Part shown: piece after piece, positions 1 to 57,061 of the stretch
Numbering within the stretch: position 1 is the stretch's first letter
Layout: each line of letters starts with the position of its first letter
From: Lachnospiraceae bacterium
Lineage (GTDB): Bacteria; Bacillota; Clostridia; Lachnospirales; Lachnospiraceae
DNA: 57,061 nucleotides
Direction: 5' to 3'
Assembly (NCBI GenBank): GCA_017476665.1
Contig: JAFUZJ010000069.1
Location: 1 to 57,061, forward strand
Position numbers and translations under genes: made by a program
Notes under the pieces: model-generated
What the model saw: the letters and a program-made list of their open reading frames with translations, nothing else
Told to the model about the DNA's origin: nothing
Databases searched by the model: none

Positions 1-35
1 AACTATCAAAAGGTACACTTATTGATAGTTCTTTT

Positions 36-38
<3 letters not shown>
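1..38. terminator. AT-rich hairpin next to recombinase stop
   Basis: A perfect 9-bp inverted repeat (AACTATCAA at 1-9, TTGATAGTT at 22-30) is followed on the plus strand by a run of six T at 32-37. It can end transcription coming from the left on the plus strand, and it also lies directly after the minus-strand recombinase stop, so it may serve both. The stem has only two G-C pairs, so it is weak. It could instead be an element end or recombinase site; the window edge hides the rest. Confidence 0.45.
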
Positions 39-707
<669 letters not shown>

Positions 708-872
708 CCGCTTCCCCGGCACACAAAAAAAGACAGCAGGACCTCTCTGGCAAAACATACGGGTTCCTCCGCCCTTTCCTGATATTCTTATTATGATTTG
801 AAATGTTTTTGACCGAATGGTCAGATAATCCTCAGACAGTTGTACACTGTGACATCTTTTGTATGATAAAAA

Positions 873-1067
873 TTATGCTTCTTCCGCATCGTGGGTAGCA
901 TTGTATATTGCGGCTATCTTCTCGGTTTCTTCACCCAGGAAGTCAACGATCTGCTCGATACTATAGCCCTGCGCTTTCTTCCTGCGCACGATAGCGGCAA
1001 GATAACTTTCTTCACCGGCAGCTCTGCCTGCCTTATACTCGTCACGCATCATCTCTTCAAACAACAT
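873..1067 (-). CDS. Small protein resembling the tail of Rpn-type proteins
   Basis: About 64 charged, helical residues with the pattern GRAAGEES and a KKAQGYSIEQIVDFLG segment. This kind of sequence ends many PD-(D/E)XK Rpn/transposase-like proteins of Clostridia, so it may be a free-standing tail or a remnant. I chose the internal ATG at 1067 because AGGAG lies seven bases before it; the earlier in-frame ATG at 1082 has no ribosome site. The ATG at 1082 overlaps the restored stop codon of the frameshifted gene upstream (ATGA), so the two genes were probably translated together. No function is assigned. Confidence 0.55.
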   Translation of the reverse strand: MLFEEMMRDEYKAGRAAGEESYLAAIVRRKKAQGYSIEQIVDFLGEETEKIAAIYNATHDAEEA

Positions 1068-1078
1068 AAATCTGCTCC

Positions 1079-2478
1079 TCATCTGTTAATTGCTATATAT
1101 TTCTGATTTCTACTATTAGGCTTATCAGGTATAGTTCTTGCAATACATCCTTGCTCTAGTAAGCGCCTAATATGCATCATAAGATTTTTCTGTCTTTTAA
1201 CCCCAGATATACAAGTATCTCTTGGGCACTCTTTGCTTCAGCACAATAATCTACAATCTTATCATCTATTGTATTTCCACGTTCCTCAAATATATCTTGA
1301 GGGGTAACTTGGGGGGCACCCCCTAAGTCAAGACGTTTATATGGAAGCGTTACAGTTATGGCATTGTTTGAGAATTTAAACGCGTTTTCGCCATATTCAC
1401 CCACAATTCTTGGTACGCCACGCCCCGACTTCTCACTAATGTGTAATTGCACAAAAATCTCGGTCAGTTTTGCATTAACAGGAATAGAGATACCTGCGTA
1501 AAACCCTTCTTTTGTCTGATGAGGCGGTAATGTTCCAATCGATGTTATCTCTATACGATCCTGATATGCCGTAAACATTGGCGCCGTACCACTAACCCAC
1601 AGATTATGCTGAAATGCATTTATCACAGCCTCTTTAAATGCCTGCGCATTAAATAACATCACTTCCTTCCGTTCCACTTTCCTCTCTCGTTCATCCGCCT
1701 GTGGAATATTTAATGTATCTCCATAATCTATAACCTTATCAAGTACCAGCAACAAACACATCTCTCCAAATTCTCGTACAGAATACATTATGGAAGTTTT
1801 ATCATAACCTGAAAACACAGCAAATCGAATTGGAATTCTGGGATTGTCTGACAGCAACTGTGCAAGCAAATTATATTTGCCGTCTATGGTCAATAACTCC
1901 AAATTCTTCTTAAATGTTTTTTTATTGAGTTTTATTCCTTTCATATCAAAATATAAGAGAAGTTGATCAAATGTCAGGTCATCAAATCTCGCCTCTGTAT
2001 TAAGAAGAGACGGTAATCCCCAATTTAAAACCCGAAATAATGCTGCCTCTCTTTCCGGATGATTCTTTATATTTTCTTTACTTGATCCGACGCGAATATA
2101 ACGAATATTTTTAAATTCCGTAGGAACAATGCGTGCAGCAGGTATACTTAAAACAACAATTCTATTCCCATCAATTATGTCTTCATCAAAAGAAAAGAAT
2201 ATAGCCGGCGAAACATTTCTAGCCAAATAGTGTTCAATTGGTTCGTTTTTTACATCTCGCTTATATCTTAACTTTGTATTTGTATATTCATGAGTATCGT
2301 TGTGAATCCCCCATATCAAATATCCAAATGGTTCTCCAGCCATTACCGCCGCATTTGAAAGCGCCAAAATATACTGCCCAATTTCATCGAGTTCATACCA
2401 GTTATCTTTGAAATCGAACCATTCTTGTTCATCCTCAAAAGAAAGACATCTCTTTACTACGTCAGCAATATTGCTCAT
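1079..2478 (-). pseudogene. AlbA_2-domain putative regulator/ATPase, frameshifted near its end
   Basis: The open frame runs from ATG 2478 to TGA 1177 (433 residues). The N-terminal ~130 residues look like an AlbA_2 (Schlafen-type) domain, with FDFKDNWYELDEIGQYILALSN-like sequence and a glycine-rich WGIHND turn. Residues about 280-375 resemble the GHKL ATPase-like domain of COG2865 (FKEAVINAFQHN, then GRGVPRI). After DRK the frame stops, but the next frame continues with NLMMHIRRLLEQG and ends PNSRNQKYIAINR at a TGA at 1079-1081, the usual winged-helix end of this family. One missing A in the run at 1185-1189 explains it. This is a true mutation, slippage site or sequencing error. The start has AAGGTGGG upstream. 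Confidence 0.8.
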
Positions 2479-2494
2479 CTATTTCCCACCTTAT

Positions 2495-2513
2495 CTGATC
2501 TGACACAAATCAG
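2495..2513. promoter_or_regulatory. Imperfect palindrome in the leader of the AlbA_2 gene
   Basis: CTGATCTG-aca-CAAATCAG is a 19-base near-palindrome (one mismatch per arm pair) lying immediately upstream of the ribosome site of the minus-strand AlbA_2 gene. It could be a self-operator or a hairpin that masks the ribosome site. Inference from position only. Confidence 0.3.
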
Positions 2514-2571
2514 TATTCTCATTTTTAAATATTTTTATCCCATTATCAGTTTTGTATAAAAACCAGATTGT

Positions 2572-2600
2572 ATTTTATCATAAATAGCAATTATTTTCAA
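2572..2600 (-). promoter_or_regulatory. Sigma-A-type promoter for the AlbA_2 gene
   Basis: On the minus strand TTGAAA (2595-2600) and TAAAAT (2572-2577) are separated by exactly 17 bases. Transcription would begin near 2565, giving a leader of about 85 bases that contains the palindrome at 2495-2513. Confidence 0.6.
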
Positions 2601-2649
2601 TTAACGCCGACAAATTATGTGGAGTTTCTTTCGTGATTGCAAATATAAA

Positions 2650-2678
2650 TTGACATCCCTTCTGCCCAAAAGTATAAT
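2650..2678 (+). promoter_or_regulatory. Consensus sigma-A promoter for HD-GYP/pectinesterase
   Basis: A perfect TTGACA (2650-2655) and a perfect TATAAT (2673-2678) are 17 bases apart, about 40 bases upstream of the HD-GYP start codon. This is the closest match to consensus in the window and implies strong, possibly constitutive, expression. Confidence 0.8.
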
Positions 2679-2719
2679 AAATATGATGGTCTTCATGCCA
2701 TTACAGAAAGGTTCATACT

Positions 2720-3808
2720 ATGAAACGAATCTCTACACTGGAGCTGATTCCGGGCATGACGATTGCGGAAGATGTGCTGAGTTTTAACCGACAGTTGATC
2801 ATGTCAAAGGGAACGGTTCTGAACGATAACTTAATCACCAGACTGGATCTGTACGGCATTTTAACGGTTTACGTGGAGGATGCCCCTCCACCGATTTCCG
2901 TTACCCCCACAACCTTGGATCTGAACCAGACGGTTTCTTACAAGGAGCGGGTACAGAATTCTCCGGAGTTTCAGAAATTCAAAGAAGATTATGAGCGCAA
3001 TCTGGGCTCTTTCAAGGATGCGATGAACCAGATGGCGCAGCGCAATCTGGATCTGGATGTGGACGGGCTGTTGAAGGATATCCTGGGCATGGTCAGCATT
3101 GGTTCTTCCTGGCCGGGCGTCCTGGATATGCTGCAGAATATGAAGGATTTTGACGACTCCACCTTTACCCATTCCATGAATGTGGGCCTGATCAGCAATG
3201 TGCTGGCCAAGTGGCTGAAGCTCACGCCGGCGCAGGTGGAGATGGCGACAGCCTGCGGCCTCTTCCATGACATTGGCAAGCTGAAGATTCCCCACGCGAT
3301 CATCACAAAGCCCGGGAAACTGGACGCCAAGGAATATGCGCAGATCCAAAGGCACCCGATCCTGGGATACCAGATGCTGCAGCAGCAGAAAGTGGACGAT
3401 CACATCCGCAACGCGGCTCTGATGCATCATGAGCGGAGCGATGGAAGCGGTTATCCCATGCGACTGTCCGGGAATCAGATCGATCCCTACGCGCGCATTG
3501 TGGCGATCGCCGATATCTATGATGCCATGACGGCACCCCGCGTCTACCGCGGACCTTTGTGTCCGTTCCGCGTGATCGAGATGTTTGAGAAGGAAGGGTT
3601 CCAGAAGTATGATGTGGAGTTTTTGCTGATCTTTCTGGAAAATGTAGTGAACACTTATCTGCAGACTCCCTGCAGATTAAACGATAACCGAGAAGGTACG
3701 ATCGTATTTGTCAACAAAGAGAAGCTGTCACGTCCGACCGTACAGTGCGGGAGCAATTATGTGAACCTGATGAATTTCCCGGATCTTCAGATCCAGGATA
3801 TCCTGTGA
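2720..3808 (+). CDS. HD-GYP domain protein, probable c-di-GMP phosphodiesterase
   Basis: 362 residues. The HD-GYP domain spans about 148-320, with HDIGK at 183-187, HHE at 236-238 and SDGSGYP ending in GYP at 244-246, so the metal ligands look intact. Family members hydrolyse the second messenger cyclic di-GMP. Residues 1-60 resemble the small N-terminal module common in stand-alone HD-GYP proteins (LIPGMTIAEDV). There is no membrane segment, so it is cytoplasmic. AAAGG lies eight bases before the ATG. The next gene, a pectinesterase, starts ten bases after the stop with its ribosome site overlapping the stop codon, so the two are surely co-transcribed. Confidence 0.92.
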   Translation: MKRISTLELIPGMTIAEDVLSFNRQLIMSKGTVLNDNLITRLDLYGILTVYVEDAPPPISVTPTTLDLNQTVSYKERVQNSPEFQKFKEDYERNLGSFKDAMNQMAQRNLDLDVDGLLKDILGMVSIGSSWPGVLDMLQNMKDFDDSTFTHSMNVGLISNVLAKWLKLTPAQVEMATACGLFHDIGKLKIPHAIITKPGKLDAKEYAQIQRHPILGYQMLQQQKVDDHIRNAALMHHERSDGSGYPMRLSGNQIDPYARIVAIADIYDAMTAPRVYRGPLCPFRVIEMFEKEGFQKYDVEFLLIFLENVVNTYLQTPCRLNDNREGTIVFVNKEKLSRPTVQCGSNYVNLMNFPDLQIQDIL

Positions 3809-3818
3809 GGAAAACCCG

Positions 3819-4934
3819 ATGGCGAAAACGAATTTGATCGAGCTCTACGTAAACTGGCCGCAGGCACCCGCGGATGCCCGGACTTTTGTCTCTGTAACGG
3901 AGGCGCTTACTGCTCTTTCAAACATAGACATCGCATCCGGTGAGAGCGCCGTATGGACAGGCCGGGAGAAGGCTTTCCCCGATCAGGATTACGATGTCAC
4001 TCCAGTCACGATCTATATCGGCGCAGGGACTTACAGGGAACAGCTTGTGATTGACCGGCCGAAACTCGCCATGGTCGGTGAGAAACTCACCATGCTCGGC
4101 GAGAATGATACAAACAGCCAGTCCGCTCAAACAGTCTTGGTCTATGGTCTGGGCGCTTTTGAGATCATGCCGGACGGCGAGAAACGCGGCACCTTCCGCA
4201 CCGCTTCCGTTCGGATCGATGCGCCGGATTTCACCGCCAGAAATATTGTGTTTCAGAACGATGCCGGCTTCGGTCGTACGGTAGGCCAGGCGCTGGCGTT
4301 GTATGTGGATGCGGATCGCTGTTATTTTGAGAATTGCCGTTTCCTGGGTAGCCAGGATACGTTGTTCACCGCTCCCCTGCCGCTCAAAGAAGCCAAACCC
4401 GGCGGTTTCAGAGGTCCCGGGGAGTTCAGGCCCCGTGTGATGGGACGTCATCTGTACCGCGATTGTTTTATTCAGGGCGATGTGGATTTTATCTTCGGCG
4501 GCGCCACCGCATGGTTTGAAAACTGTGAGATTTTCTCCAAGATGCCCGGAGACAGAAAACCGCCCGAGAGTCCGGACAATCAGCAGATTTACGGTTATGT
4601 GACGGCCGCTTCCACCTTTGAGGAAGTGAAATACGGCTATGTGCTCCACCGCTGCCGCCTGACCGGCGACTGTCCGCCTCACACGGTATATCTGGGCAGA
4701 CCCTGGCGTGAATTCGCCAAGACCGTCTTCCTGGAGTGCGAACTGGGTGAGCACATTCACCCCTTGGGTTGGGCCGACTGGAAAAAGGATCATGATCATT
4801 TCTTCTATGCGGAGTATGCTTCCACCGGCGCCGGTGCGGATCCCGCGGGACGCGCGGATTTCTCACACCAGCTCACCGGGGAACAGGCCGCAGAATATAC
4901 GATAGAGCGGGTTCTGGATGGCTGGAATCCTTAA
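3819..4934 (+). CDS. Pectinesterase (carbohydrate esterase family 8), cytoplasmic
   Basis: 371 residues of right-handed beta-helix. Family signatures are present: GSQDTLF with catalytic Gln/Asp at 179-180, GDVDFIFGG with the nucleophile Asp223, and YLGRPW with Arg294 and Trp296 near the C-terminus. It removes methyl groups from galacturonate residues of pectin. There is no signal peptide, which suggests it acts on short oligomers after uptake. The ribosome site GAGG overlaps the HD-GYP stop codon. Its TAA stop shares four bases (TTAA, 4931-4934) with the stop of the convergent VWA gene. It is far from the galacturonate cluster at 36.8-46.5 kb but fits the same pathway. Confidence 0.95.
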   Translation: MAKTNLIELYVNWPQAPADARTFVSVTEALTALSNIDIASGESAVWTGREKAFPDQDYDVTPVTIYIGAGTYREQLVIDRPKLAMVGEKLTMLGENDTNSQSAQTVLVYGLGAFEIMPDGEKRGTFRTASVRIDAPDFTARNIVFQNDAGFGRTVGQALALYVDADRCYFENCRFLGSQDTLFTAPLPLKEAKPGGFRGPGEFRPRVMGRHLYRDCFIQGDVDFIFGGATAWFENCEIFSKMPGDRKPPESPDNQQIYGYVTAASTFEEVKYGYVLHRCRLTGDCPPHTVYLGRPWREFAKTVFLECELGEHIHPLGWADWKKDHDHFFYAEYASTGAGADPAGRADFSHQLTGEQAAEYTIERVLDGWNP

Positions 4935-7900
4935 ATATTCCTGTCATCTTTCTTCTTCAGCAGCTGCGAAGTATCCAGCACATCCGCCTCTTTCTTTTTG
5001 GAAGTCTTTTTCGGCTTTTGCGGCACAGGTTTTTTAGGCTCTGTCGACTGCACGTCCGACTGCTCTGTCGGTCGTGTATTTTTTTGTTCTTCTGTCTGCG
5101 CATCCGTGTCCGCTGTATGCTGTGCCGTTCTGCGCTTCGCCCGTGCTTTCACCTGCGGCACATACTGGAACCGCCGCATCGCCACATCCGCCAAAAAGAG
5201 CAGGATCGCCAATCCCAGCAGGAAATTGGTCAGAGTCCTCTTCTCCCGGTTCTTGGACTCGATCGTCGTCCAGACAGGATCGTCCTCACCGATCACTTTT
5301 CCGTAGGCATTCGCAAAGTTCAGATAAATCTCCGGCGTCACATTAAACTTATACTCGTCCGAGAACTGAACCACAGCCGCTGTGGTTAGGTAACTCCGGA
5401 TCTCCCCATCCTCTGTCCGACGGACATTCAGATGATACATACAGGTCTCCCCGGTGGGCAGTTCGGTCTCATAAATGCCGGGAGCGGTGGCGTAGAGCCG
5501 CATTTCGCTGTTTGTGCCTGCCGGATCCACCACCGTGGCGAGCACCTCTGTCTGTGCGGTATAGTCCTGCGTGCGGTACACCACCTTGGTGGAATCGCCC
5601 ACCGTTTCCACATTCACATTGTCTCCGCCCATATTTGCATTTCCGGCGGCATAATCCACGATACGTTTCCAGAGCTGCACATAATCGTCTTTTCCGATGA
5701 AGCCGCCGCTCCACTGCCCGGTTACATCCGTATTCCACGCCACGGATCGGCCCAGGCCGTACTGCCATGTGGTGAGGATCGGCGCATCCTTCTCCACTGC
5801 CTGGATCACCTGGCTGGATGCCGTCTTGGGAGTCGCAGAGATAAAGCCGTATACGGCCGGCCAGCTGTCCGCAAACAGGTTGTTGGTCAGTTCATTGTTC
5901 CTGCTCACCGCCAGGGTGAACTCACCGTTCTGGATATAGCTGTCTCCGCCCAGGAACACTTCCTGCGCAAAGATCTTGGGGATATCGGTGGACAGATCCG
6001 AGTAATAGTATCTGCCGCCGCAGCTCTTCGCCAGCTTCTCTAACAGCTGGGTATCCGAGCCGCTCCCCACCGCCACGGTGGAAAGCGTCACGCCGCCGTT
6101 TGCATAGTCCTTGATCACGTCGTTATAGTTTGTGGTCTCTCCCATACCGTCCGTCAGCAGCACCACATGTTTCTTGGAAGCCGTGCTCTGGGAGATCACC
6201 TGATATGCCTCCACCAACGCCGGCTTGATGGTTGTGCCGCCACCGGAAGGGATCGCCTTGATCTTGTTCTTGATAGCCGTGCGGTCATCCACCGGGGTCA
6301 GCTCCACCTGCCAGTCATACTGATCGTCAAAGGTGAGGACGCCCACGTAATCGCTGTCCTGCAGATTGTCCACCGCCACAGTCGCCGCCCTGATGGCCAC
6401 ATCCAGGTTGCTGGCGCTGCCCAGTCCGCCGCCCATACTGCCGGAGTGGTCGATCACCATAACCATGGCCATGGTCTGCATCTCATTCACGGTCTTCAGC
6501 CGCATATCCACGGGCAGGACGGTTTCCAGCACCGTATCCCGGTAGCCGCCCAGTGCAAAACTGTTGTCTCCGCCGCAGCATACAAAGCCGCAGCCGTAAT
6601 CCTTTACATAAGTCTCCAGCTGGTCCAAAAATCCCTTGGGCAGGTCATCAATATAGGTATCCACCAGAATGATCGCCTTATAAGCCAGCATATCGTCGAT
6701 GGTTTCCGGCGCATTCAATGCAGACACAGACGTATAGTCGCAGCCCGCCGTATTCAAAACGGTATTCAGCGCGGCAGGGGACGTATTTTTCCCGGAAACC
6801 ACCAGAATCCTGGGGGCGGCCTCCACCACAGAGTATGCCGCATAGGAATCGTTCTCGGGGCAGTTGTCGCCCTTTGCCTGGATCTGAACCCGCAGGCTCT
6901 CCATGGAGCCGCTGGTCACATCTTCTTTCACCTGGTCATTGAACACAAAGCGGTTGCTGCCTTTGTTCAGATGTACGGAGTAGCCCGCCGTCTGCGTGCT
7001 GCCATGGTAAACCGCGATCACCGCCTCCGTGTCATAGTTGCTCTCCGTCAATACGGTGATGGCATATTTGTCTCCCGGATGCAGATAGGCCGGCAGCGTC
7101 ACATTTTCGATATAGGCGTCGTCTTTTTCCTCGTCCTCATAGAGCAACGTCAGATATTCGGTCTTCCCCGCCATCAGCGCCTGGGCCATGTTGCGGATAT
7201 CCCCCTGGGTCTGCTTGCCGTCAGTCAGCACCACAATGCGTCCCGCGGCATCGCCGGGGATCAGCGTCAGCGCCCGGGACATGGCCTCCTCAAAGTTGGT
7301 CGCCGTCTTCTCCGGGAGCGTCATCATACCGCTGTATTCCCTGTCGGATAGAAACTGCTCCACCAGCGCGTCCTTGCCGAAGGTCACGATGCCGTACACG
7401 TTGCCCGACGGCATCTTGTAAATAGTCTTTTTCAGATAAGCATTCATCTCATCCAGATGCTCCCCGTTGCTGTTGGAAATATCCACAACAAACACAGTGG
7501 CAGTCTGCGTCCTGCCCAGCCGGATCCGGATGCCGAACAGTGCCAGCACCAGGCACAAAAAGACAATGCCGCGCACCGCCAGATAGAATTTCCCGCGGTA
7601 CCGCATCTGATATACATACAAAATCCATTCCGCAATCAACAGGATCAGCGCCAGTCCGATAAACACATTCCGCAGCGTATGCTTTACCTTCTGCAGCTGC
7701 ACGGATGTGTTGCCTGTGACAGACTGCGCCTGTGCTCTTCCGTCCGACTCTGACGCCGTCTGAAAGCGCACGGCATAGTATTCTTCATATTCTTCGTTGC
7801 CGATGCGATACAGGCCCGCCTTTCGGGGCTTATTTTCCAAAAGCACCGCATCCGCCCAGGGTCTTAACGTAATCTCGTCCCCCGCGTAATAGACCGTGGA

Positions 7901-9385
7901 GTCCAGCCATGACGTGTCCGAGAGATACACGATGGCATTGGCGAGAAATACCGGAAATTCCGCCCGCAGCGGGAAGTCGGACTCCCGGATATCGAAGCCC
8001 ACTACGACCTCTTTTCTGCCGTTCCGTTCCCCGTAGTATCCAACGCATTTTCCCTCATACTCCAAAAAGCTCTCCGCCCACTCCGGCAGCGAAAAGCTGT
8101 ATGCCTTGTTCACACCGATGGTAAAATCGGATAACCCCGTCGTCAGGTTGGTGTTCTTCGTGTGCACGACAATGTTTTCCAAAACCTCTTCCGTGGCGGT
8201 GCCGTCGCTTGCATTCTGTGCCCGGGGCGCGCGGAAGATCAGTTTGTTGCCTCCCTCCGCATGAGGCTCCTGCCCCGCATCGTAGATGACCACATTGAAT
8301 CCGCCCTGCCCGTCTGCCGCAGCATCATTTCCTGCTTTGGTGACACTGCTCCCTGTCACCGCCAGATATGCTTTTTCCAGGAAAGTATTTCCACCGCTGA
8401 CCAGCAGGCCGTTGATCTGGCTGCCGTTTCCCTTCACCGCCCAGGAAGTGTTGTCCGCTTCCAGCGTATCCTGCGCCGGCGTCTGCATGCCGCTGACCTC
8501 AGCGCGCAGCGTCTGTCCCTGCCAGTCCAGCTGCTCAAACAGGCACACCTTGGTCTCATCCGCATCCAAAGTCATCTGCTTCAACGCGATCAGCTTCTCC
8601 GTATCATCATACAGGCCCACGTCAAAAGCGGCTTTCTCGTCACTGTAGTTCCGGGTGCTGACCATGACGTCATAGAGCCCGTCCGGGCGCTTGGCATACA
8701 CGGTATACTCATTTGCCACATTCGCCGCCGGCTCGCCCACCACATACAATTCTTTCTCCGCAAAGCCCGTCAGCCCTTCAAAAGCCGCGGCCCCCGCGCC
8801 GTCCGTATAGACCATCAGCACGGAACTGCCTTCTTCCTCCGATCCCGATAGCGTATCCAGAATATTCTGAGCCACCGTCAGACTGCCGCCCCGATCCGTA
8901 CAGGAAATTCTGCGCAGGATTTCCGCCACTTCCCCCGGATCACTCAGGTCAACCGCCAGAAGCTCGGTCCCCGCACCGTCCGCCGTCACCACGGAAAACT
9001 GGGTGTTGTCCGCGCTTTTCACATAGTCGCAGGCCTGCTCCACCGCTTCCTCCAGCCGGGTTTTGCCGTCTGTGCCCACATGCTGCATGCTTCCCCCGGT
9101 ATCGATCAGCAGAACCCGCCGTCCCTTGCTGACACCGTCCGTCCGGATAAACGGAGACATCAGCGCAATGATGAGCAGCGCAATGATCGCAATCTGCAGG
9201 TACATCAGAATGTTGTGCACAAACTTTTCAAAGAAAGTTCTGGAATGCTCGTTTTTCAGAAGCTTCTTCCACAGCAGATTGGAGGAGATCAACTGGTCGA
9301 TCCCCTTCGGTTTTAACAGATATAAAATTATGATCACCGGCACCGCAGCCAGAAACAGCAGCGGCCAAAAACTCTCAAATATCAT
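4931..9385 (-). CDS. Giant membrane protein with three VWA domains (BatA-type N-terminus)
   Basis: 1484 residues. Order: BatA-type N-terminal module with membrane helices at about 7-24 and 60-80; VWA domain 1 from about 90, whose metal site reads DTGGS and so lacks the first Ser of DxSxS; a beta-rich stretch; two helices at about 570-618; VWA domain 2 from about 632 with an intact DISNS; a glutamine-amidotransferase-like domain at about 855-960 (CGGDNS, no obvious catalytic Cys-His pair); VWA domain 3 from about 975 with DHSGS; one last helix near 1385-1403; and a Lys-rich cytoplasmic tail. It looks like two ancestral proteins joined. It overlaps the DUF58 gene by 11 bases and is the last gene of the MoxR cluster, known in other bacteria for chaperone or envelope-stress roles. 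Confidence 0.88.
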   Translation of the reverse strand: MIFESFWPLLFLAAVPVIIILYLLKPKGIDQLISSNLLWKKLLKNEHSRTFFEKFVHNILMYLQIAIIALLIIALMSPFIRTDGVSKGRRVLLIDTGGSMQHVGTDGKTRLEEAVEQACDYVKSADNTQFSVVTADGAGTELLAVDLSDPGEVAEILRRISCTDRGGSLTVAQNILDTLSGSEEEGSSVLMVYTDGAGAAAFEGLTGFAEKELYVVGEPAANVANEYTVYAKRPDGLYDVMVSTRNYSDEKAAFDVGLYDDTEKLIALKQMTLDADETKVCLFEQLDWQGQTLRAEVSGMQTPAQDTLEADNTSWAVKGNGSQINGLLVSGGNTFLEKAYLAVTGSSVTKAGNDAAADGQGGFNVVIYDAGQEPHAEGGNKLIFRAPRAQNASDGTATEEVLENIVVHTKNTNLTTGLSDFTIGVNKAYSFSLPEWAESFLEYEGKCVGYYGERNGRKEVVVGFDIRESDFPLRAEFPVFLANAIVYLSDTSWLDSTVYYAGDEITLRPWADAVLLENKPRKAGLYRIGNEEYEEYYAVRFQTASESDGRAQAQSVTGNTSVQLQKVKHTLRNVFIGLALILLIAEWILYVYQMRYRGKFYLAVRGIVFLCLVLALFGIRIRLGRTQTATVFVVDISNSNGEHLDEMNAYLKKTIYKMPSGNVYGIVTFGKDALVEQFLSDREYSGMMTLPEKTATNFEEAMSRALTLIPGDAAGRIVVLTDGKQTQGDIRNMAQALMAGKTEYLTLLYEDEEKDDAYIENVTLPAYLHPGDKYAITVLTESNYDTEAVIAVYHGSTQTAGYSVHLNKGSNRFVFNDQVKEDVTSGSMESLRVQIQAKGDNCPENDSYAAYSVVEAAPRILVVSGKNTSPAALNTVLNTAGCDYTSVSALNAPETIDDMLAYKAIILVDTYIDDLPKGFLDQLETYVKDYGCGFVCCGGDNSFALGGYRDTVLETVLPVDMRLKTVNEMQTMAMVMVIDHSGSMGGGLGSASNLDVAIRAATVAVDNLQDSDYVGVLTFDDQYDWQVELTPVDDRTAIKNKIKAIPSGGGTTIKPALVEAYQVISQSTASKKHVVLLTDGMGETTNYNDVIKDYANGGVTLSTVAVGSGSDTQLLEKLAKSCGGRYYYSDLSTDIPKIFAQEVFLGGDSYIQNGEFTLAVSRNNELTNNLFADSWPAVYGFISATPKTASSQVIQAVEKDAPILTTWQYGLGRSVAWNTDVTGQWSGGFIGKDDYVQLWKRIVDYAAGNANMGGDNVNVETVGDSTKVVYRTQDYTAQTEVLATVVDPAGTNSEMRLYATAPGIYETELPTGETCMYHLNVRRTEDGEIRSYLTTAAVVQFSDEYKFNVTPEIYLNFANAYGKVIGEDDPVWTTIESKNREKRTLTNFLLGLAILLFLADVAMRRFQYVPQVKARAKRRTAQHTADTDAQTEEQKNTRPTEQSDVQSTEPKKPVPQKPKKTSKKKEADVLDTSQLLKKKDDRNI

Positions 9386-10292
9386 ATAGCATCCTTAAAT
9401 CCTGAAAAATTAATTTGTTGAAATCCGTTCCCGTACTGCACACCGCATAGACCGCACCCGCCTTCGCACAGGCCCTGCGCAGGTTTCCGCAAAACTGCTC
9501 CACCGCCTTTTCGTACACCCGGATGCTGGCAGCATCCAGTGTGAGCCGCAGCGTGTTGCCCGCATCCTCCATATCGATCAGGTTCCGCGTCCCCGTCATA
9601 TCCACCGCCAGCTCTTCCTCCGCCAGCACGTGGAGAAACACCACTTTCTGTTTGCGGTAATTCAGAAAACGCAGGATACGCTCCGCCGCAGGCTGCGCCT
9701 GGACGCCCGTGGTGCCACGCAGTTCCGGCTTGGGCTCCAAAAATGCCTCCTGTAGGAAATCACTGATCAAAAACGTCACTCCCGGCCCTTTCGTCGGCAG
9801 CCGCTTGATCGCCTCCTCAATATCCACCGTCCCCTCAAACCGGCACTGGGACAACCAGTGGGACAATCGCGGAAACGCTTTCCGCCCGCCATTCAGCGAA
9901 AGCGGCGACTGCATCCGCTGCATGTCATACACCAGGACTCTGTCCATATTATTCAGGCTTAAGTAGGCAAACGCCGCCGTCAGCATACAGACCAGCTCAC
10001 TCTTTTTCTGTTTTCCGTATTCCATGGAGGCGCTGGTGTCGATCAGGATCGTGACCACCGCTTCCTTTTCTTCCATGTATTCCTTCACATACAGCCTGTC
10101 CAGCCGCCCGTAAGCATTCCAGTCGATCCACCGGATATCATCCCCCGGCATGTACTCCCTGAAATCCGAGAATTCCGTGGACGACCCCTTCTGCACCGAC
10201 TTGCGGTTTCCCGTCAGATTCATGGACGTCTTATGCCCCATGGCAAGCCGGAACCTGGACAATGTGTCGTAAAACGCCGAATTCAATTCCAT
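9375..10292 (-). CDS. DUF58 / VWA-like protein of the MoxR cluster
   Basis: 305 residues. The DUF58 signature around 38-72 (SDFREYMPGDDIRWIDWNAY, then RLYVKEY) is followed by a VWA-like metal site DTSAS at 85-89. Proteins of this family sit next to MoxR ATPases and are thought to be adaptors that present clients or metal-dependent complexes to the ATPase. No membrane segment is evident. The ribosome site GAGGT precedes the ATG. The gene follows moxR by about 53 bases and overlaps the VWA giant by 11, so these are one transcription unit. Confidence 0.92.
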   Translation of the reverse strand: MELNSAFYDTLSRFRLAMGHKTSMNLTGNRKSVQKGSSTEFSDFREYMPGDDIRWIDWNAYGRLDRLYVKEYMEEKEAVVTILIDTSASMEYGKQKKSELVCMLTAAFAYLSLNNMDRVLVYDMQRMQSPLSLNGGRKAFPRLSHWLSQCRFEGTVDIEEAIKRLPTKGPGVTFLISDFLQEAFLEPKPELRGTTGVQAQPAAERILRFLNYRKQKVVFLHVLAEEELAVDMTGTRNLIDMEDAGNTLRLTLDAASIRVYEKAVEQFCGNLRRACAKAGAVYAVCSTGTDFNKLIFQDLRMLYDI

Positions 10293-10345
10293 CTTGCTAC
10301 CTCAGTTTTATGATTATTTTAGCCTGCTTCGCAAGCATACATTAA

Positions 10346-11314
10346 TCACGCCTTCTTCGCCGCCAAAATCTTCGTGATCACGCCATCTTCCGTAACCCCC
10401 TCGCTGATGGCATCAAAACTCAGCAAAATGCGGTGTCTGAGCACCGGATATGCCATGCGTTCCACATCCTGGAAAGCCACGTTGAAGCGCCCCTCCAAAA
10501 ACGCGCTGGCCTTGGCACCACGGATCAGCGCCTGTGCCGCTCTGGGGCTCGCGCCCTCCTTGATGTACGGATTGGGCTCATGCGTCCCCATCACAATATT
10601 CAGCAGATAATCCATCACCGCATCCGCAATGGGAATCTGGTTCACTAGCTCCCTTGCGGTCAAGAGTCCCCTGCCGTCGATCTTCTTCTCGATCACGGGC
10701 GGTCTGCTGCCCTCCGTTATATTGACAATTCCCTTTAACTCCTCCTTGGAGGGAAACGGTACCATAACCTTAAACATGAAACGGTCCAGCTGCGCCTCCG
10801 GCAGCGGATAAGTCCCCTCCTGCTCAATGGGGTTCTGCGTGGCCAGCACAAAGAACGGTTCCTCCAGCTTGTGGCTGTCATTGCCCACCGTAACCGTATG
10901 CTCCTGCATGGCTTCCAGCAGCGCTGACTGTGTCTTCGGCGTAGCGCGGTTGATCTCGTCCGCCAGGATCAGATTGGCAAAGATCGGTCCTCTCTCAAAT
11001 GAGAACGAACTGCCCTGCTCGTTTTTCACAATAATATTGGTTCCCGTCACATCGCTGGGCATCAGGTCCGGCGTAAACTGGATCCGCTTGAACGACAAGT
11101 CAAACACCTTACTGATGGTGCTGACCAGCCTGGTCTTGCCCAAGCCCGGCATACCTTCCAGCAGCACGTTGCCGCCGGTCAGCATCGCCAGCATGACCTG
11201 CCGGATCACCTCGCTCTGTCCGATGATCCCTTTCTGAATCTCTTGCTCACACGCCGCGATCAACTGCGCCATAGCGGCGGGCTCCTGCGCTCTCCCCTGC
11301 TCCAATTCGCTCAT
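10346..11314 (-). CDS. MoxR-family AAA+ ATPase
   Basis: 322 residues, standard for the family. Walker A GMPGLGKT at 54-61, Walker B LILADEIN at about 112-119, and a sensor-1-like ATQNP near 157. The C-terminal lid domain is complete. MoxR ATPases work with VWA-domain partners, here the DUF58 protein and the triple-VWA membrane protein encoded directly downstream, in maturation or remodelling of protein complexes. The gene begins 20 bases after the DUF4175-like gene, so all four form an operon. Which client it serves cannot be read from the sequence. Confidence 0.95.
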   Translation of the reverse strand: MSELEQGRAQEPAAMAQLIAACEQEIQKGIIGQSEVIRQVMLAMLTGGNVLLEGMPGLGKTRLVSTISKVFDLSFKRIQFTPDLMPSDVTGTNIIVKNEQGSSFSFERGPIFANLILADEINRATPKTQSALLEAMQEHTVTVGNDSHKLEEPFFVLATQNPIEQEGTYPLPEAQLDRFMFKVMVPFPSKEELKGIVNITEGSRPPVIEKKIDGRGLLTARELVNQIPIADAVMDYLLNIVMGTHEPNPYIKEGASPRAAQALIRGAKASAFLEGRFNVAFQDVERMAYPVLRHRILLSFDAISEGVTEDGVITKILAAKKA

Positions 11315-11334
11315 AACCTTGTTTCCTTTCTGTA

Positions 11335-12807
11335 TTAATTAAAGCTCGCAAAATAGTCCTTGATCACACTCTCCATACCGCTGGGGTATTTTCCGGCTGC
11401 AATGCCTTCATAGGCATTCTGCTCATAACTGCCGATCACGGCCTCCGGGGACATATGTGTGCCCTCCCAACCCAAACCGGTGGGCGCCCTGAAATACTGG
11501 GAAGCATCGTGATCCGTGGAGTTGTCCGTCAGGCTGGAATCATCCGCAATGTTATTGGGAATGCTCACATAATCATGTTCCTCGTCGCTGTGACCGGTTC
11601 CCCGGCCGTTGCTGCCGGTTCCGTTTCCGGATTCGCCGCCGTTTCCGCTGCCGTCGCCGCCCTGACCGTTTCCGCTGTCTCCGCCGGAACCGCTGCCGTC
11701 ACCGCTACCGTCACCATTTCCGTTGCCATCGCCGTCGCCGCTTTGCCCGTTTTGACCATTCTGTCCGCTTTGCCCGTTCTGGCCGCTTTCCCCATTTTGA
11801 CCATTCTGTCCGCTTTGCCCGTTCTGGCCGCTTTCCCCATTTTGGCCATTCTGCCCGTTCTGTCCGTTCTGACCATTCTGCCCGCTCTGTCCACTCTGAC
11901 CGTTTTGCCCGCTCTGTCCATTCTGCCCATTCGCCATCTGCTGCCCGGCCTCCCCCGCATTTTGCTGCATCTGTTCCGCCAACGCCTGCATGGCCTCCGC
12001 CGTCATCGTCCCGGTCTGTCCATCCTGTATGCTCTGTGCCAGATTGCCCAATTGACTGCTCATATCCCCATACTTATACTCCAGCTTTTCATTGGCCGCC
12101 GTCAATTCCTTCGGTGTCGAAGCCAGATCCAATTCCTGCGCGGAAGCCTGCAAACTGTCGATCATGTCCTGAAGCGCTGCCCGCTGCTCATCCGTCAGCG
12201 CATCCTGCTCAAAAGACTGCAGTTTCTCCAACTCCTTCGTAACCTCCAGGATCTCCTCTTTCTTCTCTTCCGCCTCTTTTTTTATCAAATGCTGCTCCTG
12301 CGCCAGCAGCTTTGTCTTAGCCGGGAACAGTGTCAGCCCGCTCATAATGATCAGCAGCAAAACAGCGCCCAGAATCTGCTTCCATGACGGCAGCACCCGA
12401 ATCCGTATCCTGTCTTTCTGCGCCTTCAATCTGCGGAACGCATCCTGCCTCTGCGCCAGCACCATATTCATATTGCGCGATAGCTCCTGCCCATCCTCTG
12501 CTTTCAGATTCTCATACGCCGTGATGATACGCTCTTCAAATCCGAACCGGTCTATCGCAAGCGCTGCCTGCTCCATGGTCCTGCGCCGCAGCCGCGCCGC
12601 CACGACCGCCCCCAGGATTGCCAGCAATATCACCGCCGCTGTATACAGATTTGCATAATAAAATGGCACAATAAATGCAATCACCTGCAAAATGATCCCC
12701 ATGCAGGCCCCGATTCCCAGTGTGATTATCAGTTTTTGCAGGAAATCCTGCATATTTAATTTGCTACGCACTCCCCGGATAAAATTCAAAAATTCTTTGG
12801 CATCCAT
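11335..12807 (-). CDS. DUF4175-like membrane protein with Gly/Gln/Asn/Ser repeat linker
   Basis: 490 residues. Three membrane helices in the first 165 residues (about 25-50, 55-70 and 145-163), a helical, Glu/Lys-rich stretch at about 170-290, then about 115 residues of low complexity built on GQNGQ and GQSGQ units that shift to GDGDGNG-type sequence, and an ordered C-terminal tail of about 70 residues. Proteins of this layout often open MoxR/DUF58/VWA operons. GAGGG lies seven bases before the ATG. It begins 12 bases after the DUF4143 ATPase stop, so it may share that promoter. Function unknown; the linker probably spans the cell wall. Confidence 0.8.
   Translation of the reverse strand: MDAKEFLNFIRGVRSKLNMQDFLQKLIITLGIGACMGIILQVIAFIVPFYYANLYTAAVILLAILGAVVAARLRRRTMEQAALAIDRFGFEERIITAYENLKAEDGQELSRNMNMVLAQRQDAFRRLKAQKDRIRIRVLPSWKQILGAVLLLIIMSGLTLFPAKTKLLAQEQHLIKKEAEEKKEEILEVTKELEKLQSFEQDALTDEQRAALQDMIDSLQASAQELDLASTPKELTAANEKLEYKYGDMSSQLGNLAQSIQDGQTGTMTAEAMQALAEQMQQNAGEAGQQMANGQNGQSGQNGQSGQSGQNGQNGQNGQNGQNGESGQNGQSGQNGQNGESGQNGQSGQNGQNGQSGDGDGNGNGDGSGDGSGSGGDSGNGQGGDGSGNGGESGNGTGSNGRGTGHSDEEHDYVSIPNNIADDSSLTDNSTDHDASQYFRAPTGLGWEGTHMSPEAVIGSYEQNAYEGIAAGKYPSGMESVIKDYFASFN
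11740..11940. repeat. Tandem short repeats coding for the Gly/Gln/Asn linker
   Basis: Imperfect tandem repetition of 9- to 18-base units that read ggccagaacgggcagagc-type sequence on the coding strand, all in frame with the DUF4175-like gene. Such arrays change length by slippage without breaking the frame. The sequence bias also creates long antisense open frames that are not genes. Confidence 0.7.
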
Positions 12808-12819
12808 TGTATTACCCTC

Positions 12820-14079
12820 TTATAATTCCAATGAGTCTTCATCCATTAAAAAATCATATATGTTCATTATCAAAATACCCTCATCATTGTAAAAAGGACG
12901 CGGAGTATCTGACGTGATCACAATTTTCTTAAAAGAATCCTTAATCTTCAAAAATGGTCTGATCTCCTGTGCCATCTTCTCCTCAGTGCCCAACATATAT
13001 GCTGACTGAATATAATACTTTTTCGAACCTTTATTGCAAATAAAATCAACCTCCAGTTGCTTCTTGACGGGCTTACCCTCTTTCCCATTTTCCACAAGGG
13101 TCAGATTACCAACATCAACACGAAATCCCCGCATTCTCAGTTCATTATAAATTACATTCTCCATAGTATGTGTTACTTCTATTTGCCTGAAATTGATCCG
13201 CGAATTTCTAAGCCCCATATCCATAAAATAATATTTAAGCGGGGTTCCGATATAGGATTTCCCCTTTATATCAAATCGTTTCGCCTCTTCAATCAGGAAC
13301 GCATCTTCAAGATACTCGATATATTTCGTAATCGTTGTTGCCGTAATCTTTGATCCATTGACACTTTTAAAAGTTTTCTGAAGTTTACTCGGATTTGTCA
13401 GAGCGCCTATTCCGGAAGAAAGCACGTTCAAAAGTGCCTCCATTTCTCCCACATTTCGAATCTTATTTCGTGTCACGATATCGCGGATATAAGTTTCCTG
13501 AAACAAATGATCCAGCATCACCATCTTCTGGTCTTCCGTCTGGGCTAAAACTACAAGCGGAATTCCGCCGTAAGTAATATACTCATTCCAACCGTCATAC
13601 CGGTTTCCCTCATAAACCGTCATAAACTCCGCAAAACTCAAGGGAAACATGCGGATCTCATCCCCCCTGCCGCCAAATTCTGTCGCAATATCTCTCGAAA
13701 GAAATCTCGCATTACTCCCTGTCACATAAACGTCACAATTCTTTTTGTCCGCCAACCCGTTCAGAACACTCACAAATTCATCCAGCATCTGCACTTCATC
13801 CAGCAGAAAATAGTATTTTTCATTATCCGCCAACCGCTCTATTGCCCATGGATAAAAAACATGGGGATCCCGATACTCCATATGATCAAACAGATCAAAT
13901 GCCAATTCAATGATATGATCTTCATCCACTCCGCTTTCCAGCAGATGCTCCTTAAACAGGGTTCTGAGCAAAAAAGATTTTCCGCACCGTCTGATACCGG
14001 TAATAATTTTGATCAAGCCGTTATTTTTACGCTTTATCAGTTGATCCAAATAATAGTCCCGCTTAATTATTTTCTCCAT
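12820..14079 (-). CDS. DUF4143-type AAA ATPase
   Basis: 419 residues. Walker A GIRRCGKS at 28-35 and Walker B YFLLDEVQ near 90-97 are intact, followed by a sensor-like VTGSNARFL; the C-terminal third resembles the DUF4143 restriction-endonuclease-like region (LEVDFICNKG). These ATPases are abundant in gut Clostridia and Bacteroidetes and have no settled function; some are suspected of defence or DNA-linked roles. AGGAG lies seven bases before the ATG and a promoter is seen at 14131-14159. The DUF4175/MoxR operon starts only 12 bases downstream, so this gene may lead that transcript by accident of position. Confidence 0.9.
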   Translation of the reverse strand: MEKIIKRDYYLDQLIKRKNNGLIKIITGIRRCGKSFLLRTLFKEHLLESGVDEDHIIELAFDLFDHMEYRDPHVFYPWAIERLADNEKYYFLLDEVQMLDEFVSVLNGLADKKNCDVYVTGSNARFLSRDIATEFGGRGDEIRMFPLSFAEFMTVYEGNRYDGWNEYITYGGIPLVVLAQTEDQKMVMLDHLFQETYIRDIVTRNKIRNVGEMEALLNVLSSGIGALTNPSKLQKTFKSVNGSKITATTITKYIEYLEDAFLIEEAKRFDIKGKSYIGTPLKYYFMDMGLRNSRINFRQIEVTHTMENVIYNELRMRGFRVDVGNLTLVENGKEGKPVKKQLEVDFICNKGSKKYYIQSAYMLGTEEKMAQEIRPFLKIKDSFKKIVITSDTPRPFYNDEGILIMNIYDFLMDEDSLEL

Positions 14080-14130
14080 CTCAATACTCCTATAAGATAT
14101 TTGGGTTAGTTTTTACCAAAATCTCTTTTA

Positions 14131-14159
14131 AGTATACCTCGGATTTCCTGTCTAAGCAA
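14131..14159 (-). promoter_or_regulatory. Promoter for the DUF4143 ATPase (and possibly the MoxR operon)
   Basis: On the minus strand TTGCTT (14154-14159) and TATACT (14131-14136) are exactly 17 bases apart, 50 bases upstream of the ATPase start. No separate promoter is visible before the MoxR cluster, which may depend on this one. Confidence 0.5.
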
Positions 14160-14169
14160 GCTATTTTCC

Positions 14170-15660
14170 TTACTTCAACAGCCTGGCCGCATCGTAGACA
14201 TTCCACTTTGCGATCCGCTGATACTTCGGCAGGCTTGTATTGCATTTCTCCAACAGCGCGCCGTAGAAACTGTCCCACTCCGCAGCCTCCGCGCCGGCCG
14301 TTCCGGCATCCACATACACATCCGCCGTCAGCTGTCCGTCCCGCACATACAGCTTCACCGACCGAACGCTTTCATGCAGCGCCTTCACTTTTCCCTCCAG
14401 CATGGCCACGGACACCTTCTCCCCGTTTACCAGGGCGATCTGCGTATCCTTCCTGCCCCGCAGGTATACCCGGTTTTCCCGGATACAGCCGATATCTCCG
14501 GTGAGGAAATAACCGTCCTCCGCAAACGCGGCCTCCGTCGCCGCCTCATCCTTGTAATAGCCCAGGAAAATATTGTCCCCCGTCACTGCCAGCTCGCCGT
14601 ACCCGTCCGCATCCGGCTCAAGCACCTTCACAGTGATGTCCTCAAACACCGTGCCCACGCTCTCCATATCCTCGTCATCGGGATAGTCAATGCTGAACGA
14701 AGACGCGGTTTCCGACAGTGCATAGGCATTCATCATATACATGCCCTCCCCCAGATAGTCTCTGCGTATCTCTACGCCCAGCTTCGCGCCGCCGCAGAAC
14801 AGGTATTTCATCCTGCCGCCAAACAGCGCCCGCAGCCCAATCCCGGCCGCCTTCGCCCCCTCGTAGAACCAGGTATACACCACCGGCACGCCGGAAAATA
14901 CCGTGGGTCTGATCGCCATCATCTCCTGCGCCATATTGGGAATGGACTCCGCCAGATACACCTGATAACCGAATACCAGCGAATAGATAAAATTAAAAAT
15001 AGATCCATAGGTGTGGTTCAGCGGCAGGAACAGATAGCACACGTCCTGCTCGTTCAATGGCACTCTCCTGCCCAGGGAACGCCAGCCAGCAAACACATTT
15101 TTAATAGACAGCAGCACTGCCTTGGGAAAAGAAGTGGTCCCGCTGGTGAACACGATCTTGGCGGGCACATCCTCACTCTGCGGCTGCAGGGAAAACAGCT
15201 CCTGCAGCTCCTGTTTCCCCTCTTCCATACACGCCGAAAACTCCCGCTGAATGCAGAGGAAACGCACCTTCTGAAGATCCGGGTATTCCGCTATCGCCCG
15301 CCGCACCAACTCCTCAAAATCCTCATGATACAACAGACAGACAATATCGCACTTTCGCAGCGCATACACCATGTTTTCATAGTTCCAGTCCTTGTTGAAA
15401 CCTGCGCTCACTCCCACATAATTCATAACAGCAATATCCGCGACCATCCATTCCAGGCTGTTCGGACTGAAAATCCCGATATTTTTCCCCGCATAGCCGC
15501 ATTGTAATAAATACGCGGCAAAATAATTGACCTGCCCGATAAATTCCCCAAACGTCAGGACACGCTCCACGCCGTTTTTCTTCTCATGCAGATAAGGGCG
15601 CTCCCTCCATTTTTCATAGTCCTTTCGCAGAAAATCCTCCAACGCATTTGCAGCCTTCAT
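14170..15660 (-). CDS. AMP-binding (acyl-CoA synthetase-like) ligase
   Basis: 496 residues of the ANL superfamily. The phosphate-binding motif FTSGTTSFPKAV lies at about 170-181, YALSETA near 315-321, GELAVTGDN and FLTGDIG with the adenylate-binding Asp near 400, and the hinge RGRKDTQI near 412, followed by a short C-terminal lid. Such enzymes activate a carboxylic acid as acyl-adenylate and pass it to CoA or a carrier protein. The lid differs from the common KxxxGK ending, so the acceptor is uncertain. It starts 29 bases after the GNAT gene, with a good ribosome site, indicating a two-gene unit. The acid substrate is unknown. Confidence 0.88.
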   Translation of the reverse strand: MKAANALEDFLRKDYEKWRERPYLHEKKNGVERVLTFGEFIGQVNYFAAYLLQCGYAGKNIGIFSPNSLEWMVADIAVMNYVGVSAGFNKDWNYENMVYALRKCDIVCLLYHEDFEELVRRAIAEYPDLQKVRFLCIQREFSACMEEGKQELQELFSLQPQSEDVPAKIVFTSGTTSFPKAVLLSIKNVFAGWRSLGRRVPLNEQDVCYLFLPLNHTYGSIFNFIYSLVFGYQVYLAESIPNMAQEMMAIRPTVFSGVPVVYTWFYEGAKAAGIGLRALFGGRMKYLFCGGAKLGVEIRRDYLGEGMYMMNAYALSETASSFSIDYPDDEDMESVGTVFEDITVKVLEPDADGYGELAVTGDNIFLGYYKDEAATEAAFAEDGYFLTGDIGCIRENRVYLRGRKDTQIALVNGEKVSVAMLEGKVKALHESVRSVKLYVRDGQLTADVYVDAGTAGAEAAEWDSFYGALLEKCNTSLPKYQRIAKWNVYDAARLLK

Positions 15661-15689
15661 CTCTTGCTTCCCCTCAATCTTTTTTCTTT

Positions 15690-16751
15690 TTACAATTCCT
15701 TCTCCAACAGCACATACTCATACACATTCGTGATGTCTTCCGCAGCGTAGTTCTGGGTCACCTTGCCGTCTCTGGCCAGGGCCCCGATACTGGGGCGCCC
15801 GTTCTGCATCAGCTCTTTCATAACGCTGTACACGATCGCTTTCCCCAGGCCCTGGTGCTCCTTTTTTACGCCCATGTACAGCATGACATACCGGGTCGGA
15901 TGGTTCTTGCGGTAAAACAGCATCGGCAGGTTCCACGGCGCCAGATGATACACACTGTTGCCGTAATCCGGCACGCTGATATAGAACCCCACCGGCTTCC
16001 CCTGACAGTACGCGATCTTGGTCATGCTCATATCCATGATCATCTTGTAATTGCCGAAGATCTCCCGGAAATCCTCCCTGGCCACCTGCTTGTATACAGG
16101 AAAATCACTGTACAGTTCCGTGATCATGTCATAGACTGCATCCAGAATTTTGTCAAAATCCTCCGGCTTCGGGCTCTTGATCCGGTAGCTCTTGCCCACG
16201 AACTCCCGATACCGCGCCTCATATTTTTGATTCACATAACTCTCATCGATGGCACGATAATCGTTGGAAGTATAATGCTCCTTCACCCGGAATCCATTGT
16301 CCAGAAATAGCCTGTAATAATACGGTTTGTTATAAGGCTCCCCTGTGTAAGGCGCCGCATCAAACCGATTGATCTTGAGACGATATTTCAGCCAGAAAGA
16401 CGCATCCACCGGTCCTAACAAACGCTTATATCCTTTCTGCCTGCAAAAGTTTTCTGCCTGCCCAAATAAAAACTTTGCGATCTTCCGGTTTTTCACACAC
16501 TCAAAAAAGCCAAAATATGCCGTGTCATCCCCTGGATACGTGGTGATGGCAAACCGCCCCACAGCGGTCCCCTTGGCATAGACCAGGAACTTGTCCAGCC
16601 TGAAGTACTTCGAGAGCGGATGCTCCCCCAGAAGCAGATCCTCCATGGTATCCGGATCCTCCATATTGGTCTCCCTCGAATAAAGTTTCTTCGGCAGATC
16701 AATAAAGTCCTTTATGTAGTTTGGTTGTTTCGCAAATCGTACACACTTCAT
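15690..16751 (-). CDS. GNAT-type N-acetyltransferase-like protein
   Basis: 353 residues from the chosen start. The N-terminal half begins KCVRFAKQPNYIKDFIDLP, typical of long GNAT proteins of gut Clostridia, and contains GRFAI and FFGFFECVKNRKIAKFLF, the acetyl-CoA fold. A second half ends with a GLGKAIVY segment, consistent with a duplicated GNAT fold. I prefer the ATG at 16751, with GGGGG six bases upstream, over the ATG at 16772, which has no ribosome site. Co-transcribed with the AMP-binding ligase: the pair could activate and transfer an acyl group. Substrate unknown. Confidence 0.8.
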   Translation of the reverse strand: MKCVRFAKQPNYIKDFIDLPKKLYSRETNMEDPDTMEDLLLGEHPLSKYFRLDKFLVYAKGTAVGRFAITTYPGDDTAYFGFFECVKNRKIAKFLFGQAENFCRQKGYKRLLGPVDASFWLKYRLKINRFDAAPYTGEPYNKPYYYRLFLDNGFRVKEHYTSNDYRAIDESYVNQKYEARYREFVGKSYRIKSPKPEDFDKILDAVYDMITELYSDFPVYKQVAREDFREIFGNYKMIMDMSMTKIAYCQGKPVGFYISVPDYGNSVYHLAPWNLPMLFYRKNHPTRYVMLYMGVKKEHQGLGKAIVYSVMKELMQNGRPSIGALARDGKVTQNYAAEDITNVYEYVLLEKEL

Positions 16752-16827
16752 GTTTTCCCCCATTCCGATCATTGCTACATTGATCTCACCTGTTTACAGT
16801 ACTCCCTGCTTCTCTACTCATAATATC

Positions 16828-16856
16828 ATAATACCTTTGATCAATAATTTTCACAA
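16828..16856 (-). promoter_or_regulatory. Promoter for the GNAT-ligase pair
   Basis: On the minus strand TTGTGA (16851-16856) and TATTAT (16828-16833) are 17 bases apart, about 80 bases upstream of the GNAT start. It lies just beyond the terminator of the Rpn-like gene. Confidence 0.5.
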
Positions 16857-16867
16857 TATAAATTTCT

Positions 16868-16908
16868 AAAACAAACACAGCGGAACAGATAATTCACCTG
16901 CCCCGCTG
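16868..16908 (-). terminator. Terminator after the Rpn-like gene
   Basis: On the minus strand an 11-bp stem (arms 16898-16908 and 16878-16888, with two G-U pairs) and a 9-base loop are followed by a T-rich run TGTTTGTTTT. It lies eight bases after the Rpn-like stop codon. Confidence 0.8.
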
Positions 16909-16915
16909 CTATTGC

Positions 16916-18241
16916 TCAATCCTGCCCGCTCTCCAACTCAACGATCCGTTTCTTCAACGCCTCATTCGCTTCTGCCAGCTCTTTGTTCGTGTCTGAGAGC
17001 TCTTTATTCGTGTCCGTAAGCTCTTTATTCGTGTCCGTAAGCTCTTTGTTCGTGTCCGTAAGCTCTTTGTTCGTGTTCGTAAGCTCTTTGTTCGTGTTCG
17101 AGAGTTCCCGCTTTTCGTTCTTCAACACTTCCCTCTCATTGGTGAGATGTCCGACAAATTCCTGCAATTCTTCAACCCTTTCATGCAATTTCTCTATCTG
17201 CATCTTTGCATCCCCTTCATCTAACATTTTTATCGCTTCCGTCATCATTGTCATCATCTCCTCCGGCTTTGTTCGGAACTGATTGATCTCCACATACATC
17301 TCTGCAAATTGCGGATACTCCTGCACAAGCTGCGTTATATCGTCCGGCTTATTAGATGCCAGAAAACACAGCCATGCCTCCAGTTCTGTCATTTTCCTGC
17401 CTCTATCCCTATTATTAAACATACCACGAAAAATATCAAGCGATACAAAAATGAATTTTTGAATTGCCCGCTCTTTTAGACCGGTATCAAACACCACTTC
17501 ATCCGGTGTTCTATGAATATATTGTTCCTTAAAAGCACTATACTTATCCGCACTGCTGTTCATTAATACAATCACGTAAACCGGGCGCAGGCTTTGATAA
17601 TTAAATTTTACAACAGGTTCCGGCCCTTCCTCAGTTGCAGGGAAGCCTTTTCTTTTCAGTTTATCTGCTGCATCCCGTCTTTTTTTCCATGCTTTCCACT
17701 CACTTGCAGCCTTCTTTTGTTCCATTTTCAGCTGTTCATACTGCCGCACAACCATATCTGATGCATAGCATACTGCCCGCTCAAACGGAAACTCAACTGT
17801 AATACGTTGAATTTCTAAATCCACATAGGAGCCGTCTGCCAGTTTGACCACCATATCCATGATCATCACGGAACCTTCTTCACTCTTGCGGATTGTTTCT
17901 GTTGGCAGCACCATGATAATCTCAATCTGCTGCCCCATAACCTGCGTCAACAGATCCTCCAGCCTCCGGGGTGTCATAAGGATCTTAAAAAAGGGATCAT
18001 AAAGCGCATTCAATCCTCGGTTTCCCATAAAAAACTCCATAAGCATGTTCTGATCCTCCACTCCCAATGATGAATAAAATCCATACATTTCAGGGCTCTT
18101 TTGAATATCTGAAATCACCTCCTCCCAAAGCCTTTCACTCCGTAGTTTTTGTGGCAGCATAAGACTGTCAATTGGCGGAAATAACTCCTGTCCCAGTTTC
18201 TCTCGGTCAGTTCCCATCGTTGCTTTTTTCTTTTTTGCCAA
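16916..18241 (-). CDS. Rpn/PD-(D/E)XK nuclease-like protein with repeat coiled coil
   Basis: 441 residues from a TTG start. Residues about 100-300 match the Rpn / transposase_31-like nuclease fold, with DGSYVDLEIQR as the PD-(D/E)XK core near 130-142. These nucleases promote recA-independent recombination in E. coli. The C-terminal ~100 residues are a coiled coil in which six copies of a 7-residue unit (TNKELTD type) are encoded by perfect-length 21-base repeats. I chose TTG at 18241 because AGGGAGG lies seven bases before it; the ATG at 18307 has no ribosome site. A terminator follows. The repeats make the tail prone to length change in whole heptads. Confidence 0.82.
   Translation of the reverse strand: MAKKKKATMGTDREKLGQELFPPIDSLMLPQKLRSERLWEEVISDIQKSPEMYGFYSSLGVEDQNMLMEFFMGNRGLNALYDPFFKILMTPRRLEDLLTQVMGQQIEIIMVLPTETIRKSEEGSVMIMDMVVKLADGSYVDLEIQRITVEFPFERAVCYASDMVVRQYEQLKMEQKKAASEWKAWKKRRDAADKLKRKGFPATEEGPEPVVKFNYQSLRPVYVIVLMNSSADKYSAFKEQYIHRTPDEVVFDTGLKERAIQKFIFVSLDIFRGMFNNRDRGRKMTELEAWLCFLASNKPDDITQLVQEYPQFAEMYVEINQFRTKPEEMMTMMTEAIKMLDEGDAKMQIEKLHERVEELQEFVGHLTNEREVLKNEKRELSNTNKELTNTNKELTDTNKELTDTNKELTDTNKELSDTNKELAEANEALKKRIVELESGQD
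16977..17102. repeat. Six 21-bp tandem repeats inside the Rpn-like gene
   Basis: Six units of 21 bases (AGCTCTTTGTTCGTGTCCGT type on the plus strand) with few differences. Each codes for one heptad of the coiled coil, so unit gain or loss keeps the frame. Confidence 0.9.
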
Positions 18242-18326
18242 TATACTCCCTCCCTTTGAAATGACTCTAAAATTTACAGTTATTTGGTCAATCTGACCGC
18301 TTATCATACGTAGTTTGGAAAACCTT

Positions 18327-18339
18327 GGACGAATCGTCC
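18327..18339. promoter_or_regulatory. 13-base palindrome between Rpn-like and lipoprotein genes
   Basis: GGACGA-A-TCGTCC is a perfect palindrome in the divergent gap, with a further short inverted repeat (GGTCA-atc-TGACC) near 18280-18292. The place suits an operator. No function shown. Confidence 0.3.
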
Positions 18340-18442
18340 TGACAAATATGCGCTTATGTGAAGTATTTTTATGTTACGATAATCTACTTTATATGTCAAT
18401 ATATTACTTTATTTTATGTCACATTTTTTCATACATAACGGA

Positions 18443-18471
18443 TTGCATTCTCCAACCCAATATGGTATATA
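18443..18471 (+). promoter_or_regulatory. Promoter for the small lipoprotein
   Basis: TTGCAT (18443-18448) and TATATA (18466-18471) are 17 bases apart. Transcription would start near 18478 and leave a leader of about 90 bases holding a hairpin (TTCCGCGTA at 18521-18529 and TATGCGGAA at 18537-18545) just upstream of the ribosome site. Confidence 0.45.
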
Positions 18472-18570
18472 AAGAATATCCTGTTTCTATATTGTCGAAT
18501 CCATCAGCATTTTTATGCCATTCCGCGTATGACGCTTATGCGGAACTTATGAGAAGGGAGAAAAGATCCT

Positions 18571-19032
18571 ATGGGAAAAAAGATAGCAATCGGAATCATA
18601 GCAATGATGTGTCTGTTTTTTGCGGCAGGCTGCCAAACTGCCACCGTAGATAAAACAGCGGAGGATTACAAAAAGATCGAGACTCTGACAAAGGCAGTGG
18701 ATGAAGTCGCTTTTTCAAGGGAAACCTATTCCATGGATCGTCGCAAGATCTATGTATATGAAATCGGCAGTAACTTTCAAGGAAAGGATGATTTTTCAAC
18801 CCGCCTGAAGTCCAAACTCGGAGACGAATTTGACGGAAAGCTTTCCAACGGAGACAAGTTCTATGTAAAGATACAAATCTCTGGAAAGGGCAATACCCTG
18901 TATGCCAATTACAAGATCTATGCGGGCGGCTATGAGGATGAAAATATGCTCTATCCCACCTGGAACTATACAAAACTTCCTTTCAGCGACGCCGTTTCTT
19001 TTGACGGGCTCGCTGCAGAAACCATCAAATAG
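18571..19032 (+). CDS. Small exported lipoprotein, unknown function
   Basis: 153 residues with a classic lipoprotein signal: MGKK, a hydrophobic stretch IAIGIIAMMCLFFAAG and lipobox Cys at about 21, followed by a mixed alpha/beta domain. After cleavage by signal peptidase II it would be anchored on the outer face of the membrane. GGGAG lies ten bases before the ATG. The gene stands alone with its own promoter and is convergent with the phosphotransferase operon, 16 bases away. I do not recognise the mature domain. Confidence 0.8.
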   Translation: MGKKIAIGIIAMMCLFFAAGCQTATVDKTAEDYKKIETLTKAVDEVAFSRETYSMDRRKIYVYEIGSNFQGKDDFSTRLKSKLGDEFDGKLSNGDKFYVKIQISGKGNTLYANYKIYAGGYEDENMLYPTWNYTKLPFSDAVSFDGLAAETIK

Positions 19033-19048
19033 GGTAAAAGCGTAAAGC

Positions 19049-21556
19049 TCACCTGCGTATCTCAATCTTCCCTGTACTGCCGTCCATGTGGATCACATCC
19101 CCGGTGTGCACAGCCTCCAAAAGCCCATTCACGCCCACAACAGACGGTATCTTCAGCTCCCGCGAAATGATGGCAGTATGCGACAGGAGCGACCCCTTCT
19201 CCGAGATCACGCCTTTCGCCGTAGCGAGCAGAAATACCCAGCCCGGATCCGTCATCTTTGTGACCAGAATTTTATCCGCCACATCTTTCGCTTCATTGAC
19301 ATTCTCGATCACCAATGCCTCCGCCGTCACCTCGCCGTTGGAACAGGGAACTCCTTGCAAAAATGCCTCCGACTTCCGCGGTCTGTAAGCATTGACAGAC
19401 GTATGATGCTTGTCAAATTCCCGCTCCGCAAAGATCAGTCTGGAATACGCCGGCAGCTTTGCATACAGCTGATATTGTGCCTTACGTTCCGCAATCTGTT
19501 CCTTCGCAGCATGCCCGCCTGCTGCCTTTTCCTTCGCGGCGTGCCCGCCCGCAGCCTTTTCCTGCCTGTCCGCACCTTGGCTGACCAGCCCGAAAACCTC
19601 CTCCACACTCAGCCAGAACACATCCTCCGCATCTTCTATGATCCCATCCTGCGCAAACCCTTCTCCGATCGCAGTAAAGATCAGCCTCACGATCCCATAG
19701 ATCCGGCTCCGGTTCAGCCTGGAGATCTCCCGGTTGGCAATCCCCAATGCCGCCCGCTTTTCCAGAAACCGCACAATGCGGTCTGTTTTTTCCTGATGCT
19801 TCGTTCCCTTTCGATGCAATTCCTCGTAAATCTCTTGTAACCGCGCTGGATCTTTCCGATAACTCATGATCCGCTCCTCCAAGAGCTCCGGATTGCTGCG
19901 AAAGGTCTTACTCTCTAACTTCAGTTCCTCCAGATTCCGATCCCCGTAAATCTGAATATATTCCTTTTTCTGCCGCTCATACTCCTCCGCAGTCAGGCTG
20001 TCTTTCCGGTACGCCAGCTCCACCAGTGCCCTGATGGGCTTCATACTCTCAATGTCCGAAATATCCGAAATGTAGCGGTTCATGTCCTGCTCCGCCTTGC
20101 CATATTTCTTTCTCAGCCGACTCTTCAAAAGCCCGGTAAACACAAAGGCATACATATCGTTCAGCAGCGTCACATCCCACACATCAAACAACTTCGCCTT
20201 GATCTCCTGATACATAGCAAGCAGTTCGGCCGGACTTTTCTCCGCATTGTACTGTGCATAAAACCGTGCCTGGATCCGTTTGAAATCCTCGTTCAGTTTC
20301 CGCATGTTGCGCGGCACCCGCGCCATCTCGTAAAAAGAATTCACATACGTCATCATCCGCACAAAGGGCGAAAGCGCCACCTCATCCCCGTCGTAGCTCT
20401 TATGCTGTACCCCCAGCATCTCCTGCCAGACCGGAATGATCTTTTTGTGAAAGGGCAGGAATTTCAGCACCGTATACCAGTTGCTGATCTTGTAATACAC
20501 CCTGCCGTTTGCATGCCCCACCATATTTTGAAAGACATCCGCATGCTTATTTAGCTCTCTGTCATTTTTTAGCACCCGCGCACTGACGCCGCGAAACACG
20601 CCGCCATACACAATATTCACAAACGAAATGGTAAGCGGCAGCGACAACCCCGGGTAACTCTCCACGATATTGCTGTTGTCCAGGATCAACGGCGCGTCCG
20701 TCTTCAACGTCGTGATCGGCCTTGCCTGCAGAATAAAAAGTTCCCCGCCCCGGATGGCAAATTCAATGTCGTACTCCCCACCAGTTTGCTTATTTTCCCT
20801 ATTTTCTATCTCTCCGACATCATCTACTCTGCTCTCGTCCCCGGCAGTTTCATTGCGCCCCAATATCTTCTTGATCCGCTCCGCCGTGCTGATCAGTTCC
20901 TCGACCTGTTTGGGTGAAAGCAGATTTTCTTCCCCCTCGTAATAATACAGTCTGTCTGTCAGATTATAATAATAAGTGGTAGTCGTCACCCTGTCGGACA
21001 CAACGCCTTCCCCCAGCCCTCTGCCCACGGTGATGACACTCTCATTCAGTATCCCCTGGGGATTCGCCGTAAACATCACCCCGGAAAGCTCCGCATCCAC
21101 CATACACTGCAGGATCACGTCCATGCGCAGCCCGCTTTTCCCCTGACCCTTCGTACATTCGTTTGCATACTTTCCGTGAACATGATCGGCTTGATTTTCC
21201 GCCCGCTCTCGGGATGCATACGCCTGTACATGCTCCGCCGCCAGCGACTGCACACACTGTCTGACTTTCTCCCTGCAATCCTCCCTGGGAACATTCAGAT
21301 ACGTGTCAAACTGCCCCGCAAAACTCTGCCCCACACCGTCCTCCAGACCGCACGCGCTCCGCACGGCATAGCGCACGTCCGATTCATCCTGGTTTTTCTC
21401 TGCAGAGGGAAAAGAAAGCTCCAAATCCTCCCGGAAACAGATTTCCGGCAGTTTCTTCTCCTCTACGATCTCTTCAAAACGGATCACCCTAAAATCAGGC
21501 ACCCGGATGCCGTTCTCTTTCATTTTTTTTAAATTTAATATTTTATTTCCGGGCAT
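19049..21556 (-). CDS. PEP/pyruvate-binding phosphotransferase, rifampin-phosphotransferase layout (copy 1)
   Basis: 835 residues. An ATP-grasp domain fills about 1-290 (AVRSACGLEDG, QSFAGQFDTYLNV, LSGVMFTANPQ, GLGEGVVS, DIEFAIRGGELFILQARPIT). A long helical middle domain follows (about 300-720), then a phosphohistidine swivel domain with LLSHTAIISRE, catalytic His near 793. The PEP-binding TIM barrel of true PEP synthase is absent; the order matches rifampin phosphotransferase, in which the middle domain binds a hydrophobic acceptor and ATP donates its beta-phosphate via the His. It is the last gene of the lipid/ABC operon, starting three bases after the previous stop. A 30-base tandem duplication adds ten residues near 680. 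The acceptor is unknown; a lipid alcohol fits the neighbours. Confidence 0.88.
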   Translation of the reverse strand: MPGNKILNLKKMKENGIRVPDFRVIRFEEIVEEKKLPEICFREDLELSFPSAEKNQDESDVRYAVRSACGLEDGVGQSFAGQFDTYLNVPREDCREKVRQCVQSLAAEHVQAYASRERAENQADHVHGKYANECTKGQGKSGLRMDVILQCMVDAELSGVMFTANPQGILNESVITVGRGLGEGVVSDRVTTTTYYYNLTDRLYYYEGEENLLSPKQVEELISTAERIKKILGRNETAGDESRVDDVGEIENRENKQTGGEYDIEFAIRGGELFILQARPITTLKTDAPLILDNSNIVESYPGLSLPLTISFVNIVYGGVFRGVSARVLKNDRELNKHADVFQNMVGHANGRVYYKISNWYTVLKFLPFHKKIIPVWQEMLGVQHKSYDGDEVALSPFVRMMTYVNSFYEMARVPRNMRKLNEDFKRIQARFYAQYNAEKSPAELLAMYQEIKAKLFDVWDVTLLNDMYAFVFTGLLKSRLRKKYGKAEQDMNRYISDISDIESMKPIRALVELAYRKDSLTAEEYERQKKEYIQIYGDRNLEELKLESKTFRSNPELLEERIMSYRKDPARLQEIYEELHRKGTKHQEKTDRIVRFLEKRAALGIANREISRLNRSRIYGIVRLIFTAIGEGFAQDGIIEDAEDVFWLSVEEVFGLVSQGADRQEKAAGGHAAKEKAAGGHAAKEQIAERKAQYQLYAKLPAYSRLIFAEREFDKHHTSVNAYRPRKSEAFLQGVPCSNGEVTAEALVIENVNEAKDVADKILVTKMTDPGWVFLLATAKGVISEKGSLLSHTAIISRELKIPSVVGVNGLLEAVHTGDVIHMDGSTGKIEIRR
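19501..19560. repeat. 30-bp tandem duplication in the phosphotransferase gene
   Basis: Two adjacent 30-base units differ at four positions and encode two copies of an AAGGHAAKEK-like decapeptide in the middle domain of phosphotransferase copy 1. The differences show it is not brand new. Confidence 0.85.
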
Positions 21557-21558
21557 CC

Positions 21559-22320
21559 CTAAACCGAGTCCTCCTGAATCAATTCGATATCACATCCGTT
21601 CAGATCAAATTTTAATTCATACGCATCCTGTTCCGTTACGATGACGATCGACTCATCATCCTTGATCCCTTCCAAAGGCAGCCATCCCGTGACCGCTTTC
21701 CTGTCAGGATAGATCAGGCGCACTTTATAACGGTCGTTCATGCCGATCACTTCCTGTTTTCCATTGCTGCCATATAAAACGAATCTTTCACCGCCTCCAA
21801 TTCCTACATCCTCAAAATGTACAGGCGCAGTATAGATGCTTTCCGGATCGATCTCCGATTCGTTTAGTTGACGGAAATACGCTTCTGTCAAAAGCGTTTC
21901 AAACATATGCAGATGTTCCTTTTGTTTTTTCAGATCTGTACCAAACAAAAGATTGGCAGCATACATATCGATAGGCACACACTTACGATCCGTCCTGACC
22001 TTGCATGAGATCCGCGTTCCGAGAAATCCTTTTTGAACGCTTACGTCCGTCCTGTTTTCCGGCAGGACCGTATATGCATGATGTGCATTTCCGAATAAAT
22101 CCAGGATCACAACCACCATCTTCCTTGACCTGGTCAATGCCACATATGCTTTACATCTATCTGTAGACTGCACTCCGGGCCGTGGCATCCGGGAAACTCT
22201 CTTTCCGAACGGTTCTCGCAGATCCACAAGGATCACACTGCGCATCGCACAGGTATAATCATTGTAATTAAGCTTTTGCCTGATATATTTTTTGAAAGCA
22301 TCATATCCGGAAGATTTCAA
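21559..22320 (-). CDS. Unrecognised 253-residue protein of the lipid operon
   Basis: No family recognised. A basic N-terminal half contains short beta-like runs, and a C-terminal region (about 165-250) has alternating hydrophobic strands (RYKVRLIYPDRKAV, GWLPLEGIKD) that resemble a small barrel. There is no signal peptide or membrane helix. The start appears to be TTG at 22320 with GGTGG upstream, since an in-frame stop precedes it; the next ATG is 25 codons in and has no ribosome site. It lies 38 bases after the UbiA gene and three before phosphotransferase copy 1, so it belongs to the operon and may be an accessory to either. Confidence 0.6.
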   Translation of the reverse strand: MKSSGYDAFKKYIRQKLNYNDYTCAMRSVILVDLREPFGKRVSRMPRPGVQSTDRCKAYVALTRSRKMVVVILDLFGNAHHAYTVLPENRTDVSVQKGFLGTRISCKVRTDRKCVPIDMYAANLLFGTDLKKQKEHLHMFETLLTEAYFRQLNESEIDPESIYTAPVHFEDVGIGGGERFVLYGSNGKQEVIGMNDRYKVRLIYPDRKAVTGWLPLEGIKDDESIVIVTEQDAYELKFDLNGCDIELIQEDSV

Positions 22321-22358
22321 TCACGACTCACCACCTTATTCTTTGATACGCTGTTTTC

Positions 22359-23258
22359 TTAAATCTTTCCCACCAGCAAAAATACCACAATCGTGAGCAG
22401 CATCGTGCTCTCCTGCAGATACGTGTACCGCTCCACCTTGTCCACCAGCACGAACTGCTCCGGATCTTTGATAAACTGCACAAACTTCCATGTCATCCAG
22501 GACACCAGCAGGATCAGCACCGCCACGGAGATTTTGTTCAGCCGCCACACCAGAATGATGTTCGTGATGATATCCACAATCGTCAGGATCAGCACAAACC
22601 GGGTGGACTTCCGGTATCCGAACAGCTTGGAATAGGTCGTATAATCGTTCTCGTCCTTAGGCGCCTTGATCTTTCTGGATACCTCCCAGATCAGCGCCGG
22701 GAAATACAGCGTCCACAGCGCCATCACCGTGGCGATCGTCACAAAGGGCAGCTGATACTTGATCACGGTAAAAGAGATAATATACAGATTCACAAACATC
22801 TGCACTGGATTGTGGGTCACCAGCGCCAGCGGGAGGCTGGGCTGGATCTTTGCCTTCTGAAAAAACCACTTACTCATCAGATACCCGTAAAAATACAGGA
22901 TCATGCAGAACACAAAGTTATTCAAAAACAGAAAATTCAGGACTAGCGCCACCGCTTCCACGATCGCGCAGATGATCACCACATCTTTCTTATATACTCT
23001 GCCGTCCGCCAGCGGTCTGTCCGGAAACAGCACCTTGTCTGTCTCAAAGTCCTTCAGGTCATCCGCAATCCTAAGCCACAGCAAAAAGGCAAATACGGTG
23101 AACGCACCGATGAACTCCTGGATCCCGATCTGAAATTTTGTGATCCCCTCATTCAGCAAAATAATAAAGTGGATCTCCCCGAACACAATGCCGCCCAACA
23201 CCAGCCTCGGCAGGATCGGGTAACGCTCCTTAAAATAGATATGTAATCTCTTAAACAT
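22359..23258 (-). CDS. UbiA-family prenyltransferase
   Basis: 299 residues with about eight membrane helices. The first Asp-rich motif DDLKDFETD lies at about 66-74 and a second acidic motif (PKDENDY) in the later loop, the Mg-pyrophosphate sites of UbiA enzymes. Members join a polyprenyl diphosphate to an acceptor (quinone ring, sugar phosphate or, in archaea, geranylgeranylglyceryl phosphate). I use the ATG at 23258, with GGAGAG upstream; it overlaps the psd stop by eight bases (ATGTTTAA). No quinone genes are nearby, and the lipid-head-group neighbours make a glycerophosphate-type acceptor worth testing. Substrate unknown. Confidence 0.85.
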   Translation of the reverse strand: MFKRLHIYFKERYPILPRLVLGGIVFGEIHFIILLNEGITKFQIGIQEFIGAFTVFAFLLWLRIADDLKDFETDKVLFPDRPLADGRVYKKDVVIICAIVEAVALVLNFLFLNNFVFCMILYFYGYLMSKWFFQKAKIQPSLPLALVTHNPVQMFVNLYIISFTVIKYQLPFVTIATVMALWTLYFPALIWEVSRKIKAPKDENDYTTYSKLFGYRKSTRFVLILTIVDIITNIILVWRLNKISVAVLILLVSWMTWKFVQFIKDPEQFVLVDKVERYTYLQESTMLLTIVVFLLVGKI

Positions 23259-24144
23259 GTCTCTCTCCGATTTTTTCCCCATAGCGCACGACGGTCTCAA
23301 TCCCCTCCGCGCTCATCCGCACAATATCCTCATCCAGATCCGCCGCACCCTTTTGCAGCAGCACAATGATCGTAGAACCGCCGGGTTCGAAAAATCCCTT
23401 CTCCTCCCCCTTCTCAAACTCCCTGACCTTCCGGTTCCGGATGCGCCCCACCAACAGCGCGCCGACTTCGATCTGGATCACCCTGCCGAAATGCTCCGTC
23501 TGATACCCGTTGACCACGCGGGAATTCTCTTTATAAATCTTATGATCCTTCGAGATCGAGCTCACCGTGTGCAGCTTCCCTTTGACGGAATATCTGGCCG
23601 TAAGCCTGCCCCGATCCAAAAAACAATACCTGTGATAGTCGTCCATGCAGAGCCGGAATACCAGGCAGCGCCCGCCGCTAAAGTCCGCCGGATTGATCCG
23701 ACTGCCCGTCTCCGAACACTTTCTGTCGCCGCAGTCCAGCAGTTCCGCCACCATATAGTCGCTTCCCTTCACCCGGACCATCAGACCGTCACTGATCTCA
23801 TACGCCAAAAGCTTCGCGTCCGCCGGCGAGATCAGCGCGTTCTCATTCCTGTCGATCTGCCTGGCCCCAGGTCGCAATTTCCGGGTAAAAAAATCCGAAA
23901 AGGACCGATACGCTCTGTCCTCAAAATCTTCCATCCGGATGCCATGCTCCCTGATAAACTCCGGGATTTTGGCTGCACTCGCAGGCTGCCTGTTATACCA
24001 GCCATAGATCCGCGATGTGCCCGGAGAGATCACTAATTTTAACAACATCCTGCCAAGCGGATTCCCGTACAGAAACTGTAGCTTCTCCTGCCCATACTGC
24101 TGTATTTCTATGTAAGTCTTACTCTGTCTGTCATAAACCTTCAC
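23251..24144 (-). CDS. psd: Phosphatidylserine decarboxylase
   Basis: 297 residues, the length of the bacterial/mitochondrial type rather than the short archaeal form. The self-cleavage motif appears as PGGSTIIVLL with the pyruvoyl-forming Ser near 255, and DDYHRYCF with the conserved His lies near 165. It converts phosphatidylserine to phosphatidylethanolamine at the membrane. The start is GTG at 24144, preceded by AAGGAG. Its place between a phosphatidylserine-synthase-like gene and a UbiA gene, with a CDP-lipid synthase in the same operon, supplies a full serine-to-ethanolamine head-group route. The true lipid backbone may not be diacylglycerol. Confidence 0.92.
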   Translation of the reverse strand: MKVYDRQSKTYIEIQQYGQEKLQFLYGNPLGRMLLKLVISPGTSRIYGWYNRQPASAAKIPEFIREHGIRMEDFEDRAYRSFSDFFTRKLRPGARQIDRNENALISPADAKLLAYEISDGLMVRVKGSDYMVAELLDCGDRKCSETGSRINPADFSGGRCLVFRLCMDDYHRYCFLDRGRLTARYSVKGKLHTVSSISKDHKIYKENSRVVNGYQTEHFGRVIQIEVGALLVGRIRNRKVREFEKGEEKGFFEPGGSTIIVLLQKGAADLDEDIVRMSAEGIETVVRYGEKIGERHV

Positions 24145-24174
24145 CGGTTTCTTTTCTCCTTACAAAACACATTT

Positions 24175-24726
24175 TTAATTGCTTCCGTAATTGTATATTA
24201 CAATTCTTCCCGTATCAGGCCGCGCAACAACTGCACTGATCCTGACCCCGGCACCACGGTAGCCATCATAGTATAGGATCGTGTAATCCATGATGTCATC
24301 ATCGATCACATATTGGAATCCGGATTTGGGAAAACCGATATAATACCCATAATCGTCATAACAATCAAATGTTTCAGAAACTTTTTTCCCCTCAAAATGC
24401 AGTTTATCATAATACTCCGGATCCCTGTGAATATTCGCAATAACACTCATAAATTCGTCATATTCCTGCCCTGTAAGGGTCATTGCAGCTACCGACCGCG
24501 CTGCAAATCCATAATTTTCACATTGAAATCTGAAATCCTGTGCCCCCACAGGTAATTCCAGAAAGAGAAATCCTCCACTGCCGGTTTGATATGCTCTGTC
24601 GCTATAGGTTTGAAATGATTTTCCCCGCCAATGTCCCAAGTCCCCACCATAATGAAAAATTACATAAAATAATAAAAATATAAGTACTGCAATAACAATG
24701 CCTTTCTTTTTCTTTATACCTTTCAT
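24175..24726 (-). CDS. Membrane-anchored small protein, unknown
   Basis: 183 residues: a lysine-rich start (MKGIKKKKG), one hydrophobic helix at about 10-28 and an extracytoplasmic domain rich in Tyr and Asp. This is a signal anchor with the bulk outside. I do not recognise the domain. It lies between pssA-like and psd genes with about 22- and 30-base gaps, so it is part of the lipid operon and may be an accessory or sensor. Confidence 0.65.
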   Translation of the reverse strand: MKGIKKKKGIVIAVLIFLLFYVIFHYGGDLGHWRGKSFQTYSDRAYQTGSGGFLFLELPVGAQDFRFQCENYGFAARSVAAMTLTGQEYDEFMSVIANIHRDPEYYDKLHFEGKKVSETFDCYDDYGYYIGFPKSGFQYVIDDDIMDYTILYYDGYRGAGVRISAVVARPDTGRIVIYNYGSN

Positions 24727-24748
24727 CCCCGAGCCTGCTCCTCATCTG

Positions 24749-25363
24749 TCATCCCAAAACCGCCAGATACACCGTCAGCATTCCGACTGCCGCCGCCGCA
24801 AAGAATACATATGCTATACCCTTTGGTTTCACCACCGGTACCTTCAGTATCTCCAGCACCGTCACCACAAAAACCAATAGGGTAAATAAGATTTCGAATT
24901 GCTCCGCCTGCAATGTATAACTGCCCAGATTCGCCAAAGAAAAGATCAGCGCGGAATAGGTCACCGGCAGCCCTGTATAATACTTGACCGGTCCGTTCTC
25001 ATCCGCCGTCACCACATTAAAATATCCCAGCCTGGCGATCCCGCTAACCGCAAACAACACATACAGCCCGATCTGATAGCCTTTGGTAAATCCCATGGCA
25101 CAAAAAATAGTAATCGGCAGCGCGATAAAGCTCACCACATCCACCAGCGAATCCAGCTGGATCCCGAACCGTTTTTCTTCCTCCGTGCGCTTCACCCTTC
25201 TCGCCACGGCGCCGTCAAACAGGTCGCACACTCCCGCCACAATCAGACAGGCATAAGCGTAATTCAGTTTTCCGCCGGAGACCGCCACGCACATGCCGAG
25301 CACGGCAAACGCCATCCCCACGTAGGTCAGGATCACAGATTTATTCCACATTCCAAGAATCAT
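24749..25363 (-). CDS. pssA: CDP-alcohol phosphatidyltransferase, phosphatidylserine-synthase-like
   Basis: 204 residues with six or so membrane helices. The family motif is complete: DLFDGAVAR followed by G-IQLD-SLVD at about 45-75, giving the Asp cluster that binds Mg and CDP-lipid. It would join serine to a CDP-activated lipid and feed the decarboxylase encoded two genes on. I chose the ATG at 25363, which has AAAGGTG seven bases upstream and gives the usual family N-terminus; the ATG at 25402 overlaps the previous stop and lacks a ribosome site. Serine as the alcohol is inferred from the neighbour psd. Confidence 0.88.
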   Translation of the reverse strand: MILGMWNKSVILTYVGMAFAVLGMCVAVSGGKLNYAYACLIVAGVCDLFDGAVARRVKRTEEEKRFGIQLDSLVDVVSFIALPITIFCAMGFTKGYQIGLYVLFAVSGIARLGYFNVVTADENGPVKYYTGLPVTYSALIFSLANLGSYTLQAEQFEILFTLLVFVVTVLEILKVPVVKPKGIAYVFFAAAAVGMLTVYLAVLG

Positions 25364-25401
25364 CTCGTCACACCTTTCATCGACCCCATCTGACAATGTC
25401 A

Positions 25402-27897
25402 TTATTTCTTCTGTAATGTCACGGTCCCCGTAGTGCCGTCCACCGTGATGATCTGTCCGTCCCTGATCTTCTTCATGGCGTCCTTACAGCATACGATCGC
25501 CGGAATCCCATATTCCCTTGACACAATTGCCGCATGACACAGGATCCCGCCGTACTCCGTCACAATTCCGGAAAGGATCGCAAACTTCGGCGTCCAGCCG
25601 GTATCTGTGAAACGGGTCACCAGGATATCACCCCTCTGCAGCCTGTCGATCTGCGAGAAATCCTCGATCACTCTCGCCACACCTGTCACTGTGCCGTTGT
25701 TGGCGCCCAAACCTTTGATCCCATCGCAATCCGTCTGACCGCCTGCCCCCGGATTTCCTGCCTTTCCTGCTGCCATCTCCGAAAAGATCGTGCCGATCTC
25801 ATTTTCACTCATATAATTCCGGTATGCATTGTAATATCTCTTATTTTTGCGCACCAGTTCCTGAAGCCCCTCCGGATCCGCCTTGTGCTCAATGTAGTCC
25901 CAGAGATTGCCCACCTTTAAGAACCAGACATCCTCCCAGTTCTCCAACACGCCCTTTGCCTGCAGGCTCTTGGCATACTCTATGGTGTACACCCGCAGCA
26001 GGTAATAAAACCGGGTGGAAACATCGCGAAACTCCTCTCTCCACCAGAGCATGCTGCGCATGTTCGCCACTTTTTTGCGTATGCTTTTAAAGTTCCCCGG
26101 GGATACTTTTCCCGCGATGCTCTGCAGTACTTTCTCGTACATTTCCGCGCACTTTTCCTTGTCCGCCACCGGCGAATAAGAATCCTCCAGCGACACCATC
26201 TCCCGGATCATATCGATCATGACCTCCGGCTCCTCATAGTAACAGGGATAGGTGATGTCCAGCTCCTTGTCGGAGTGATAGCCGTACCGGTCGATGATCT
26301 GCTTTGCCTCAGCCCGGAAATCATATCCCGCTTCCTCGCCGCGAATCTTCCGGCTCAGATCCCACATCTCATAAAAAGGCAGCAGATGCGAAATATTGTC
26401 AATGCCGCCTAGCAGCGACAGATACTCGCTCTCCGAAACATATTTAAGCAGACTGTCCTTGTAAAGCGACTGATGTATGGTATTGATAAAAATCTGCCAG
26501 AAATAAGTGGTTTCACTCCGCCGATAAACTTTCTTCGTCAGATGATAAAAATCTTTTTTGATATTTGGGATCGATGCCTGCCCCGCAAGATGGCTGTCAT
26601 ACTTTTCCTTGTATTCGTTGTAGATCTCCAGCAGCTCGCTCTTGAAACGCTCTGCATTTCTTCTCCGATGATTCAGGATACGGGTCTGGTTCACCACGAT
26701 CTTCAGCATATGCGCCAGGGTCTGCGGCGTGACCTTCGTGGTCTCTCCGTCTCCTTCATAATTTCCGATGATACCGTACTCGTTGTCGAACTCACGCTCC
26801 TTATAGCCAATGATCTGACTCATGGTCTTTTTCACCGCGCTCATGTTCCAGTACGGACGCCCGTAGAACATCTGTCCCAGCTTCCGCGGCAGTTCCTCGT
26901 CCTTCAGGATCTCCGAACCCACAATAAATTTCCGCAAGGAATACTCCCAAATGTATTCATACAGACTCCACATGTACGGCGTGCAGACCGTTGCGGACAC
27001 GCCGCCGTCCTTGAAATCCGCCGTGGTCCACATATCCGCAATGCCGTTATACCGGATCCTTGTGATCCGCCTGGCCTGCAGCACATACAGCTTCCCGTCA
27101 CACACCGCAAATTCAATGTCACAGGGATACCCGAAGAACTGCTGCACTGCGGCAAACACTTCCCCGTATTGCTGCACCGCCTCCGTCGTCAAAAACCGGT
27201 TCCTGAGCCCCCGCCGGATCTCCTGTTGTTCATACCAGTCATAAAAATACTGCTCCGGTCTGGTCTTACCGCTGACAATCTTCTCTCCCAACCCTTCGGA
27301 CACCTCGATCACCATCTCCTTGTCCGCGCCCGAGGACGGATTCACCGTGAAACAGATCCCGCTGTACTGTGCAAGTACCATCTCCTGCACCACCACCGAC
27401 ATCTGCAGATCGTCCGTAGACAGTTCCGCATGATCTGCCAGGTAATGCAGCACCACCTCGCCAAACAGAGACTGATAGCAGCCCAGGATCTTTTCACACA
27501 GATCCTCTTTCTTCACATTCAGAAACGTATCATATTGTCCCGCAAAGGAGTACTGCTCCAGATCCTCCTTGGTGCCGCTGGAGCGCACGGCGTAAAGCCG
27601 CCCTTCCTGGGCAAGCGACTCCACCTGCGCCGCGATCTGCTCCGGCAGTGCAGCCTGCGCAAACAGTTCCCTGATCTCTTTGGACACCTGTCCCACCGTA
27701 TATCTCGTCAGATGCTTCAACGCGGCTTTGATCTTTTCCTCCAGACCGTTTGCCCGGATCGTCTCCTCATAGGCATCGCTGTCCAGTATAAATCCGCCCG
27801 GCACCTCAAACCCGTATTTTTTCATCTGCAGCAGGAATTTACCCTTGTTGCCCAGCTTTTCTTCTCTCGTCTCATCCTTTGCCAATCTTACGATCAT
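25402..27897 (-). CDS. PEP/pyruvate-binding phosphotransferase, rifampin-phosphotransferase layout (copy 2)
   Basis: 831 residues with the same order as the copy at the operon end: ATP-grasp (about 1-285; YAVRSSGTKEDL, SFAGQYDTFLNV, YSGICFTVNP, DIEFAVCDGKLYVLQAR), a middle domain beginning WTTADFKDGGVSATVCTPYMW, as in rifampin phosphotransferase, and a C-terminal swivel domain GGILCHAAIVSREYG with catalytic His near 787. No PEP-binding barrel is present, so PEP synthesis is unlikely. It is clearly diverged from copy 1, so the two may act on different acceptors or in sequence. GGGGTG lies seven bases before the ATG. It sits between the CDP-lipid synthase and pssA-like genes. Confidence 0.88.
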   Translation of the reverse strand: MIVRLAKDETREEKLGNKGKFLLQMKKYGFEVPGGFILDSDAYEETIRANGLEEKIKAALKHLTRYTVGQVSKEIRELFAQAALPEQIAAQVESLAQEGRLYAVRSSGTKEDLEQYSFAGQYDTFLNVKKEDLCEKILGCYQSLFGEVVLHYLADHAELSTDDLQMSVVVQEMVLAQYSGICFTVNPSSGADKEMVIEVSEGLGEKIVSGKTRPEQYFYDWYEQQEIRRGLRNRFLTTEAVQQYGEVFAAVQQFFGYPCDIEFAVCDGKLYVLQARRITRIRYNGIADMWTTADFKDGGVSATVCTPYMWSLYEYIWEYSLRKFIVGSEILKDEELPRKLGQMFYGRPYWNMSAVKKTMSQIIGYKEREFDNEYGIIGNYEGDGETTKVTPQTLAHMLKIVVNQTRILNHRRRNAERFKSELLEIYNEYKEKYDSHLAGQASIPNIKKDFYHLTKKVYRRSETTYFWQIFINTIHQSLYKDSLLKYVSESEYLSLLGGIDNISHLLPFYEMWDLSRKIRGEEAGYDFRAEAKQIIDRYGYHSDKELDITYPCYYEEPEVMIDMIREMVSLEDSYSPVADKEKCAEMYEKVLQSIAGKVSPGNFKSIRKKVANMRSMLWWREEFRDVSTRFYYLLRVYTIEYAKSLQAKGVLENWEDVWFLKVGNLWDYIEHKADPEGLQELVRKNKRYYNAYRNYMSENEIGTIFSEMAAGKAGNPGAGGQTDCDGIKGLGANNGTVTGVARVIEDFSQIDRLQRGDILVTRFTDTGWTPKFAILSGIVTEYGGILCHAAIVSREYGIPAIVCCKDAMKKIRDGQIITVDGTTGTVTLQKK

Positions 27898-27925
27898 ACG
27901 TCGTCACCCCGCTATCTGCCTTTGT

Positions 27926-28516
27926 TTAGAACATATTTTTCCTCAGCTTCATAAAATAGAGCATCATATTCAGTAAAATGTGTGTCCCCGCTCCCACCAG
28001 CACATAGAGCAGGTACAATCCGATCCCCAGATCATAAAACAGCCACACCACAAGCGCCACCCCAAACACGGAATCCGCCTGATCTAAGAACACGAAAAAC
28101 ACCTTCCTCGCACCGCTGATCTGCTTGCTCTGCGAGATATCCAGCCGCCTCTTTAGGAAGCTGTTGGGCAGTTCAAATAACGAATATCCTAACCCCAGCA
28201 GGATACCCACAAACACATTGTATCCCAGCCGGTTTTCATGATTTACGTAAAAGAAATTCCACGGTTCCAGCCCTGCCGCCCGGCACACCGCTCCCCAGAG
28301 GATCGCAAAGAGCAGATTCAGCATGACATAGCCGAACAGCCCCTTCCAGGTCTTGCTGTCCCCGAAAACCCTCCTGCCGTCGGTGAAGTTTCTGCCCCCG
28401 TCGATGGGTACTCTGGCAAACCGCATCACCGGAAGCTTGCACCAGACCATATTAAAGATCCCTGCCAACACCGTAGGCGCCAGCGTCACATACATCATTC
28501 CGATCACTCTAAGCAT
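27926..28516 (-). CDS. CDP-archaeol-synthase (DUF46/CarS)-like membrane enzyme
   Basis: 196 residues, about five membrane helices. Motifs DSKTWKGLFG and LDQADSVFG match the CarS family, which activates archaeal ether phosphatidate with CTP; relatives include CDP-diacylglycerol synthases and polyprenol kinases. The ATG at 28516 overlaps the permease stop by one base (TAATG) with AGGA upstream; a longer frame to 28648 exists but overlaps the permease by 130 bases. In this operon it would supply the CDP-lipid used by the PssA-like enzyme. Whether the lipid is an acyl or isoprenoid phosphatidate is not visible. Confidence 0.85.
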   Translation of the reverse strand: MLRVIGMMYVTLAPTVLAGIFNMVWCKLPVMRFARVPIDGGRNFTDGRRVFGDSKTWKGLFGYVMLNLLFAILWGAVCRAAGLEPWNFFYVNHENRLGYNVFVGILLGLGYSLFELPNSFLKRRLDISQSKQISGARKVFFVFLDQADSVFGVALVVWLFYDLGIGLYLLYVLVGAGTHILLNMMLYFMKLRKNMF

Positions 28517-29436
28517 TATTCCTGCCCCGCCTTTTTCTTCCCGGGTTTTCTGCCGCCGGAGGAATGCAGCGGATTCACCTTCCATGCCGCTGCCGCCATA
28601 AATACCAGCGAGAGCAGGATGATGCATATTGCAGACACAAACATCCACACCTTGCCCTGAGACAACAGATACGTTAACGGTCCCACCTCATCCAGATCAA
28701 AATTGGCTCCATTCAGCAGGCTCTCCCCTGTCATAATCTGTGTAAAATACTCCTCATAGAAAATGATGGGATTAAACAGCCAGAACACCATGGACTCTCC
28801 CATATAGTCATTTCCGTAGCTGCTGTATGCAAACAGTGCATGGATCAGGCTGGGAATAAATGTCCCGCCGAAAATGACAGCGTAAAACACAAAAGACAGG
28901 ATCACTGCAGCGATCGCCTTTCTGCACACGGAAGAACAGAAAATCCCAATACTCCCGGTAAAAAACGCCAGCATGATAATGGTCAGAATGAACGTGAACA
29001 GGTCAAACCAGCTCAAACCGCCCACCACAAAAGCAAGCGCCATGATAGGTGTGCTCGCCACCACAAAAAACAGGATTCGGATCACCGCGGAGGTCACCTT
29101 GCCAAGCACGATGGAAAACGGCGACATGCAGGTGGTCAGCATGATATCAAACGTCTGCCGCTCCTTTTCCCCTGAGATGGAACCTGCCGTCAGGATCGGC
29201 ACGATCAACATCACAATCCCAATCTGGGCGATCGCCACAACAGGAAATAAGTAAACCAGATAACTGTAGATATTGTTGCTGTAATAACTTCTGCTCTCTG
29301 CCTGTATAATCGACAATGCGATCAAAAATGCCACTGCCAGCAGCATTTCATACCCAAACAGGCCCCAACTGATCCGCATACTGCGGGCAGAAACCTGCAA
29401 ATCTTTTTTTATGATCGGATTTAATTTGATCTTCAC
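28516..29436 (-). CDS. ABC-2 type transporter permease
   Basis: 306 residues with six membrane helices, starting with a short cytoplasmic amphipathic stretch and containing the EKERQTFDIMLTTCMSPFSIVLGK segment (first twenty residues shown in part) typical of ABC-2 permeases. It starts with GTG at 29436, overlapping the ATPase stop as GTGA, so the two are translated together. It ends in a Lys/Gly-rich tail. With the ATPase it forms exporter 1; the GldG-like protein upstream probably joins this complex. Cargo is unknown; the lipid genes downstream make a lipid plausible. Confidence 0.88.
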   Translation of the reverse strand: MKIKLNPIIKKDLQVSARSMRISWGLFGYEMLLAVAFLIALSIIQAESRSYYSNNIYSYLVYLFPVVAIAQIGIVMLIVPILTAGSISGEKERQTFDIMLTTCMSPFSIVLGKVTSAVIRILFFVVASTPIMALAFVVGGLSWFDLFTFILTIIMLAFFTGSIGIFCSSVCRKAIAAVILSFVFYAVIFGGTFIPSLIHALFAYSSYGNDYMGESMVFWLFNPIIFYEEYFTQIMTGESLLNGANFDLDEVGPLTYLLSQGKVWMFVSAICIILLSLVFMAAAAWKVNPLHSSGGRKPGKKKAGQE

Positions 29437-30359
29437 TGCGCTCCACCTCCCGTCAACTGCATGAACAGAGACTCTAACGTTCCCGCCTCTCTGTAAAAAT
29501 CTGTCATGGTCACCTGGTTCTGTACCATATACTGGAGGAGCCGTCCGATCTGTTCCTCCGTTCCCTGATACCCCACCAGAATTTCATTTTCTCTCACCGA
29601 CTGGACCGTCACGCCCGCCTGCTCCTGCAGCAGCCGCACTGCGGGCTCCATCTCGGAGATCACACGGATATGCAGCTTCTGTCCGCCGCCGAAATGCTGC
29701 ATCACATCCTCGATCTTTCCTGCCGTGATCAACTGTCCCCGGTTCATGATGCCGATACTGTTACACATCTCGGAGAGCTCCGACAGGATATGGGAGCTGA
29801 TGATGATCGTCTTTCCCATGGAATGAAGATTTTTTAGGAGCTCCTTCATCTCCACCCTGGCTCTGGGGTCCAGCCCGGAGCTGGGCTCATCCAGGATCAG
29901 CAGCTTGGGATTGTGCAGCAGAGCCCTGGCCACACAAAGCCGCTGTTTCATCCCTCTGGAGAGGGTATCCACATAGAATTCTTTTTTGTCCGTGAGATTT
30001 ACCAGCTCCAGCAGATCGTCCGTGAGTTTCGCGATATCCCCGGAATCCATTCCGTACATGGAACCATACATGTCCATGTACTCCTTCACTTTCAGGTTGT
30101 CATACACGCCGAAGAAATCCGGCACGTATCCGATCATCCGCTTCATTTCCTTACTGCCCACCGGTGCGGAAGAATTACCGATCCGGACACTGCCGCCACT
30201 TGCTTTTAAAAGTCCGCACACGATCCGGATCGTCGTGGTCTTCCCTGCGCCGTTGGGACCCACAAAACCAAACAGATCCCCTTCCGGAATGTGGAGGGAG
30301 AGATGATTGACAGCCGTAAAGGAACCGTAATTTTTCGTCAGATCATTGATATATAACAT
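29433..30359 (-). CDS. ABC transporter ATP-binding protein (exporter 1)
   Basis: 308 residues. Walker A GPNGAGKT near 33-40, signature LSRGMKQR near 134-141, Walker B LLILDEPSSGLD near 153-164 and the switch His in ISSHIL. A C-terminal extension of about 90 residues is usual for ABC-2 ATPases. I chose the ATG at 30359, with GGAGGTG six bases before it, rather than the upstream frame to 30392. The gene starts 11 bases after the GldG-like gene and is coupled to the permease. Powers export by the neighbouring permease. Confidence 0.93.
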   Translation of the reverse strand: MLYINDLTKNYGSFTAVNHLSLHIPEGDLFGFVGPNGAGKTTTIRIVCGLLKASGGSVRIGNSSAPVGSKEMKRMIGYVPDFFGVYDNLKVKEYMDMYGSMYGMDSGDIAKLTDDLLELVNLTDKKEFYVDTLSRGMKQRLCVARALLHNPKLLILDEPSSGLDPRARVEMKELLKNLHSMGKTIIISSHILSELSEMCNSIGIMNRGQLITAGKIEDVMQHFGGGQKLHIRVISEMEPAVRLLQEQAGVTVQSVRENEILVGYQGTEEQIGRLLQYMVQNQVTMTDFYREAGTLESLFMQLTGGGAQ

Positions 30360-30370
30360 CCCGACACCTC

Positions 30371-32431
30371 CTATTCCACCGCGTAGAGACATTTGTAGGC
30401 TACCTCATAGCATTTGTCATCCACTACCTTGTCTCCGCTGTCTGTTACGCCTACCACGATCACTCTGTCCGGATCCTGATTCGAATACAGAGAGGCAATC
30501 GCCACGCCGATGGCGGAAAGCTGTCCAATCTGCTTATTGCTCCAATGCTTGTCATCATCATCCAGGCAGTCATACATAAATTGACTGGCGAGATTATAGC
30601 CGTTCAAATCCGCGTATATGGGGTTTGCCGTGCCGAGATCCGCCGTCTCCCCGTTTCTTAACTCTCCGTACACATAAGCGCTGCCGTCTGCAATCACGGC
30701 GTAATAAACAAAATCCTCGCCCGTTTCATTGGTCACCTGCCCGAATATCCTGCCGCCGTAATATCCCGAGCTGAAATAGGAGGAAGCTGCCGCGCTGGTC
30801 AGAATACTGTCACAGATGATCTTCCCGGAATTCTGATCCCGCCTGCTGTTCCGCTGTGCCCGGAAGAAGCAGTCCTCAAAACTGCTGCCCGGTCTGATGC
30901 CGAAATAATTGGCCCCTCCGGTCTTTCTCATATGATAGTAATAACTGCCTTCGTCGTCATTTGGGTCATAGCGATAGGAATAATTGTCCGAGACTCCGCT
31001 CACAAAATCATATCCTTCGGCAAGCTTTAAGTCCCACTCCCTATGATCCGCATCATAGCAATACAGGTAGGAAGTGTCCATGCCCCTCCCGGAGGTATTT
31101 TCCAGTGTCACGGAATACACTGAGGTATTCACCACCTTAAAACCCCGGCCCCCCAAAAAGACAAGCATGACGGCACAGAGCGTTGTCACAGGCACAAAAA
31201 CCCAGTATAATTCTTTCTTTTTTACAAATTTCAGGATCAGATACAGGATCGGTCCCACAAAGATCACATATAAAAAGATAATAAATTTCAAAAGCGTAAA
31301 ATTCAGCGCATTGCTGTTGTTGCCCCAGAACTTCATGATCCTGGTTAAATAACGCATGTTATCCGAATAATTATTGCTATCATACCGTACGGAAGCATAG
31401 TTATAGGCATCCAGGATCATATTGCGCATATAGGATTCCACAGTCCCATATCCATACTGGTACAGATCCGTCTGCCCCGAAAGCTGCGACAGTGCAAACG
31501 GCAATACCATGATAGCCCCATCTCCCTGGGAGCCCACCAACCCGCTCTCGCTGCTGTAATAGCTGGTGGAATATCTTTTTTGCACATCCTGCAATTCTGC
31601 TATGACAATCACCCAGTCCTCCTGCGCATTCTCCTGTACCGCGTATATGCTCCGACACTTCACGCCCAGGTAATCGCCGATCCCCGCAAGCACATCCGTG
31701 GCATAAGGGCCGGTGCCCACCATCAAAACACCGCCATTATAATTCCAGTCGGAAATGGCATCCCGTTCCTCCGCGGTCAGCACTCCGGTATTGTACTGAT
31801 CGATCACCAGATAATCCAACTCCTCCAGACCGTCCTTCAGATCTGTCTGGGTCATGTCTCTCAGCTTCACCGGATAGTTATTTCCATCCAGATAGAGTTC
31901 ATCTCCGCCCAGATCCAAATAGGTCAGCGCAGAAAAATCATCGCTCAGAATCCCCATATACAAATACTGGGAATCTTCTATCAGAAAACGGTCAAAGCTT
32001 CTCTCTGAAACCTTTTTCCCCTTTTTGTCCAACAGATAGACCTGCAGGCTTCCCTCCTGATTGGAATAGCGCAACATTTCCTCATCTTTTCCCACCCGGA
32101 CCGTATACTGTTTCCGGCTCCCCTGAGGCAGTGAAATCTCCGTGTCATATGCCGATAACATATAGCTTTGATACGGCGATTGTTTGGGCATCACTCTCAC
32201 GGTGCCATCCCAGTCCGGTCCGTTATTCTCAATGGTGATCTGAATGCTGAAACTGTCGCGATCCGATCCCACCAATTCCGCCTGAATACTGTAATACAGC
32301 GAATCCTGACTCTGTATGTCTTTGGCCTGCGATATCATGCCTCCCGCCAACAGCCCTATCCCGACCAACGCAGCCGTCATAAGCAGGAAAAATCCTACTG
32401 CCATTCCTCGTTTTGCGTTTCTAACCCTCAT
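30371..32431 (-). CDS. GldG-like large membrane protein of the ABC cluster
   Basis: 686 residues. An N-terminal helix (about 8-30) is followed by an extracytoplasmic beta region and a DUF4350/amidotransferase-like fold at about 180-280 (LDYLVIDQYNTG, GGVLMVGTGPYA), two helices near 380-430, and a further outer domain rich in Tyr, Ser and Gly. The layout recalls GldG-type proteins that sit beside ABC-2 exporters. The amidotransferase-like fold also occurs in the triple-VWA protein of the MoxR cluster. I chose the ATG at 32431, which has GGGAG six bases upstream. It lies between the two ABC systems. Function unknown. Confidence 0.75.
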   Translation of the reverse strand: MRVRNAKRGMAVGFFLLMTAALVGIGLLAGGMISQAKDIQSQDSLYYSIQAELVGSDRDSFSIQITIENNGPDWDGTVRVMPKQSPYQSYMLSAYDTEISLPQGSRKQYTVRVGKDEEMLRYSNQEGSLQVYLLDKKGKKVSERSFDRFLIEDSQYLYMGILSDDFSALTYLDLGGDELYLDGNNYPVKLRDMTQTDLKDGLEELDYLVIDQYNTGVLTAEERDAISDWNYNGGVLMVGTGPYATDVLAGIGDYLGVKCRSIYAVQENAQEDWVIVIAELQDVQKRYSTSYYSSESGLVGSQGDGAIMVLPFALSQLSGQTDLYQYGYGTVESYMRNMILDAYNYASVRYDSNNYSDNMRYLTRIMKFWGNNSNALNFTLLKFIIFLYVIFVGPILYLILKFVKKKELYWVFVPVTTLCAVMLVFLGGRGFKVVNTSVYSVTLENTSGRGMDTSYLYCYDADHREWDLKLAEGYDFVSGVSDNYSYRYDPNDDEGSYYYHMRKTGGANYFGIRPGSSFEDCFFRAQRNSRRDQNSGKIICDSILTSAAASSYFSSGYYGGRIFGQVTNETGEDFVYYAVIADGSAYVYGELRNGETADLGTANPIYADLNGYNLASQFMYDCLDDDDKHWSNKQIGQLSAIGVAIASLYSNQDPDRVIVVGVTDSGDKVVDDKCYEVAYKCLYAVE

Positions 32432-32477
32432 CGTTGTCTCCCAAACCTTTCCTCTAAAAACTTGCAAACTGATATTT

Positions 32478-34148
32478 CTATTCCATTTTGGATATATTTT
32501 CCACAATCTCATCCGAAGCGATCAACGCAACGCCCACAGAAGTTCCCATCAGTACAATGAACAGCACGATGTGATAGATTCCCATGGGCAGCTTCAGAAA
32601 TTCATACAGCCAGTATCCGATCCCTCCGACGATCACCACCGCGATCATCATCACCGCCATATTGAAAAAAGTATTGATGTTCCCACGCAGGGCACTGTAC
32701 TCGTCATCCCATGTCACATAAGGCGCCGTGCTGTCCAACCGCATGCCGATCGCAATAGAAAGCACATGTGCTGCCAGCATCAGGACAGCGAAAAACAGAC
32801 CGGTTCTTGCCGTGGCCCCCATATAATAGCAGACGATCCCATCTGTCAGGAGCAGAACAGGATAGGTGAACAGCAGGCTAACCGCGGCTTTTGCCCGGAT
32901 CTGGGTCCGATAGGACACCGGAATATATTTTAGCAGACTCAAATGCTGTCCTTCTCTTGTAAATGCTGTCGATGCAATGGAATTCATTGCCGTGGCAATA
33001 AATGCAATAGCGATCATCACCAAGGTCAGCAAAAATCCCGCGCGCTCTTTTCCCATACGGTACAGACGGATAAACTCCGCCATATTCCCCTGCTCCTTTG
33101 TGAAATGCAGCAGCAAAAAGGCGCCTGCCGGCCAGATCAGGTTCACATAAACACAATTGTTGGCGAACGCTTTCGTCCGAAGCAGCACATGGATTTCCTT
33201 TTTCAGACACGCCACAAACGGTGTATAGCGTCTGATCCGTTCATAATGGGTCTCCGCTTTTTTCACGGATCCCAGTGCCGCAGCCGTATAAAGTCCCTCC
33301 TGGTACCACAGTTTTCCCGCACAGTAGAGAATCAAGACCAATCCTGCGTTGGTCCCGAGATAAGCGGCCAAATATCCGACGCTTCCCCGTCCCACCGCCT
33401 CGGAAAGCCACGGCACCGGGAAAAAGAGCAGATTCAATGTCCGCAGGAACAGATCTCCCCCGCTTCCCAGGATTTCCACATAGGTCTCCACATTGATCTC
33501 TCCGATGCCCTTGATGGAAACCAGAAATAACGCCACGAAGGCCACCAGAAGCGCCGTGGACACCTGATCAAAAACTTTCCTGCTTCTCACATTTTTCAGA
33601 AATGCCATCAGGACCAGGCTGAACACGGTACAGTATACCATGGGAACCAGCGGGATCAACAGGGTTCCGGATATGGCCGCGATCACAGAGATCGGATCAA
33701 GCGCCGCTGCCCATCCCGCTTCTTCCGCCATAGCTATAAAGTATCCAATGAACACTGCCGCCAGCATAAAGCATTCCATCAGACTTTCCGCAATGTAGGC
33801 ATAAATGAATTTTGCCATCATCAGGTGATGTGCCGGGATCGGAAGCGTCACAAAGTGCTCCCTGTCGGATGAAAAAAACAGCACGCTGAAAATCACCCAG
33901 GTACCGAACACCATGGAGAACACCGACAGGATCTGCATGGCAAACAACATGCCGCCACCGGGATTTCCCGCCAGGATCAGCGCTTCCGTCATCACAAAAC
34001 AGCAAAATCCCACCACCACGCCGCAGGGAAACAGGATACCGAACACCGCCACCGCCGCAAGCACTCTGTACAAAGTGCGCTTCGGCAACATCATCTGCGT
34101 ATTTTTATATAAGATTTTGATCAAAGACCGGATTCCAGCCGGATTCAT
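32478..34148 (-). CDS. Large ABC-type permease (exporter 2)
   Basis: 556 residues with about twelve hydrophobic helices, two ABC-2-like halves in one chain. The segment RKVFDQVSTALL and the loop after helix 6 (YERIRRYTPFVACLKKEI) are typical of this long permease type in Firmicutes. GGAGG lies nine bases before the ATG and within the end of the ATPase gene, four bases upstream. With that ATPase it makes exporter 2. Substrate not evident. Confidence 0.85.
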   Translation of the reverse strand: MNPAGIRSLIKILYKNTQMMLPKRTLYRVLAAVAVFGILFPCGVVVGFCCFVMTEALILAGNPGGGMLFAMQILSVFSMVFGTWVIFSVLFFSSDREHFVTLPIPAHHLMMAKFIYAYIAESLMECFMLAAVFIGYFIAMAEEAGWAAALDPISVIAAISGTLLIPLVPMVYCTVFSLVLMAFLKNVRSRKVFDQVSTALLVAFVALFLVSIKGIGEINVETYVEILGSGGDLFLRTLNLLFFPVPWLSEAVGRGSVGYLAAYLGTNAGLVLILYCAGKLWYQEGLYTAAALGSVKKAETHYERIRRYTPFVACLKKEIHVLLRTKAFANNCVYVNLIWPAGAFLLLHFTKEQGNMAEFIRLYRMGKERAGFLLTLVMIAIAFIATAMNSIASTAFTREGQHLSLLKYIPVSYRTQIRAKAAVSLLFTYPVLLLTDGIVCYYMGATARTGLFFAVLMLAAHVLSIAIGMRLDSTAPYVTWDDEYSALRGNINTFFNMAVMMIAVVIVGGIGYWLYEFLKLPMGIYHIVLFIVLMGTSVGVALIASDEIVENISKME

Positions 34149-34152
34149 CTTT

Positions 34153-34887
34153 CTATTCCTCCCCTACATTGCCGCCTGTCATTTCAATGAAGATTGTCTC
34201 CAGACTCTTTCCGGGATGTGCCTCCTCCAGCTCCTGTATCGTACCCTGATACAAAAACTTTCCGTGATTGATGATGAGAATCCGATCACAGAGTTTCTCC
34301 GCCACCTCCAGTACATGGGTGGAAAAAAGCACCGCGTTTCCGTTGTCCGCATGTTTCCGCATCATCTGCTTCAGAGTGTAGGCAGCCGTGGGATCCAGCC
34401 CCGTCATAGGCTCGTCCAGTATCCACGCCGGCGGGTTATGTACCAGTGCCGCAATAATCATGGTCTTCTGGCGCATGCCGTGGGAATATTCCCGCATCGG
34501 CGTGCCCAGGGCATCCTCCATGCCGAAGCGCCCCACCAGCTCCTGTATTCTGTTCTTCCGATCCTCCACGGAAATGCCATACAGATCCGCAATGTAGTTG
34601 ATGTATTCCAATCCCGTCAACTGTAGCAGCACATCCGGGTCGTCCGCCACATAAGCAAAATTCTGCTTTGCCTGCACCGACTCTTTCACAATGTCGAACC
34701 CATGAATGGATGCTTTGCCCTCTTTGGGTTTCAGGATACCAGTGAGCATCTTGATGACGGTCGTCTTTCCCGCACCGTTCGGCCCTGCGAATCCTACGAT
34801 CTCTCCAGGCTTGATTTCAAACGAAAGATCGTCCACCGCCTTCGGTCCCTTTCCGTAAACCATAGATAAGTGTTCTGCTTTGATCAC
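34153..34887 (-). CDS. ABC transporter ATP-binding protein (exporter 2)
   Basis: 244 residues from a GTG start. Walker A GPNGAGKT near 37-44, signature YSHGMRQK near 133-140, Walker B WILDEPMTGLD near 153-163 and the switch His in FSTHVL. GTG at 34887 has GGAGG eight bases upstream; the ATG at 34938 would extend the protein through a terminator hairpin and is rejected. This is the first gene of the 13-gene operon. The T-tract of the terminator of the gene upstream runs straight into its ribosome site. Confidence 0.92.
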   Translation of the reverse strand: MIKAEHLSMVYGKGPKAVDDLSFEIKPGEIVGFAGPNGAGKTTVIKMLTGILKPKEGKASIHGFDIVKESVQAKQNFAYVADDPDVLLQLTGLEYINYIADLYGISVEDRKNRIQELVGRFGMEDALGTPMREYSHGMRQKTMIIAALVHNPPAWILDEPMTGLDPTAAYTLKQMMRKHADNGNAVLFSTHVLEVAEKLCDRILIINHGKFLYQGTIQELEEAHPGKSLETIFIEMTGGNVGEE

Positions 34888-34900
34888 CGAAAAATCCTCC

Positions 34901-34961
34901 AAAAAAGAGAAACCGTCCACCCCGGTCTGCCGACTCATTCACCGCAGACCGGACTGTACGG
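34901..34961 (-). terminator. Strong terminator/attenuator before the lipid-ABC operon
   Basis: On the minus strand a 9-bp perfect stem (34944-34952 with 34922-34930) is extended by a second 7-position stem with one mismatch (34955-34961 with 34913-34919), followed by TTTCTCTTTTTT at 34901-34912. It begins nine bases after the HerA-like stop. The T-tract touches the GGAGG of the next gene, so no promoter fits between; it could act as an attenuator. Confidence 0.8.
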
Positions 34962-34969
34962 ATCTCTGA

Positions 34970-36667
34970 TCATTTTTTAAATAATGTATTTAAAATTCCT
35001 CTCTTTAACACCTGCACGCCTGTATTGATCCCCGCATTGATCAGCTTATTCTCGATCTGCTTCTTTCTGCGCTCGCTCTCCTGCTCCTTCTTCTGCGCTT
35101 CCTTTTCCTTCTTCTTGCGGGCTTCTTCCTCCTCCCGCTCCAGCTTCTTGCGGGCAGCTTCCAATTCGCGTTCCTTCTGCTTCAAAGCAGCGGCTTCCTC
35201 CCGTTCTTTCTGCCGCTGTGCAGCCGCCTCCTCTTTCTCCTTCTGCTTCTGCGCTGCCGCTTCTTCCTTCTCCCGCTGTTTCTGCGCTGCCGCCTCCTCT
35301 TTCGCTTTCTGCGCCTCGAACTCCGCTTTCTCTTTCTCTAACTGTGCCCGCTCCGCCGCAAGCTTCGCTGCCTCCGCGTCCTTTTCAGCTTTATCGTTCA
35401 GCATTTCATAGGCGGAAATATTGTCCACCGCCTGGTCATACTTGCTCATGCCGTCTCTGGCCATCAGATTCTGTTTCGTCGCATCCTGGGCAGGTCCCAT
35501 CAAACTCTGCGGGCAGATGATGGAAGTCTTCTGTGCCATGGTGGGCACACCCTTCTCATCCAGAAAGGACGTCAACGCCTCACCCACGCCCAGCTCCATG
35601 ATCACATCTTCCGCCTTAAAATTTGGATTCGCGCGAAAAGACTGCGCCGCCACCTTCACCGCTTTCTGCTCCGAGGGCGTATAGGCGCGCAGTGCGTGCT
35701 GCACACGGTTAGACAGCTGTGCCAGCACCGTATCCGGAATATCGCTGGGACTCTGGGTCACAAAATAAATGCCCACGCCTTTGGAGCGCACAAGCTTTAC
35801 CACCTGCTCAATCTTCTGCACCAATACTTTCGGGGCGCCGGAAAACAGCATATGCGCCTCGTCAAAGAAAAACACCAGCTTCGGTTTGTCCAGATCTCCC
35901 GCCTCCGGCAGCTTCTCAAAGAGCTCCGCCATCATCCACAGCAGGAAACTCGCATACAGCGTGGGATTCTGCACCAGCTTCACGCAGTCCAGAATATTCA
36001 CCATGCCCTTGCCGTACACATCCGTGCGCATCCAGTCGAAGATATCCAGATCCGGCTCCCCAAAGAACAGATCGCCGCCCTGGGTCTCCAAGGGCAGCAA
36101 TGCCCGCACGATACCGCCCAACGACTGGGTAGACATATTTCCGTAGGACAATGTATACTCATCCTTGTGCTCTGCCACATAGTTGATGGTGGTGCGCAGA
36201 TCCTTTAAGTCGATCAGCAGAAGGCCTCTGTCATCCGCGATCTTAAAGATGATATTCAGCACGCCTTCCTGGGCCGGTGTCAGTCCCAGGATCCGGGACA
36301 GGATATCCGGTCCCATATCGGAGATCGTCGCCCGCACCGGATGTCCGCCCTCCTGGTAAATATCCCAGAAGCAGACCGGATACGCCTTGTAGGAAAACTC
36401 CTGACGGATGCCGAACTTATCAATCCGCTTCTCCATGCCGTCGGACTGTGCGCCGGGCTCCGCAAGCCCGGACACATCGCCCTTGATATCACACAAAAAT
36501 ACAGGCACTCCCGCATCGGAAAAAGACTCCGCCATCGCTTTCATGGTGATGGTCTTACCGGTACCGCTGGCACCGGCGATCAGACCGTGTCTGTTCGCCA
36601 TGTTCAGCTGCATACATACCCTTTCCCCATCCGCAAGTCCCATATAAATCTTACCGTCTGTATACAT
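34970..36667 (-). CDS. HerA-like DUF853 ATPase
   Basis: 565 residues. Walker A GASGTGKT at 32-39 and Walker B LVFFFDEAHML near 265-275, with the VTQSP sensor after it, place it in the DUF853 branch of HerA/FtsK-type ATPases. The C-terminal ~130 residues are a charged coiled coil of AAAQKQKEKEE-type repeats, then a short hydrophobic end. DUF853 proteins are common and uncharacterised; HerA relatives translocate DNA. GAGGAAG lies before the ATG. A terminator closes the gene, which separates it from the ABC-lipid operon unless there is read-through. Confidence 0.9.
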   Translation of the reverse strand: MYTDGKIYMGLADGERVCMQLNMANRHGLIAGASGTGKTITMKAMAESFSDAGVPVFLCDIKGDVSGLAEPGAQSDGMEKRIDKFGIRQEFSYKAYPVCFWDIYQEGGHPVRATISDMGPDILSRILGLTPAQEGVLNIIFKIADDRGLLLIDLKDLRTTINYVAEHKDEYTLSYGNMSTQSLGGIVRALLPLETQGGDLFFGEPDLDIFDWMRTDVYGKGMVNILDCVKLVQNPTLYASFLLWMMAELFEKLPEAGDLDKPKLVFFFDEAHMLFSGAPKVLVQKIEQVVKLVRSKGVGIYFVTQSPSDIPDTVLAQLSNRVQHALRAYTPSEQKAVKVAAQSFRANPNFKAEDVIMELGVGEALTSFLDEKGVPTMAQKTSIICPQSLMGPAQDATKQNLMARDGMSKYDQAVDNISAYEMLNDKAEKDAEAAKLAAERAQLEKEKAEFEAQKAKEEAAAQKQREKEEAAAQKQKEKEEAAAQRQKEREEAAALKQKERELEAARKKLEREEEEARKKKEKEAQKKEQESERRKKQIENKLINAGINTGVQVLKRGILNTLFKK

Positions 36668-36800
36668 TGCTTTTCTTCCTCACTTCTGCGCCAAGTCTGC
36701 TCCCCTGCTTTTTGACAGCTTTTCTGCGCTGATTATTTTATATAGCATAACTGCCGGCTTTGCTCTGACATTCGCATGCCATCACGTCCCATGGCACGTC

Positions 36801-37637
36801 TCATGCTTCATCGTATAACTTCTGAATAAAATCTCTCACCTGGATATTGTTCTCCGGCGTGGTATTCTCTAACGTCGCATGGATAAACGGTTTCCGCTCC
36901 TTCATAAACTTGATCACCGAGGTATAATCCATCTGCCCAAGTCCCGCGCCCACAGACACCAGCTTGTCATCCTCCACCACGAAATCCTTCAGATGCACCA
37001 TCGCCACATCCGCTCCCAACACATCGATCGCCTCGTCCACGATCGCCACCTGATCCTTGTAATTACAAATATCCAACAGGTTCACCGGATCTAAAATAAT
37101 CTGCAGATTCGGAGAACCGATCTCATCCAGCACTCTTCTGGCTCTCTTCGGATTACACACAATATGCTTCCACACCGGCTCAATGGCCATCACCACACCC
37201 ATCTGTTCCGCATACTTCACCACCGGACGCAGGTTCGCGATAAAGGTCTGAAGCGCCTCCTCCCCATGACACTCCGGCACATGGGTATAAGTTTCATTTG
37301 GTGCCCCTGTCTCCGTGCCGACCACACCACATCCCAGCCAGGACGCAAACCTTAGATGCGCCATATACCGATGGGTAATCTGCGCCAGTTTCTCCGGATT
37401 CGGATTTGCCAGATTTAAGTAGCACCCCAACACGGCAATATCCACATGGTTCTTCGCAAATACATTCTTGATATACATCGCAAGTCCCGGCGTCAACGCC
37501 TCATCCGTCGTCGGAAACTCACTGATCACCTTCGCCAACGCCAGATGTCCGCACTTGAACCCAAGTTCACTCACATCCGCGATCCTCTCCTCAAACGGGA
37601 GATTCTTTGTGTCATGCAATCTGATTCCTAACTGCAT
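36801..37637 (-). CDS. Sugar phosphate isomerase/epimerase-like TIM barrel
   Basis: 278 residues of the xylose-isomerase-like (AP endonuclease family 2) barrel: GFKCGHLAL, EPVWKHI, ILDPVNLLDI and MVHLKDFV supply the Glu, Asp and His metal ligands. Enzymes of this group isomerise or epimerise sugars; the exact reaction cannot be told. AAAGGAGG lies five bases before the ATG, 27 bases after the GH28 gene, so it is the last gene of the pectin-oligomer operon. A role on galacturonate-derived or unsaturated uronate products is inferred. Confidence 0.88.
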   Translation of the reverse strand: MQLGIRLHDTKNLPFEERIADVSELGFKCGHLALAKVISEFPTTDEALTPGLAMYIKNVFAKNHVDIAVLGCYLNLANPNPEKLAQITHRYMAHLRFASWLGCGVVGTETGAPNETYTHVPECHGEEALQTFIANLRPVVKYAEQMGVVMAIEPVWKHIVCNPKRARRVLDEIGSPNLQIILDPVNLLDICNYKDQVAIVDEAIDVLGADVAMVHLKDFVVEDDKLVSVGAGLGQMDYTSVIKFMKERKPFIHATLENTTPENNIQVRDFIQKLYDEA

Positions 37638-37664
37638 ATCTGCCTCCTTTAAATTGCCCCATTC

Positions 37665-39251
37665 TTACTCGTACTTCTCCAGATCATCCACCCCAATCAG
37701 CTCATACGCCTCGCCGTCCTGCCCTTCAATGGTCACATGATCCAGCGTCAGTCTCGCCACATTTCTTGCGAACAAACCTCTCTTGCTGCTGGCCTCCACG
37801 CCCTCGGACATGGCAGGTCTGTCACACTTCGGGTTCTCCGCATAGCTGATGTGGATATTCTTCATGTAGATCTCTTCAATCTTTGCCTCCGGCAATCCGT
37901 CAAAGTATCCAGCCGCCACATGGCAGTTTGTGCAGTCCATATTTTCAAACACCATCTTTTTAATAACAGGTGTTCTTTCATCTGCAGGATACACTTCTCT
38001 GGACTGGACATACTCGGTCTTGCCGTCCGGATCGCAGAAGTAGAATGCGTTCACCACCAGGGGTGTCATCACATGATCCAGGGTCAGATTGCGGAACACG
38101 ATATTGCTCAGGATCGCGTCCTTGCCGCGTCCGCGTCTGGTCTTGATACGCAGGCCTCTGTCCGTATGGCGGAAAATGCAGTCCTCCACCGTCAGATTCA
38201 CTACGCCGCCGGCCATCTCGCTGCCCACAGTCACGGCGCCGTGTCCGTTCTCCATCAGGCACTGGCGCACATGGATATTCTCGGAAGGCGTCTTATGCTT
38301 TCTGCCCATATAGATCTTGCCGCTCTTCACTGCGATACAGTCATCGCCCAATGAGAAGGTCACGCCCAGGATCTCCACATTCTTGCAGGACTCCGGATCC
38401 AGACCGTCTGTGTTGGGTGAATCTGCCGGATTGTTCACCGTCACGCCGATAAACCGCAGATTATCACTGAAATAAGGGTGCAGCGTCCAAGACGGGGAAT
38501 TGCAGAATTTCACGCCCTGCAGCGTAATGTCCTTACAGCCGCTGATAAAGAACAGGCGGGGACGGAACGCAATGTTCATCACCTTGGGATCCTTCCACCA
38601 AGTCTCCTTTGAAGCGTTGCCGTTGATCGTGCCGCGGCCGTAGATCACCACATCCTCCACGCCGATGCCGCAGATCACGCCGGAGAACATGGGCAGAGGG
38701 TTTCCCTCCCAGGTACCCAGATTATATTCCTCTTTCTCATCATAACTCTCGATCATCCCGGGAAAAGTGGGGAATTTCGCCCGATCCGTAAACGCACGCA
38801 GCTCTGCACCCTCCGCCAGCTCAATTCTCGTATGGCTCTTCAGAAACAGGCTGGAAATGCGATACACGCCCGCGGGGAAATAAACTCTGCTGTCTGCGGG
38901 ACATGCCATGATTGCCGCCTGGATAAAGTGGGTATCATCATGCTCGCCGTCACCCTTGGCCCCGAACTTCCTCACATTCAAAGTCACAAACTCTTTCTGC
39001 GTGCGGAAAGTCACCTCACCTAGTTTCTCCCCCTTTGTGCCCAATTCCTCGTTCTCGCAGACAAACACCTCCACATGCTGCTCGCTGTCCGGGATCAGAT
39101 CATACAGAGAGGTGATCGTCTTGCCTGTGGCAACGACGCTCCCCCCATTGACCTCCACCAGATAAAGCGCCTTCGTAAAATATCTGCCGCCGTCCACGAT
39201 CTCAATTGTCGCGCTTCTGGCAGTGCTCATAACCAATTTAATCTCCATCAT
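37665..39251 (-). CDS. Glycoside hydrolase family 28 polygalacturonase, cytoplasmic
   Basis: 528 residues. A fibronectin-III-like domain occupies about 1-90, then the beta-helix with NTDGLDP, LGDDCIAVKSG (catalytic Asp pair), GHGAVTVGSE and RIKTRRGRG, all the usual GH28 signatures in order. There is no signal peptide, so it is likely an exo-acting enzyme that frees galacturonate from imported oligomers. GGAGAG precedes the ATG. It lies between an unknown helical protein and a TIM-barrel isomerase in one operon, next to the uxa genes. Confidence 0.95.
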   Translation of the reverse strand: MMEIKLVMSTARSATIEIVDGGRYFTKALYLVEVNGGSVVATGKTITSLYDLIPDSEQHVEVFVCENEELGTKGEKLGEVTFRTQKEFVTLNVRKFGAKGDGEHDDTHFIQAAIMACPADSRVYFPAGVYRISSLFLKSHTRIELAEGAELRAFTDRAKFPTFPGMIESYDEKEEYNLGTWEGNPLPMFSGVICGIGVEDVVIYGRGTINGNASKETWWKDPKVMNIAFRPRLFFISGCKDITLQGVKFCNSPSWTLHPYFSDNLRFIGVTVNNPADSPNTDGLDPESCKNVEILGVTFSLGDDCIAVKSGKIYMGRKHKTPSENIHVRQCLMENGHGAVTVGSEMAGGVVNLTVEDCIFRHTDRGLRIKTRRGRGKDAILSNIVFRNLTLDHVMTPLVVNAFYFCDPDGKTEYVQSREVYPADERTPVIKKMVFENMDCTNCHVAAGYFDGLPEAKIEEIYMKNIHISYAENPKCDRPAMSEGVEASSKRGLFARNVARLTLDHVTIEGQDGEAYELIGVDDLEKYE

Positions 39252-39283
39252 CTTTCTCTCCTATCTGCCGCTCACACAGCGCT

Positions 39284-39808
39284 TTATACTCTGTTTATGT
39301 ATTTTTCAGCCAACAAGATATCCGCCTCACAGGCTCTTAAAACAGCCGACTTGAACCTTGCCTCATCCGCCGCGTCTTTTGCCGACGCATCAGCTCCGTA
39401 AAACAGATCCAGCGTCTTCCTCACATTCTCTTTGAAAATATCCACCAGTTCCCTGTAATACTCATAGATCTCCGGACTCATGAAATCAATCGTATTAATC
39501 CACATATCTGCCGCCTTGGACGCATTGGCAAAGGTATAATCCGCTGCCAATTTCCCGTTCCACGCGCGCATCTGTGCGATCAGATCAGGATAGCCTTCTT
39601 TTTTATTACAAGTTGTTTCATAGGCCACGTACACAGGATATGCCAATCCTGCCGCCTGCCATACATCTGCCTCCACACTGCTTAAGTCGAACACACCCTC
39701 CGCAGTTCTAGGCAGCGCTTTCAGCTCCTTTACCGCCTCCCCAGCAGCCGCCACGTCCCCTTTCTTCACCGCCTCATATGCGGTCTGCAACTGTTCTTTC
39801 AACCCCAT
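39284..39808 (-). CDS. Unrecognised helical protein leading the pectin operon
   Basis: 174 residues, all alpha by eye, with no membrane segment or signal peptide. It opens MGLKEQLQTAYEAVKKGD and contains conserved-looking Trp, Tyr and Cys residues (AGLAYPVYVAYETTCNKK). I do not recognise the family. GAGAGG lies eight bases before the ATG and a good promoter is at 39880-39908. Its position as first gene ahead of GH28 and an isomerase argues for a role in uronate-oligomer use, perhaps binding rather than catalysis. Confidence 0.75.
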   Translation of the reverse strand: MGLKEQLQTAYEAVKKGDVAAAGEAVKELKALPRTAEGVFDLSSVEADVWQAAGLAYPVYVAYETTCNKKEGYPDLIAQMRAWNGKLAADYTFANASKAADMWINTIDFMSPEIYEYYRELVDIFKENVRKTLDLFYGADASAKDAADEARFKSAVLRACEADILLAEKYINRV

Positions 39809-39879
39809 CGCACATACCTCTCTTTTTGTTTTTTTCAGTTCCGCTCATGCCAATGATGACCAAAAAACTCTTACTTTAT

Positions 39880-39908
39880 ATTATACCGACTTTTCCTATA
39901 TCAGGCAA
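39880..39908 (-). promoter_or_regulatory. Promoter of the GH28 operon
   Basis: On the minus strand TTGCCT (39903-39908) and a perfect TATAAT (39880-39885) are 17 bases apart. The weak -35 suggests activation or CcpA-type control, but no clear operator was identified. Confidence 0.6.
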
Positions 39909-39920
39909 TACAAAATAAGA

Positions 39921-40646
39921 TTATTTGTCGTCTGCCGCCAGCGCATTGGCACCCGGAATAGCCGTGTCTCCCTTTGAAAATTTTATAAAACGTACGATCG
40001 CCACGATCGTCATCGTGAGATCAAACAGGAAAAAGATCAGGATAAAGATACCGGATTCTGTGCTCAGGCAGAAATCATAGAACCCATGTAGCAAGGTCGG
40101 AACCAAAAGGGCTTTCACCAGATTCTTTCGGCATTTTCCCGAATCTCCCTCTGCCTCAGCATACTTCGCCAGCCCATAATAGTACCCCATGAACACAGCA
40201 AAGATCACATGCCCGGGAACAGACAGCAATGCTCTTATGATTGCCACAAAGATACCGCCCAGGATTCCGTTGCTGATCACGTACAAAATATTTTCTATGG
40301 TTGCAAATCCCAGGGATACGGCCACGGCATACACAACCCCGTCAAATGTATAATTAAATTCCTTGTTTTTCCAGGTTCCGATTTTTAAGAAAAAAAACTT
40401 GCCTCCCTCTTCAATCAATGCAGTTAGAAGAAAATTATCCACAATGAGATAGATCAAGCTCTCCGTATCAAGAAAAAGGCCCACAACCAGTTCCCCCAAC
40501 AAGCCGAAGATCACGGCGCTCACCGTACTTAAGCATCCGAACAAAACCAATTTCAGTAAAAGCTTCGGCGGTTCCTTCTCCACCTTATCTCCGTACCATA
40601 CCACAAAAAAGAGTACCATGCTGGGGATCACTGCCAAGTTTATCAT
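39921..40646 (-). CDS. prsW: PrsW-family intramembrane metalloprotease
   Basis: 241 residues and about seven membrane helices. The family motifs are present: EEGGK at 79-83, FATIENILY near 118-126 and PGHVIFAVFMGYYYG near 147-161, giving Glu and His metal ligands. PrsW in Bacillus clips the anti-sigma factor RsiW; relatives act in envelope-stress signalling. AGGAG lies eight bases before the ATG. It stands alone between the uxa operon terminator and the GH28 operon promoter; no sigma/anti-sigma pair is nearby, so its target is unknown. Confidence 0.92.
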   Translation of the reverse strand: MINLAVIPSMVLFFVVWYGDKVEKEPPKLLLKLVLFGCLSTVSAVIFGLLGELVVGLFLDTESLIYLIVDNFLLTALIEEGGKFFFLKIGTWKNKEFNYTFDGVVYAVAVSLGFATIENILYVISNGILGGIFVAIIRALLSVPGHVIFAVFMGYYYGLAKYAEAEGDSGKCRKNLVKALLVPTLLHGFYDFCLSTESGIFILIFFLFDLTMTIVAIVRFIKFSKGDTAIPGANALAADDK

Positions 40647-40698
40647 TTTTTCTTCTCCTCTATGTCAATATATTTTTTGCACACTGTTCTTCTGAAAG

Positions 40699-40728
40699 AA
40701 AAGGGCAGACCATCCGGACTGCCCTTTT
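40699..40728 (-). terminator. Terminator of the uxaB-uxaA operon
   Basis: A perfect 10-bp stem (AAAAGGGCAG / CTGCCCTTTT) with a 10-base loop sits 31 bases after the uxaA stop. The T-rich arm makes it work in the minus direction, and it could also act in the other. Confidence 0.9.
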
Positions 40729-40759
40729 ATTACTGGTACCTTGTTCGATATCTCTTTTC

Positions 40760-42277
40760 TTACAGAGTCACGCCCTGCTTAAAGATTGCCATATCATGGA
40801 AACCTGCTTCCTCGCTGCGTACTTTTCTGCCACTCGCTGTCTCTACCACCAGATCAAACAACTTCCTGGTCTCAGTTTCCATATTGCTGTCCTCTACGAT
40901 CACGCCCGCATTGAAATCGATCCAGTTGGACTTCTTTCCTGCCAGTCTGGAGTTCGTCGCAATCTTCATGGTCGGCACCGGTGATGCAAAAGGGGTACCG
41001 CGGCCGGTGGTGAAGAGTACAATATGCGCGCCGGATGCAGCCAACGCCGTAGCAGCCACCAGGTCATTGCCCGGTGCGCTGAGCAGATTCAGTCCCGGAG
41101 TCTTCACCGGCTCACCGTAAGCCAGAACACCCTTAACCAGTGCACTTCCGGACTTCTGGGTACAACCGAGAGACTTATCCTCCAATGTGGAGATACCGCC
41201 CTTCTTGTTTCCGGGAGAAGGATTCTCATAAATGGTCTGATTATGGCTCTTGAAGTAGTTCTTGAAGTCATTGATCAGATCTACGGTCTGGTTAAACAGC
41301 TCCTCGTTCGCACAGCGGTTCATCAGGATCGTCTCCGCGCCAAACATCTCTGGTACCTCTGTCAAAATTGTGGTACCGCCCTTGGAGATCAGCAGATCGG
41401 AGAACCGTCCCACCAGCGGATTTGCAGTGATACCGGACAGACCGTCACTGCCGCCGCACTTCATGCCGATGATCAGCTTGCTGACACTGATGGGCTCGCG
41501 CTTGAAGCCTGCCGCATACTTCGCCAGCTCCTTGATCAGCTCCACGGAATCCGTAATCTCATCCTCGTGCTCCTGACAGATCAGGAACTTCACACGATTT
41601 TCATCATACTCACCGATATAAGGCTTCAATACCTCAATATTACTGTTCTCACAGCCAAGGCTCAATACCAGCACACCGCCGGCATTGGGATGGTTGATCA
41701 GGTCGGCCAGAATGGTTCTGGTATGCTCCTGATCGTCGCCCATCTGGGAGCAGCCATAGGGATGCTTAAAGGTTACCACCTCGCCTACGGTCTGAAGACC
41801 TTCTTTTTCACGGTTCGCATCCAGCCACTTATTTGCCATGCGTACGATGGCGTCCGCCACATTGTTCACACAGCCGACGGTAGGCACCAGCCAGATATCG
41901 TTGCGGACACCCACCTTGCCGTTCGGACGGTTGAAGCCCATGAAGGTTACATCCTCCGTCTTCTTCTCCTCCACAGGAGTAGGATCATAGGTGTACTCCA
42001 ACAGATCGCCCAGCGCGGTCTTCACGTTATGTACATGGATCCAGTTACCTGTCTTGATGGCTTCCTTTGCATTGCCGATCCGGTAACCGTACTTGATCAC
42101 CTCTCCGCCTTCCGGGATATCCTTGAGCGCCATCTTGTGACCTGCGGGAATCTCCTCCAGTGCGGTGATCTCTTTTTCCACACCGTCCACGGAAACCTTG
42201 ATGCTGTCTCCCTTTGGGATGGTGTTCAATGCTACAACCACATTATCATTGTCATTGATTTTTAAGAAATTTTGCAT
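40760..42277 (-). CDS. uxaA: Altronate dehydratase
   Basis: 505 residues. An N-terminal SAF domain (about 1-90) precedes the dehydratase core with GCENSNIEVLK, MKCGGSDGLSGITANP and LFTTGRGTP. It removes water from D-altronate to give 2-keto-3-deoxygluconate in the galacturonate pathway. The start overlaps the uxaB stop by 16 bases, so the two are translationally coupled, and a strong terminator follows. The KDG kinase and aldolase needed next are not in the window. Confidence 0.95.
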   Translation of the reverse strand: MQNFLKINDNDNVVVALNTIPKGDSIKVSVDGVEKEITALEEIPAGHKMALKDIPEGGEVIKYGYRIGNAKEAIKTGNWIHVHNVKTALGDLLEYTYDPTPVEEKKTEDVTFMGFNRPNGKVGVRNDIWLVPTVGCVNNVADAIVRMANKWLDANREKEGLQTVGEVVTFKHPYGCSQMGDDQEHTRTILADLINHPNAGGVLVLSLGCENSNIEVLKPYIGEYDENRVKFLICQEHEDEITDSVELIKELAKYAAGFKREPISVSKLIIGMKCGGSDGLSGITANPLVGRFSDLLISKGGTTILTEVPEMFGAETILMNRCANEELFNQTVDLINDFKNYFKSHNQTIYENPSPGNKKGGISTLEDKSLGCTQKSGSALVKGVLAYGEPVKTPGLNLLSAPGNDLVAATALAASGAHIVLFTTGRGTPFASPVPTMKIATNSRLAGKKSNWIDFNAGVIVEDSNMETETRKLFDLVVETASGRKVRSEEAGFHDMAIFKQGVTL

Positions 42278-43722
42278 AATGCTGCCCTCATACCATTCGT
42301 CTTGATATCATCCAGATAAGCTACAACTGCATCGGTCAGACCGGGAACCTTGTTCAGATCCTGACCATGGAAGTTCTCGTTTCCGAGATAATCCGTTACA
42401 AAGGTTCTGGTGTCCTTGCCGCTGTTTGCCGCAAAGAACTCCAGCACTGCCTTGTCATCCTTCACCAGATACTCCTCGCCGTTTCTGTGTCCGATCAGCA
42501 CGCCGTCTCTGATCTCAGAGCCGGTATAGAATGCCATCAATGCTGCGATGGAGAAGGTCAGGTGAGCGGGAAGCTTACCAAACTTGTCTACATAGCCAAG
42601 CAGGCTGGGCATACATCTTGCTCTCCACTTGGAAACGGAGTTCAGGGAGATGTCCAGAAGCTTGTGATCTACATAAGGATTGTCGAAACGGTTCACAACC
42701 TCTGCCGCAAATGCCTTCAGCTCATCCTCGGGAAGGGTCAGGGTAGGGATAACCTCGTCATAGATGGTCTTGTCCATAAAGTTTCTGATATCGTCATCCT
42801 TCATGGAATCTCTTACGATATCCAGACCGCAGCACCATGCAGCCAGTACGAAGGAAGTATGCGCACCGTTCAGAATACGAACCTTTCTCTGCTTGTAAGG
42901 ATGATGGTCATCGGTGATGATCGCGTTGAAGTTGTCGATAGGCAGCTTCGGGAAATCTGCGCTGATGTCCTTGGGAGACTCGATTACCCACAGAGAAAAA
43001 GGCTCTGCAGTAACCATGATATCATCCTGATATCCCAGTCTGTCCCACTCAGCCTGCATGTCCTTCGGACGGCCTGTCACGATACGGTCTACCAGTGTGG
43101 AAGTGAATACACATGCATTCTCCACCCAGTTCTTAAACTCATCGGAGAGTTTCCAAAGGTCGATGAACTGCATCACGCACTTCTTCAGGTTGATGCCGTT
43201 GTCATCGATCAGCTCTACGGGAAGCATGATCAGACCCTTGCTCATGTCGCCCTTGAAGGTCTCAAATCTTCTGTACAGGAACTTGGTCAGCTTTCCGGGG
43301 AACGTTGCAGGAGGATTGGACTCAAACTTATCGCTGTCATCAAATACGATACCTGCCTCTGTAGTATTAGAAACCACAAACTTCAAGGTGTCGATATCAG
43401 CCAAAGCCATATATTTATCATACTCGTTGATGGTGTCAACCGCATCCGCCACGGATGTCACGATACGATCGATAATCTTACCCTCGCCGCCTACATTACC
43501 GCGAAGTGATACGGTATACTGGCAGTCCTGCTTGTGGAAATTCTCCAGATTGCCAAATGCAATAGGCTTGATCAATACGATGTCACCGTCAAACTTGCCC
43601 TGCTCATTTGCCAGATCAAACATGTAGTCAACGAACGCGCGGAGGAAATTACCCTCACCGAACTGCACTACCTTGATCGGTCTCTCTTTCTTGCCTGTTT
43701 TTGCTTTGTTTAATAACTCCAT
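42262..43722 (-). CDS. uxaB: Tagaturonate reductase
   Basis: 486 residues of the mannitol dehydrogenase family. The NAD site VVQFGEGNFLRAF lies near 19-31 and the C-terminal domain holds KVRILNGAHTS and KWRARCMPSL. It reduces tagaturonate, made by UxaC, to altronate, used by UxaA. GGAGG lies ten bases before the ATG. It starts the uxaBA operon, divergent from the LacI-type regulator, with an operator-like palindrome between. Confidence 0.95.
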   Translation of the reverse strand: MELLNKAKTGKKERPIKVVQFGEGNFLRAFVDYMFDLANEQGKFDGDIVLIKPIAFGNLENFHKQDCQYTVSLRGNVGGEGKIIDRIVTSVADAVDTINEYDKYMALADIDTLKFVVSNTTEAGIVFDDSDKFESNPPATFPGKLTKFLYRRFETFKGDMSKGLIMLPVELIDDNGINLKKCVMQFIDLWKLSDEFKNWVENACVFTSTLVDRIVTGRPKDMQAEWDRLGYQDDIMVTAEPFSLWVIESPKDISADFPKLPIDNFNAIITDDHHPYKQRKVRILNGAHTSFVLAAWCCGLDIVRDSMKDDDIRNFMDKTIYDEVIPTLTLPEDELKAFAAEVVNRFDNPYVDHKLLDISLNSVSKWRARCMPSLLGYVDKFGKLPAHLTFSIAALMAFYTGSEIRDGVLIGHRNGEEYLVKDDKAVLEFFAANSGKDTRTFVTDYLGNENFHGQDLNKVPGLTDAVVAYLDDIKTNGMRAALCKIS

Positions 43723-43827
43723 TGAACTTTATCCTCCATTCCGCGCTCGCGGCGCTACTTAGCGTTCCGGTCTGTAGCCGGTTTTTGAACTTAATACATT
43801 CACTATAACATATTTCCAAAATATTTT

Positions 43828-43845
43828 CCACCACAAATGTGTTGG
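43828..43845. promoter_or_regulatory. Probable LacI-type operator between uxaB and its regulator
   Basis: CCACCACAA-ATGTGTTGG pairs at 7 of 9 positions and extends by two more pairs to TTCC...GGAA. It lies upstream of a TATAGT-type -10 for uxaB and about 20 bases above the -35 of the regulator, the usual place for a LacI-family site controlling both genes. Confidence 0.45.
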
Positions 43846-43866
43846 AATATATATATTTTTTACGTC

Positions 43867-43895
43867 TTGAAAAAAGCCCCGACATTGGGTATAAT
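43867..43895 (+). promoter_or_regulatory. Promoter of the LacI-family regulator
   Basis: TTGAAA (43867-43872) and a perfect TATAAT (43890-43895) are 17 bases apart. A 7-bp inverted repeat, TATGAAA (43902-43908) and TTTCATA (43922-43928), starts at the predicted transcription start and may be an autoregulatory site. Confidence 0.65.
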
Positions 43896-43949
43896 TAGGC
43901 TTATGAAACTTGTGAAAATACTTTCATAGCAGCAAAGGGGTAAATACTC

Positions 43950-44954
43950 ATGACAATATATGATATTTCGGAGAAAGCAGGAGTATCAATCGCGACCGTC
44001 TCCCGCGTACTCAACGGCAGTGCCAATGTAAGCGAAGAGACGAGACAGCGGGTGCTCAGCGTGATTGAAAAATATGAGTATACCCCCAATGCCTTTGCCA
44101 GAGGTCTGGGGCTCAACACGATGCGGACCATCGGCATCATGTGTGCCGACAGTTCTGACCTGTATCTCGCCAAGGCAATTTATTATCTGGAGCAGCAGCT
44201 GCGGGAAAACGGCTATCACTGCATCCTGTGCTGCAGCGGCTACGAATTGAACACAAGGCGTGAGTCTTTGGATCTTTTGCTGCAGCAGAAAGTGGACGGC
44301 ATTATCCTGGTCGGTTCCAACTACATCTATGAGCAGGAATCCCAGAACAAATATATTCTGGATGCGGCGCTCACCACACCGGTCATGCTTTTGAACGGTG
44401 CACTGGAAGCCCCCAATGTGTACAGCATTCTGTGCGATGACTACACCTCCGTGCAGGAGGCGACAGGCCGCATGATCACATCCGGAATCCATGATATTCT
44501 CTATTTTTACAACTCCAATTCCTACAGCGGTAAAAAGAAACGCTCCGGCTACCTGAATGCCATGAAGGCACACGGTCTGGAACCGATGCAGGAATATTTC
44601 TCCGGTACCCACGAGGATATCTCCGGCATGACGGAACAGCTGCTGAAGCTGCATCAGCGCGGACAAGTCTTTCACGGTTTGATTGCCGCCGACGATATGC
44701 TGGCTCTGGCGGCAGTGAAATATGCACAGACTTTGGGAATCCGCGTTCCAGATGAGCTTTCCGTGATCGGCTACAACAACTCCATACTGGCACAGTGCAG
44801 TTATCCCGAATTGACCAGTATTGACAACAAGCTGGAAGCGCTCTGCCAGCATCTGACCGACACACTCATGGATGTACTTACAGACAACTATGGCATCAAA
44901 AATACCATGTTTTCCGGTGACCTGATCCTGCGGGGCACCACGAAAGCCCTGTGA
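43950..44954 (+). CDS. LacI-family transcription regulator of the uxa genes
   Basis: 334 residues. The helix-turn-helix is at the very N-terminus (TIYDISEKAGVSIATVSRVL) with the hinge helix YTPNAFARGL, followed by a periplasmic-binding-protein-like effector domain. Placed between the uxaBA operon and uxaC it most likely responds to galacturonate or an early intermediate. AAAGGGG lies nine bases before the ATG. Effector identity is inference. Confidence 0.93.
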   Translation: MTIYDISEKAGVSIATVSRVLNGSANVSEETRQRVLSVIEKYEYTPNAFARGLGLNTMRTIGIMCADSSDLYLAKAIYYLEQQLRENGYHCILCCSGYELNTRRESLDLLLQQKVDGIILVGSNYIYEQESQNKYILDAALTTPVMLLNGALEAPNVYSILCDDYTSVQEATGRMITSGIHDILYFYNSNSYSGKKKRSGYLNAMKAHGLEPMQEYFSGTHEDISGMTEQLLKLHQRGQVFHGLIAADDMLALAAVKYAQTLGIRVPDELSVIGYNNSILAQCSYPELTSIDNKLEALCQHLTDTLMDVLTDNYGIKNTMFSGDLILRGTTKAL

Positions 44955-45055
44955 TTCAGGCGATTTGAATCCCGGTACCACCTCGCGGCACATACCGTAT
45001 TGCCAGCGAGAATCAATAAATATAATTATCAAATATATCAAACGGAGGAATGGAA

Positions 45056-46468
45056 ATGAAAGCATTTATGGACAAAGACTTCCTGCTTGAGACCGCAACA
45101 GCCCAGAAGCTGTTCCACGAGTACGCAGAGAAGACCCCGATTCTCGACTACCACTGCCACATCAATCCCAAGGAAATTGCAGAGGACCGTCAGTTCGACA
45201 ACATCACTCAGGTGTGGTTGGGCGGCGATCACTACAAATGGCGCTTTATGCGTTCCTGCGGCGTGGACGAGAAATACATCACCGGCGACGCTTCCGATTA
45301 TGAGAAATTCTGCAAGTGGGCAGAGTGCCTGGGCAAAGCCATCGGCAACCCCCTCTTCCACTGGAGCCATTTGGAACTGCAGAGATACTTTGGCTACAAC
45401 GGTGTATTGAATGCCAAAACCGCAGACGAAGTATGGAATCTTTGCAATGCAAAATTAAAAGAGCCTTCCATGAGCGTACGCAATATCATCAAGCAGAGCA
45501 ATGTAACTCTGATCTGCACCACCGATGATCCCGTTGACAGCCTGGAATGGCACACCAAGATTGCCGAGGACAAGAGTTTCGACGTCATCGTGCGTCCCGC
45601 TTGGAGACCCGACAAGGCAATGAATATCGAGAAGCCAGAGTATCTCGACTATCTGGCGAAACTGGCAGAGGTATGCGGCAAGTCCAAGATCGGCACTTTC
45701 GCTGAATTGAAGGACGCTCTGAAGCAGCGTATGGAATTCTTCAAGTCCATGGGATGTAATGTTTCCGACCACGCGCTTGAGTATGTAATGTATGCGCCCG
45801 CAAGTGACGATGAGATCGAACAGATCTTTGCAAAGAGACTGAGCGGAAACGCAATCACAAAAGAGGACGAGCTGAAATTCAAGACTGCTTTCATGCTCTT
45901 TGTCGGCAAAGAATATCATAAATTAGATTGGGCAATGCAGCTTCACTATGGCTGTAAGAGAGACAACAATGCAAAAATGTATCAGAAGCTCGGTCCCGAC
46001 ACCGGTTATGACTGCATCAACAACTATGCGCCTTCTGCTCAGATGGCTGATTTCCTGAATGCACTGATTGAAACCGACGAGCTGCCCAGAACTATTCTGT
46101 ACAGCCTAAACCCGAATGACAATCAGGCCATCGGCACCATCCTCGGCTGCTTCCAGGATTCCACAGCAGTGGCAAAGATCCAGCAGGGCAGCGCATGGTG
46201 GTTCAACGATCACAAGACCGGCATGCAGGATCAGATGATCTCCCTGGCTAACCTCGGAAATCTGTCCGGCTTCGTCGGCATGCTGACCGACTCCAGAAGT
46301 TTCCTGTCCTACACCAGACATGAGTATTTCCGCAGAATCCTCTGCAATCTCATCGGTAACTGGGTAGAGAACGGCGAGTTCCCTGAGGATTACGATATCC
46401 TCGGCGAAATCGTAACCAATATCTCCTACAACAATGCAAAGAGATATTTCAAGTTCCCTTTGGACTGA
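45056..46468 (+). CDS. uxaC: Uronate isomerase
   Basis: 470 residues of the amidohydrolase-like fold. DYHCHINPKEIAEDR with the metal-binding HxH pair is near 33-47. It converts galacturonate to tagaturonate, the first step of the pathway completed by UxaB and UxaA. I use the ATG at 45056, seven bases after GGAGG; the ATG at 45050 is only one base from it. It is downstream of the regulator with a 100-base gap and ends in a strong terminator. Confidence 0.95.
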   Translation: MKAFMDKDFLLETATAQKLFHEYAEKTPILDYHCHINPKEIAEDRQFDNITQVWLGGDHYKWRFMRSCGVDEKYITGDASDYEKFCKWAECLGKAIGNPLFHWSHLELQRYFGYNGVLNAKTADEVWNLCNAKLKEPSMSVRNIIKQSNVTLICTTDDPVDSLEWHTKIAEDKSFDVIVRPAWRPDKAMNIEKPEYLDYLAKLAEVCGKSKIGTFAELKDALKQRMEFFKSMGCNVSDHALEYVMYAPASDDEIEQIFAKRLSGNAITKEDELKFKTAFMLFVGKEYHKLDWAMQLHYGCKRDNNAKMYQKLGPDTGYDCINNYAPSAQMADFLNALIETDELPRTILYSLNPNDNQAIGTILGCFQDSTAVAKIQQGSAWWFNDHKTGMQDQMISLANLGNLSGFVGMLTDSRSFLSYTRHEYFRRILCNLIGNWVENGEFPEDYDILGEIVTNISYNNAKRYFKFPLD

Positions 46469-46500
46469 TAACAGCCTGATTAATCCTGACACAATGACAC

Positions 46501-46540
46501 AAAGGCTGCCTACAGTAAAACCTGCAGGCAGCCTTTTTTT
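46501..46540 (+). terminator. Terminator of uxaC
   Basis: A perfect 11-bp stem (46501-46511 with 46526-46536) with a 14-base loop, followed by a run of seven T. The convergent response-regulator gene ends just beyond it, at 46550. Confidence 0.95.
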
Positions 46541-46549
46541 ACGCTTATT

Positions 46550-48385
46550 TTATTGTTTACCGCTGCCGCGCAGCGTGATCGCCTCAAGCGCACGACGGAC
46601 ACGGATACTCAATACATTCGGCGCAAAGGGCTTCTTGATGAAATCCAGTGCCCCCATGGACAGTCCCCTCTCCTCTGCCGCCTCATCGTCCGAATCCGAC
46701 AAAAAGATGACGGAAAAATCTCCGTTTGCATTTCCACCATTCTGAAGACGCTTCATTGTTTCAAATCCATCCATTCCGGGCAGCATGACATCCATCAGGA
46801 TCAGATCCGGATCGTTTCCGCTTTCAATATAATTTAACAAGGCCTGCCCGCTGTTTAGCACTGTGACGCGCATGCCGTTTTCACTGAGCACATTCCCTGC
46901 CGTCTTCAGTACTGCAATATCGGCATCCACAACAACGATCCATGGAAGATTCTGATCCGTGTCCTGATCTTTTTTTGCTTCCTCCGGCACGATTGCCTCC
47001 GCCTCATAGACGATCACCAGATCGCTGTCATACCCATTCTGCGTCCACGCATTCTGGATCCTGTCAATCACTTTCTGGATATCTTCCTCTGAGACCATAG
47101 GTAAAAACAAAAAGAACTGGTTCGATACATTCTGCATCATAATATCGCTGTTCCGCAAAGTGGTCTTGATCGACTCTCCCAGCTTTCCCATCCTGACCGC
47201 AAAATCCGTTTCCGTCATATCAGTCTTGGGCGTGACCGTATACAAAATCTTATATGCCTTTTCGTGATACCGTTGAATGTACCGGTACATGTACCGATAA
47301 ATGTTGGCAAACGCCTCCTGCCCCAGCCACATGGCATGCTTGGCTACATAGCGTTCTGACAGCACCATATCCATTCGGTCCAGGGATGCCTCACTTTTCT
47401 CCTCCGTCGGCTGTGATCGATCTGCCTCGTCATAGACCGCGCAATCATGCCTCCCGTTCTGCTTGACAGTATACAATGCCTTATCTGCCTTTCCGAACAG
47501 CGTCATAAAATCCGCGTTTCCCTCGGTGAGAACTGCTCCGACCGAAACCCCCAGCGGTATGGTCATATCCGTTCCCAGAATCTGCTGTGCCTCATTGCCC
47601 AACTGTTCGCCCAGTCTCTGCACAATCTTCTTTACCGCTTCTGCGTCACAGAGATTCCGCAAAAAAGCTATGAACTCATCTCCTCCGATCCGCCCTACAA
47701 TATCATGGGATCGGAACTGTTTTTTCAGAATATTCGAGAAAACAGATAATATCTTATCTCCCGCTTCATGCCCATACAGGTCATTCACCAATTTAAAATA
47801 ATCCAGATCAATGATCAGCAGTGCACCTCTGTATTCCCTGCACGCTCTCTCCAGACGCTGGTTTACACTCACTTTATTCAACAGTCCGGTAAGCTTATCC
47901 GTCGAGGCCTCCTCCGAAAGCGCGATGATACGTTTTGAATTATTCAGGATGTTTTTGAGTCTTTGTACCAGGATCTCCGGCTCATAGGGTTTCCGAATGT
48001 AATCCACCGCCCCCAGCGCCAAACCCTCGCGCTCTGTCTCCAGCCTGTCATCCGCAGATAGGAAAACAACCGGGATGTGCTCTTTCCCATTTTCCTCCTC
48101 CATCTTCCGGATCCGTTTCAGCAATTCAAATCCATCCATGTCCGGCATCCTGATATCAAGCAGGAGCATATCCGGCTGCTTTTCTTGCACAAGATAATTC
48201 AAAAGCGCCTGTCCGCTGTTCAGTGCCGTCACTCGCATACCGTTCTCACTCAGAACATGCCCGGCCAGCTTCAGATCTGCTATATTGTCATCAACAACAA
48301 TGACCCATTCCGCCATTTCCATATTCTTCATTCCCGTCTTGCTTTTCCTGCCACGACATAGCGCCTGACAGGATATCGTACCCAT
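46550..48385 (-). CDS. REC-GGDEF-REC diguanylate cyclase/response regulator
   Basis: About 611 residues. Receiver 1 at about 25-145 with phosphoacceptor Asp near 77 (LLLDIRMP); GGDEF domain at about 165-310 with intact RIGGDEF and an inhibitory-site RSHD five residues before it; a poorly recognised region; receiver 2 at about 485-610 with LILMDVML. The receivers share nearly identical stretches (VLSENGMRVT, LNSGQALLNY), so one arose from the other. Receiver 2 reads VVDAD where receiver 1 has VVDDN, so its metal site is altered. It should make cyclic di-GMP under phosphorylation control; no partner kinase is near. The ATG at 48385 has AGGGG upstream; a later start near 48330 is possible. Confidence 0.9.
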   Translation of the reverse strand: MGTISCQALCRGRKSKTGMKNMEMAEWVIVVDDNIADLKLAGHVLSENGMRVTALNSGQALLNYLVQEKQPDMLLLDIRMPDMDGFELLKRIRKMEEENGKEHIPVVFLSADDRLETEREGLALGAVDYIRKPYEPEILVQRLKNILNNSKRIIALSEEASTDKLTGLLNKVSVNQRLERACREYRGALLIIDLDYFKLVNDLYGHEAGDKILSVFSNILKKQFRSHDIVGRIGGDEFIAFLRNLCDAEAVKKIVQRLGEQLGNEAQQILGTDMTIPLGVSVGAVLTEGNADFMTLFGKADKALYTVKQNGRHDCAVYDEADRSQPTEEKSEASLDRMDMVLSERYVAKHAMWLGQEAFANIYRYMYRYIQRYHEKAYKILYTVTPKTDMTETDFAVRMGKLGESIKTTLRNSDIMMQNVSNQFFLFLPMVSEEDIQKVIDRIQNAWTQNGYDSDLVIVYEAEAIVPEEAKKDQDTDQNLPWIVVVDADIAVLKTAGNVLSENGMRVTVLNSGQALLNYIESGNDPDLILMDVMLPGMDGFETMKRLQNGGNANGDFSVIFLSDSDDEAAEERGLSMGALDFIKKPFAPNVLSIRVRRALEAITLRGSGKQ

Positions 48386-48427
48386 TTTAACCCCTGGCAG
48401 CAAATTCTGTCAACGACATCTCATCCG

Positions 48428-49072
48428 CTATATCCCGTATTTTTCCAGATCCACCTTTCCATCCAAGACTTGAATTCCGTCTGCTTCCAGCCGCTTCGCC
48501 TGCTCTCCGGGACCTCCAAACGCAAACTCCCCGGAAAGCTCCCCTTTGGAATTCACCACGCGATAACAGGGCGTCCCCTCCGGATCGGGATTTTTGTGCA
48601 GTGCATTTCCCACGGCTCTGGACATTTTCGGATTTCCCGCCATCGCCGCCACCTGCCCATAGGTGGCAACCTTTCCCTTGGGAATTTTCCGCACCGCCTC
48701 ATAGATCCGCTTCGTGGGATTATCCGTGATCAGAGCATAACTTTCGTCAATCCGCTCAAACACCTGCTCCGCAGACACCGTTCCATCCAGCAGTACCGTG
48801 AGCCAATGCTGCTTGTTCATATGGTATGCCGGCAGATATCCTTCCGCACTGACGATCATGCTGATCACCTCCGGCTGCGCCTTGACATTGACCACATCCA
48901 CCATTCCGCTTCCGGCAAGCCCTAGCGCATACCGCGACACCGGCATGATCAGGGCAAACCACTTGTCGTTCTCAGCCGCCTTAAATGTTGTATTCTCCGG
49001 ATACTTCCCCCACGGATGCTCCGGTTCGATTCCGTACTTTTCTCTGATATACTTTTCTATCTGCTCTTTCAT
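48428..49072 (-). CDS. YjbR/MmcQ-MGMT fusion, alkyl-guanine repair-like protein
   Basis: 214 residues. Residues about 1-115 match the YjbR/MmcQ fold; about 120-214 match the DNA-binding alkyltransferase domain (IPKGKVATYGQVA, then SRAVGNALHKNP). The active motif reads PCYRVV, keeping the acceptor Cys but with Tyr for the usual His, so full methyl transfer is uncertain; it may be an alkyltransferase-like lesion binder. It begins three bases after the glycosylase gene stop, giving a two-gene DNA-repair unit. Confidence 0.87.
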   Translation of the reverse strand: MKEQIEKYIREKYGIEPEHPWGKYPENTTFKAAENDKWFALIMPVSRYALGLAGSGMVDVVNVKAQPEVISMIVSAEGYLPAYHMNKQHWLTVLLDGTVSAEQVFERIDESYALITDNPTKRIYEAVRKIPKGKVATYGQVAAMAGNPKMSRAVGNALHKNPDPEGTPCYRVVNSKGELSGEFAFGGPGEQAKRLEADGIQVLDGKVDLEKYGI

Positions 49073-49075
49073 GCG

Positions 49076-49564
49076 TCAAATATTCCCCCTGCGGATCACA
49101 CCCCATGCCTCCACCAGCCGCTCCAGACTCCACGCCGCGTTGGCCGGGCTGGTGGACGGAAGCACCACCGCCTCTCTTCCTGTTAAAGCCTCCGTGTATT
49201 TCCGATACATTTTCTCCGCCGTCTTCCCATTCACATAAATCGCCCGGATCGGTGCCGCCTCCAAAATCTCCCGAAGATCATTCGGCACTACATTTTTAAT
49301 GCTCGCATCGGACGAACCTGTGATATCGCAGGACCGGATCACATCCCAGACTGCAATTCCATGCCGCAATAGAAACGCCCGTCTCTCCTCCACAGTCTCC
49401 GGAAATATATCCTCAAACACCGCTGCTACCACGCGCCAGAAACGATTCTGCGGGTGCCCGTAAAAAAACATGACCTCCCTGGATTTCACCGACGGGAAAC
49501 TGCCTAATATCAGAATTTTTGAATGTTCATCATACACCGGTGCGATCGGATGTTCAACTCTCAT
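49076..49564 (-). CDS. DNA-deoxyinosine (uracil-DNA glycosylase superfamily) glycosylase
   Basis: 162 residues. The motifs ILGSFPSVKSR, FYGHPQNRFW and LPSTSPAN match the short hypoxanthine-DNA glycosylase branch of the uracil glycosylase superfamily, which removes deaminated adenine from DNA. It is translated with the YjbR-MGMT fusion, so the pair handles base deamination and alkylation. The ribosome site is weak. Divergent from the galactokinase-like gene. Confidence 0.88.
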   Translation of the reverse strand: MRVEHPIAPVYDEHSKILILGSFPSVKSREVMFFYGHPQNRFWRVVAAVFEDIFPETVEERRAFLLRHGIAVWDVIRSCDITGSSDASIKNVVPNDLREILEAAPIRAIYVNGKTAEKMYRKYTEALTGREAVVLPSTSPANAAWSLERLVEAWGVIRRGNI

Positions 49565-49675
49565 GCAACCACTTCTCCGAAAACTTTTTCATTATCCTGT
49601 CAATCTTATCAAATATATGCTATACTTTTGATGATTAAGATATATTTTACCATAGCTGCGGGGGGAAAATCCATC

Positions 49676-50956
49676 ATGAACTTAAAAGAATTAAAGAATC
49701 ATATCCAATCCGGAAAACTCAATGACCGATTGCTTGACATTTATATGGATCCAAACCGTCTGAATGATCAGATGCATAGATATGTGGATGCTCTGACGCA
49801 TTACGAAGAGCTTTTTGGAGACGCTGATGTGCAGATTCTCAGTGCTCCCGGGCGCACAGAGGTGGGCGGCAACCACACAGATCACCAACACGGGCAGGTA
49901 CTGGCAGCCTCCATCAACGATGACGCCATTGCCGTTGCGTCCCCCAATGGCTCCTGTCAGATCCGCATTCAGTCACAAGGCTACGATATGCTCACCATAG
50001 ATCTGAATGATCTGGACAAAAAAGCTTCAGAGGAGGGTACCTCTGCCGCTCTGATCAGAGGCGTCCTTGCCTGCACCAGGGACAAGGGCTACCGCATCGG
50101 CGGCTTCAACGCATATATCACCAGTGACGTACTGGGCGGATCCGGTCTCTCCTCCTCCGCCGCCTATGAGACGGTGATCGGCAATATCCTGTCCCATCTG
50201 TACAACAACGGCAGAATTGACGCGATCACCATTGCCATCATCGGTCAATATGCAGAAAACGTATACTTTGGCAAGCCCTGCGGTCTGATGGACCAGATGG
50301 CCTGTTCCGTGGGCAGCCTCTGCCACATTGATTTTTCCGATCCCGCCGCACCTATGGTGGCGCGCATTGAACCTGACATGGACGCCGCAAGCTACAGTCT
50401 CTGCATCACAGATACCAAAGGCAGCCATGCTGACCTCACCCCAGACTACGCGGCAGTACCGGCAGAAATGAAATCCGTGGCGGCTTTCTTCGGCAAGGAT
50501 GTGCTGCGCGAAGTTTCCGAAGAAACCGTGCTGTCAAACATCCCGGCGCTCCGGAAAAAGCTGGGCGATCGCGCTGTCCTGCGCGCTCTGCATTTCTACG
50601 ACGAAAACCGAAGAGTACTGCAGGAAACCGCTGCGCTGAAAGCCGGCAACTTTGCCGCATTCCTTGCAGCTGTGAAAGCATCCGGCAACTCCTCCTACAA
50701 GTTCTTGCAAAATGTCTACACCAACCATGACGTACAACACCAGAATGTCTCTATGGCACTTTGCCTCAGCGAAAAGATCCTGGGCGAAGACGGCGGCGTA
50801 TGCCGCGTACATGGCGGCGGCTTTGCCGGCACGATCCAGGCCTTTGTGCGAAACGACAAAGTCGCGGAATACAAGCAAGGCCTTGACCGAATTTTCGGGG
50901 AAGGCTCCTGTGCCGTCCTGAAGATCAGAAAATACGGAGGAATGCGGGTGATCTGA
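49676..50956 (+). CDS. Galactokinase-family (GHMP) sugar kinase
   Basis: 426 residues. GHMP motifs are present: sugar-binding APGRTEVGGNHTDHQHG near 58-74, ATP-binding GGSGLSSSAA near 150-159 and the C-terminal HGGGFAGTIQ. The sugar motif differs from the usual GRVNLIGEHTDY (EVGGN for NLIGE), so the substrate may not be galactose; galacturonate or another galacto-sugar is possible given the pectin genes. I use the ATG at 49676, preceded by GGGGGG; frames upstream of it lack a ribosome site. Confidence 0.88.
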   Translation: MNLKELKNHIQSGKLNDRLLDIYMDPNRLNDQMHRYVDALTHYEELFGDADVQILSAPGRTEVGGNHTDHQHGQVLAASINDDAIAVASPNGSCQIRIQSQGYDMLTIDLNDLDKKASEEGTSAALIRGVLACTRDKGYRIGGFNAYITSDVLGGSGLSSSAAYETVIGNILSHLYNNGRIDAITIAIIGQYAENVYFGKPCGLMDQMACSVGSLCHIDFSDPAAPMVARIEPDMDAASYSLCITDTKGSHADLTPDYAAVPAEMKSVAAFFGKDVLREVSEETVLSNIPALRKKLGDRAVLRALHFYDENRRVLQETAALKAGNFAAFLAAVKASGNSSYKFLQNVYTNHDVQHQNVSMALCLSEKILGEDGGVCRVHGGGFAGTIQAFVRNDKVAEYKQGLDRIFGEGSCAVLKIRKYGGMRVI

Positions 50957-50970
50957 ATATTTTTATGATC

Positions 50971-52023
50971 CTATTTATGCTTTTCTTTCCGCATATATCT
51001 GGCATCCCGATAAGTACCGATTTTTTTGATCTTGTCTTCCTTTAACATTTTGCTTAACACCAACTCCACTGTTTTCATACTGACATCCGGCAGTTTTTCA
51101 AGGATGTCTCCTTTTGAAACCGGTACAATGGCGTTAAGCAGTACTGCCTCCACCCTTTCGGATTTTTTTGCTTTTTTCAAAGAAATCTCCATAAAAGAGT
51201 CATCCAGATCCTTAAAACAACGATACAGCAATTGCATAAAATTCACGATCACAGGAACATAATCATTCTGATTCTCATGCCATCCCGTCGAAGCCTGCTC
51301 CAAAGCATCATAATAACTCTCTTTATAACGATTGATCTGCGCCTCCAGCGAGATATACCTGCCAATATCATACCCTGCCATATAAAGCAACAGCACCGTC
51401 AACAGCCTGGATACCCGCCCGTTACCGTCACGAAACGGATGTATACACAGGAAATCCACAACGAAGCAGGGAATCAATAATAACTCTGAAATTTCTGAAT
51501 CCTGCTTCGCATCATAATATGCCAAAACAAGCTGCTCCATGGCCTTTGGTGTATCCTTTGACGAAACCGGCCGAAATCTTACACGTCTGCTGCCGTCCTG
51601 CAGATTCTCTATGATCAGATTATCATGTGCTTTATATCTCCCTGCCTCTTTCGGATCAGTCTCCCTTTGAATCATACGATGAAACGATAAGATGATTTCT
51701 TCTGTCAACTCCATATTTTCATGTTCCCGGTGGATCATACTCAGCGCATCTTTATATCCCGATATCTCCTTCTCATCATGCGTGACGGGAGCTGCCCCCC
51801 TCACAATATCCCTAATCCTTTCTTCCGTGGTTATGATACCCTCCAAAGCATTGCTCTCTTTTACCGACTCAATAATCGCCTTCTGCCTCAGGCTCTCAAA
51901 TGCATCCCCGTACTGCAATTTTCGAAACTCTTCTTTTGCATGCAGATCCGCAATAATACCTGAGAGTCCTATAATGTTTGACGGAATATCATTTTTTAGA
52001 AACCCATAGTCAAATTTTTTCAC
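50971..52023 (-). CDS. Fic-domain protein (class II) with C-terminal winged helix
   Basis: 350 residues. The Fic motif HPFRDGNGR lies at about 191-199, so AMP-transfer activity is expected. An N-terminal helix carries SNALEG, matching the (S/T)xxxE(G/N) autoinhibitory motif of class II Fic proteins. The C-terminal ~80 residues are a winged-helix DNA-binding domain. Start is GTG at 52023, five bases after GGAGG. The promoter is embedded in a 14-bp-arm palindrome, so autoregulation by the winged helix is likely. Target protein unknown. Confidence 0.9.
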   Translation of the reverse strand: MKKFDYGFLKNDIPSNIIGLSGIIADLHAKEEFRKLQYGDAFESLRQKAIIESVKESNALEGIITTEERIRDIVRGAAPVTHDEKEISGYKDALSMIHREHENMELTEEIILSFHRMIQRETDPKEAGRYKAHDNLIIENLQDGSRRVRFRPVSSKDTPKAMEQLVLAYYDAKQDSEISELLLIPCFVVDFLCIHPFRDGNGRVSRLLTVLLLYMAGYDIGRYISLEAQINRYKESYYDALEQASTGWHENQNDYVPVIVNFMQLLYRCFKDLDDSFMEISLKKAKKSERVEAVLLNAIVPVSKGDILEKLPDVSMKTVELVLSKMLKEDKIKKIGTYRDARYMRKEKHK

Positions 52024-52041
52024 ATTATCCTCCAAAATAAA

Positions 52042-52083
52042 ATTTACTACCTAAATAATATCATTTTTTAGGTAGTAAATCAA
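52042..52083 (-). promoter_or_regulatory. Fic promoter wrapped in a perfect palindrome
   Basis: A perfect 14-bp inverted repeat (52042-52055 and 52067-52080, 11-base centre) overlaps a minus-strand promoter TTGATT (52078-52083), 17 bases, TATTAT (52055-52060). The arms cover the spacer and the first transcribed bases, so a protein bound here would block RNA polymerase. Confidence 0.75.
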
Positions 52084-52100
52084 TCATTGCACCACTTCTT

Positions 52101-52418
52101 TTATGTCTCGGGTTTATCATCTTTCAAGCAGTCATGATAGCCCACCATATAATCCACCGTTTCATTGTATTGCTCCTCGCTGATATTCAGCAATAAGACA
52201 GCTCCTTTCTGAGCTGCAAAAGCAAAGACTTTTTCGTCACACTGCACCTTGAACAGCGCTTCCAGCGCTCCCTCCTCCGTGGTAAACATATATCCCACAC
52301 TCATCCGGGGGTTCTTTACCTCCTCCCGCTTTACAAAATCCTCCTTTAACAGGATATCCAAAGCGCAATTTCCCATCTGTGCCCTCAATTCGTTGTTGTG
52401 GATCTGATTGATCTCCAT
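52101..52418 (-). CDS. Unrecognised 105-residue protein
   Basis: A small soluble alpha/beta protein, MEINQIHNNELRAQ at its start, with no membrane helix or signal. AGGAGG lies seven bases before the ATG. It is the last of a run of minus-strand genes, 28 bases after the esterase-like gene. The size and setting suit an immunity-type protein, but I see no diagnostic motif. Confidence 0.6.
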   Translation of the reverse strand: MEINQIHNNELRAQMGNCALDILLKEDFVKREEVKNPRMSVGYMFTTEEGALEALFKVQCDEKVFAFAAQKGAVLLLNISEEQYNETVDYMVGYHDCLKDDKPET

Positions 52419-52446
52419 ACTTTTTCCTCCTACCTATTTGTCTCTC

Positions 52447-53127
52447 TTATTTCTTTTCCGCCTGATTCAACACCCAGGCGAACCCTTTCGCTGTCCGCTT
52501 GTCCGAATCCACAAAATGATTCCCCGGATTCCATTCCATCACATATTCCCTGCACACGGCCGAATCCAAAAGCAGCTCCTGCTGCAGTCTGATCGCCTCT
52601 CCCACCTTCGCCATCACCTGATTCCTCACCTTGGTCTCTTTATCGCCGAGACTCAGGTAAACCCGCTCCGCGTGGATCTCATGCGCTCTGATGTACTGAT
52701 CCCACTTGGGAAACCACACCGACGGCGAGACCGCCGCAATGCCCTGAAACAGATCCGTCTGATATGCCGCCCAGAGTGAAAACAGGCCGGCCAGTGAGTA
52801 TCCGCCTAAATAGAGCCGCTTCTCCTGCGTCGAAATTTCCGCCAACAGCTCCTCCACAACGAATCGCAGCGTCTCCTCCGCCCCGGCACCGAACCCATCC
52901 TTTCCAAAGACCGGTGGAGCCTCCCAAGGCGTTAACTCCCGATTCCAATCCTCGACCAGGAACGCTGCCAGCAAAAATGGCTTTCCCTTCGCCCCTTCCT
53001 CTATCAGCGCCACCTCCGAACCCAACAACTCCAGATCATGCGCATCCACAGGCTGGATCAAAATATCAGGAGCCTCTGCGTCTCCATAAAAATAACACTT
53101 CCTGCCACCGATCAGCTTTTCCTGCAT
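52447..53127 (-). CDS. Alpha/beta-hydrolase (esterase-D-like)
   Basis: 226 residues. The nucleophile elbow GGYSLAGL puts Ser near 109, followed by AAVSPSVWF, and a C-terminal GNHF supplies the His, an arrangement seen in putative esterase (PF00756-like) proteins. No signal peptide, so cytoplasmic. The ATG is shared with the stop of the upstream unknown gene, implying translational coupling. Substrate unknown. Confidence 0.82.
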   Translation of the reverse strand: MQEKLIGGRKCYFYGDAEAPDILIQPVDAHDLELLGSEVALIEEGAKGKPFLLAAFLVEDWNRELTPWEAPPVFGKDGFGAGAEETLRFVVEELLAEISTQEKRLYLGGYSLAGLFSLWAAYQTDLFQGIAAVSPSVWFPKWDQYIRAHEIHAERVYLSLGDKETKVRNQVMAKVGEAIRLQQELLLDSAVCREYVMEWNPGNHFVDSDKRTAKGFAWVLNQAEKK

Positions 53128-53891
53128 TATTCCGTTTCCTCCCCCAACACCTCCGCCTCATAGTACGCATTGTTAAAATCAAAATTCTCAAAATCCTCTA
53201 CAAACTCCGGTCTCACCACAAATGCCTTCCCACTCTGCGTATGCAGCTTCACATCCCTGCCGAAAAAAGCGCCCCGCGCACCATAATAGATCATTTGATT
53301 CACGACCGCAGCCACGTCATCCACCTTATCCACGCCAATCCCATGAAAACTGATGTCCGGTCTTCCGAATTTCCGCATCCCCCGCGTGTGCAGCCAACGG
53401 CTTCCATCCGCCTCCTCCGAGATCAGGATTGTCACATGCTTCCACGGATTGAACTCCGGCTCGAAAATCTTACCCGTCCACTCCTCTGCACTCATCAGAG
53501 AAATCGTCATGACATCCATTACCCCCACGGCGCCCTGATCCACAAAAGCCTGCACAAACCCAATCACATTCCGCAGATAATCCAGCGTATCATCCCGCTG
53601 TACCTGCCCCCTGATCACTGCCCATTGCTCTGTCTCCGCACATCTCCCATAAGCTGCTGCATGATTTCTCTGCAACACTTGACCGATAGTGCCTCCCACT
53701 AATTCGTCCATGTATGCGCCGTCCTTCTCCCGATCAAGCAACTGCAGCTCCAATCCTTCCGGGAACTCGTCCACACGATGCCTCTCCCGCGACACCTCCA
53801 ATTCCCCGCTGCCTGACACACCGAATATCACATAAAACAGCTCCGGCTTGTAATCTATATCCTGATAATATTCTCTGCTATAACTATCCAT
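53127..53891 (-). CDS. Unrecognised 254-residue protein, coupled to the esterase
   Basis: A soluble alpha/beta protein with a striking WLHTRGMRKFGRPDIS stretch and many acidic residues. I chose ATG 53891, which has AGAGG five bases upstream; an earlier GTG at 53954 overlaps the previous gene and has no ribosome site. Its end overlaps the esterase start. The HTRGMRKFG segment resembles sequence in uncharacterised bacterial proteins of the immunity type, but I cannot name the family. Confidence 0.65.
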   Translation of the reverse strand: MDSYSREYYQDIDYKPELFYVIFGVSGSGELEVSRERHRVDEFPEGLELQLLDREKDGAYMDELVGGTIGQVLQRNHAAAYGRCAETEQWAVIRGQVQRDDTLDYLRNVIGFVQAFVDQGAVGVMDVMTISLMSAEEWTGKIFEPEFNPWKHVTILISEEADGSRWLHTRGMRKFGRPDISFHGIGVDKVDDVAAVVNQMIYYGARGAFFGRDVKLHTQSGKAFVVRPEFVEDFENFDFNNAYYEAEVLGEETE

Positions 53892-53919
53892 CTGTACCTC
53901 TCTCCAAACTTCTCCTGTT

Positions 53920-54318
53920 TTACAATTCATACGGATATATCCCCAGCGTTTCACATGCCTGCTGAAAACAGATCACATCCCCTTCATGAATCGTACCATC
54001 ATCATTGCAAATTTCAAGCATCTCAAGTCCACCGTCTATCCGTAATATATATGTCTCATCATATTCCTCACAAAACGCCTGAAAAATCATTTTATCGCTA
54101 TCTATTCGAATGCAGGATTCAAAGCCCTGCTCACACTCTTTCACAACCGATACATCCTTTCTGTCAACCGCTTCAAGACCCAGCTCAACATGATAATACT
54201 TGTCGATCACAGGCGCCTCCCTGTAAAACCATTTCCCCCTGATCACACCAATGTCGGAAACCCCGGTGACATAAAGCGCATCATTCTTCTTTTCTGTCGT
54301 TTGAACCCTTATTACCAT
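53920..54318 (-). CDS. Unrecognised 132-residue protein
   Basis: Small, acidic, mixed alpha/beta protein without membrane helices. The ATG at 54318 has AGGGAG nine bases upstream and overlaps the preceding gene by about 38 bases in another frame. It lies in a run of small unknown genes, perhaps an immunity-type array. No function assigned. Confidence 0.6.
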   Translation of the reverse strand: MVIRVQTTEKKNDALYVTGVSDIGVIRGKWFYREAPVIDKYYHVELGLEAVDRKDVSVVKECEQGFESCIRIDSDKMIFQAFCEEYDETYILRIDGGLEMLEICNDDGTIHEGDVICFQQACETLGIYPYEL

Positions 54319-54646
54319 CCGCAATTACTCCCTGATAGTTCAAATACTTACGCTGATTTCCCTGCCAGTCCACCTCATGGTAATTTCCCTCAAAGTCCTC
54401 AAAACGGATACCGTTCTCGTCCAACGACAATTCCTGCCCTCCAAACAAAATATCCTGCGTAGCATATCTCCAACGTTCCCCAAATTGCTCGTCAAACAAG
54501 ATCAGCTCCAATTCCCCATACACCAGAAATCCCCTGTCGCACGGATAAATTTCATAATAAGTTCCCAAAGGCTTGAAAATAGGATACTTTTTATAATCAA
54601 ACTCCCGCAGATCTATCTTCAATATCACATTATCCAGTATCAGCAA
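54281..54646 (-). CDS. Unrecognised 121-residue protein
   Basis: Small beta-rich protein; ILDNVILKIDLREFDYKKYP opens it and it has many aromatic residues, a pattern frequent in small immunity-like proteins. Overlaps the preceding and following genes by a few bases, so the group is tightly coupled. Function unknown. Confidence 0.6.
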   Translation of the reverse strand: MLILDNVILKIDLREFDYKKYPIFKPLGTYYEIYPCDRGFLVYGELELILFDEQFGERWRYATQDILFGGQELSLDENGIRFEDFEGNYHEVDWQGNQRKYLNYQGVIADGNKGSNDRKEE

Positions 54647-54909
54647 AAACGTATCATTCCGTAGGATTCCGCTTTTTCTAAAACTTTAGTACAATAGGAA
54701 CTGACCAATATGATTGAAAAATCTTCCCAACTTTCACAAGTCAACACTTCCATCTCATAACAACAGCAATGCCCGCTTATATCCTCCTCACAAACATTGA
54801 TACATAGATCATACCTTTTATTGTCGGTTGAATTTACGCTATAATACGGAGCTGCTTTGATTGTAACCTGATATTTATCATTTTCATACTTTTCGTTTGT
54901 CATAGCCAT
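54640..54909 (-). CDS. Unrecognised 89-residue Cys-rich protein
   Basis: A small protein with a CCCYE cluster and several more Cys, so metal binding or disulfides are possible. GAGGGG lies four bases before the ATG. It overlaps the next gene by seven bases. Function unknown. Confidence 0.55.
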   Translation of the reverse strand: MAMTNEKYENDKYQVTIKAAPYYSVNSTDNKRYDLCINVCEEDISGHCCCYEMEVLTCESWEDFSIILVSSYCTKVLEKAESYGMIRFC

Positions 54910-54933
54910 TTGTCCCCTCGTTTTGTGTGCGCT

Positions 54934-55110
54934 TTACCCCAAGCCCCAGTCGCCGCATTCGCAAAATCTATGGCTTGAATCCAATTCCTACATCGTTTCA
55001 AAAACAGCCCAATTCTTTTCGTCCGTACCACATGCAGCACAATGCAAATTCACACCAATACATTCAAATCCGTCTACCCAAATGCTTCCACGCCTTACAC
55101 CAAACTCGCC
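54934..55110 (-). pseudogene. Possible remnant of a zinc-ribbon-like small protein
   Basis: In one minus-strand frame after the 428-residue gene, a coding-like stretch has HCAACGT then, past an in-frame TAG (54988-54990), HRFCECGDWG, giving paired Cys motifs as in a zinc ribbon. No start codon follows the AAAGGAGG nearby, so a start seems lost. Other frames here are also open, so this is weakly supported. Confidence 0.25.
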
Positions 55111-55128
55111 TTTTCCTCCTTTATCCGC

Positions 55129-56415
55129 TCATCCCCGCCTGCCGCCTACAAGGATTCCGTCCTTCCAACGCCAGTCCCATGTAAAGGATTCCTGATAAAA
55201 TACAGGACTTGTATCACCGAACACCTCCGCCAATTTAGGGACAGCCTCTTTCTCAAAATACAGAACATACTGCGCATAAGCGTCCGGAAGAAGATGGGAC
55301 ATCACCTTCCATGAGTCTTTCATCAGTTTATTCATTTCCACTTGAGCCTCGACGTTGAAATTCTCTCCGAAACACCGCAGCCGCAAACAATTATATGCGT
55401 CATCCGGAAAATAATACCCGTCGGCATCCGTCTGATGAAGGTTCAGATAGGCGTAGAACCAGAAATTGTGCTCCACCCGTTTACACCAGCCATAATCATC
55501 CCATGTGAGAAGCTCATGCCGCTGCAGCGTTGCCTTTTTGGCGAAACGCTTTTTAATCGTTCTTTCATCCAGCTCCTTACCGTCCTCTGAGAGCGTCTCC
55601 CTGAGTTTATCCACACTCCCGCGTATACGCGCAATGGTCTGTGTATGCCAGTCGTTAAGCCATGCCTGAAAGACCGCCTTTTTCTTTTGCAGCGCTTCCC
55701 GCTGCTCCCCTGACGGCACCGCAATCGTAAAAAACTTGGTATAGGACGGGCGCGGCGGCTCAAAAGCCTCGCGGAATTTTCTGACCACTTCAATCGCCTC
55801 CGCCCGTGGATGGGCTTCTGTCAGTTCTATCCGTACTAAAATTGAGGACTTCCAATCACTGCCTCTCCAGACTGCGATCAGATTGCCCTGATAAAACTCC
55901 TCATCTATTCCGAAGAAATTTTCTTCCCACACACTCGCGGGTATATGTCTCTGATCCGGATGCCTTTGCACCGAACGCCAGTCAAGGATTGGCTCCAAAT
56001 TACTGTCCGGGTAAAAACCGACGCCGTCCAATGCAAGGAAAGTCTGCCAAAAGCTGTACGGATTGGGAATCTTCGCCCCTATCTGGCACAACACCTCCCG
56101 CGTAATTTCATCCGAGGGTGGAAATACAGGAACCCCGTCTACCACATCCGGAAAATTGCTAAAATGCCCATAACGCTCCTTCACAACGCCATCCTCTTCC
56201 ACTTGCGGTGCCCAAAAATTCCGCATCATTGGAAATGCCTTGTTCATCATGCTATGAGGCATCCTGTCCACATTCTCCGTCTCACTGAGCTGGTCCAAAA
56301 AGAACAGCCGCCGCTTTTCCTCCCAGCCGTTCTCGTCCATAATCTGATACACCAACGGCAGAAGCTGCGGAAATTTCCGTTTCGTATCTATGATTGCATT
56401 GAAAAAATATCTCAT
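55129..56415 (-). CDS. Unrecognised 428-residue protein
   Basis: Soluble, rich in aromatic and acidic residues, mainly helical. I do not recognise a domain. It contains a WxTFLALDGVGFYP region and ends DGILVGGRRG. It begins close to a probable decayed gene upstream and starts the run of small unknown genes that ends at 52.1 kb. The AGG-rich context before the ATG is ordinary. Confidence 0.7.
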   Translation of the reverse strand: MRYFFNAIIDTKRKFPQLLPLVYQIMDENGWEEKRRLFFLDQLSETENVDRMPHSMMNKAFPMMRNFWAPQVEEDGVVKERYGHFSNFPDVVDGVPVFPPSDEITREVLCQIGAKIPNPYSFWQTFLALDGVGFYPDSNLEPILDWRSVQRHPDQRHIPASVWEENFFGIDEEFYQGNLIAVWRGSDWKSSILVRIELTEAHPRAEAIEVVRKFREAFEPPRPSYTKFFTIAVPSGEQREALQKKKAVFQAWLNDWHTQTIARIRGSVDKLRETLSEDGKELDERTIKKRFAKKATLQRHELLTWDDYGWCKRVEHNFWFYAYLNLHQTDADGYYFPDDAYNCLRLRCFGENFNVEAQVEMNKLMKDSWKVMSHLLPDAYAQYVLYFEKEAVPKLAEVFGDTSPVFYQESFTWDWRWKDGILVGGRRG

Positions 56416-56419
56416 GTGC

Positions 56420-56887
56420 CTATCTTCCCCTTCCCCACACTTTTACACCACCGACTCCCGGTGATAATCCGTCACATCCATCGATAAATCCGCTCACCCC
56501 CGCCGTGATCGCGTCCCATCCGCTGGTGCTCACCCCCTCGGCACCACTTTTTCCCTTCCCCTGCTTGTCTTCAGTGAATCCATAAATTCATCTCCTTGCT
56601 GATTCACATAATACATCATCATAGTTTTCTTTGTAGTTATCAAAAGCTTCAAAAGGGTCCTCTGCTTTATCCAAAAGATTATATAATGTCTCAGATAATA
56701 CTTCAGCCAAAATGCCTACGGCACGATAAAAAACGCCTGTTCTCCCAGCATGCATGGATATTTTTTCTCTCGCTTCTTATAATGTCATTTTAACTGTATC
56801 GCTCCTATAATTATCTCAATTTTGTAACATCCCTACAAATCCAAATTTATCATCCGTCATTTTTAAGTTTTGTTTATACAATACCAT
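56420..56887 (-). pseudogene. Decayed gene: one frame with RBS, ATG and three in-frame stops
   Basis: ATG at 56887 follows GGAG at five bases. The same frame runs 155 codons to TAG (56420-56422) with internal stops TGA at 56816-56818, TAA at 56777-56779 and TGA at 56588-56590. The middle part (62 codons) reads as plausible protein (GRTGVFYRAVGILAEVL, LYNLLDKAEDPFEAFDNY). It ends four bases before the 428-residue gene start. A short gene of 55 codons (56588-56755) cannot be excluded. Three stops in 155 codons could also arise partly by chance. Confidence 0.35.
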
Positions 56888-57061
56888 TTTATCTCCTCGA
56901 CATCCCCGATTTGCTTCCTTCGTCAAAGTACAAATTCGCAACCGCTATGCTGCACATGAATTATTGGTCTATTATACTTCACTCAGCCTCAGTCTCGCAT
57001 CCGCTTTGCTTTATAAGAACAACTTATACTCAAAACAAGTCCACCATCTCATCATAAACCT
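56888..57061. other. Window edge, no gene identified
   Basis: AT-rich sequence. On the minus strand the first bases read a 9-codon end, ...YDEMVDLF then TGA at 57030-57032, that might be the tail of a gene beyond the window; a TATAAT-like box lies near 56972 with no clear -35. Nothing else could be supported. Confidence 0.2.

Follow-up and report, generated by a model that had tools for sequence, protein, structure and literature searches.

The locus described here raises the question of why two enzymes of the rifampin phosphotransferase (RPH) type are encoded among genes for aminophospholipid synthesis. The window, meaning the whole stretch of 57,061 nucleotides that was analysed (Lachnospiraceae bacterium, contig JAFUZJ010000069.1), carries a gene set of which no account was found in the open-access PMC literature. 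Gene content, order, conservation, co-occurrence, exchanges and retained motifs were observed directly in the window and its relatives. In partial agreement with the earlier note, the best reading of these observations is that the core genes constitute a pathway dedicated to an aminophospholipid that contains an isoprenoid, with the RPH-type enzymes acting as putative lipid-alcohol kinases, a reading to which we give about an even chance.

Gene arrangement and the conserved unit

Thirteen consecutive ORFs, all on the minus strand and free of internal stops, run from 34938 to 19049 in the window with intergenic gaps of -35 to +38 bases, CarS overlapping the permease gene before it by one base. 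Pfam and NCBIfam families detected in the run are CarS (PF01864), PPDK_N plus PEP-utilizers in two proteins, PF01066, PF02666 and PF01040, in agreement with the CarS, RPH-like (two), PssA, Psd and UbiA assignments made earlier, together with two ABC ATPases and one ABC-2 permease. Genes inside the range first reported (19049..34887) are genuine but the range is incomplete, as the conserved C3 and AMPL genes lie downstream of and outside it; between them and RPH1, the window's lineage has a transposase-like gene and an ORF on the plus strand. The features are as follows.

28516..34938, minus strand: upstream block of two ABC ATPases, two permease-like proteins and a 713-aa protein, grouped by spacing
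27926..28516, minus strand: CarS-like CDP-lipid synthase, 196 aa (PF01864)
25402..27897, minus strand: RPH2, rifampin-phosphotransferase-type dikinase, proposed lipid-alcohol kinase (PPDK_N, PEP-utilizers, CHAAI)
24749..25402, minus strand: PssA-like CDP-alcohol phosphatidyltransferase (PF01066)
24175..24726, minus strand: small 'anchor' ORF, 183 aa, without Pfam, NCBIfam or PHROG family
23251..24144, minus strand: Psd, phosphatidylserine decarboxylase, GGST motif (PF02666)
22359..23258, minus strand: UbiA-superfamily prenyltransferase, 299 aa (PF01040)
21559..22320, minus strand: ORF of 253 aa, without Pfam, NCBIfam or PHROG family
19049..21556, minus strand: RPH1, second dikinase subfamily, DNSNIVESYPG motif (Pfam end domains, swivel His793)
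16916..18307, minus strand: transposase-like gene (PD-(D/E)XK, PF12784) between RPH1 and C3
15690..16772, minus strand: C3, tandem-GNAT acyltransferase-like protein (tandem GNAT fold)
14170..15660, minus strand: AMPL, AMP-forming acyl ligase (PF00501, 174 bits)

An ORF of about the length of the transposase-like gene also follows RPH1 in loci L013 and L063, the two being grouped together (c35). Promoter-like sites numbered 24 against 21.0 expected and terminator-like sites 24 against 15.3 expected (sd 4.2), figures that were given no weight in the interpretation.

Conservation was assessed in 91 loci selected by UbiA or RPH1 matches. Eighty of these are named loci, the best 80 of 94 matched by short exact UbiA peptide patterns, and therefore lean to close relatives and contain UbiA by construction; the remainder are L094, L095, L096, L097, L099, L100, L104, L116, L118, L119 and L120. 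Excluded were L098 (contig edge), the BtaA-type L121, L122 and L135, and five loci (L101, L102, L103, L115, L117) whose contigs equal in length those of loci among the 80 and which were therefore taken to be copies. Linkage of RPH-like to lipid genes is strongly conserved, with RPH1 present in 88, C3 in 85, Psd in 82, CarS in 81, RPH2 in 75, PssA in 69 and AMPL in 62 of the 91 loci, counts which are not independent events, many of the loci being closely related. The earlier note had named a lack of this linkage as telling against its proposal; what was found is therefore the opposite. RPH1 adjoins UbiA in 85/88 loci and C3 adjoins RPH1 in 83/85, UbiA being the gene most alike between loci. Of the 80 named loci, 67 contain all four of CarS, RPH2, UbiA (the search query) and RPH1, an association beyond chance. 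Many absences fall at sequence ends: eight of the ten loci without CarS end at a contig edge, the other two (L065, L085) having unrelated genes upstream of UbiA; the three without RPH1 stop at UbiA or just past it; and the six without C3 end near its expected place. PssA and Psd are missing in 22/91 and 9/91 loci, some at contig ends, and AMPL is truly absent nearby in at least 14 loci having 2.5 kb to spare.

The conserved unit is thus CarS, RPH2, PssA, Psd, UbiA, RPH1, C3 and AMPL, which differs from the thirteen genes previously called an operon even though the single strand and the gaps of at most 38 bases were borne out. The permease/GldG-like block recurs in 1/91 related loci, and the 'anchor' and the 253-aa ORF in 0/91, these two being seen only in the window; a PHROG search of three proteins, including both, returned no match. 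Two cases are singular. In G113, where UbiA has no match, RPH1 and C3 sit at the edge of a contig and two genes are of the DAGK_prokar family; in L074 a single 1012-aa ORF joins UbiA to RPH1. As the RPH1 start is missing in L074, a real fusion was rejected in favour of a probable deletion or assembly error.

The upstream block belongs to the same apparent operon in the window, outside the conserved unit. Tight spacing with CarS, and the same placement of the block upstream of that gene in L013, a close relative, would fit export of the product by these ABC transporters, a reading we consider very unlikely, given that both permeases and the GldG-like protein occur in 1/91 loci (L013; ABC ATPases were uncounted since unrelated ones match) while 61/81 CarS loci extend at least 4 kb upstream. 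Only 17/81 reach 5.7 kb, and few loci therefore bear on the distal part of the block. The transporters were accordingly rejected as part of the conserved unit, and the earlier inclusion of ABC exporters in the system, with a product that is 'exported', is unsupported. Nor did the 'GldG-like' label hold, as the 713-aa protein has no Pfam family over cut-off and no NCBIfam family; the permease next to it resembles GldF (E 9.7e-7), far under the model cut-off, and the 556-aa permease-like protein has no Pfam or NCBIfam match.

Lipid head-group, prenyl and acyl genes

CarS scores 58.9 bits against PF01864 (cut-off 22), carries the motif DGRR..GD.KT at residue 46, and its family profile has CDP-archaeol synthase 5guf as sole match in the PDB (E 3.8e-8). 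CDP-alcohol phosphatidyltransferases share the motif D-x2-D-G-x2-A-R, which DLFDGAVAR at residue 60 of PssA fits; PssA scores 49.3 bits against PF01066, its best NCBIfam model being archaetidylserine synthase NF038087 (76.8 bits, under the cut-off of 240). CarS is reported to select its isoprenoid substrate rather than phosphatidic acid, and the Psd cleavage motif is given as LGST, both in passages of the review PMC9385802; the window Psd, which scores 161.6 bits against PF02666 and passes the cut-off, reads GGST. CarS would form a CDP-lipid, to which PssA may add serine for decarboxylation to ethanolamine by Psd.

UbiA passes PF01040 (39.6 bits, cut-off 34.2) and reaches 414 bits against NF010118, under the cut-off of 443. 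Among PDB sequences its family profile finds MjDGGGPS 6m31 alone (E 3.8e-5), in a weak alignment of 26.4 bits over 94 positions. According to a passage of PMC9385802, MjDGGGPS motif 1 comprises N62, D66 and D70 and motif 3 D180, D183 and D187. Both motif 1 aspartates are aligned and conserved in UbiA, with Asp in place of Asn62; the motif 3 aspartates are not visible, the profile leaving that region unaligned, and the family conserves E192, R195, K196 and E203 in its place. In the proposed pathway UbiA would join a prenyl chain to an acceptor of glycerol type through an ether bond. A full archaeal ether-lipid pathway was rejected: neither GGGPS (PF01884, cut-off 23.9 bits) nor geranylgeranyl reductase (TIGR02032, cut-off 158.8 bits) exceeds its cut-off in any of 12 genomes, so that the archaeal route is incomplete. 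The best GGGPS candidate is a fragment in G088 that spans 51 positions and scores 21.6 bits, with none at E 0.001 in the window's own genome, and reductase scores reach at most 38.1 bits, partial and at the profile start.

C3 has a tandem GNAT fold and its Foldseek list includes lysyl-phosphatidylglycerol synthases and MprF. No recognisable lipid acyltransferase appears in the Z-ranked structure list, where absence proves nothing, and the C3 profile has no match among PDB sequences. In the proposed pathway AMPL would activate, and C3 transfer, an acyl group. GNAT enzymes more often N-acylate, and the tandem fold, common among N-acyltransferases, could instead indicate that ordinary phosphatidylethanolamine with a diacyl backbone is modified, UbiA prenylating and C3/AMPL N-acylating the amine or another acceptor. 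That the cluster Psd is the sole Psd match in 8/12 carrier genomes, the window's included, also favours this, yet we regard it as improbable. It leaves unexplained the variant clusters described below, which lack PssA and Psd nearby, and the tracking of UbiA by strong CarS matches: the UbiA profile and CarS matches at E <1e-9 coincide in the same 11 of 200 family genomes (2.6e-18 were genomes independent, which they are not). Of these 200, assigned to the Lachnospiraceae on the basis of L013, a near relative, and of contigs that they share with named records, 30 pass the Pfam CarS cut-off and were divided by E-value, the weaker ones being read as CdsA.

RPH-type enzymes and the kinase slot

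Both RPHs have the N- and C-end domains by Pfam (PPDK_N, PEP-utilizers), and the swivel His is kept and invariant in each, within CHAAI in RPH2 and as His793 (SHTAI) in RPH1. The predicted RPH1 model (pLDDT 71.9) includes a helical middle domain and matches RPH 5hv1 by Foldseek (E 1.6e-27, TM 0.43). Such kinship in sequence and fold with rifampin phosphotransferase could suggest a housekeeping aminophospholipid operon with unrelated hitch-hikers, the RPH-like proteins detoxifying rifamycin-like compounds. This is highly improbable: RPH1 and RPH2 score 174.1 and 305 bits against a cut-off of 999 for the NCBIfam RPH equivalog NF041857, RPH1 is absent only from loci ending at or just after UbiA, and RPH2 swaps with a lipid kinase. 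Rifampin resistance as the main role was set aside on these scores and the lipid-gene context. The pair is also below the cut-off (739.75 bits) of phosphoenolpyruvate synthase TIGR01418, at 147.1 and 275.5 bits.

Among the 81 CarS loci, 73 carry RPH2 and eight DgkA, none having both or neither; a narrower count, made with an overlap filter and restricted to the 72 loci with enough flank, gave 65 and seven. DAGK_prokar was confirmed in 8/8 DgkA loci, and the UbiA tree, built by a quick method and with many open forks, indicates at least two switches. The cluster copy is the sole DAGK_prokar gene in 6/6 DgkA-type whole genomes, and DAGK_prokar is absent in 4/5 RPH2-type genomes. On the best reading, RPH2 would fill a lipid-alcohol kinase slot held by DgkA in other lineages, and RPH1 would be another phosphotransferase, acting in support of the UbiA step. 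DgkA-family kinases can phosphorylate diacylglycerol as well as polyprenol, and the exchange therefore leaves the substrate unfixed. In the version we tentatively prefer, the slot kinase and RPH1 would convert a prenol to its monophosphate and then the diphosphate used as UbiA donor.

Three genomes from two families carry a different arrangement. They retain UbiA and RPH1 together with genes resembling C3 and AMPL, but have DUF3419/BtaA, a homoserine-lipid enzyme, where no match to CarS, PssA, Psd or DgkA is seen nearby. These clusters also encode a 445-aa kinase-like protein, a possible prenol kinase with motifs that we take to be those of dolichol/phytol kinases; it has no dolichol/phytol kinase Pfam match at a maximal E of 10 and no match to PDB sequences. 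BtaA acts on neutral diacylglycerol, as stated in a passage of PMC10685587, and the backbone module may therefore end in a neutral lipid. Within the same pathway, RPH2 or DgkA could then act on the completed neutral diradylglycerol, whose phosphorylation would yield the substrate of CarS, and RPH1 alone would serve the prenyl donor, an arrangement that is possible but doubtful. The slot gene adjoins CarS on the same strand in 72/73 RPH2 loci (divergent in L094) and 8/8 DgkA loci, as this would predict; the BtaA variant, however, keeps a kinase-like gene though BtaA needs no phosphorylated lipid, a point tempered in that the kinase nature of this gene is putative and read from motifs. The exchange with DgkA, the BtaA variant and the tandem-GNAT and AMP-ligase genes had all escaped the earlier note.

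Distribution and relation to known systems

The cluster is common to many gut Clostridia. A class search gave 10/391 genomes, two queries returning the same ten; wide spread across the phylum was rejected, as NF010118 at E 1e-20 matched 1/299 genomes, the window's own. Titles of the 80 records, as stored in shortened form, point to a herbivore site (ruminant, deer, horse or other) in 27 cases and carry RUG/RUI/Lapin-type codes, presumably rumen or rabbit sets, in 28; 25 do neither and none names human. With no background rate for these titles, herbivore association is a lead only. Literature searches on phytol and tocopherol in rumen bacteria found nothing that was judged relevant. It is conceivable, though unlikely, that Clostridia of the herbivore gut acquire prenols from the diet, for example chlorophyll phytol, that RPH-type kinases convert these to the phosphate and then the diphosphate, and that UbiA and CarS build them into archaeal-like isoprenoid ether phospholipids of a bacterial membrane. 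If so, the RPH family would have a native lipid-kinase role and the polyprenol salvage kinases still missing from bacteria would have genes; a 2022 review states that only a few polyprenol salvage genes have been identified (PMC9782597). The proposed pathway, if true, would more generally place archaeal-type isoprenoid phospholipid synthesis, without GGGPS, in gut bacteria give relatives of an antibiotic-inactivating kinase a native role, and supply candidates for polyprenol salvage genes. Natural gene exchanges make it testable gene by gene.

Every substrate in the proposed pathway is inferred, as are the ether bond and the product. The archaeal ether phospholipid pathway likewise uses a UbiA-type prenyltransferase, CarS, a serine transferase and a decarboxylase, here in one operon; the cluster genomes differ in GGGPS and reductase, neither over cut-off, and in the UbiA motifs, and the cluster contains in addition a pair of RPH-type dikinases, the tandem-GNAT protein and the AMP ligase. 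PssA and Psd are shared with the bacterial CdsA-PssA-Psd phosphatidylethanolamine route, whereas a UbiA-linked CarS replaces a linked CdsA. With BtaA betaine/homoserine lipid synthesis three related clusters share the DUF3419 protein, which supplants their CDP-lipid genes, but neither the 91 CDP-type loci nor the searched window proteins have a BtaA match. Rifampin phosphotransferase shares the ATP-grasp, helical middle (as seen in the RPH1 model) and His swivel domains with the cluster RPHs, which are set apart by equivalog scores, by embedding among lipid genes and by exchange of RPH2 with a lipid kinase. In polyprenol salvage, VTE5/FOLK and VTE6 belong, to our knowledge, to protein families unrelated to the RPH-type enzymes, whose action on prenols is putative; a pair of kinases acting in turn to supply a UbiA-family enzyme would follow the same logic.

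Gene run and conserved unit

In the window, 13 consecutive genes without internal stops occupy the minus strand from 34938 to 19049, with spacing of -35 to +38 bases. The run and its tight spacing are those of the 13-gene operon proposed in the earlier note; its 'GldG-like' label was not borne out, as family searches with this protein gave none over the cut-off. Families detected in the run are CarS, two PPDK_N/PEP-utilizer dikinases (the rifampin-phosphotransferase-like RPH1 and RPH2), a CDP-alcohol phosphatidyltransferase (PssA), a phosphatidylserine decarboxylase (Psd), a UbiA prenyltransferase and ABC parts.

Features in and around the gene run
4931-9385: 1484-aa ORF, following the next feature
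9375-11314: DUF58 protein adjoining a MoxR-type AAA ATPase
11335-12807: 490-aa protein of a gut bacterium with collagen-like repeats (PF01391 match)
14170-15660, minus: AMPL, AMP-binding ligase, part of the conserved set
15690-16772, minus: C3, GNAT-like protein, part of the conserved set
16916-18307: PD-(D/E)XK transposase-like gene, long repetitive Asn-Lys-Glu-Leu-Thr tail
18571-19032, plus: small ORF, lipoprotein-like start (by eye)
19049-21556, minus: RPH1
25402-27897, minus: RPH2
34970-36667: 565-aa ORF directly upstream of the ABC block, ATPase-like start, long Lys/Glu/Ala/Gln-rich region

One genome-collection scan with the UbiA protein as query found 94 loci; among the best 80 of these, 67 have CarS, RPH2, UbiA and RPH1 all present, and PssA and Psd mostly sit between RPH2 and UbiA. 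ORF clustering of the same best 80 of 94 revealed two more conserved genes beyond RPH1, encoding a 355-aa GNAT-like protein (C3; 71/80) and an AMP-binding ligase (AMPL; 59/80). In the window, these are separated from RPH1 by the 153-aa plus-strand ORF and the PD-(D/E)XK transposase-like gene, the latter apparently an insertion into the lipid cluster; in the relatives L013 and L063, RPH1 is followed by an ORF of similar length to the transposase-like gene.

Over 91 loci, many of them near relatives so that counts are not independent, RPH1 is found at 88, C3 at 85, Psd at 82, CarS at 81, RPH2 at 75, PssA at 69, AMPL at 62 and the diacylglycerol kinase DgkA at 8, UbiA (91/91) being present mostly by construction as the query for most loci. 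Inclusion of the ABC exporters in the system, as the earlier note had it, is not upheld: both permeases and the GldG-like protein occur at one of the 91 loci, the close relative L013 (UbiA identity 98%), upstream sequence of the 81 CarS loci reaching at least 4 kb in 61 and 5.7 kb in 17. The small anchor (24175-24726) and unknown (21559-22320) ORFs of the window were found at 0/91.

Individual loci vary. UbiA and RPH1 are joined as one ORF lacking the RPH1 start at L074:9441-12479, likely a deletion or assembly error. An extra 338-364-aa gene (cluster c17), GNAT-like by eye, lies between C3 and AMPL at L029, L031, L033 and L045; a second RPH1-like match (36%) lies upstream of CarS at L087:3905, and in Butyrivibrio sp. 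INlla14 the ORF for RPH2 (L027:6767) has just 604 aa versus ~835 elsewhere. Butyrivibrio sp. XPD2006 (L019), probably a cultured strain, is also among the carriers.

Distribution across genomes

The UbiA profile detected 11 of 200 genomes in one draw from the window's family, and precisely these 11 also have CarS matches at E ≤5.5e-10. In 29 further genomes, CarS gives nothing better than mostly incomplete matches at E ≥6.5e-8, located in ORFs of ~267-308 aa; 19 of these genomes still exceed the Pfam cut-off. The weaker matches we infer to be CdsA. RPH1 at 1e-60 was also detected in 11/200, 10 in common with the UbiA set, the mismatched genomes being one cut at a contig end (G113) and one with a more distant RPH1 (G114). 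Psd is found in 74/200 and, at class level, the UbiA family in 10/391 genomes. The distribution is patchy, as G022, a same-genus genome, gave no match to UbiA or CarS.

Exchange of kinase and head-group genes

At the RPH2-less loci L049, L080, L095, L096, L097, L099, L100 and L104, a 115-134-aa gene lies directly upstream of CarS and encodes a prokaryotic diacylglycerol kinase in 8/8. Across the 81 CarS loci, RPH2 is present at 73 and DgkA at 8, with both or neither at 0, and the UbiA tree requires at least two switches. The cluster copy is the sole DgkA-family member in 6/6 DgkA-type whole genomes; no DgkA-family gene is found in 4/5 RPH2-type genomes, the window's genome having one elsewhere. 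From this exchange, RPH2 probably fills the role of a lipid kinase. With 25% identity when aligned and divergence at the DNSNIVESYPG motif, RPH1 and RPH2 are likely to act on different acceptors.

A second exchange is observed in G574, G835 and G630, the latter two of one genus, which retain UbiA, RPH1, C3-like and AMPL-like genes in clusters carrying DUF3419 and a ~445-aa membrane protein. Their UbiA is distant, 26-27% identical to that of the window, and their RPH1 ~30%. Queries with CarS, PssA, Psd and DgkA found nothing at these clusters, those with RPH2 matched only the RPH1-type gene, and neither DUF3419 nor the 445-aa protein had a match among the 91 loci. With head-group genes exchanged and UbiA, RPH1, C3 and AMPL kept, these four look like a backbone module joined to an exchangeable head-group part. 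According to PMC10685587, a gene annotated as DUF3419 was assigned as a putative synthase of betaine lipids, and the substrates of BtaA are diacylglycerol and SAM.

At the BtaA-type loci L121 and L122, the ~445-aa membrane protein adjoins BtaA. Its motifs resemble those of dolichol/phytol kinases, but it has no Pfam match to these families. Since the BtaA variant keeps a kinase-like gene without need for a phosphorylated lipid, it favours a prenol as kinase substrate; adjacency of the slot kinase gene to CarS favours diradylglycerol.

Predicted pathway and comparison with archaeal ether lipids

We consider it an even chance that the core genes constitute a pathway for an isoprenoid-containing aminophospholipid with RPH2 as lipid-alcohol kinase, substrates and product being predicted. 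Searches of the open-access PMC literature turned up no paper that seemed to cover this gene set. Alignment of the RPH1 model (pLDDT 71.9) with RPH structures covers the greater part of the protein; the best E is 1.6e-27, but TM reaches just 0.43. The C3 model (pLDDT 91.6) is a tandem GNAT. Compared with PDB sequences, CarS found CDP-archaeol synthase alone and the UbiA profile found one, MjDGGGPS (E 3.8e-5). Archaeal CarS is reported to be selective, preferring an isoprenoid substrate over phosphatidic acid (PMC9385802), and this favours an isoprenoid backbone. Two results speak against plain membership of the archaeal ether-lipid pathway: UbiA motifs appear changed, and neither GGGPS nor GGR was found over the cut-off in the 12 genomes searched.
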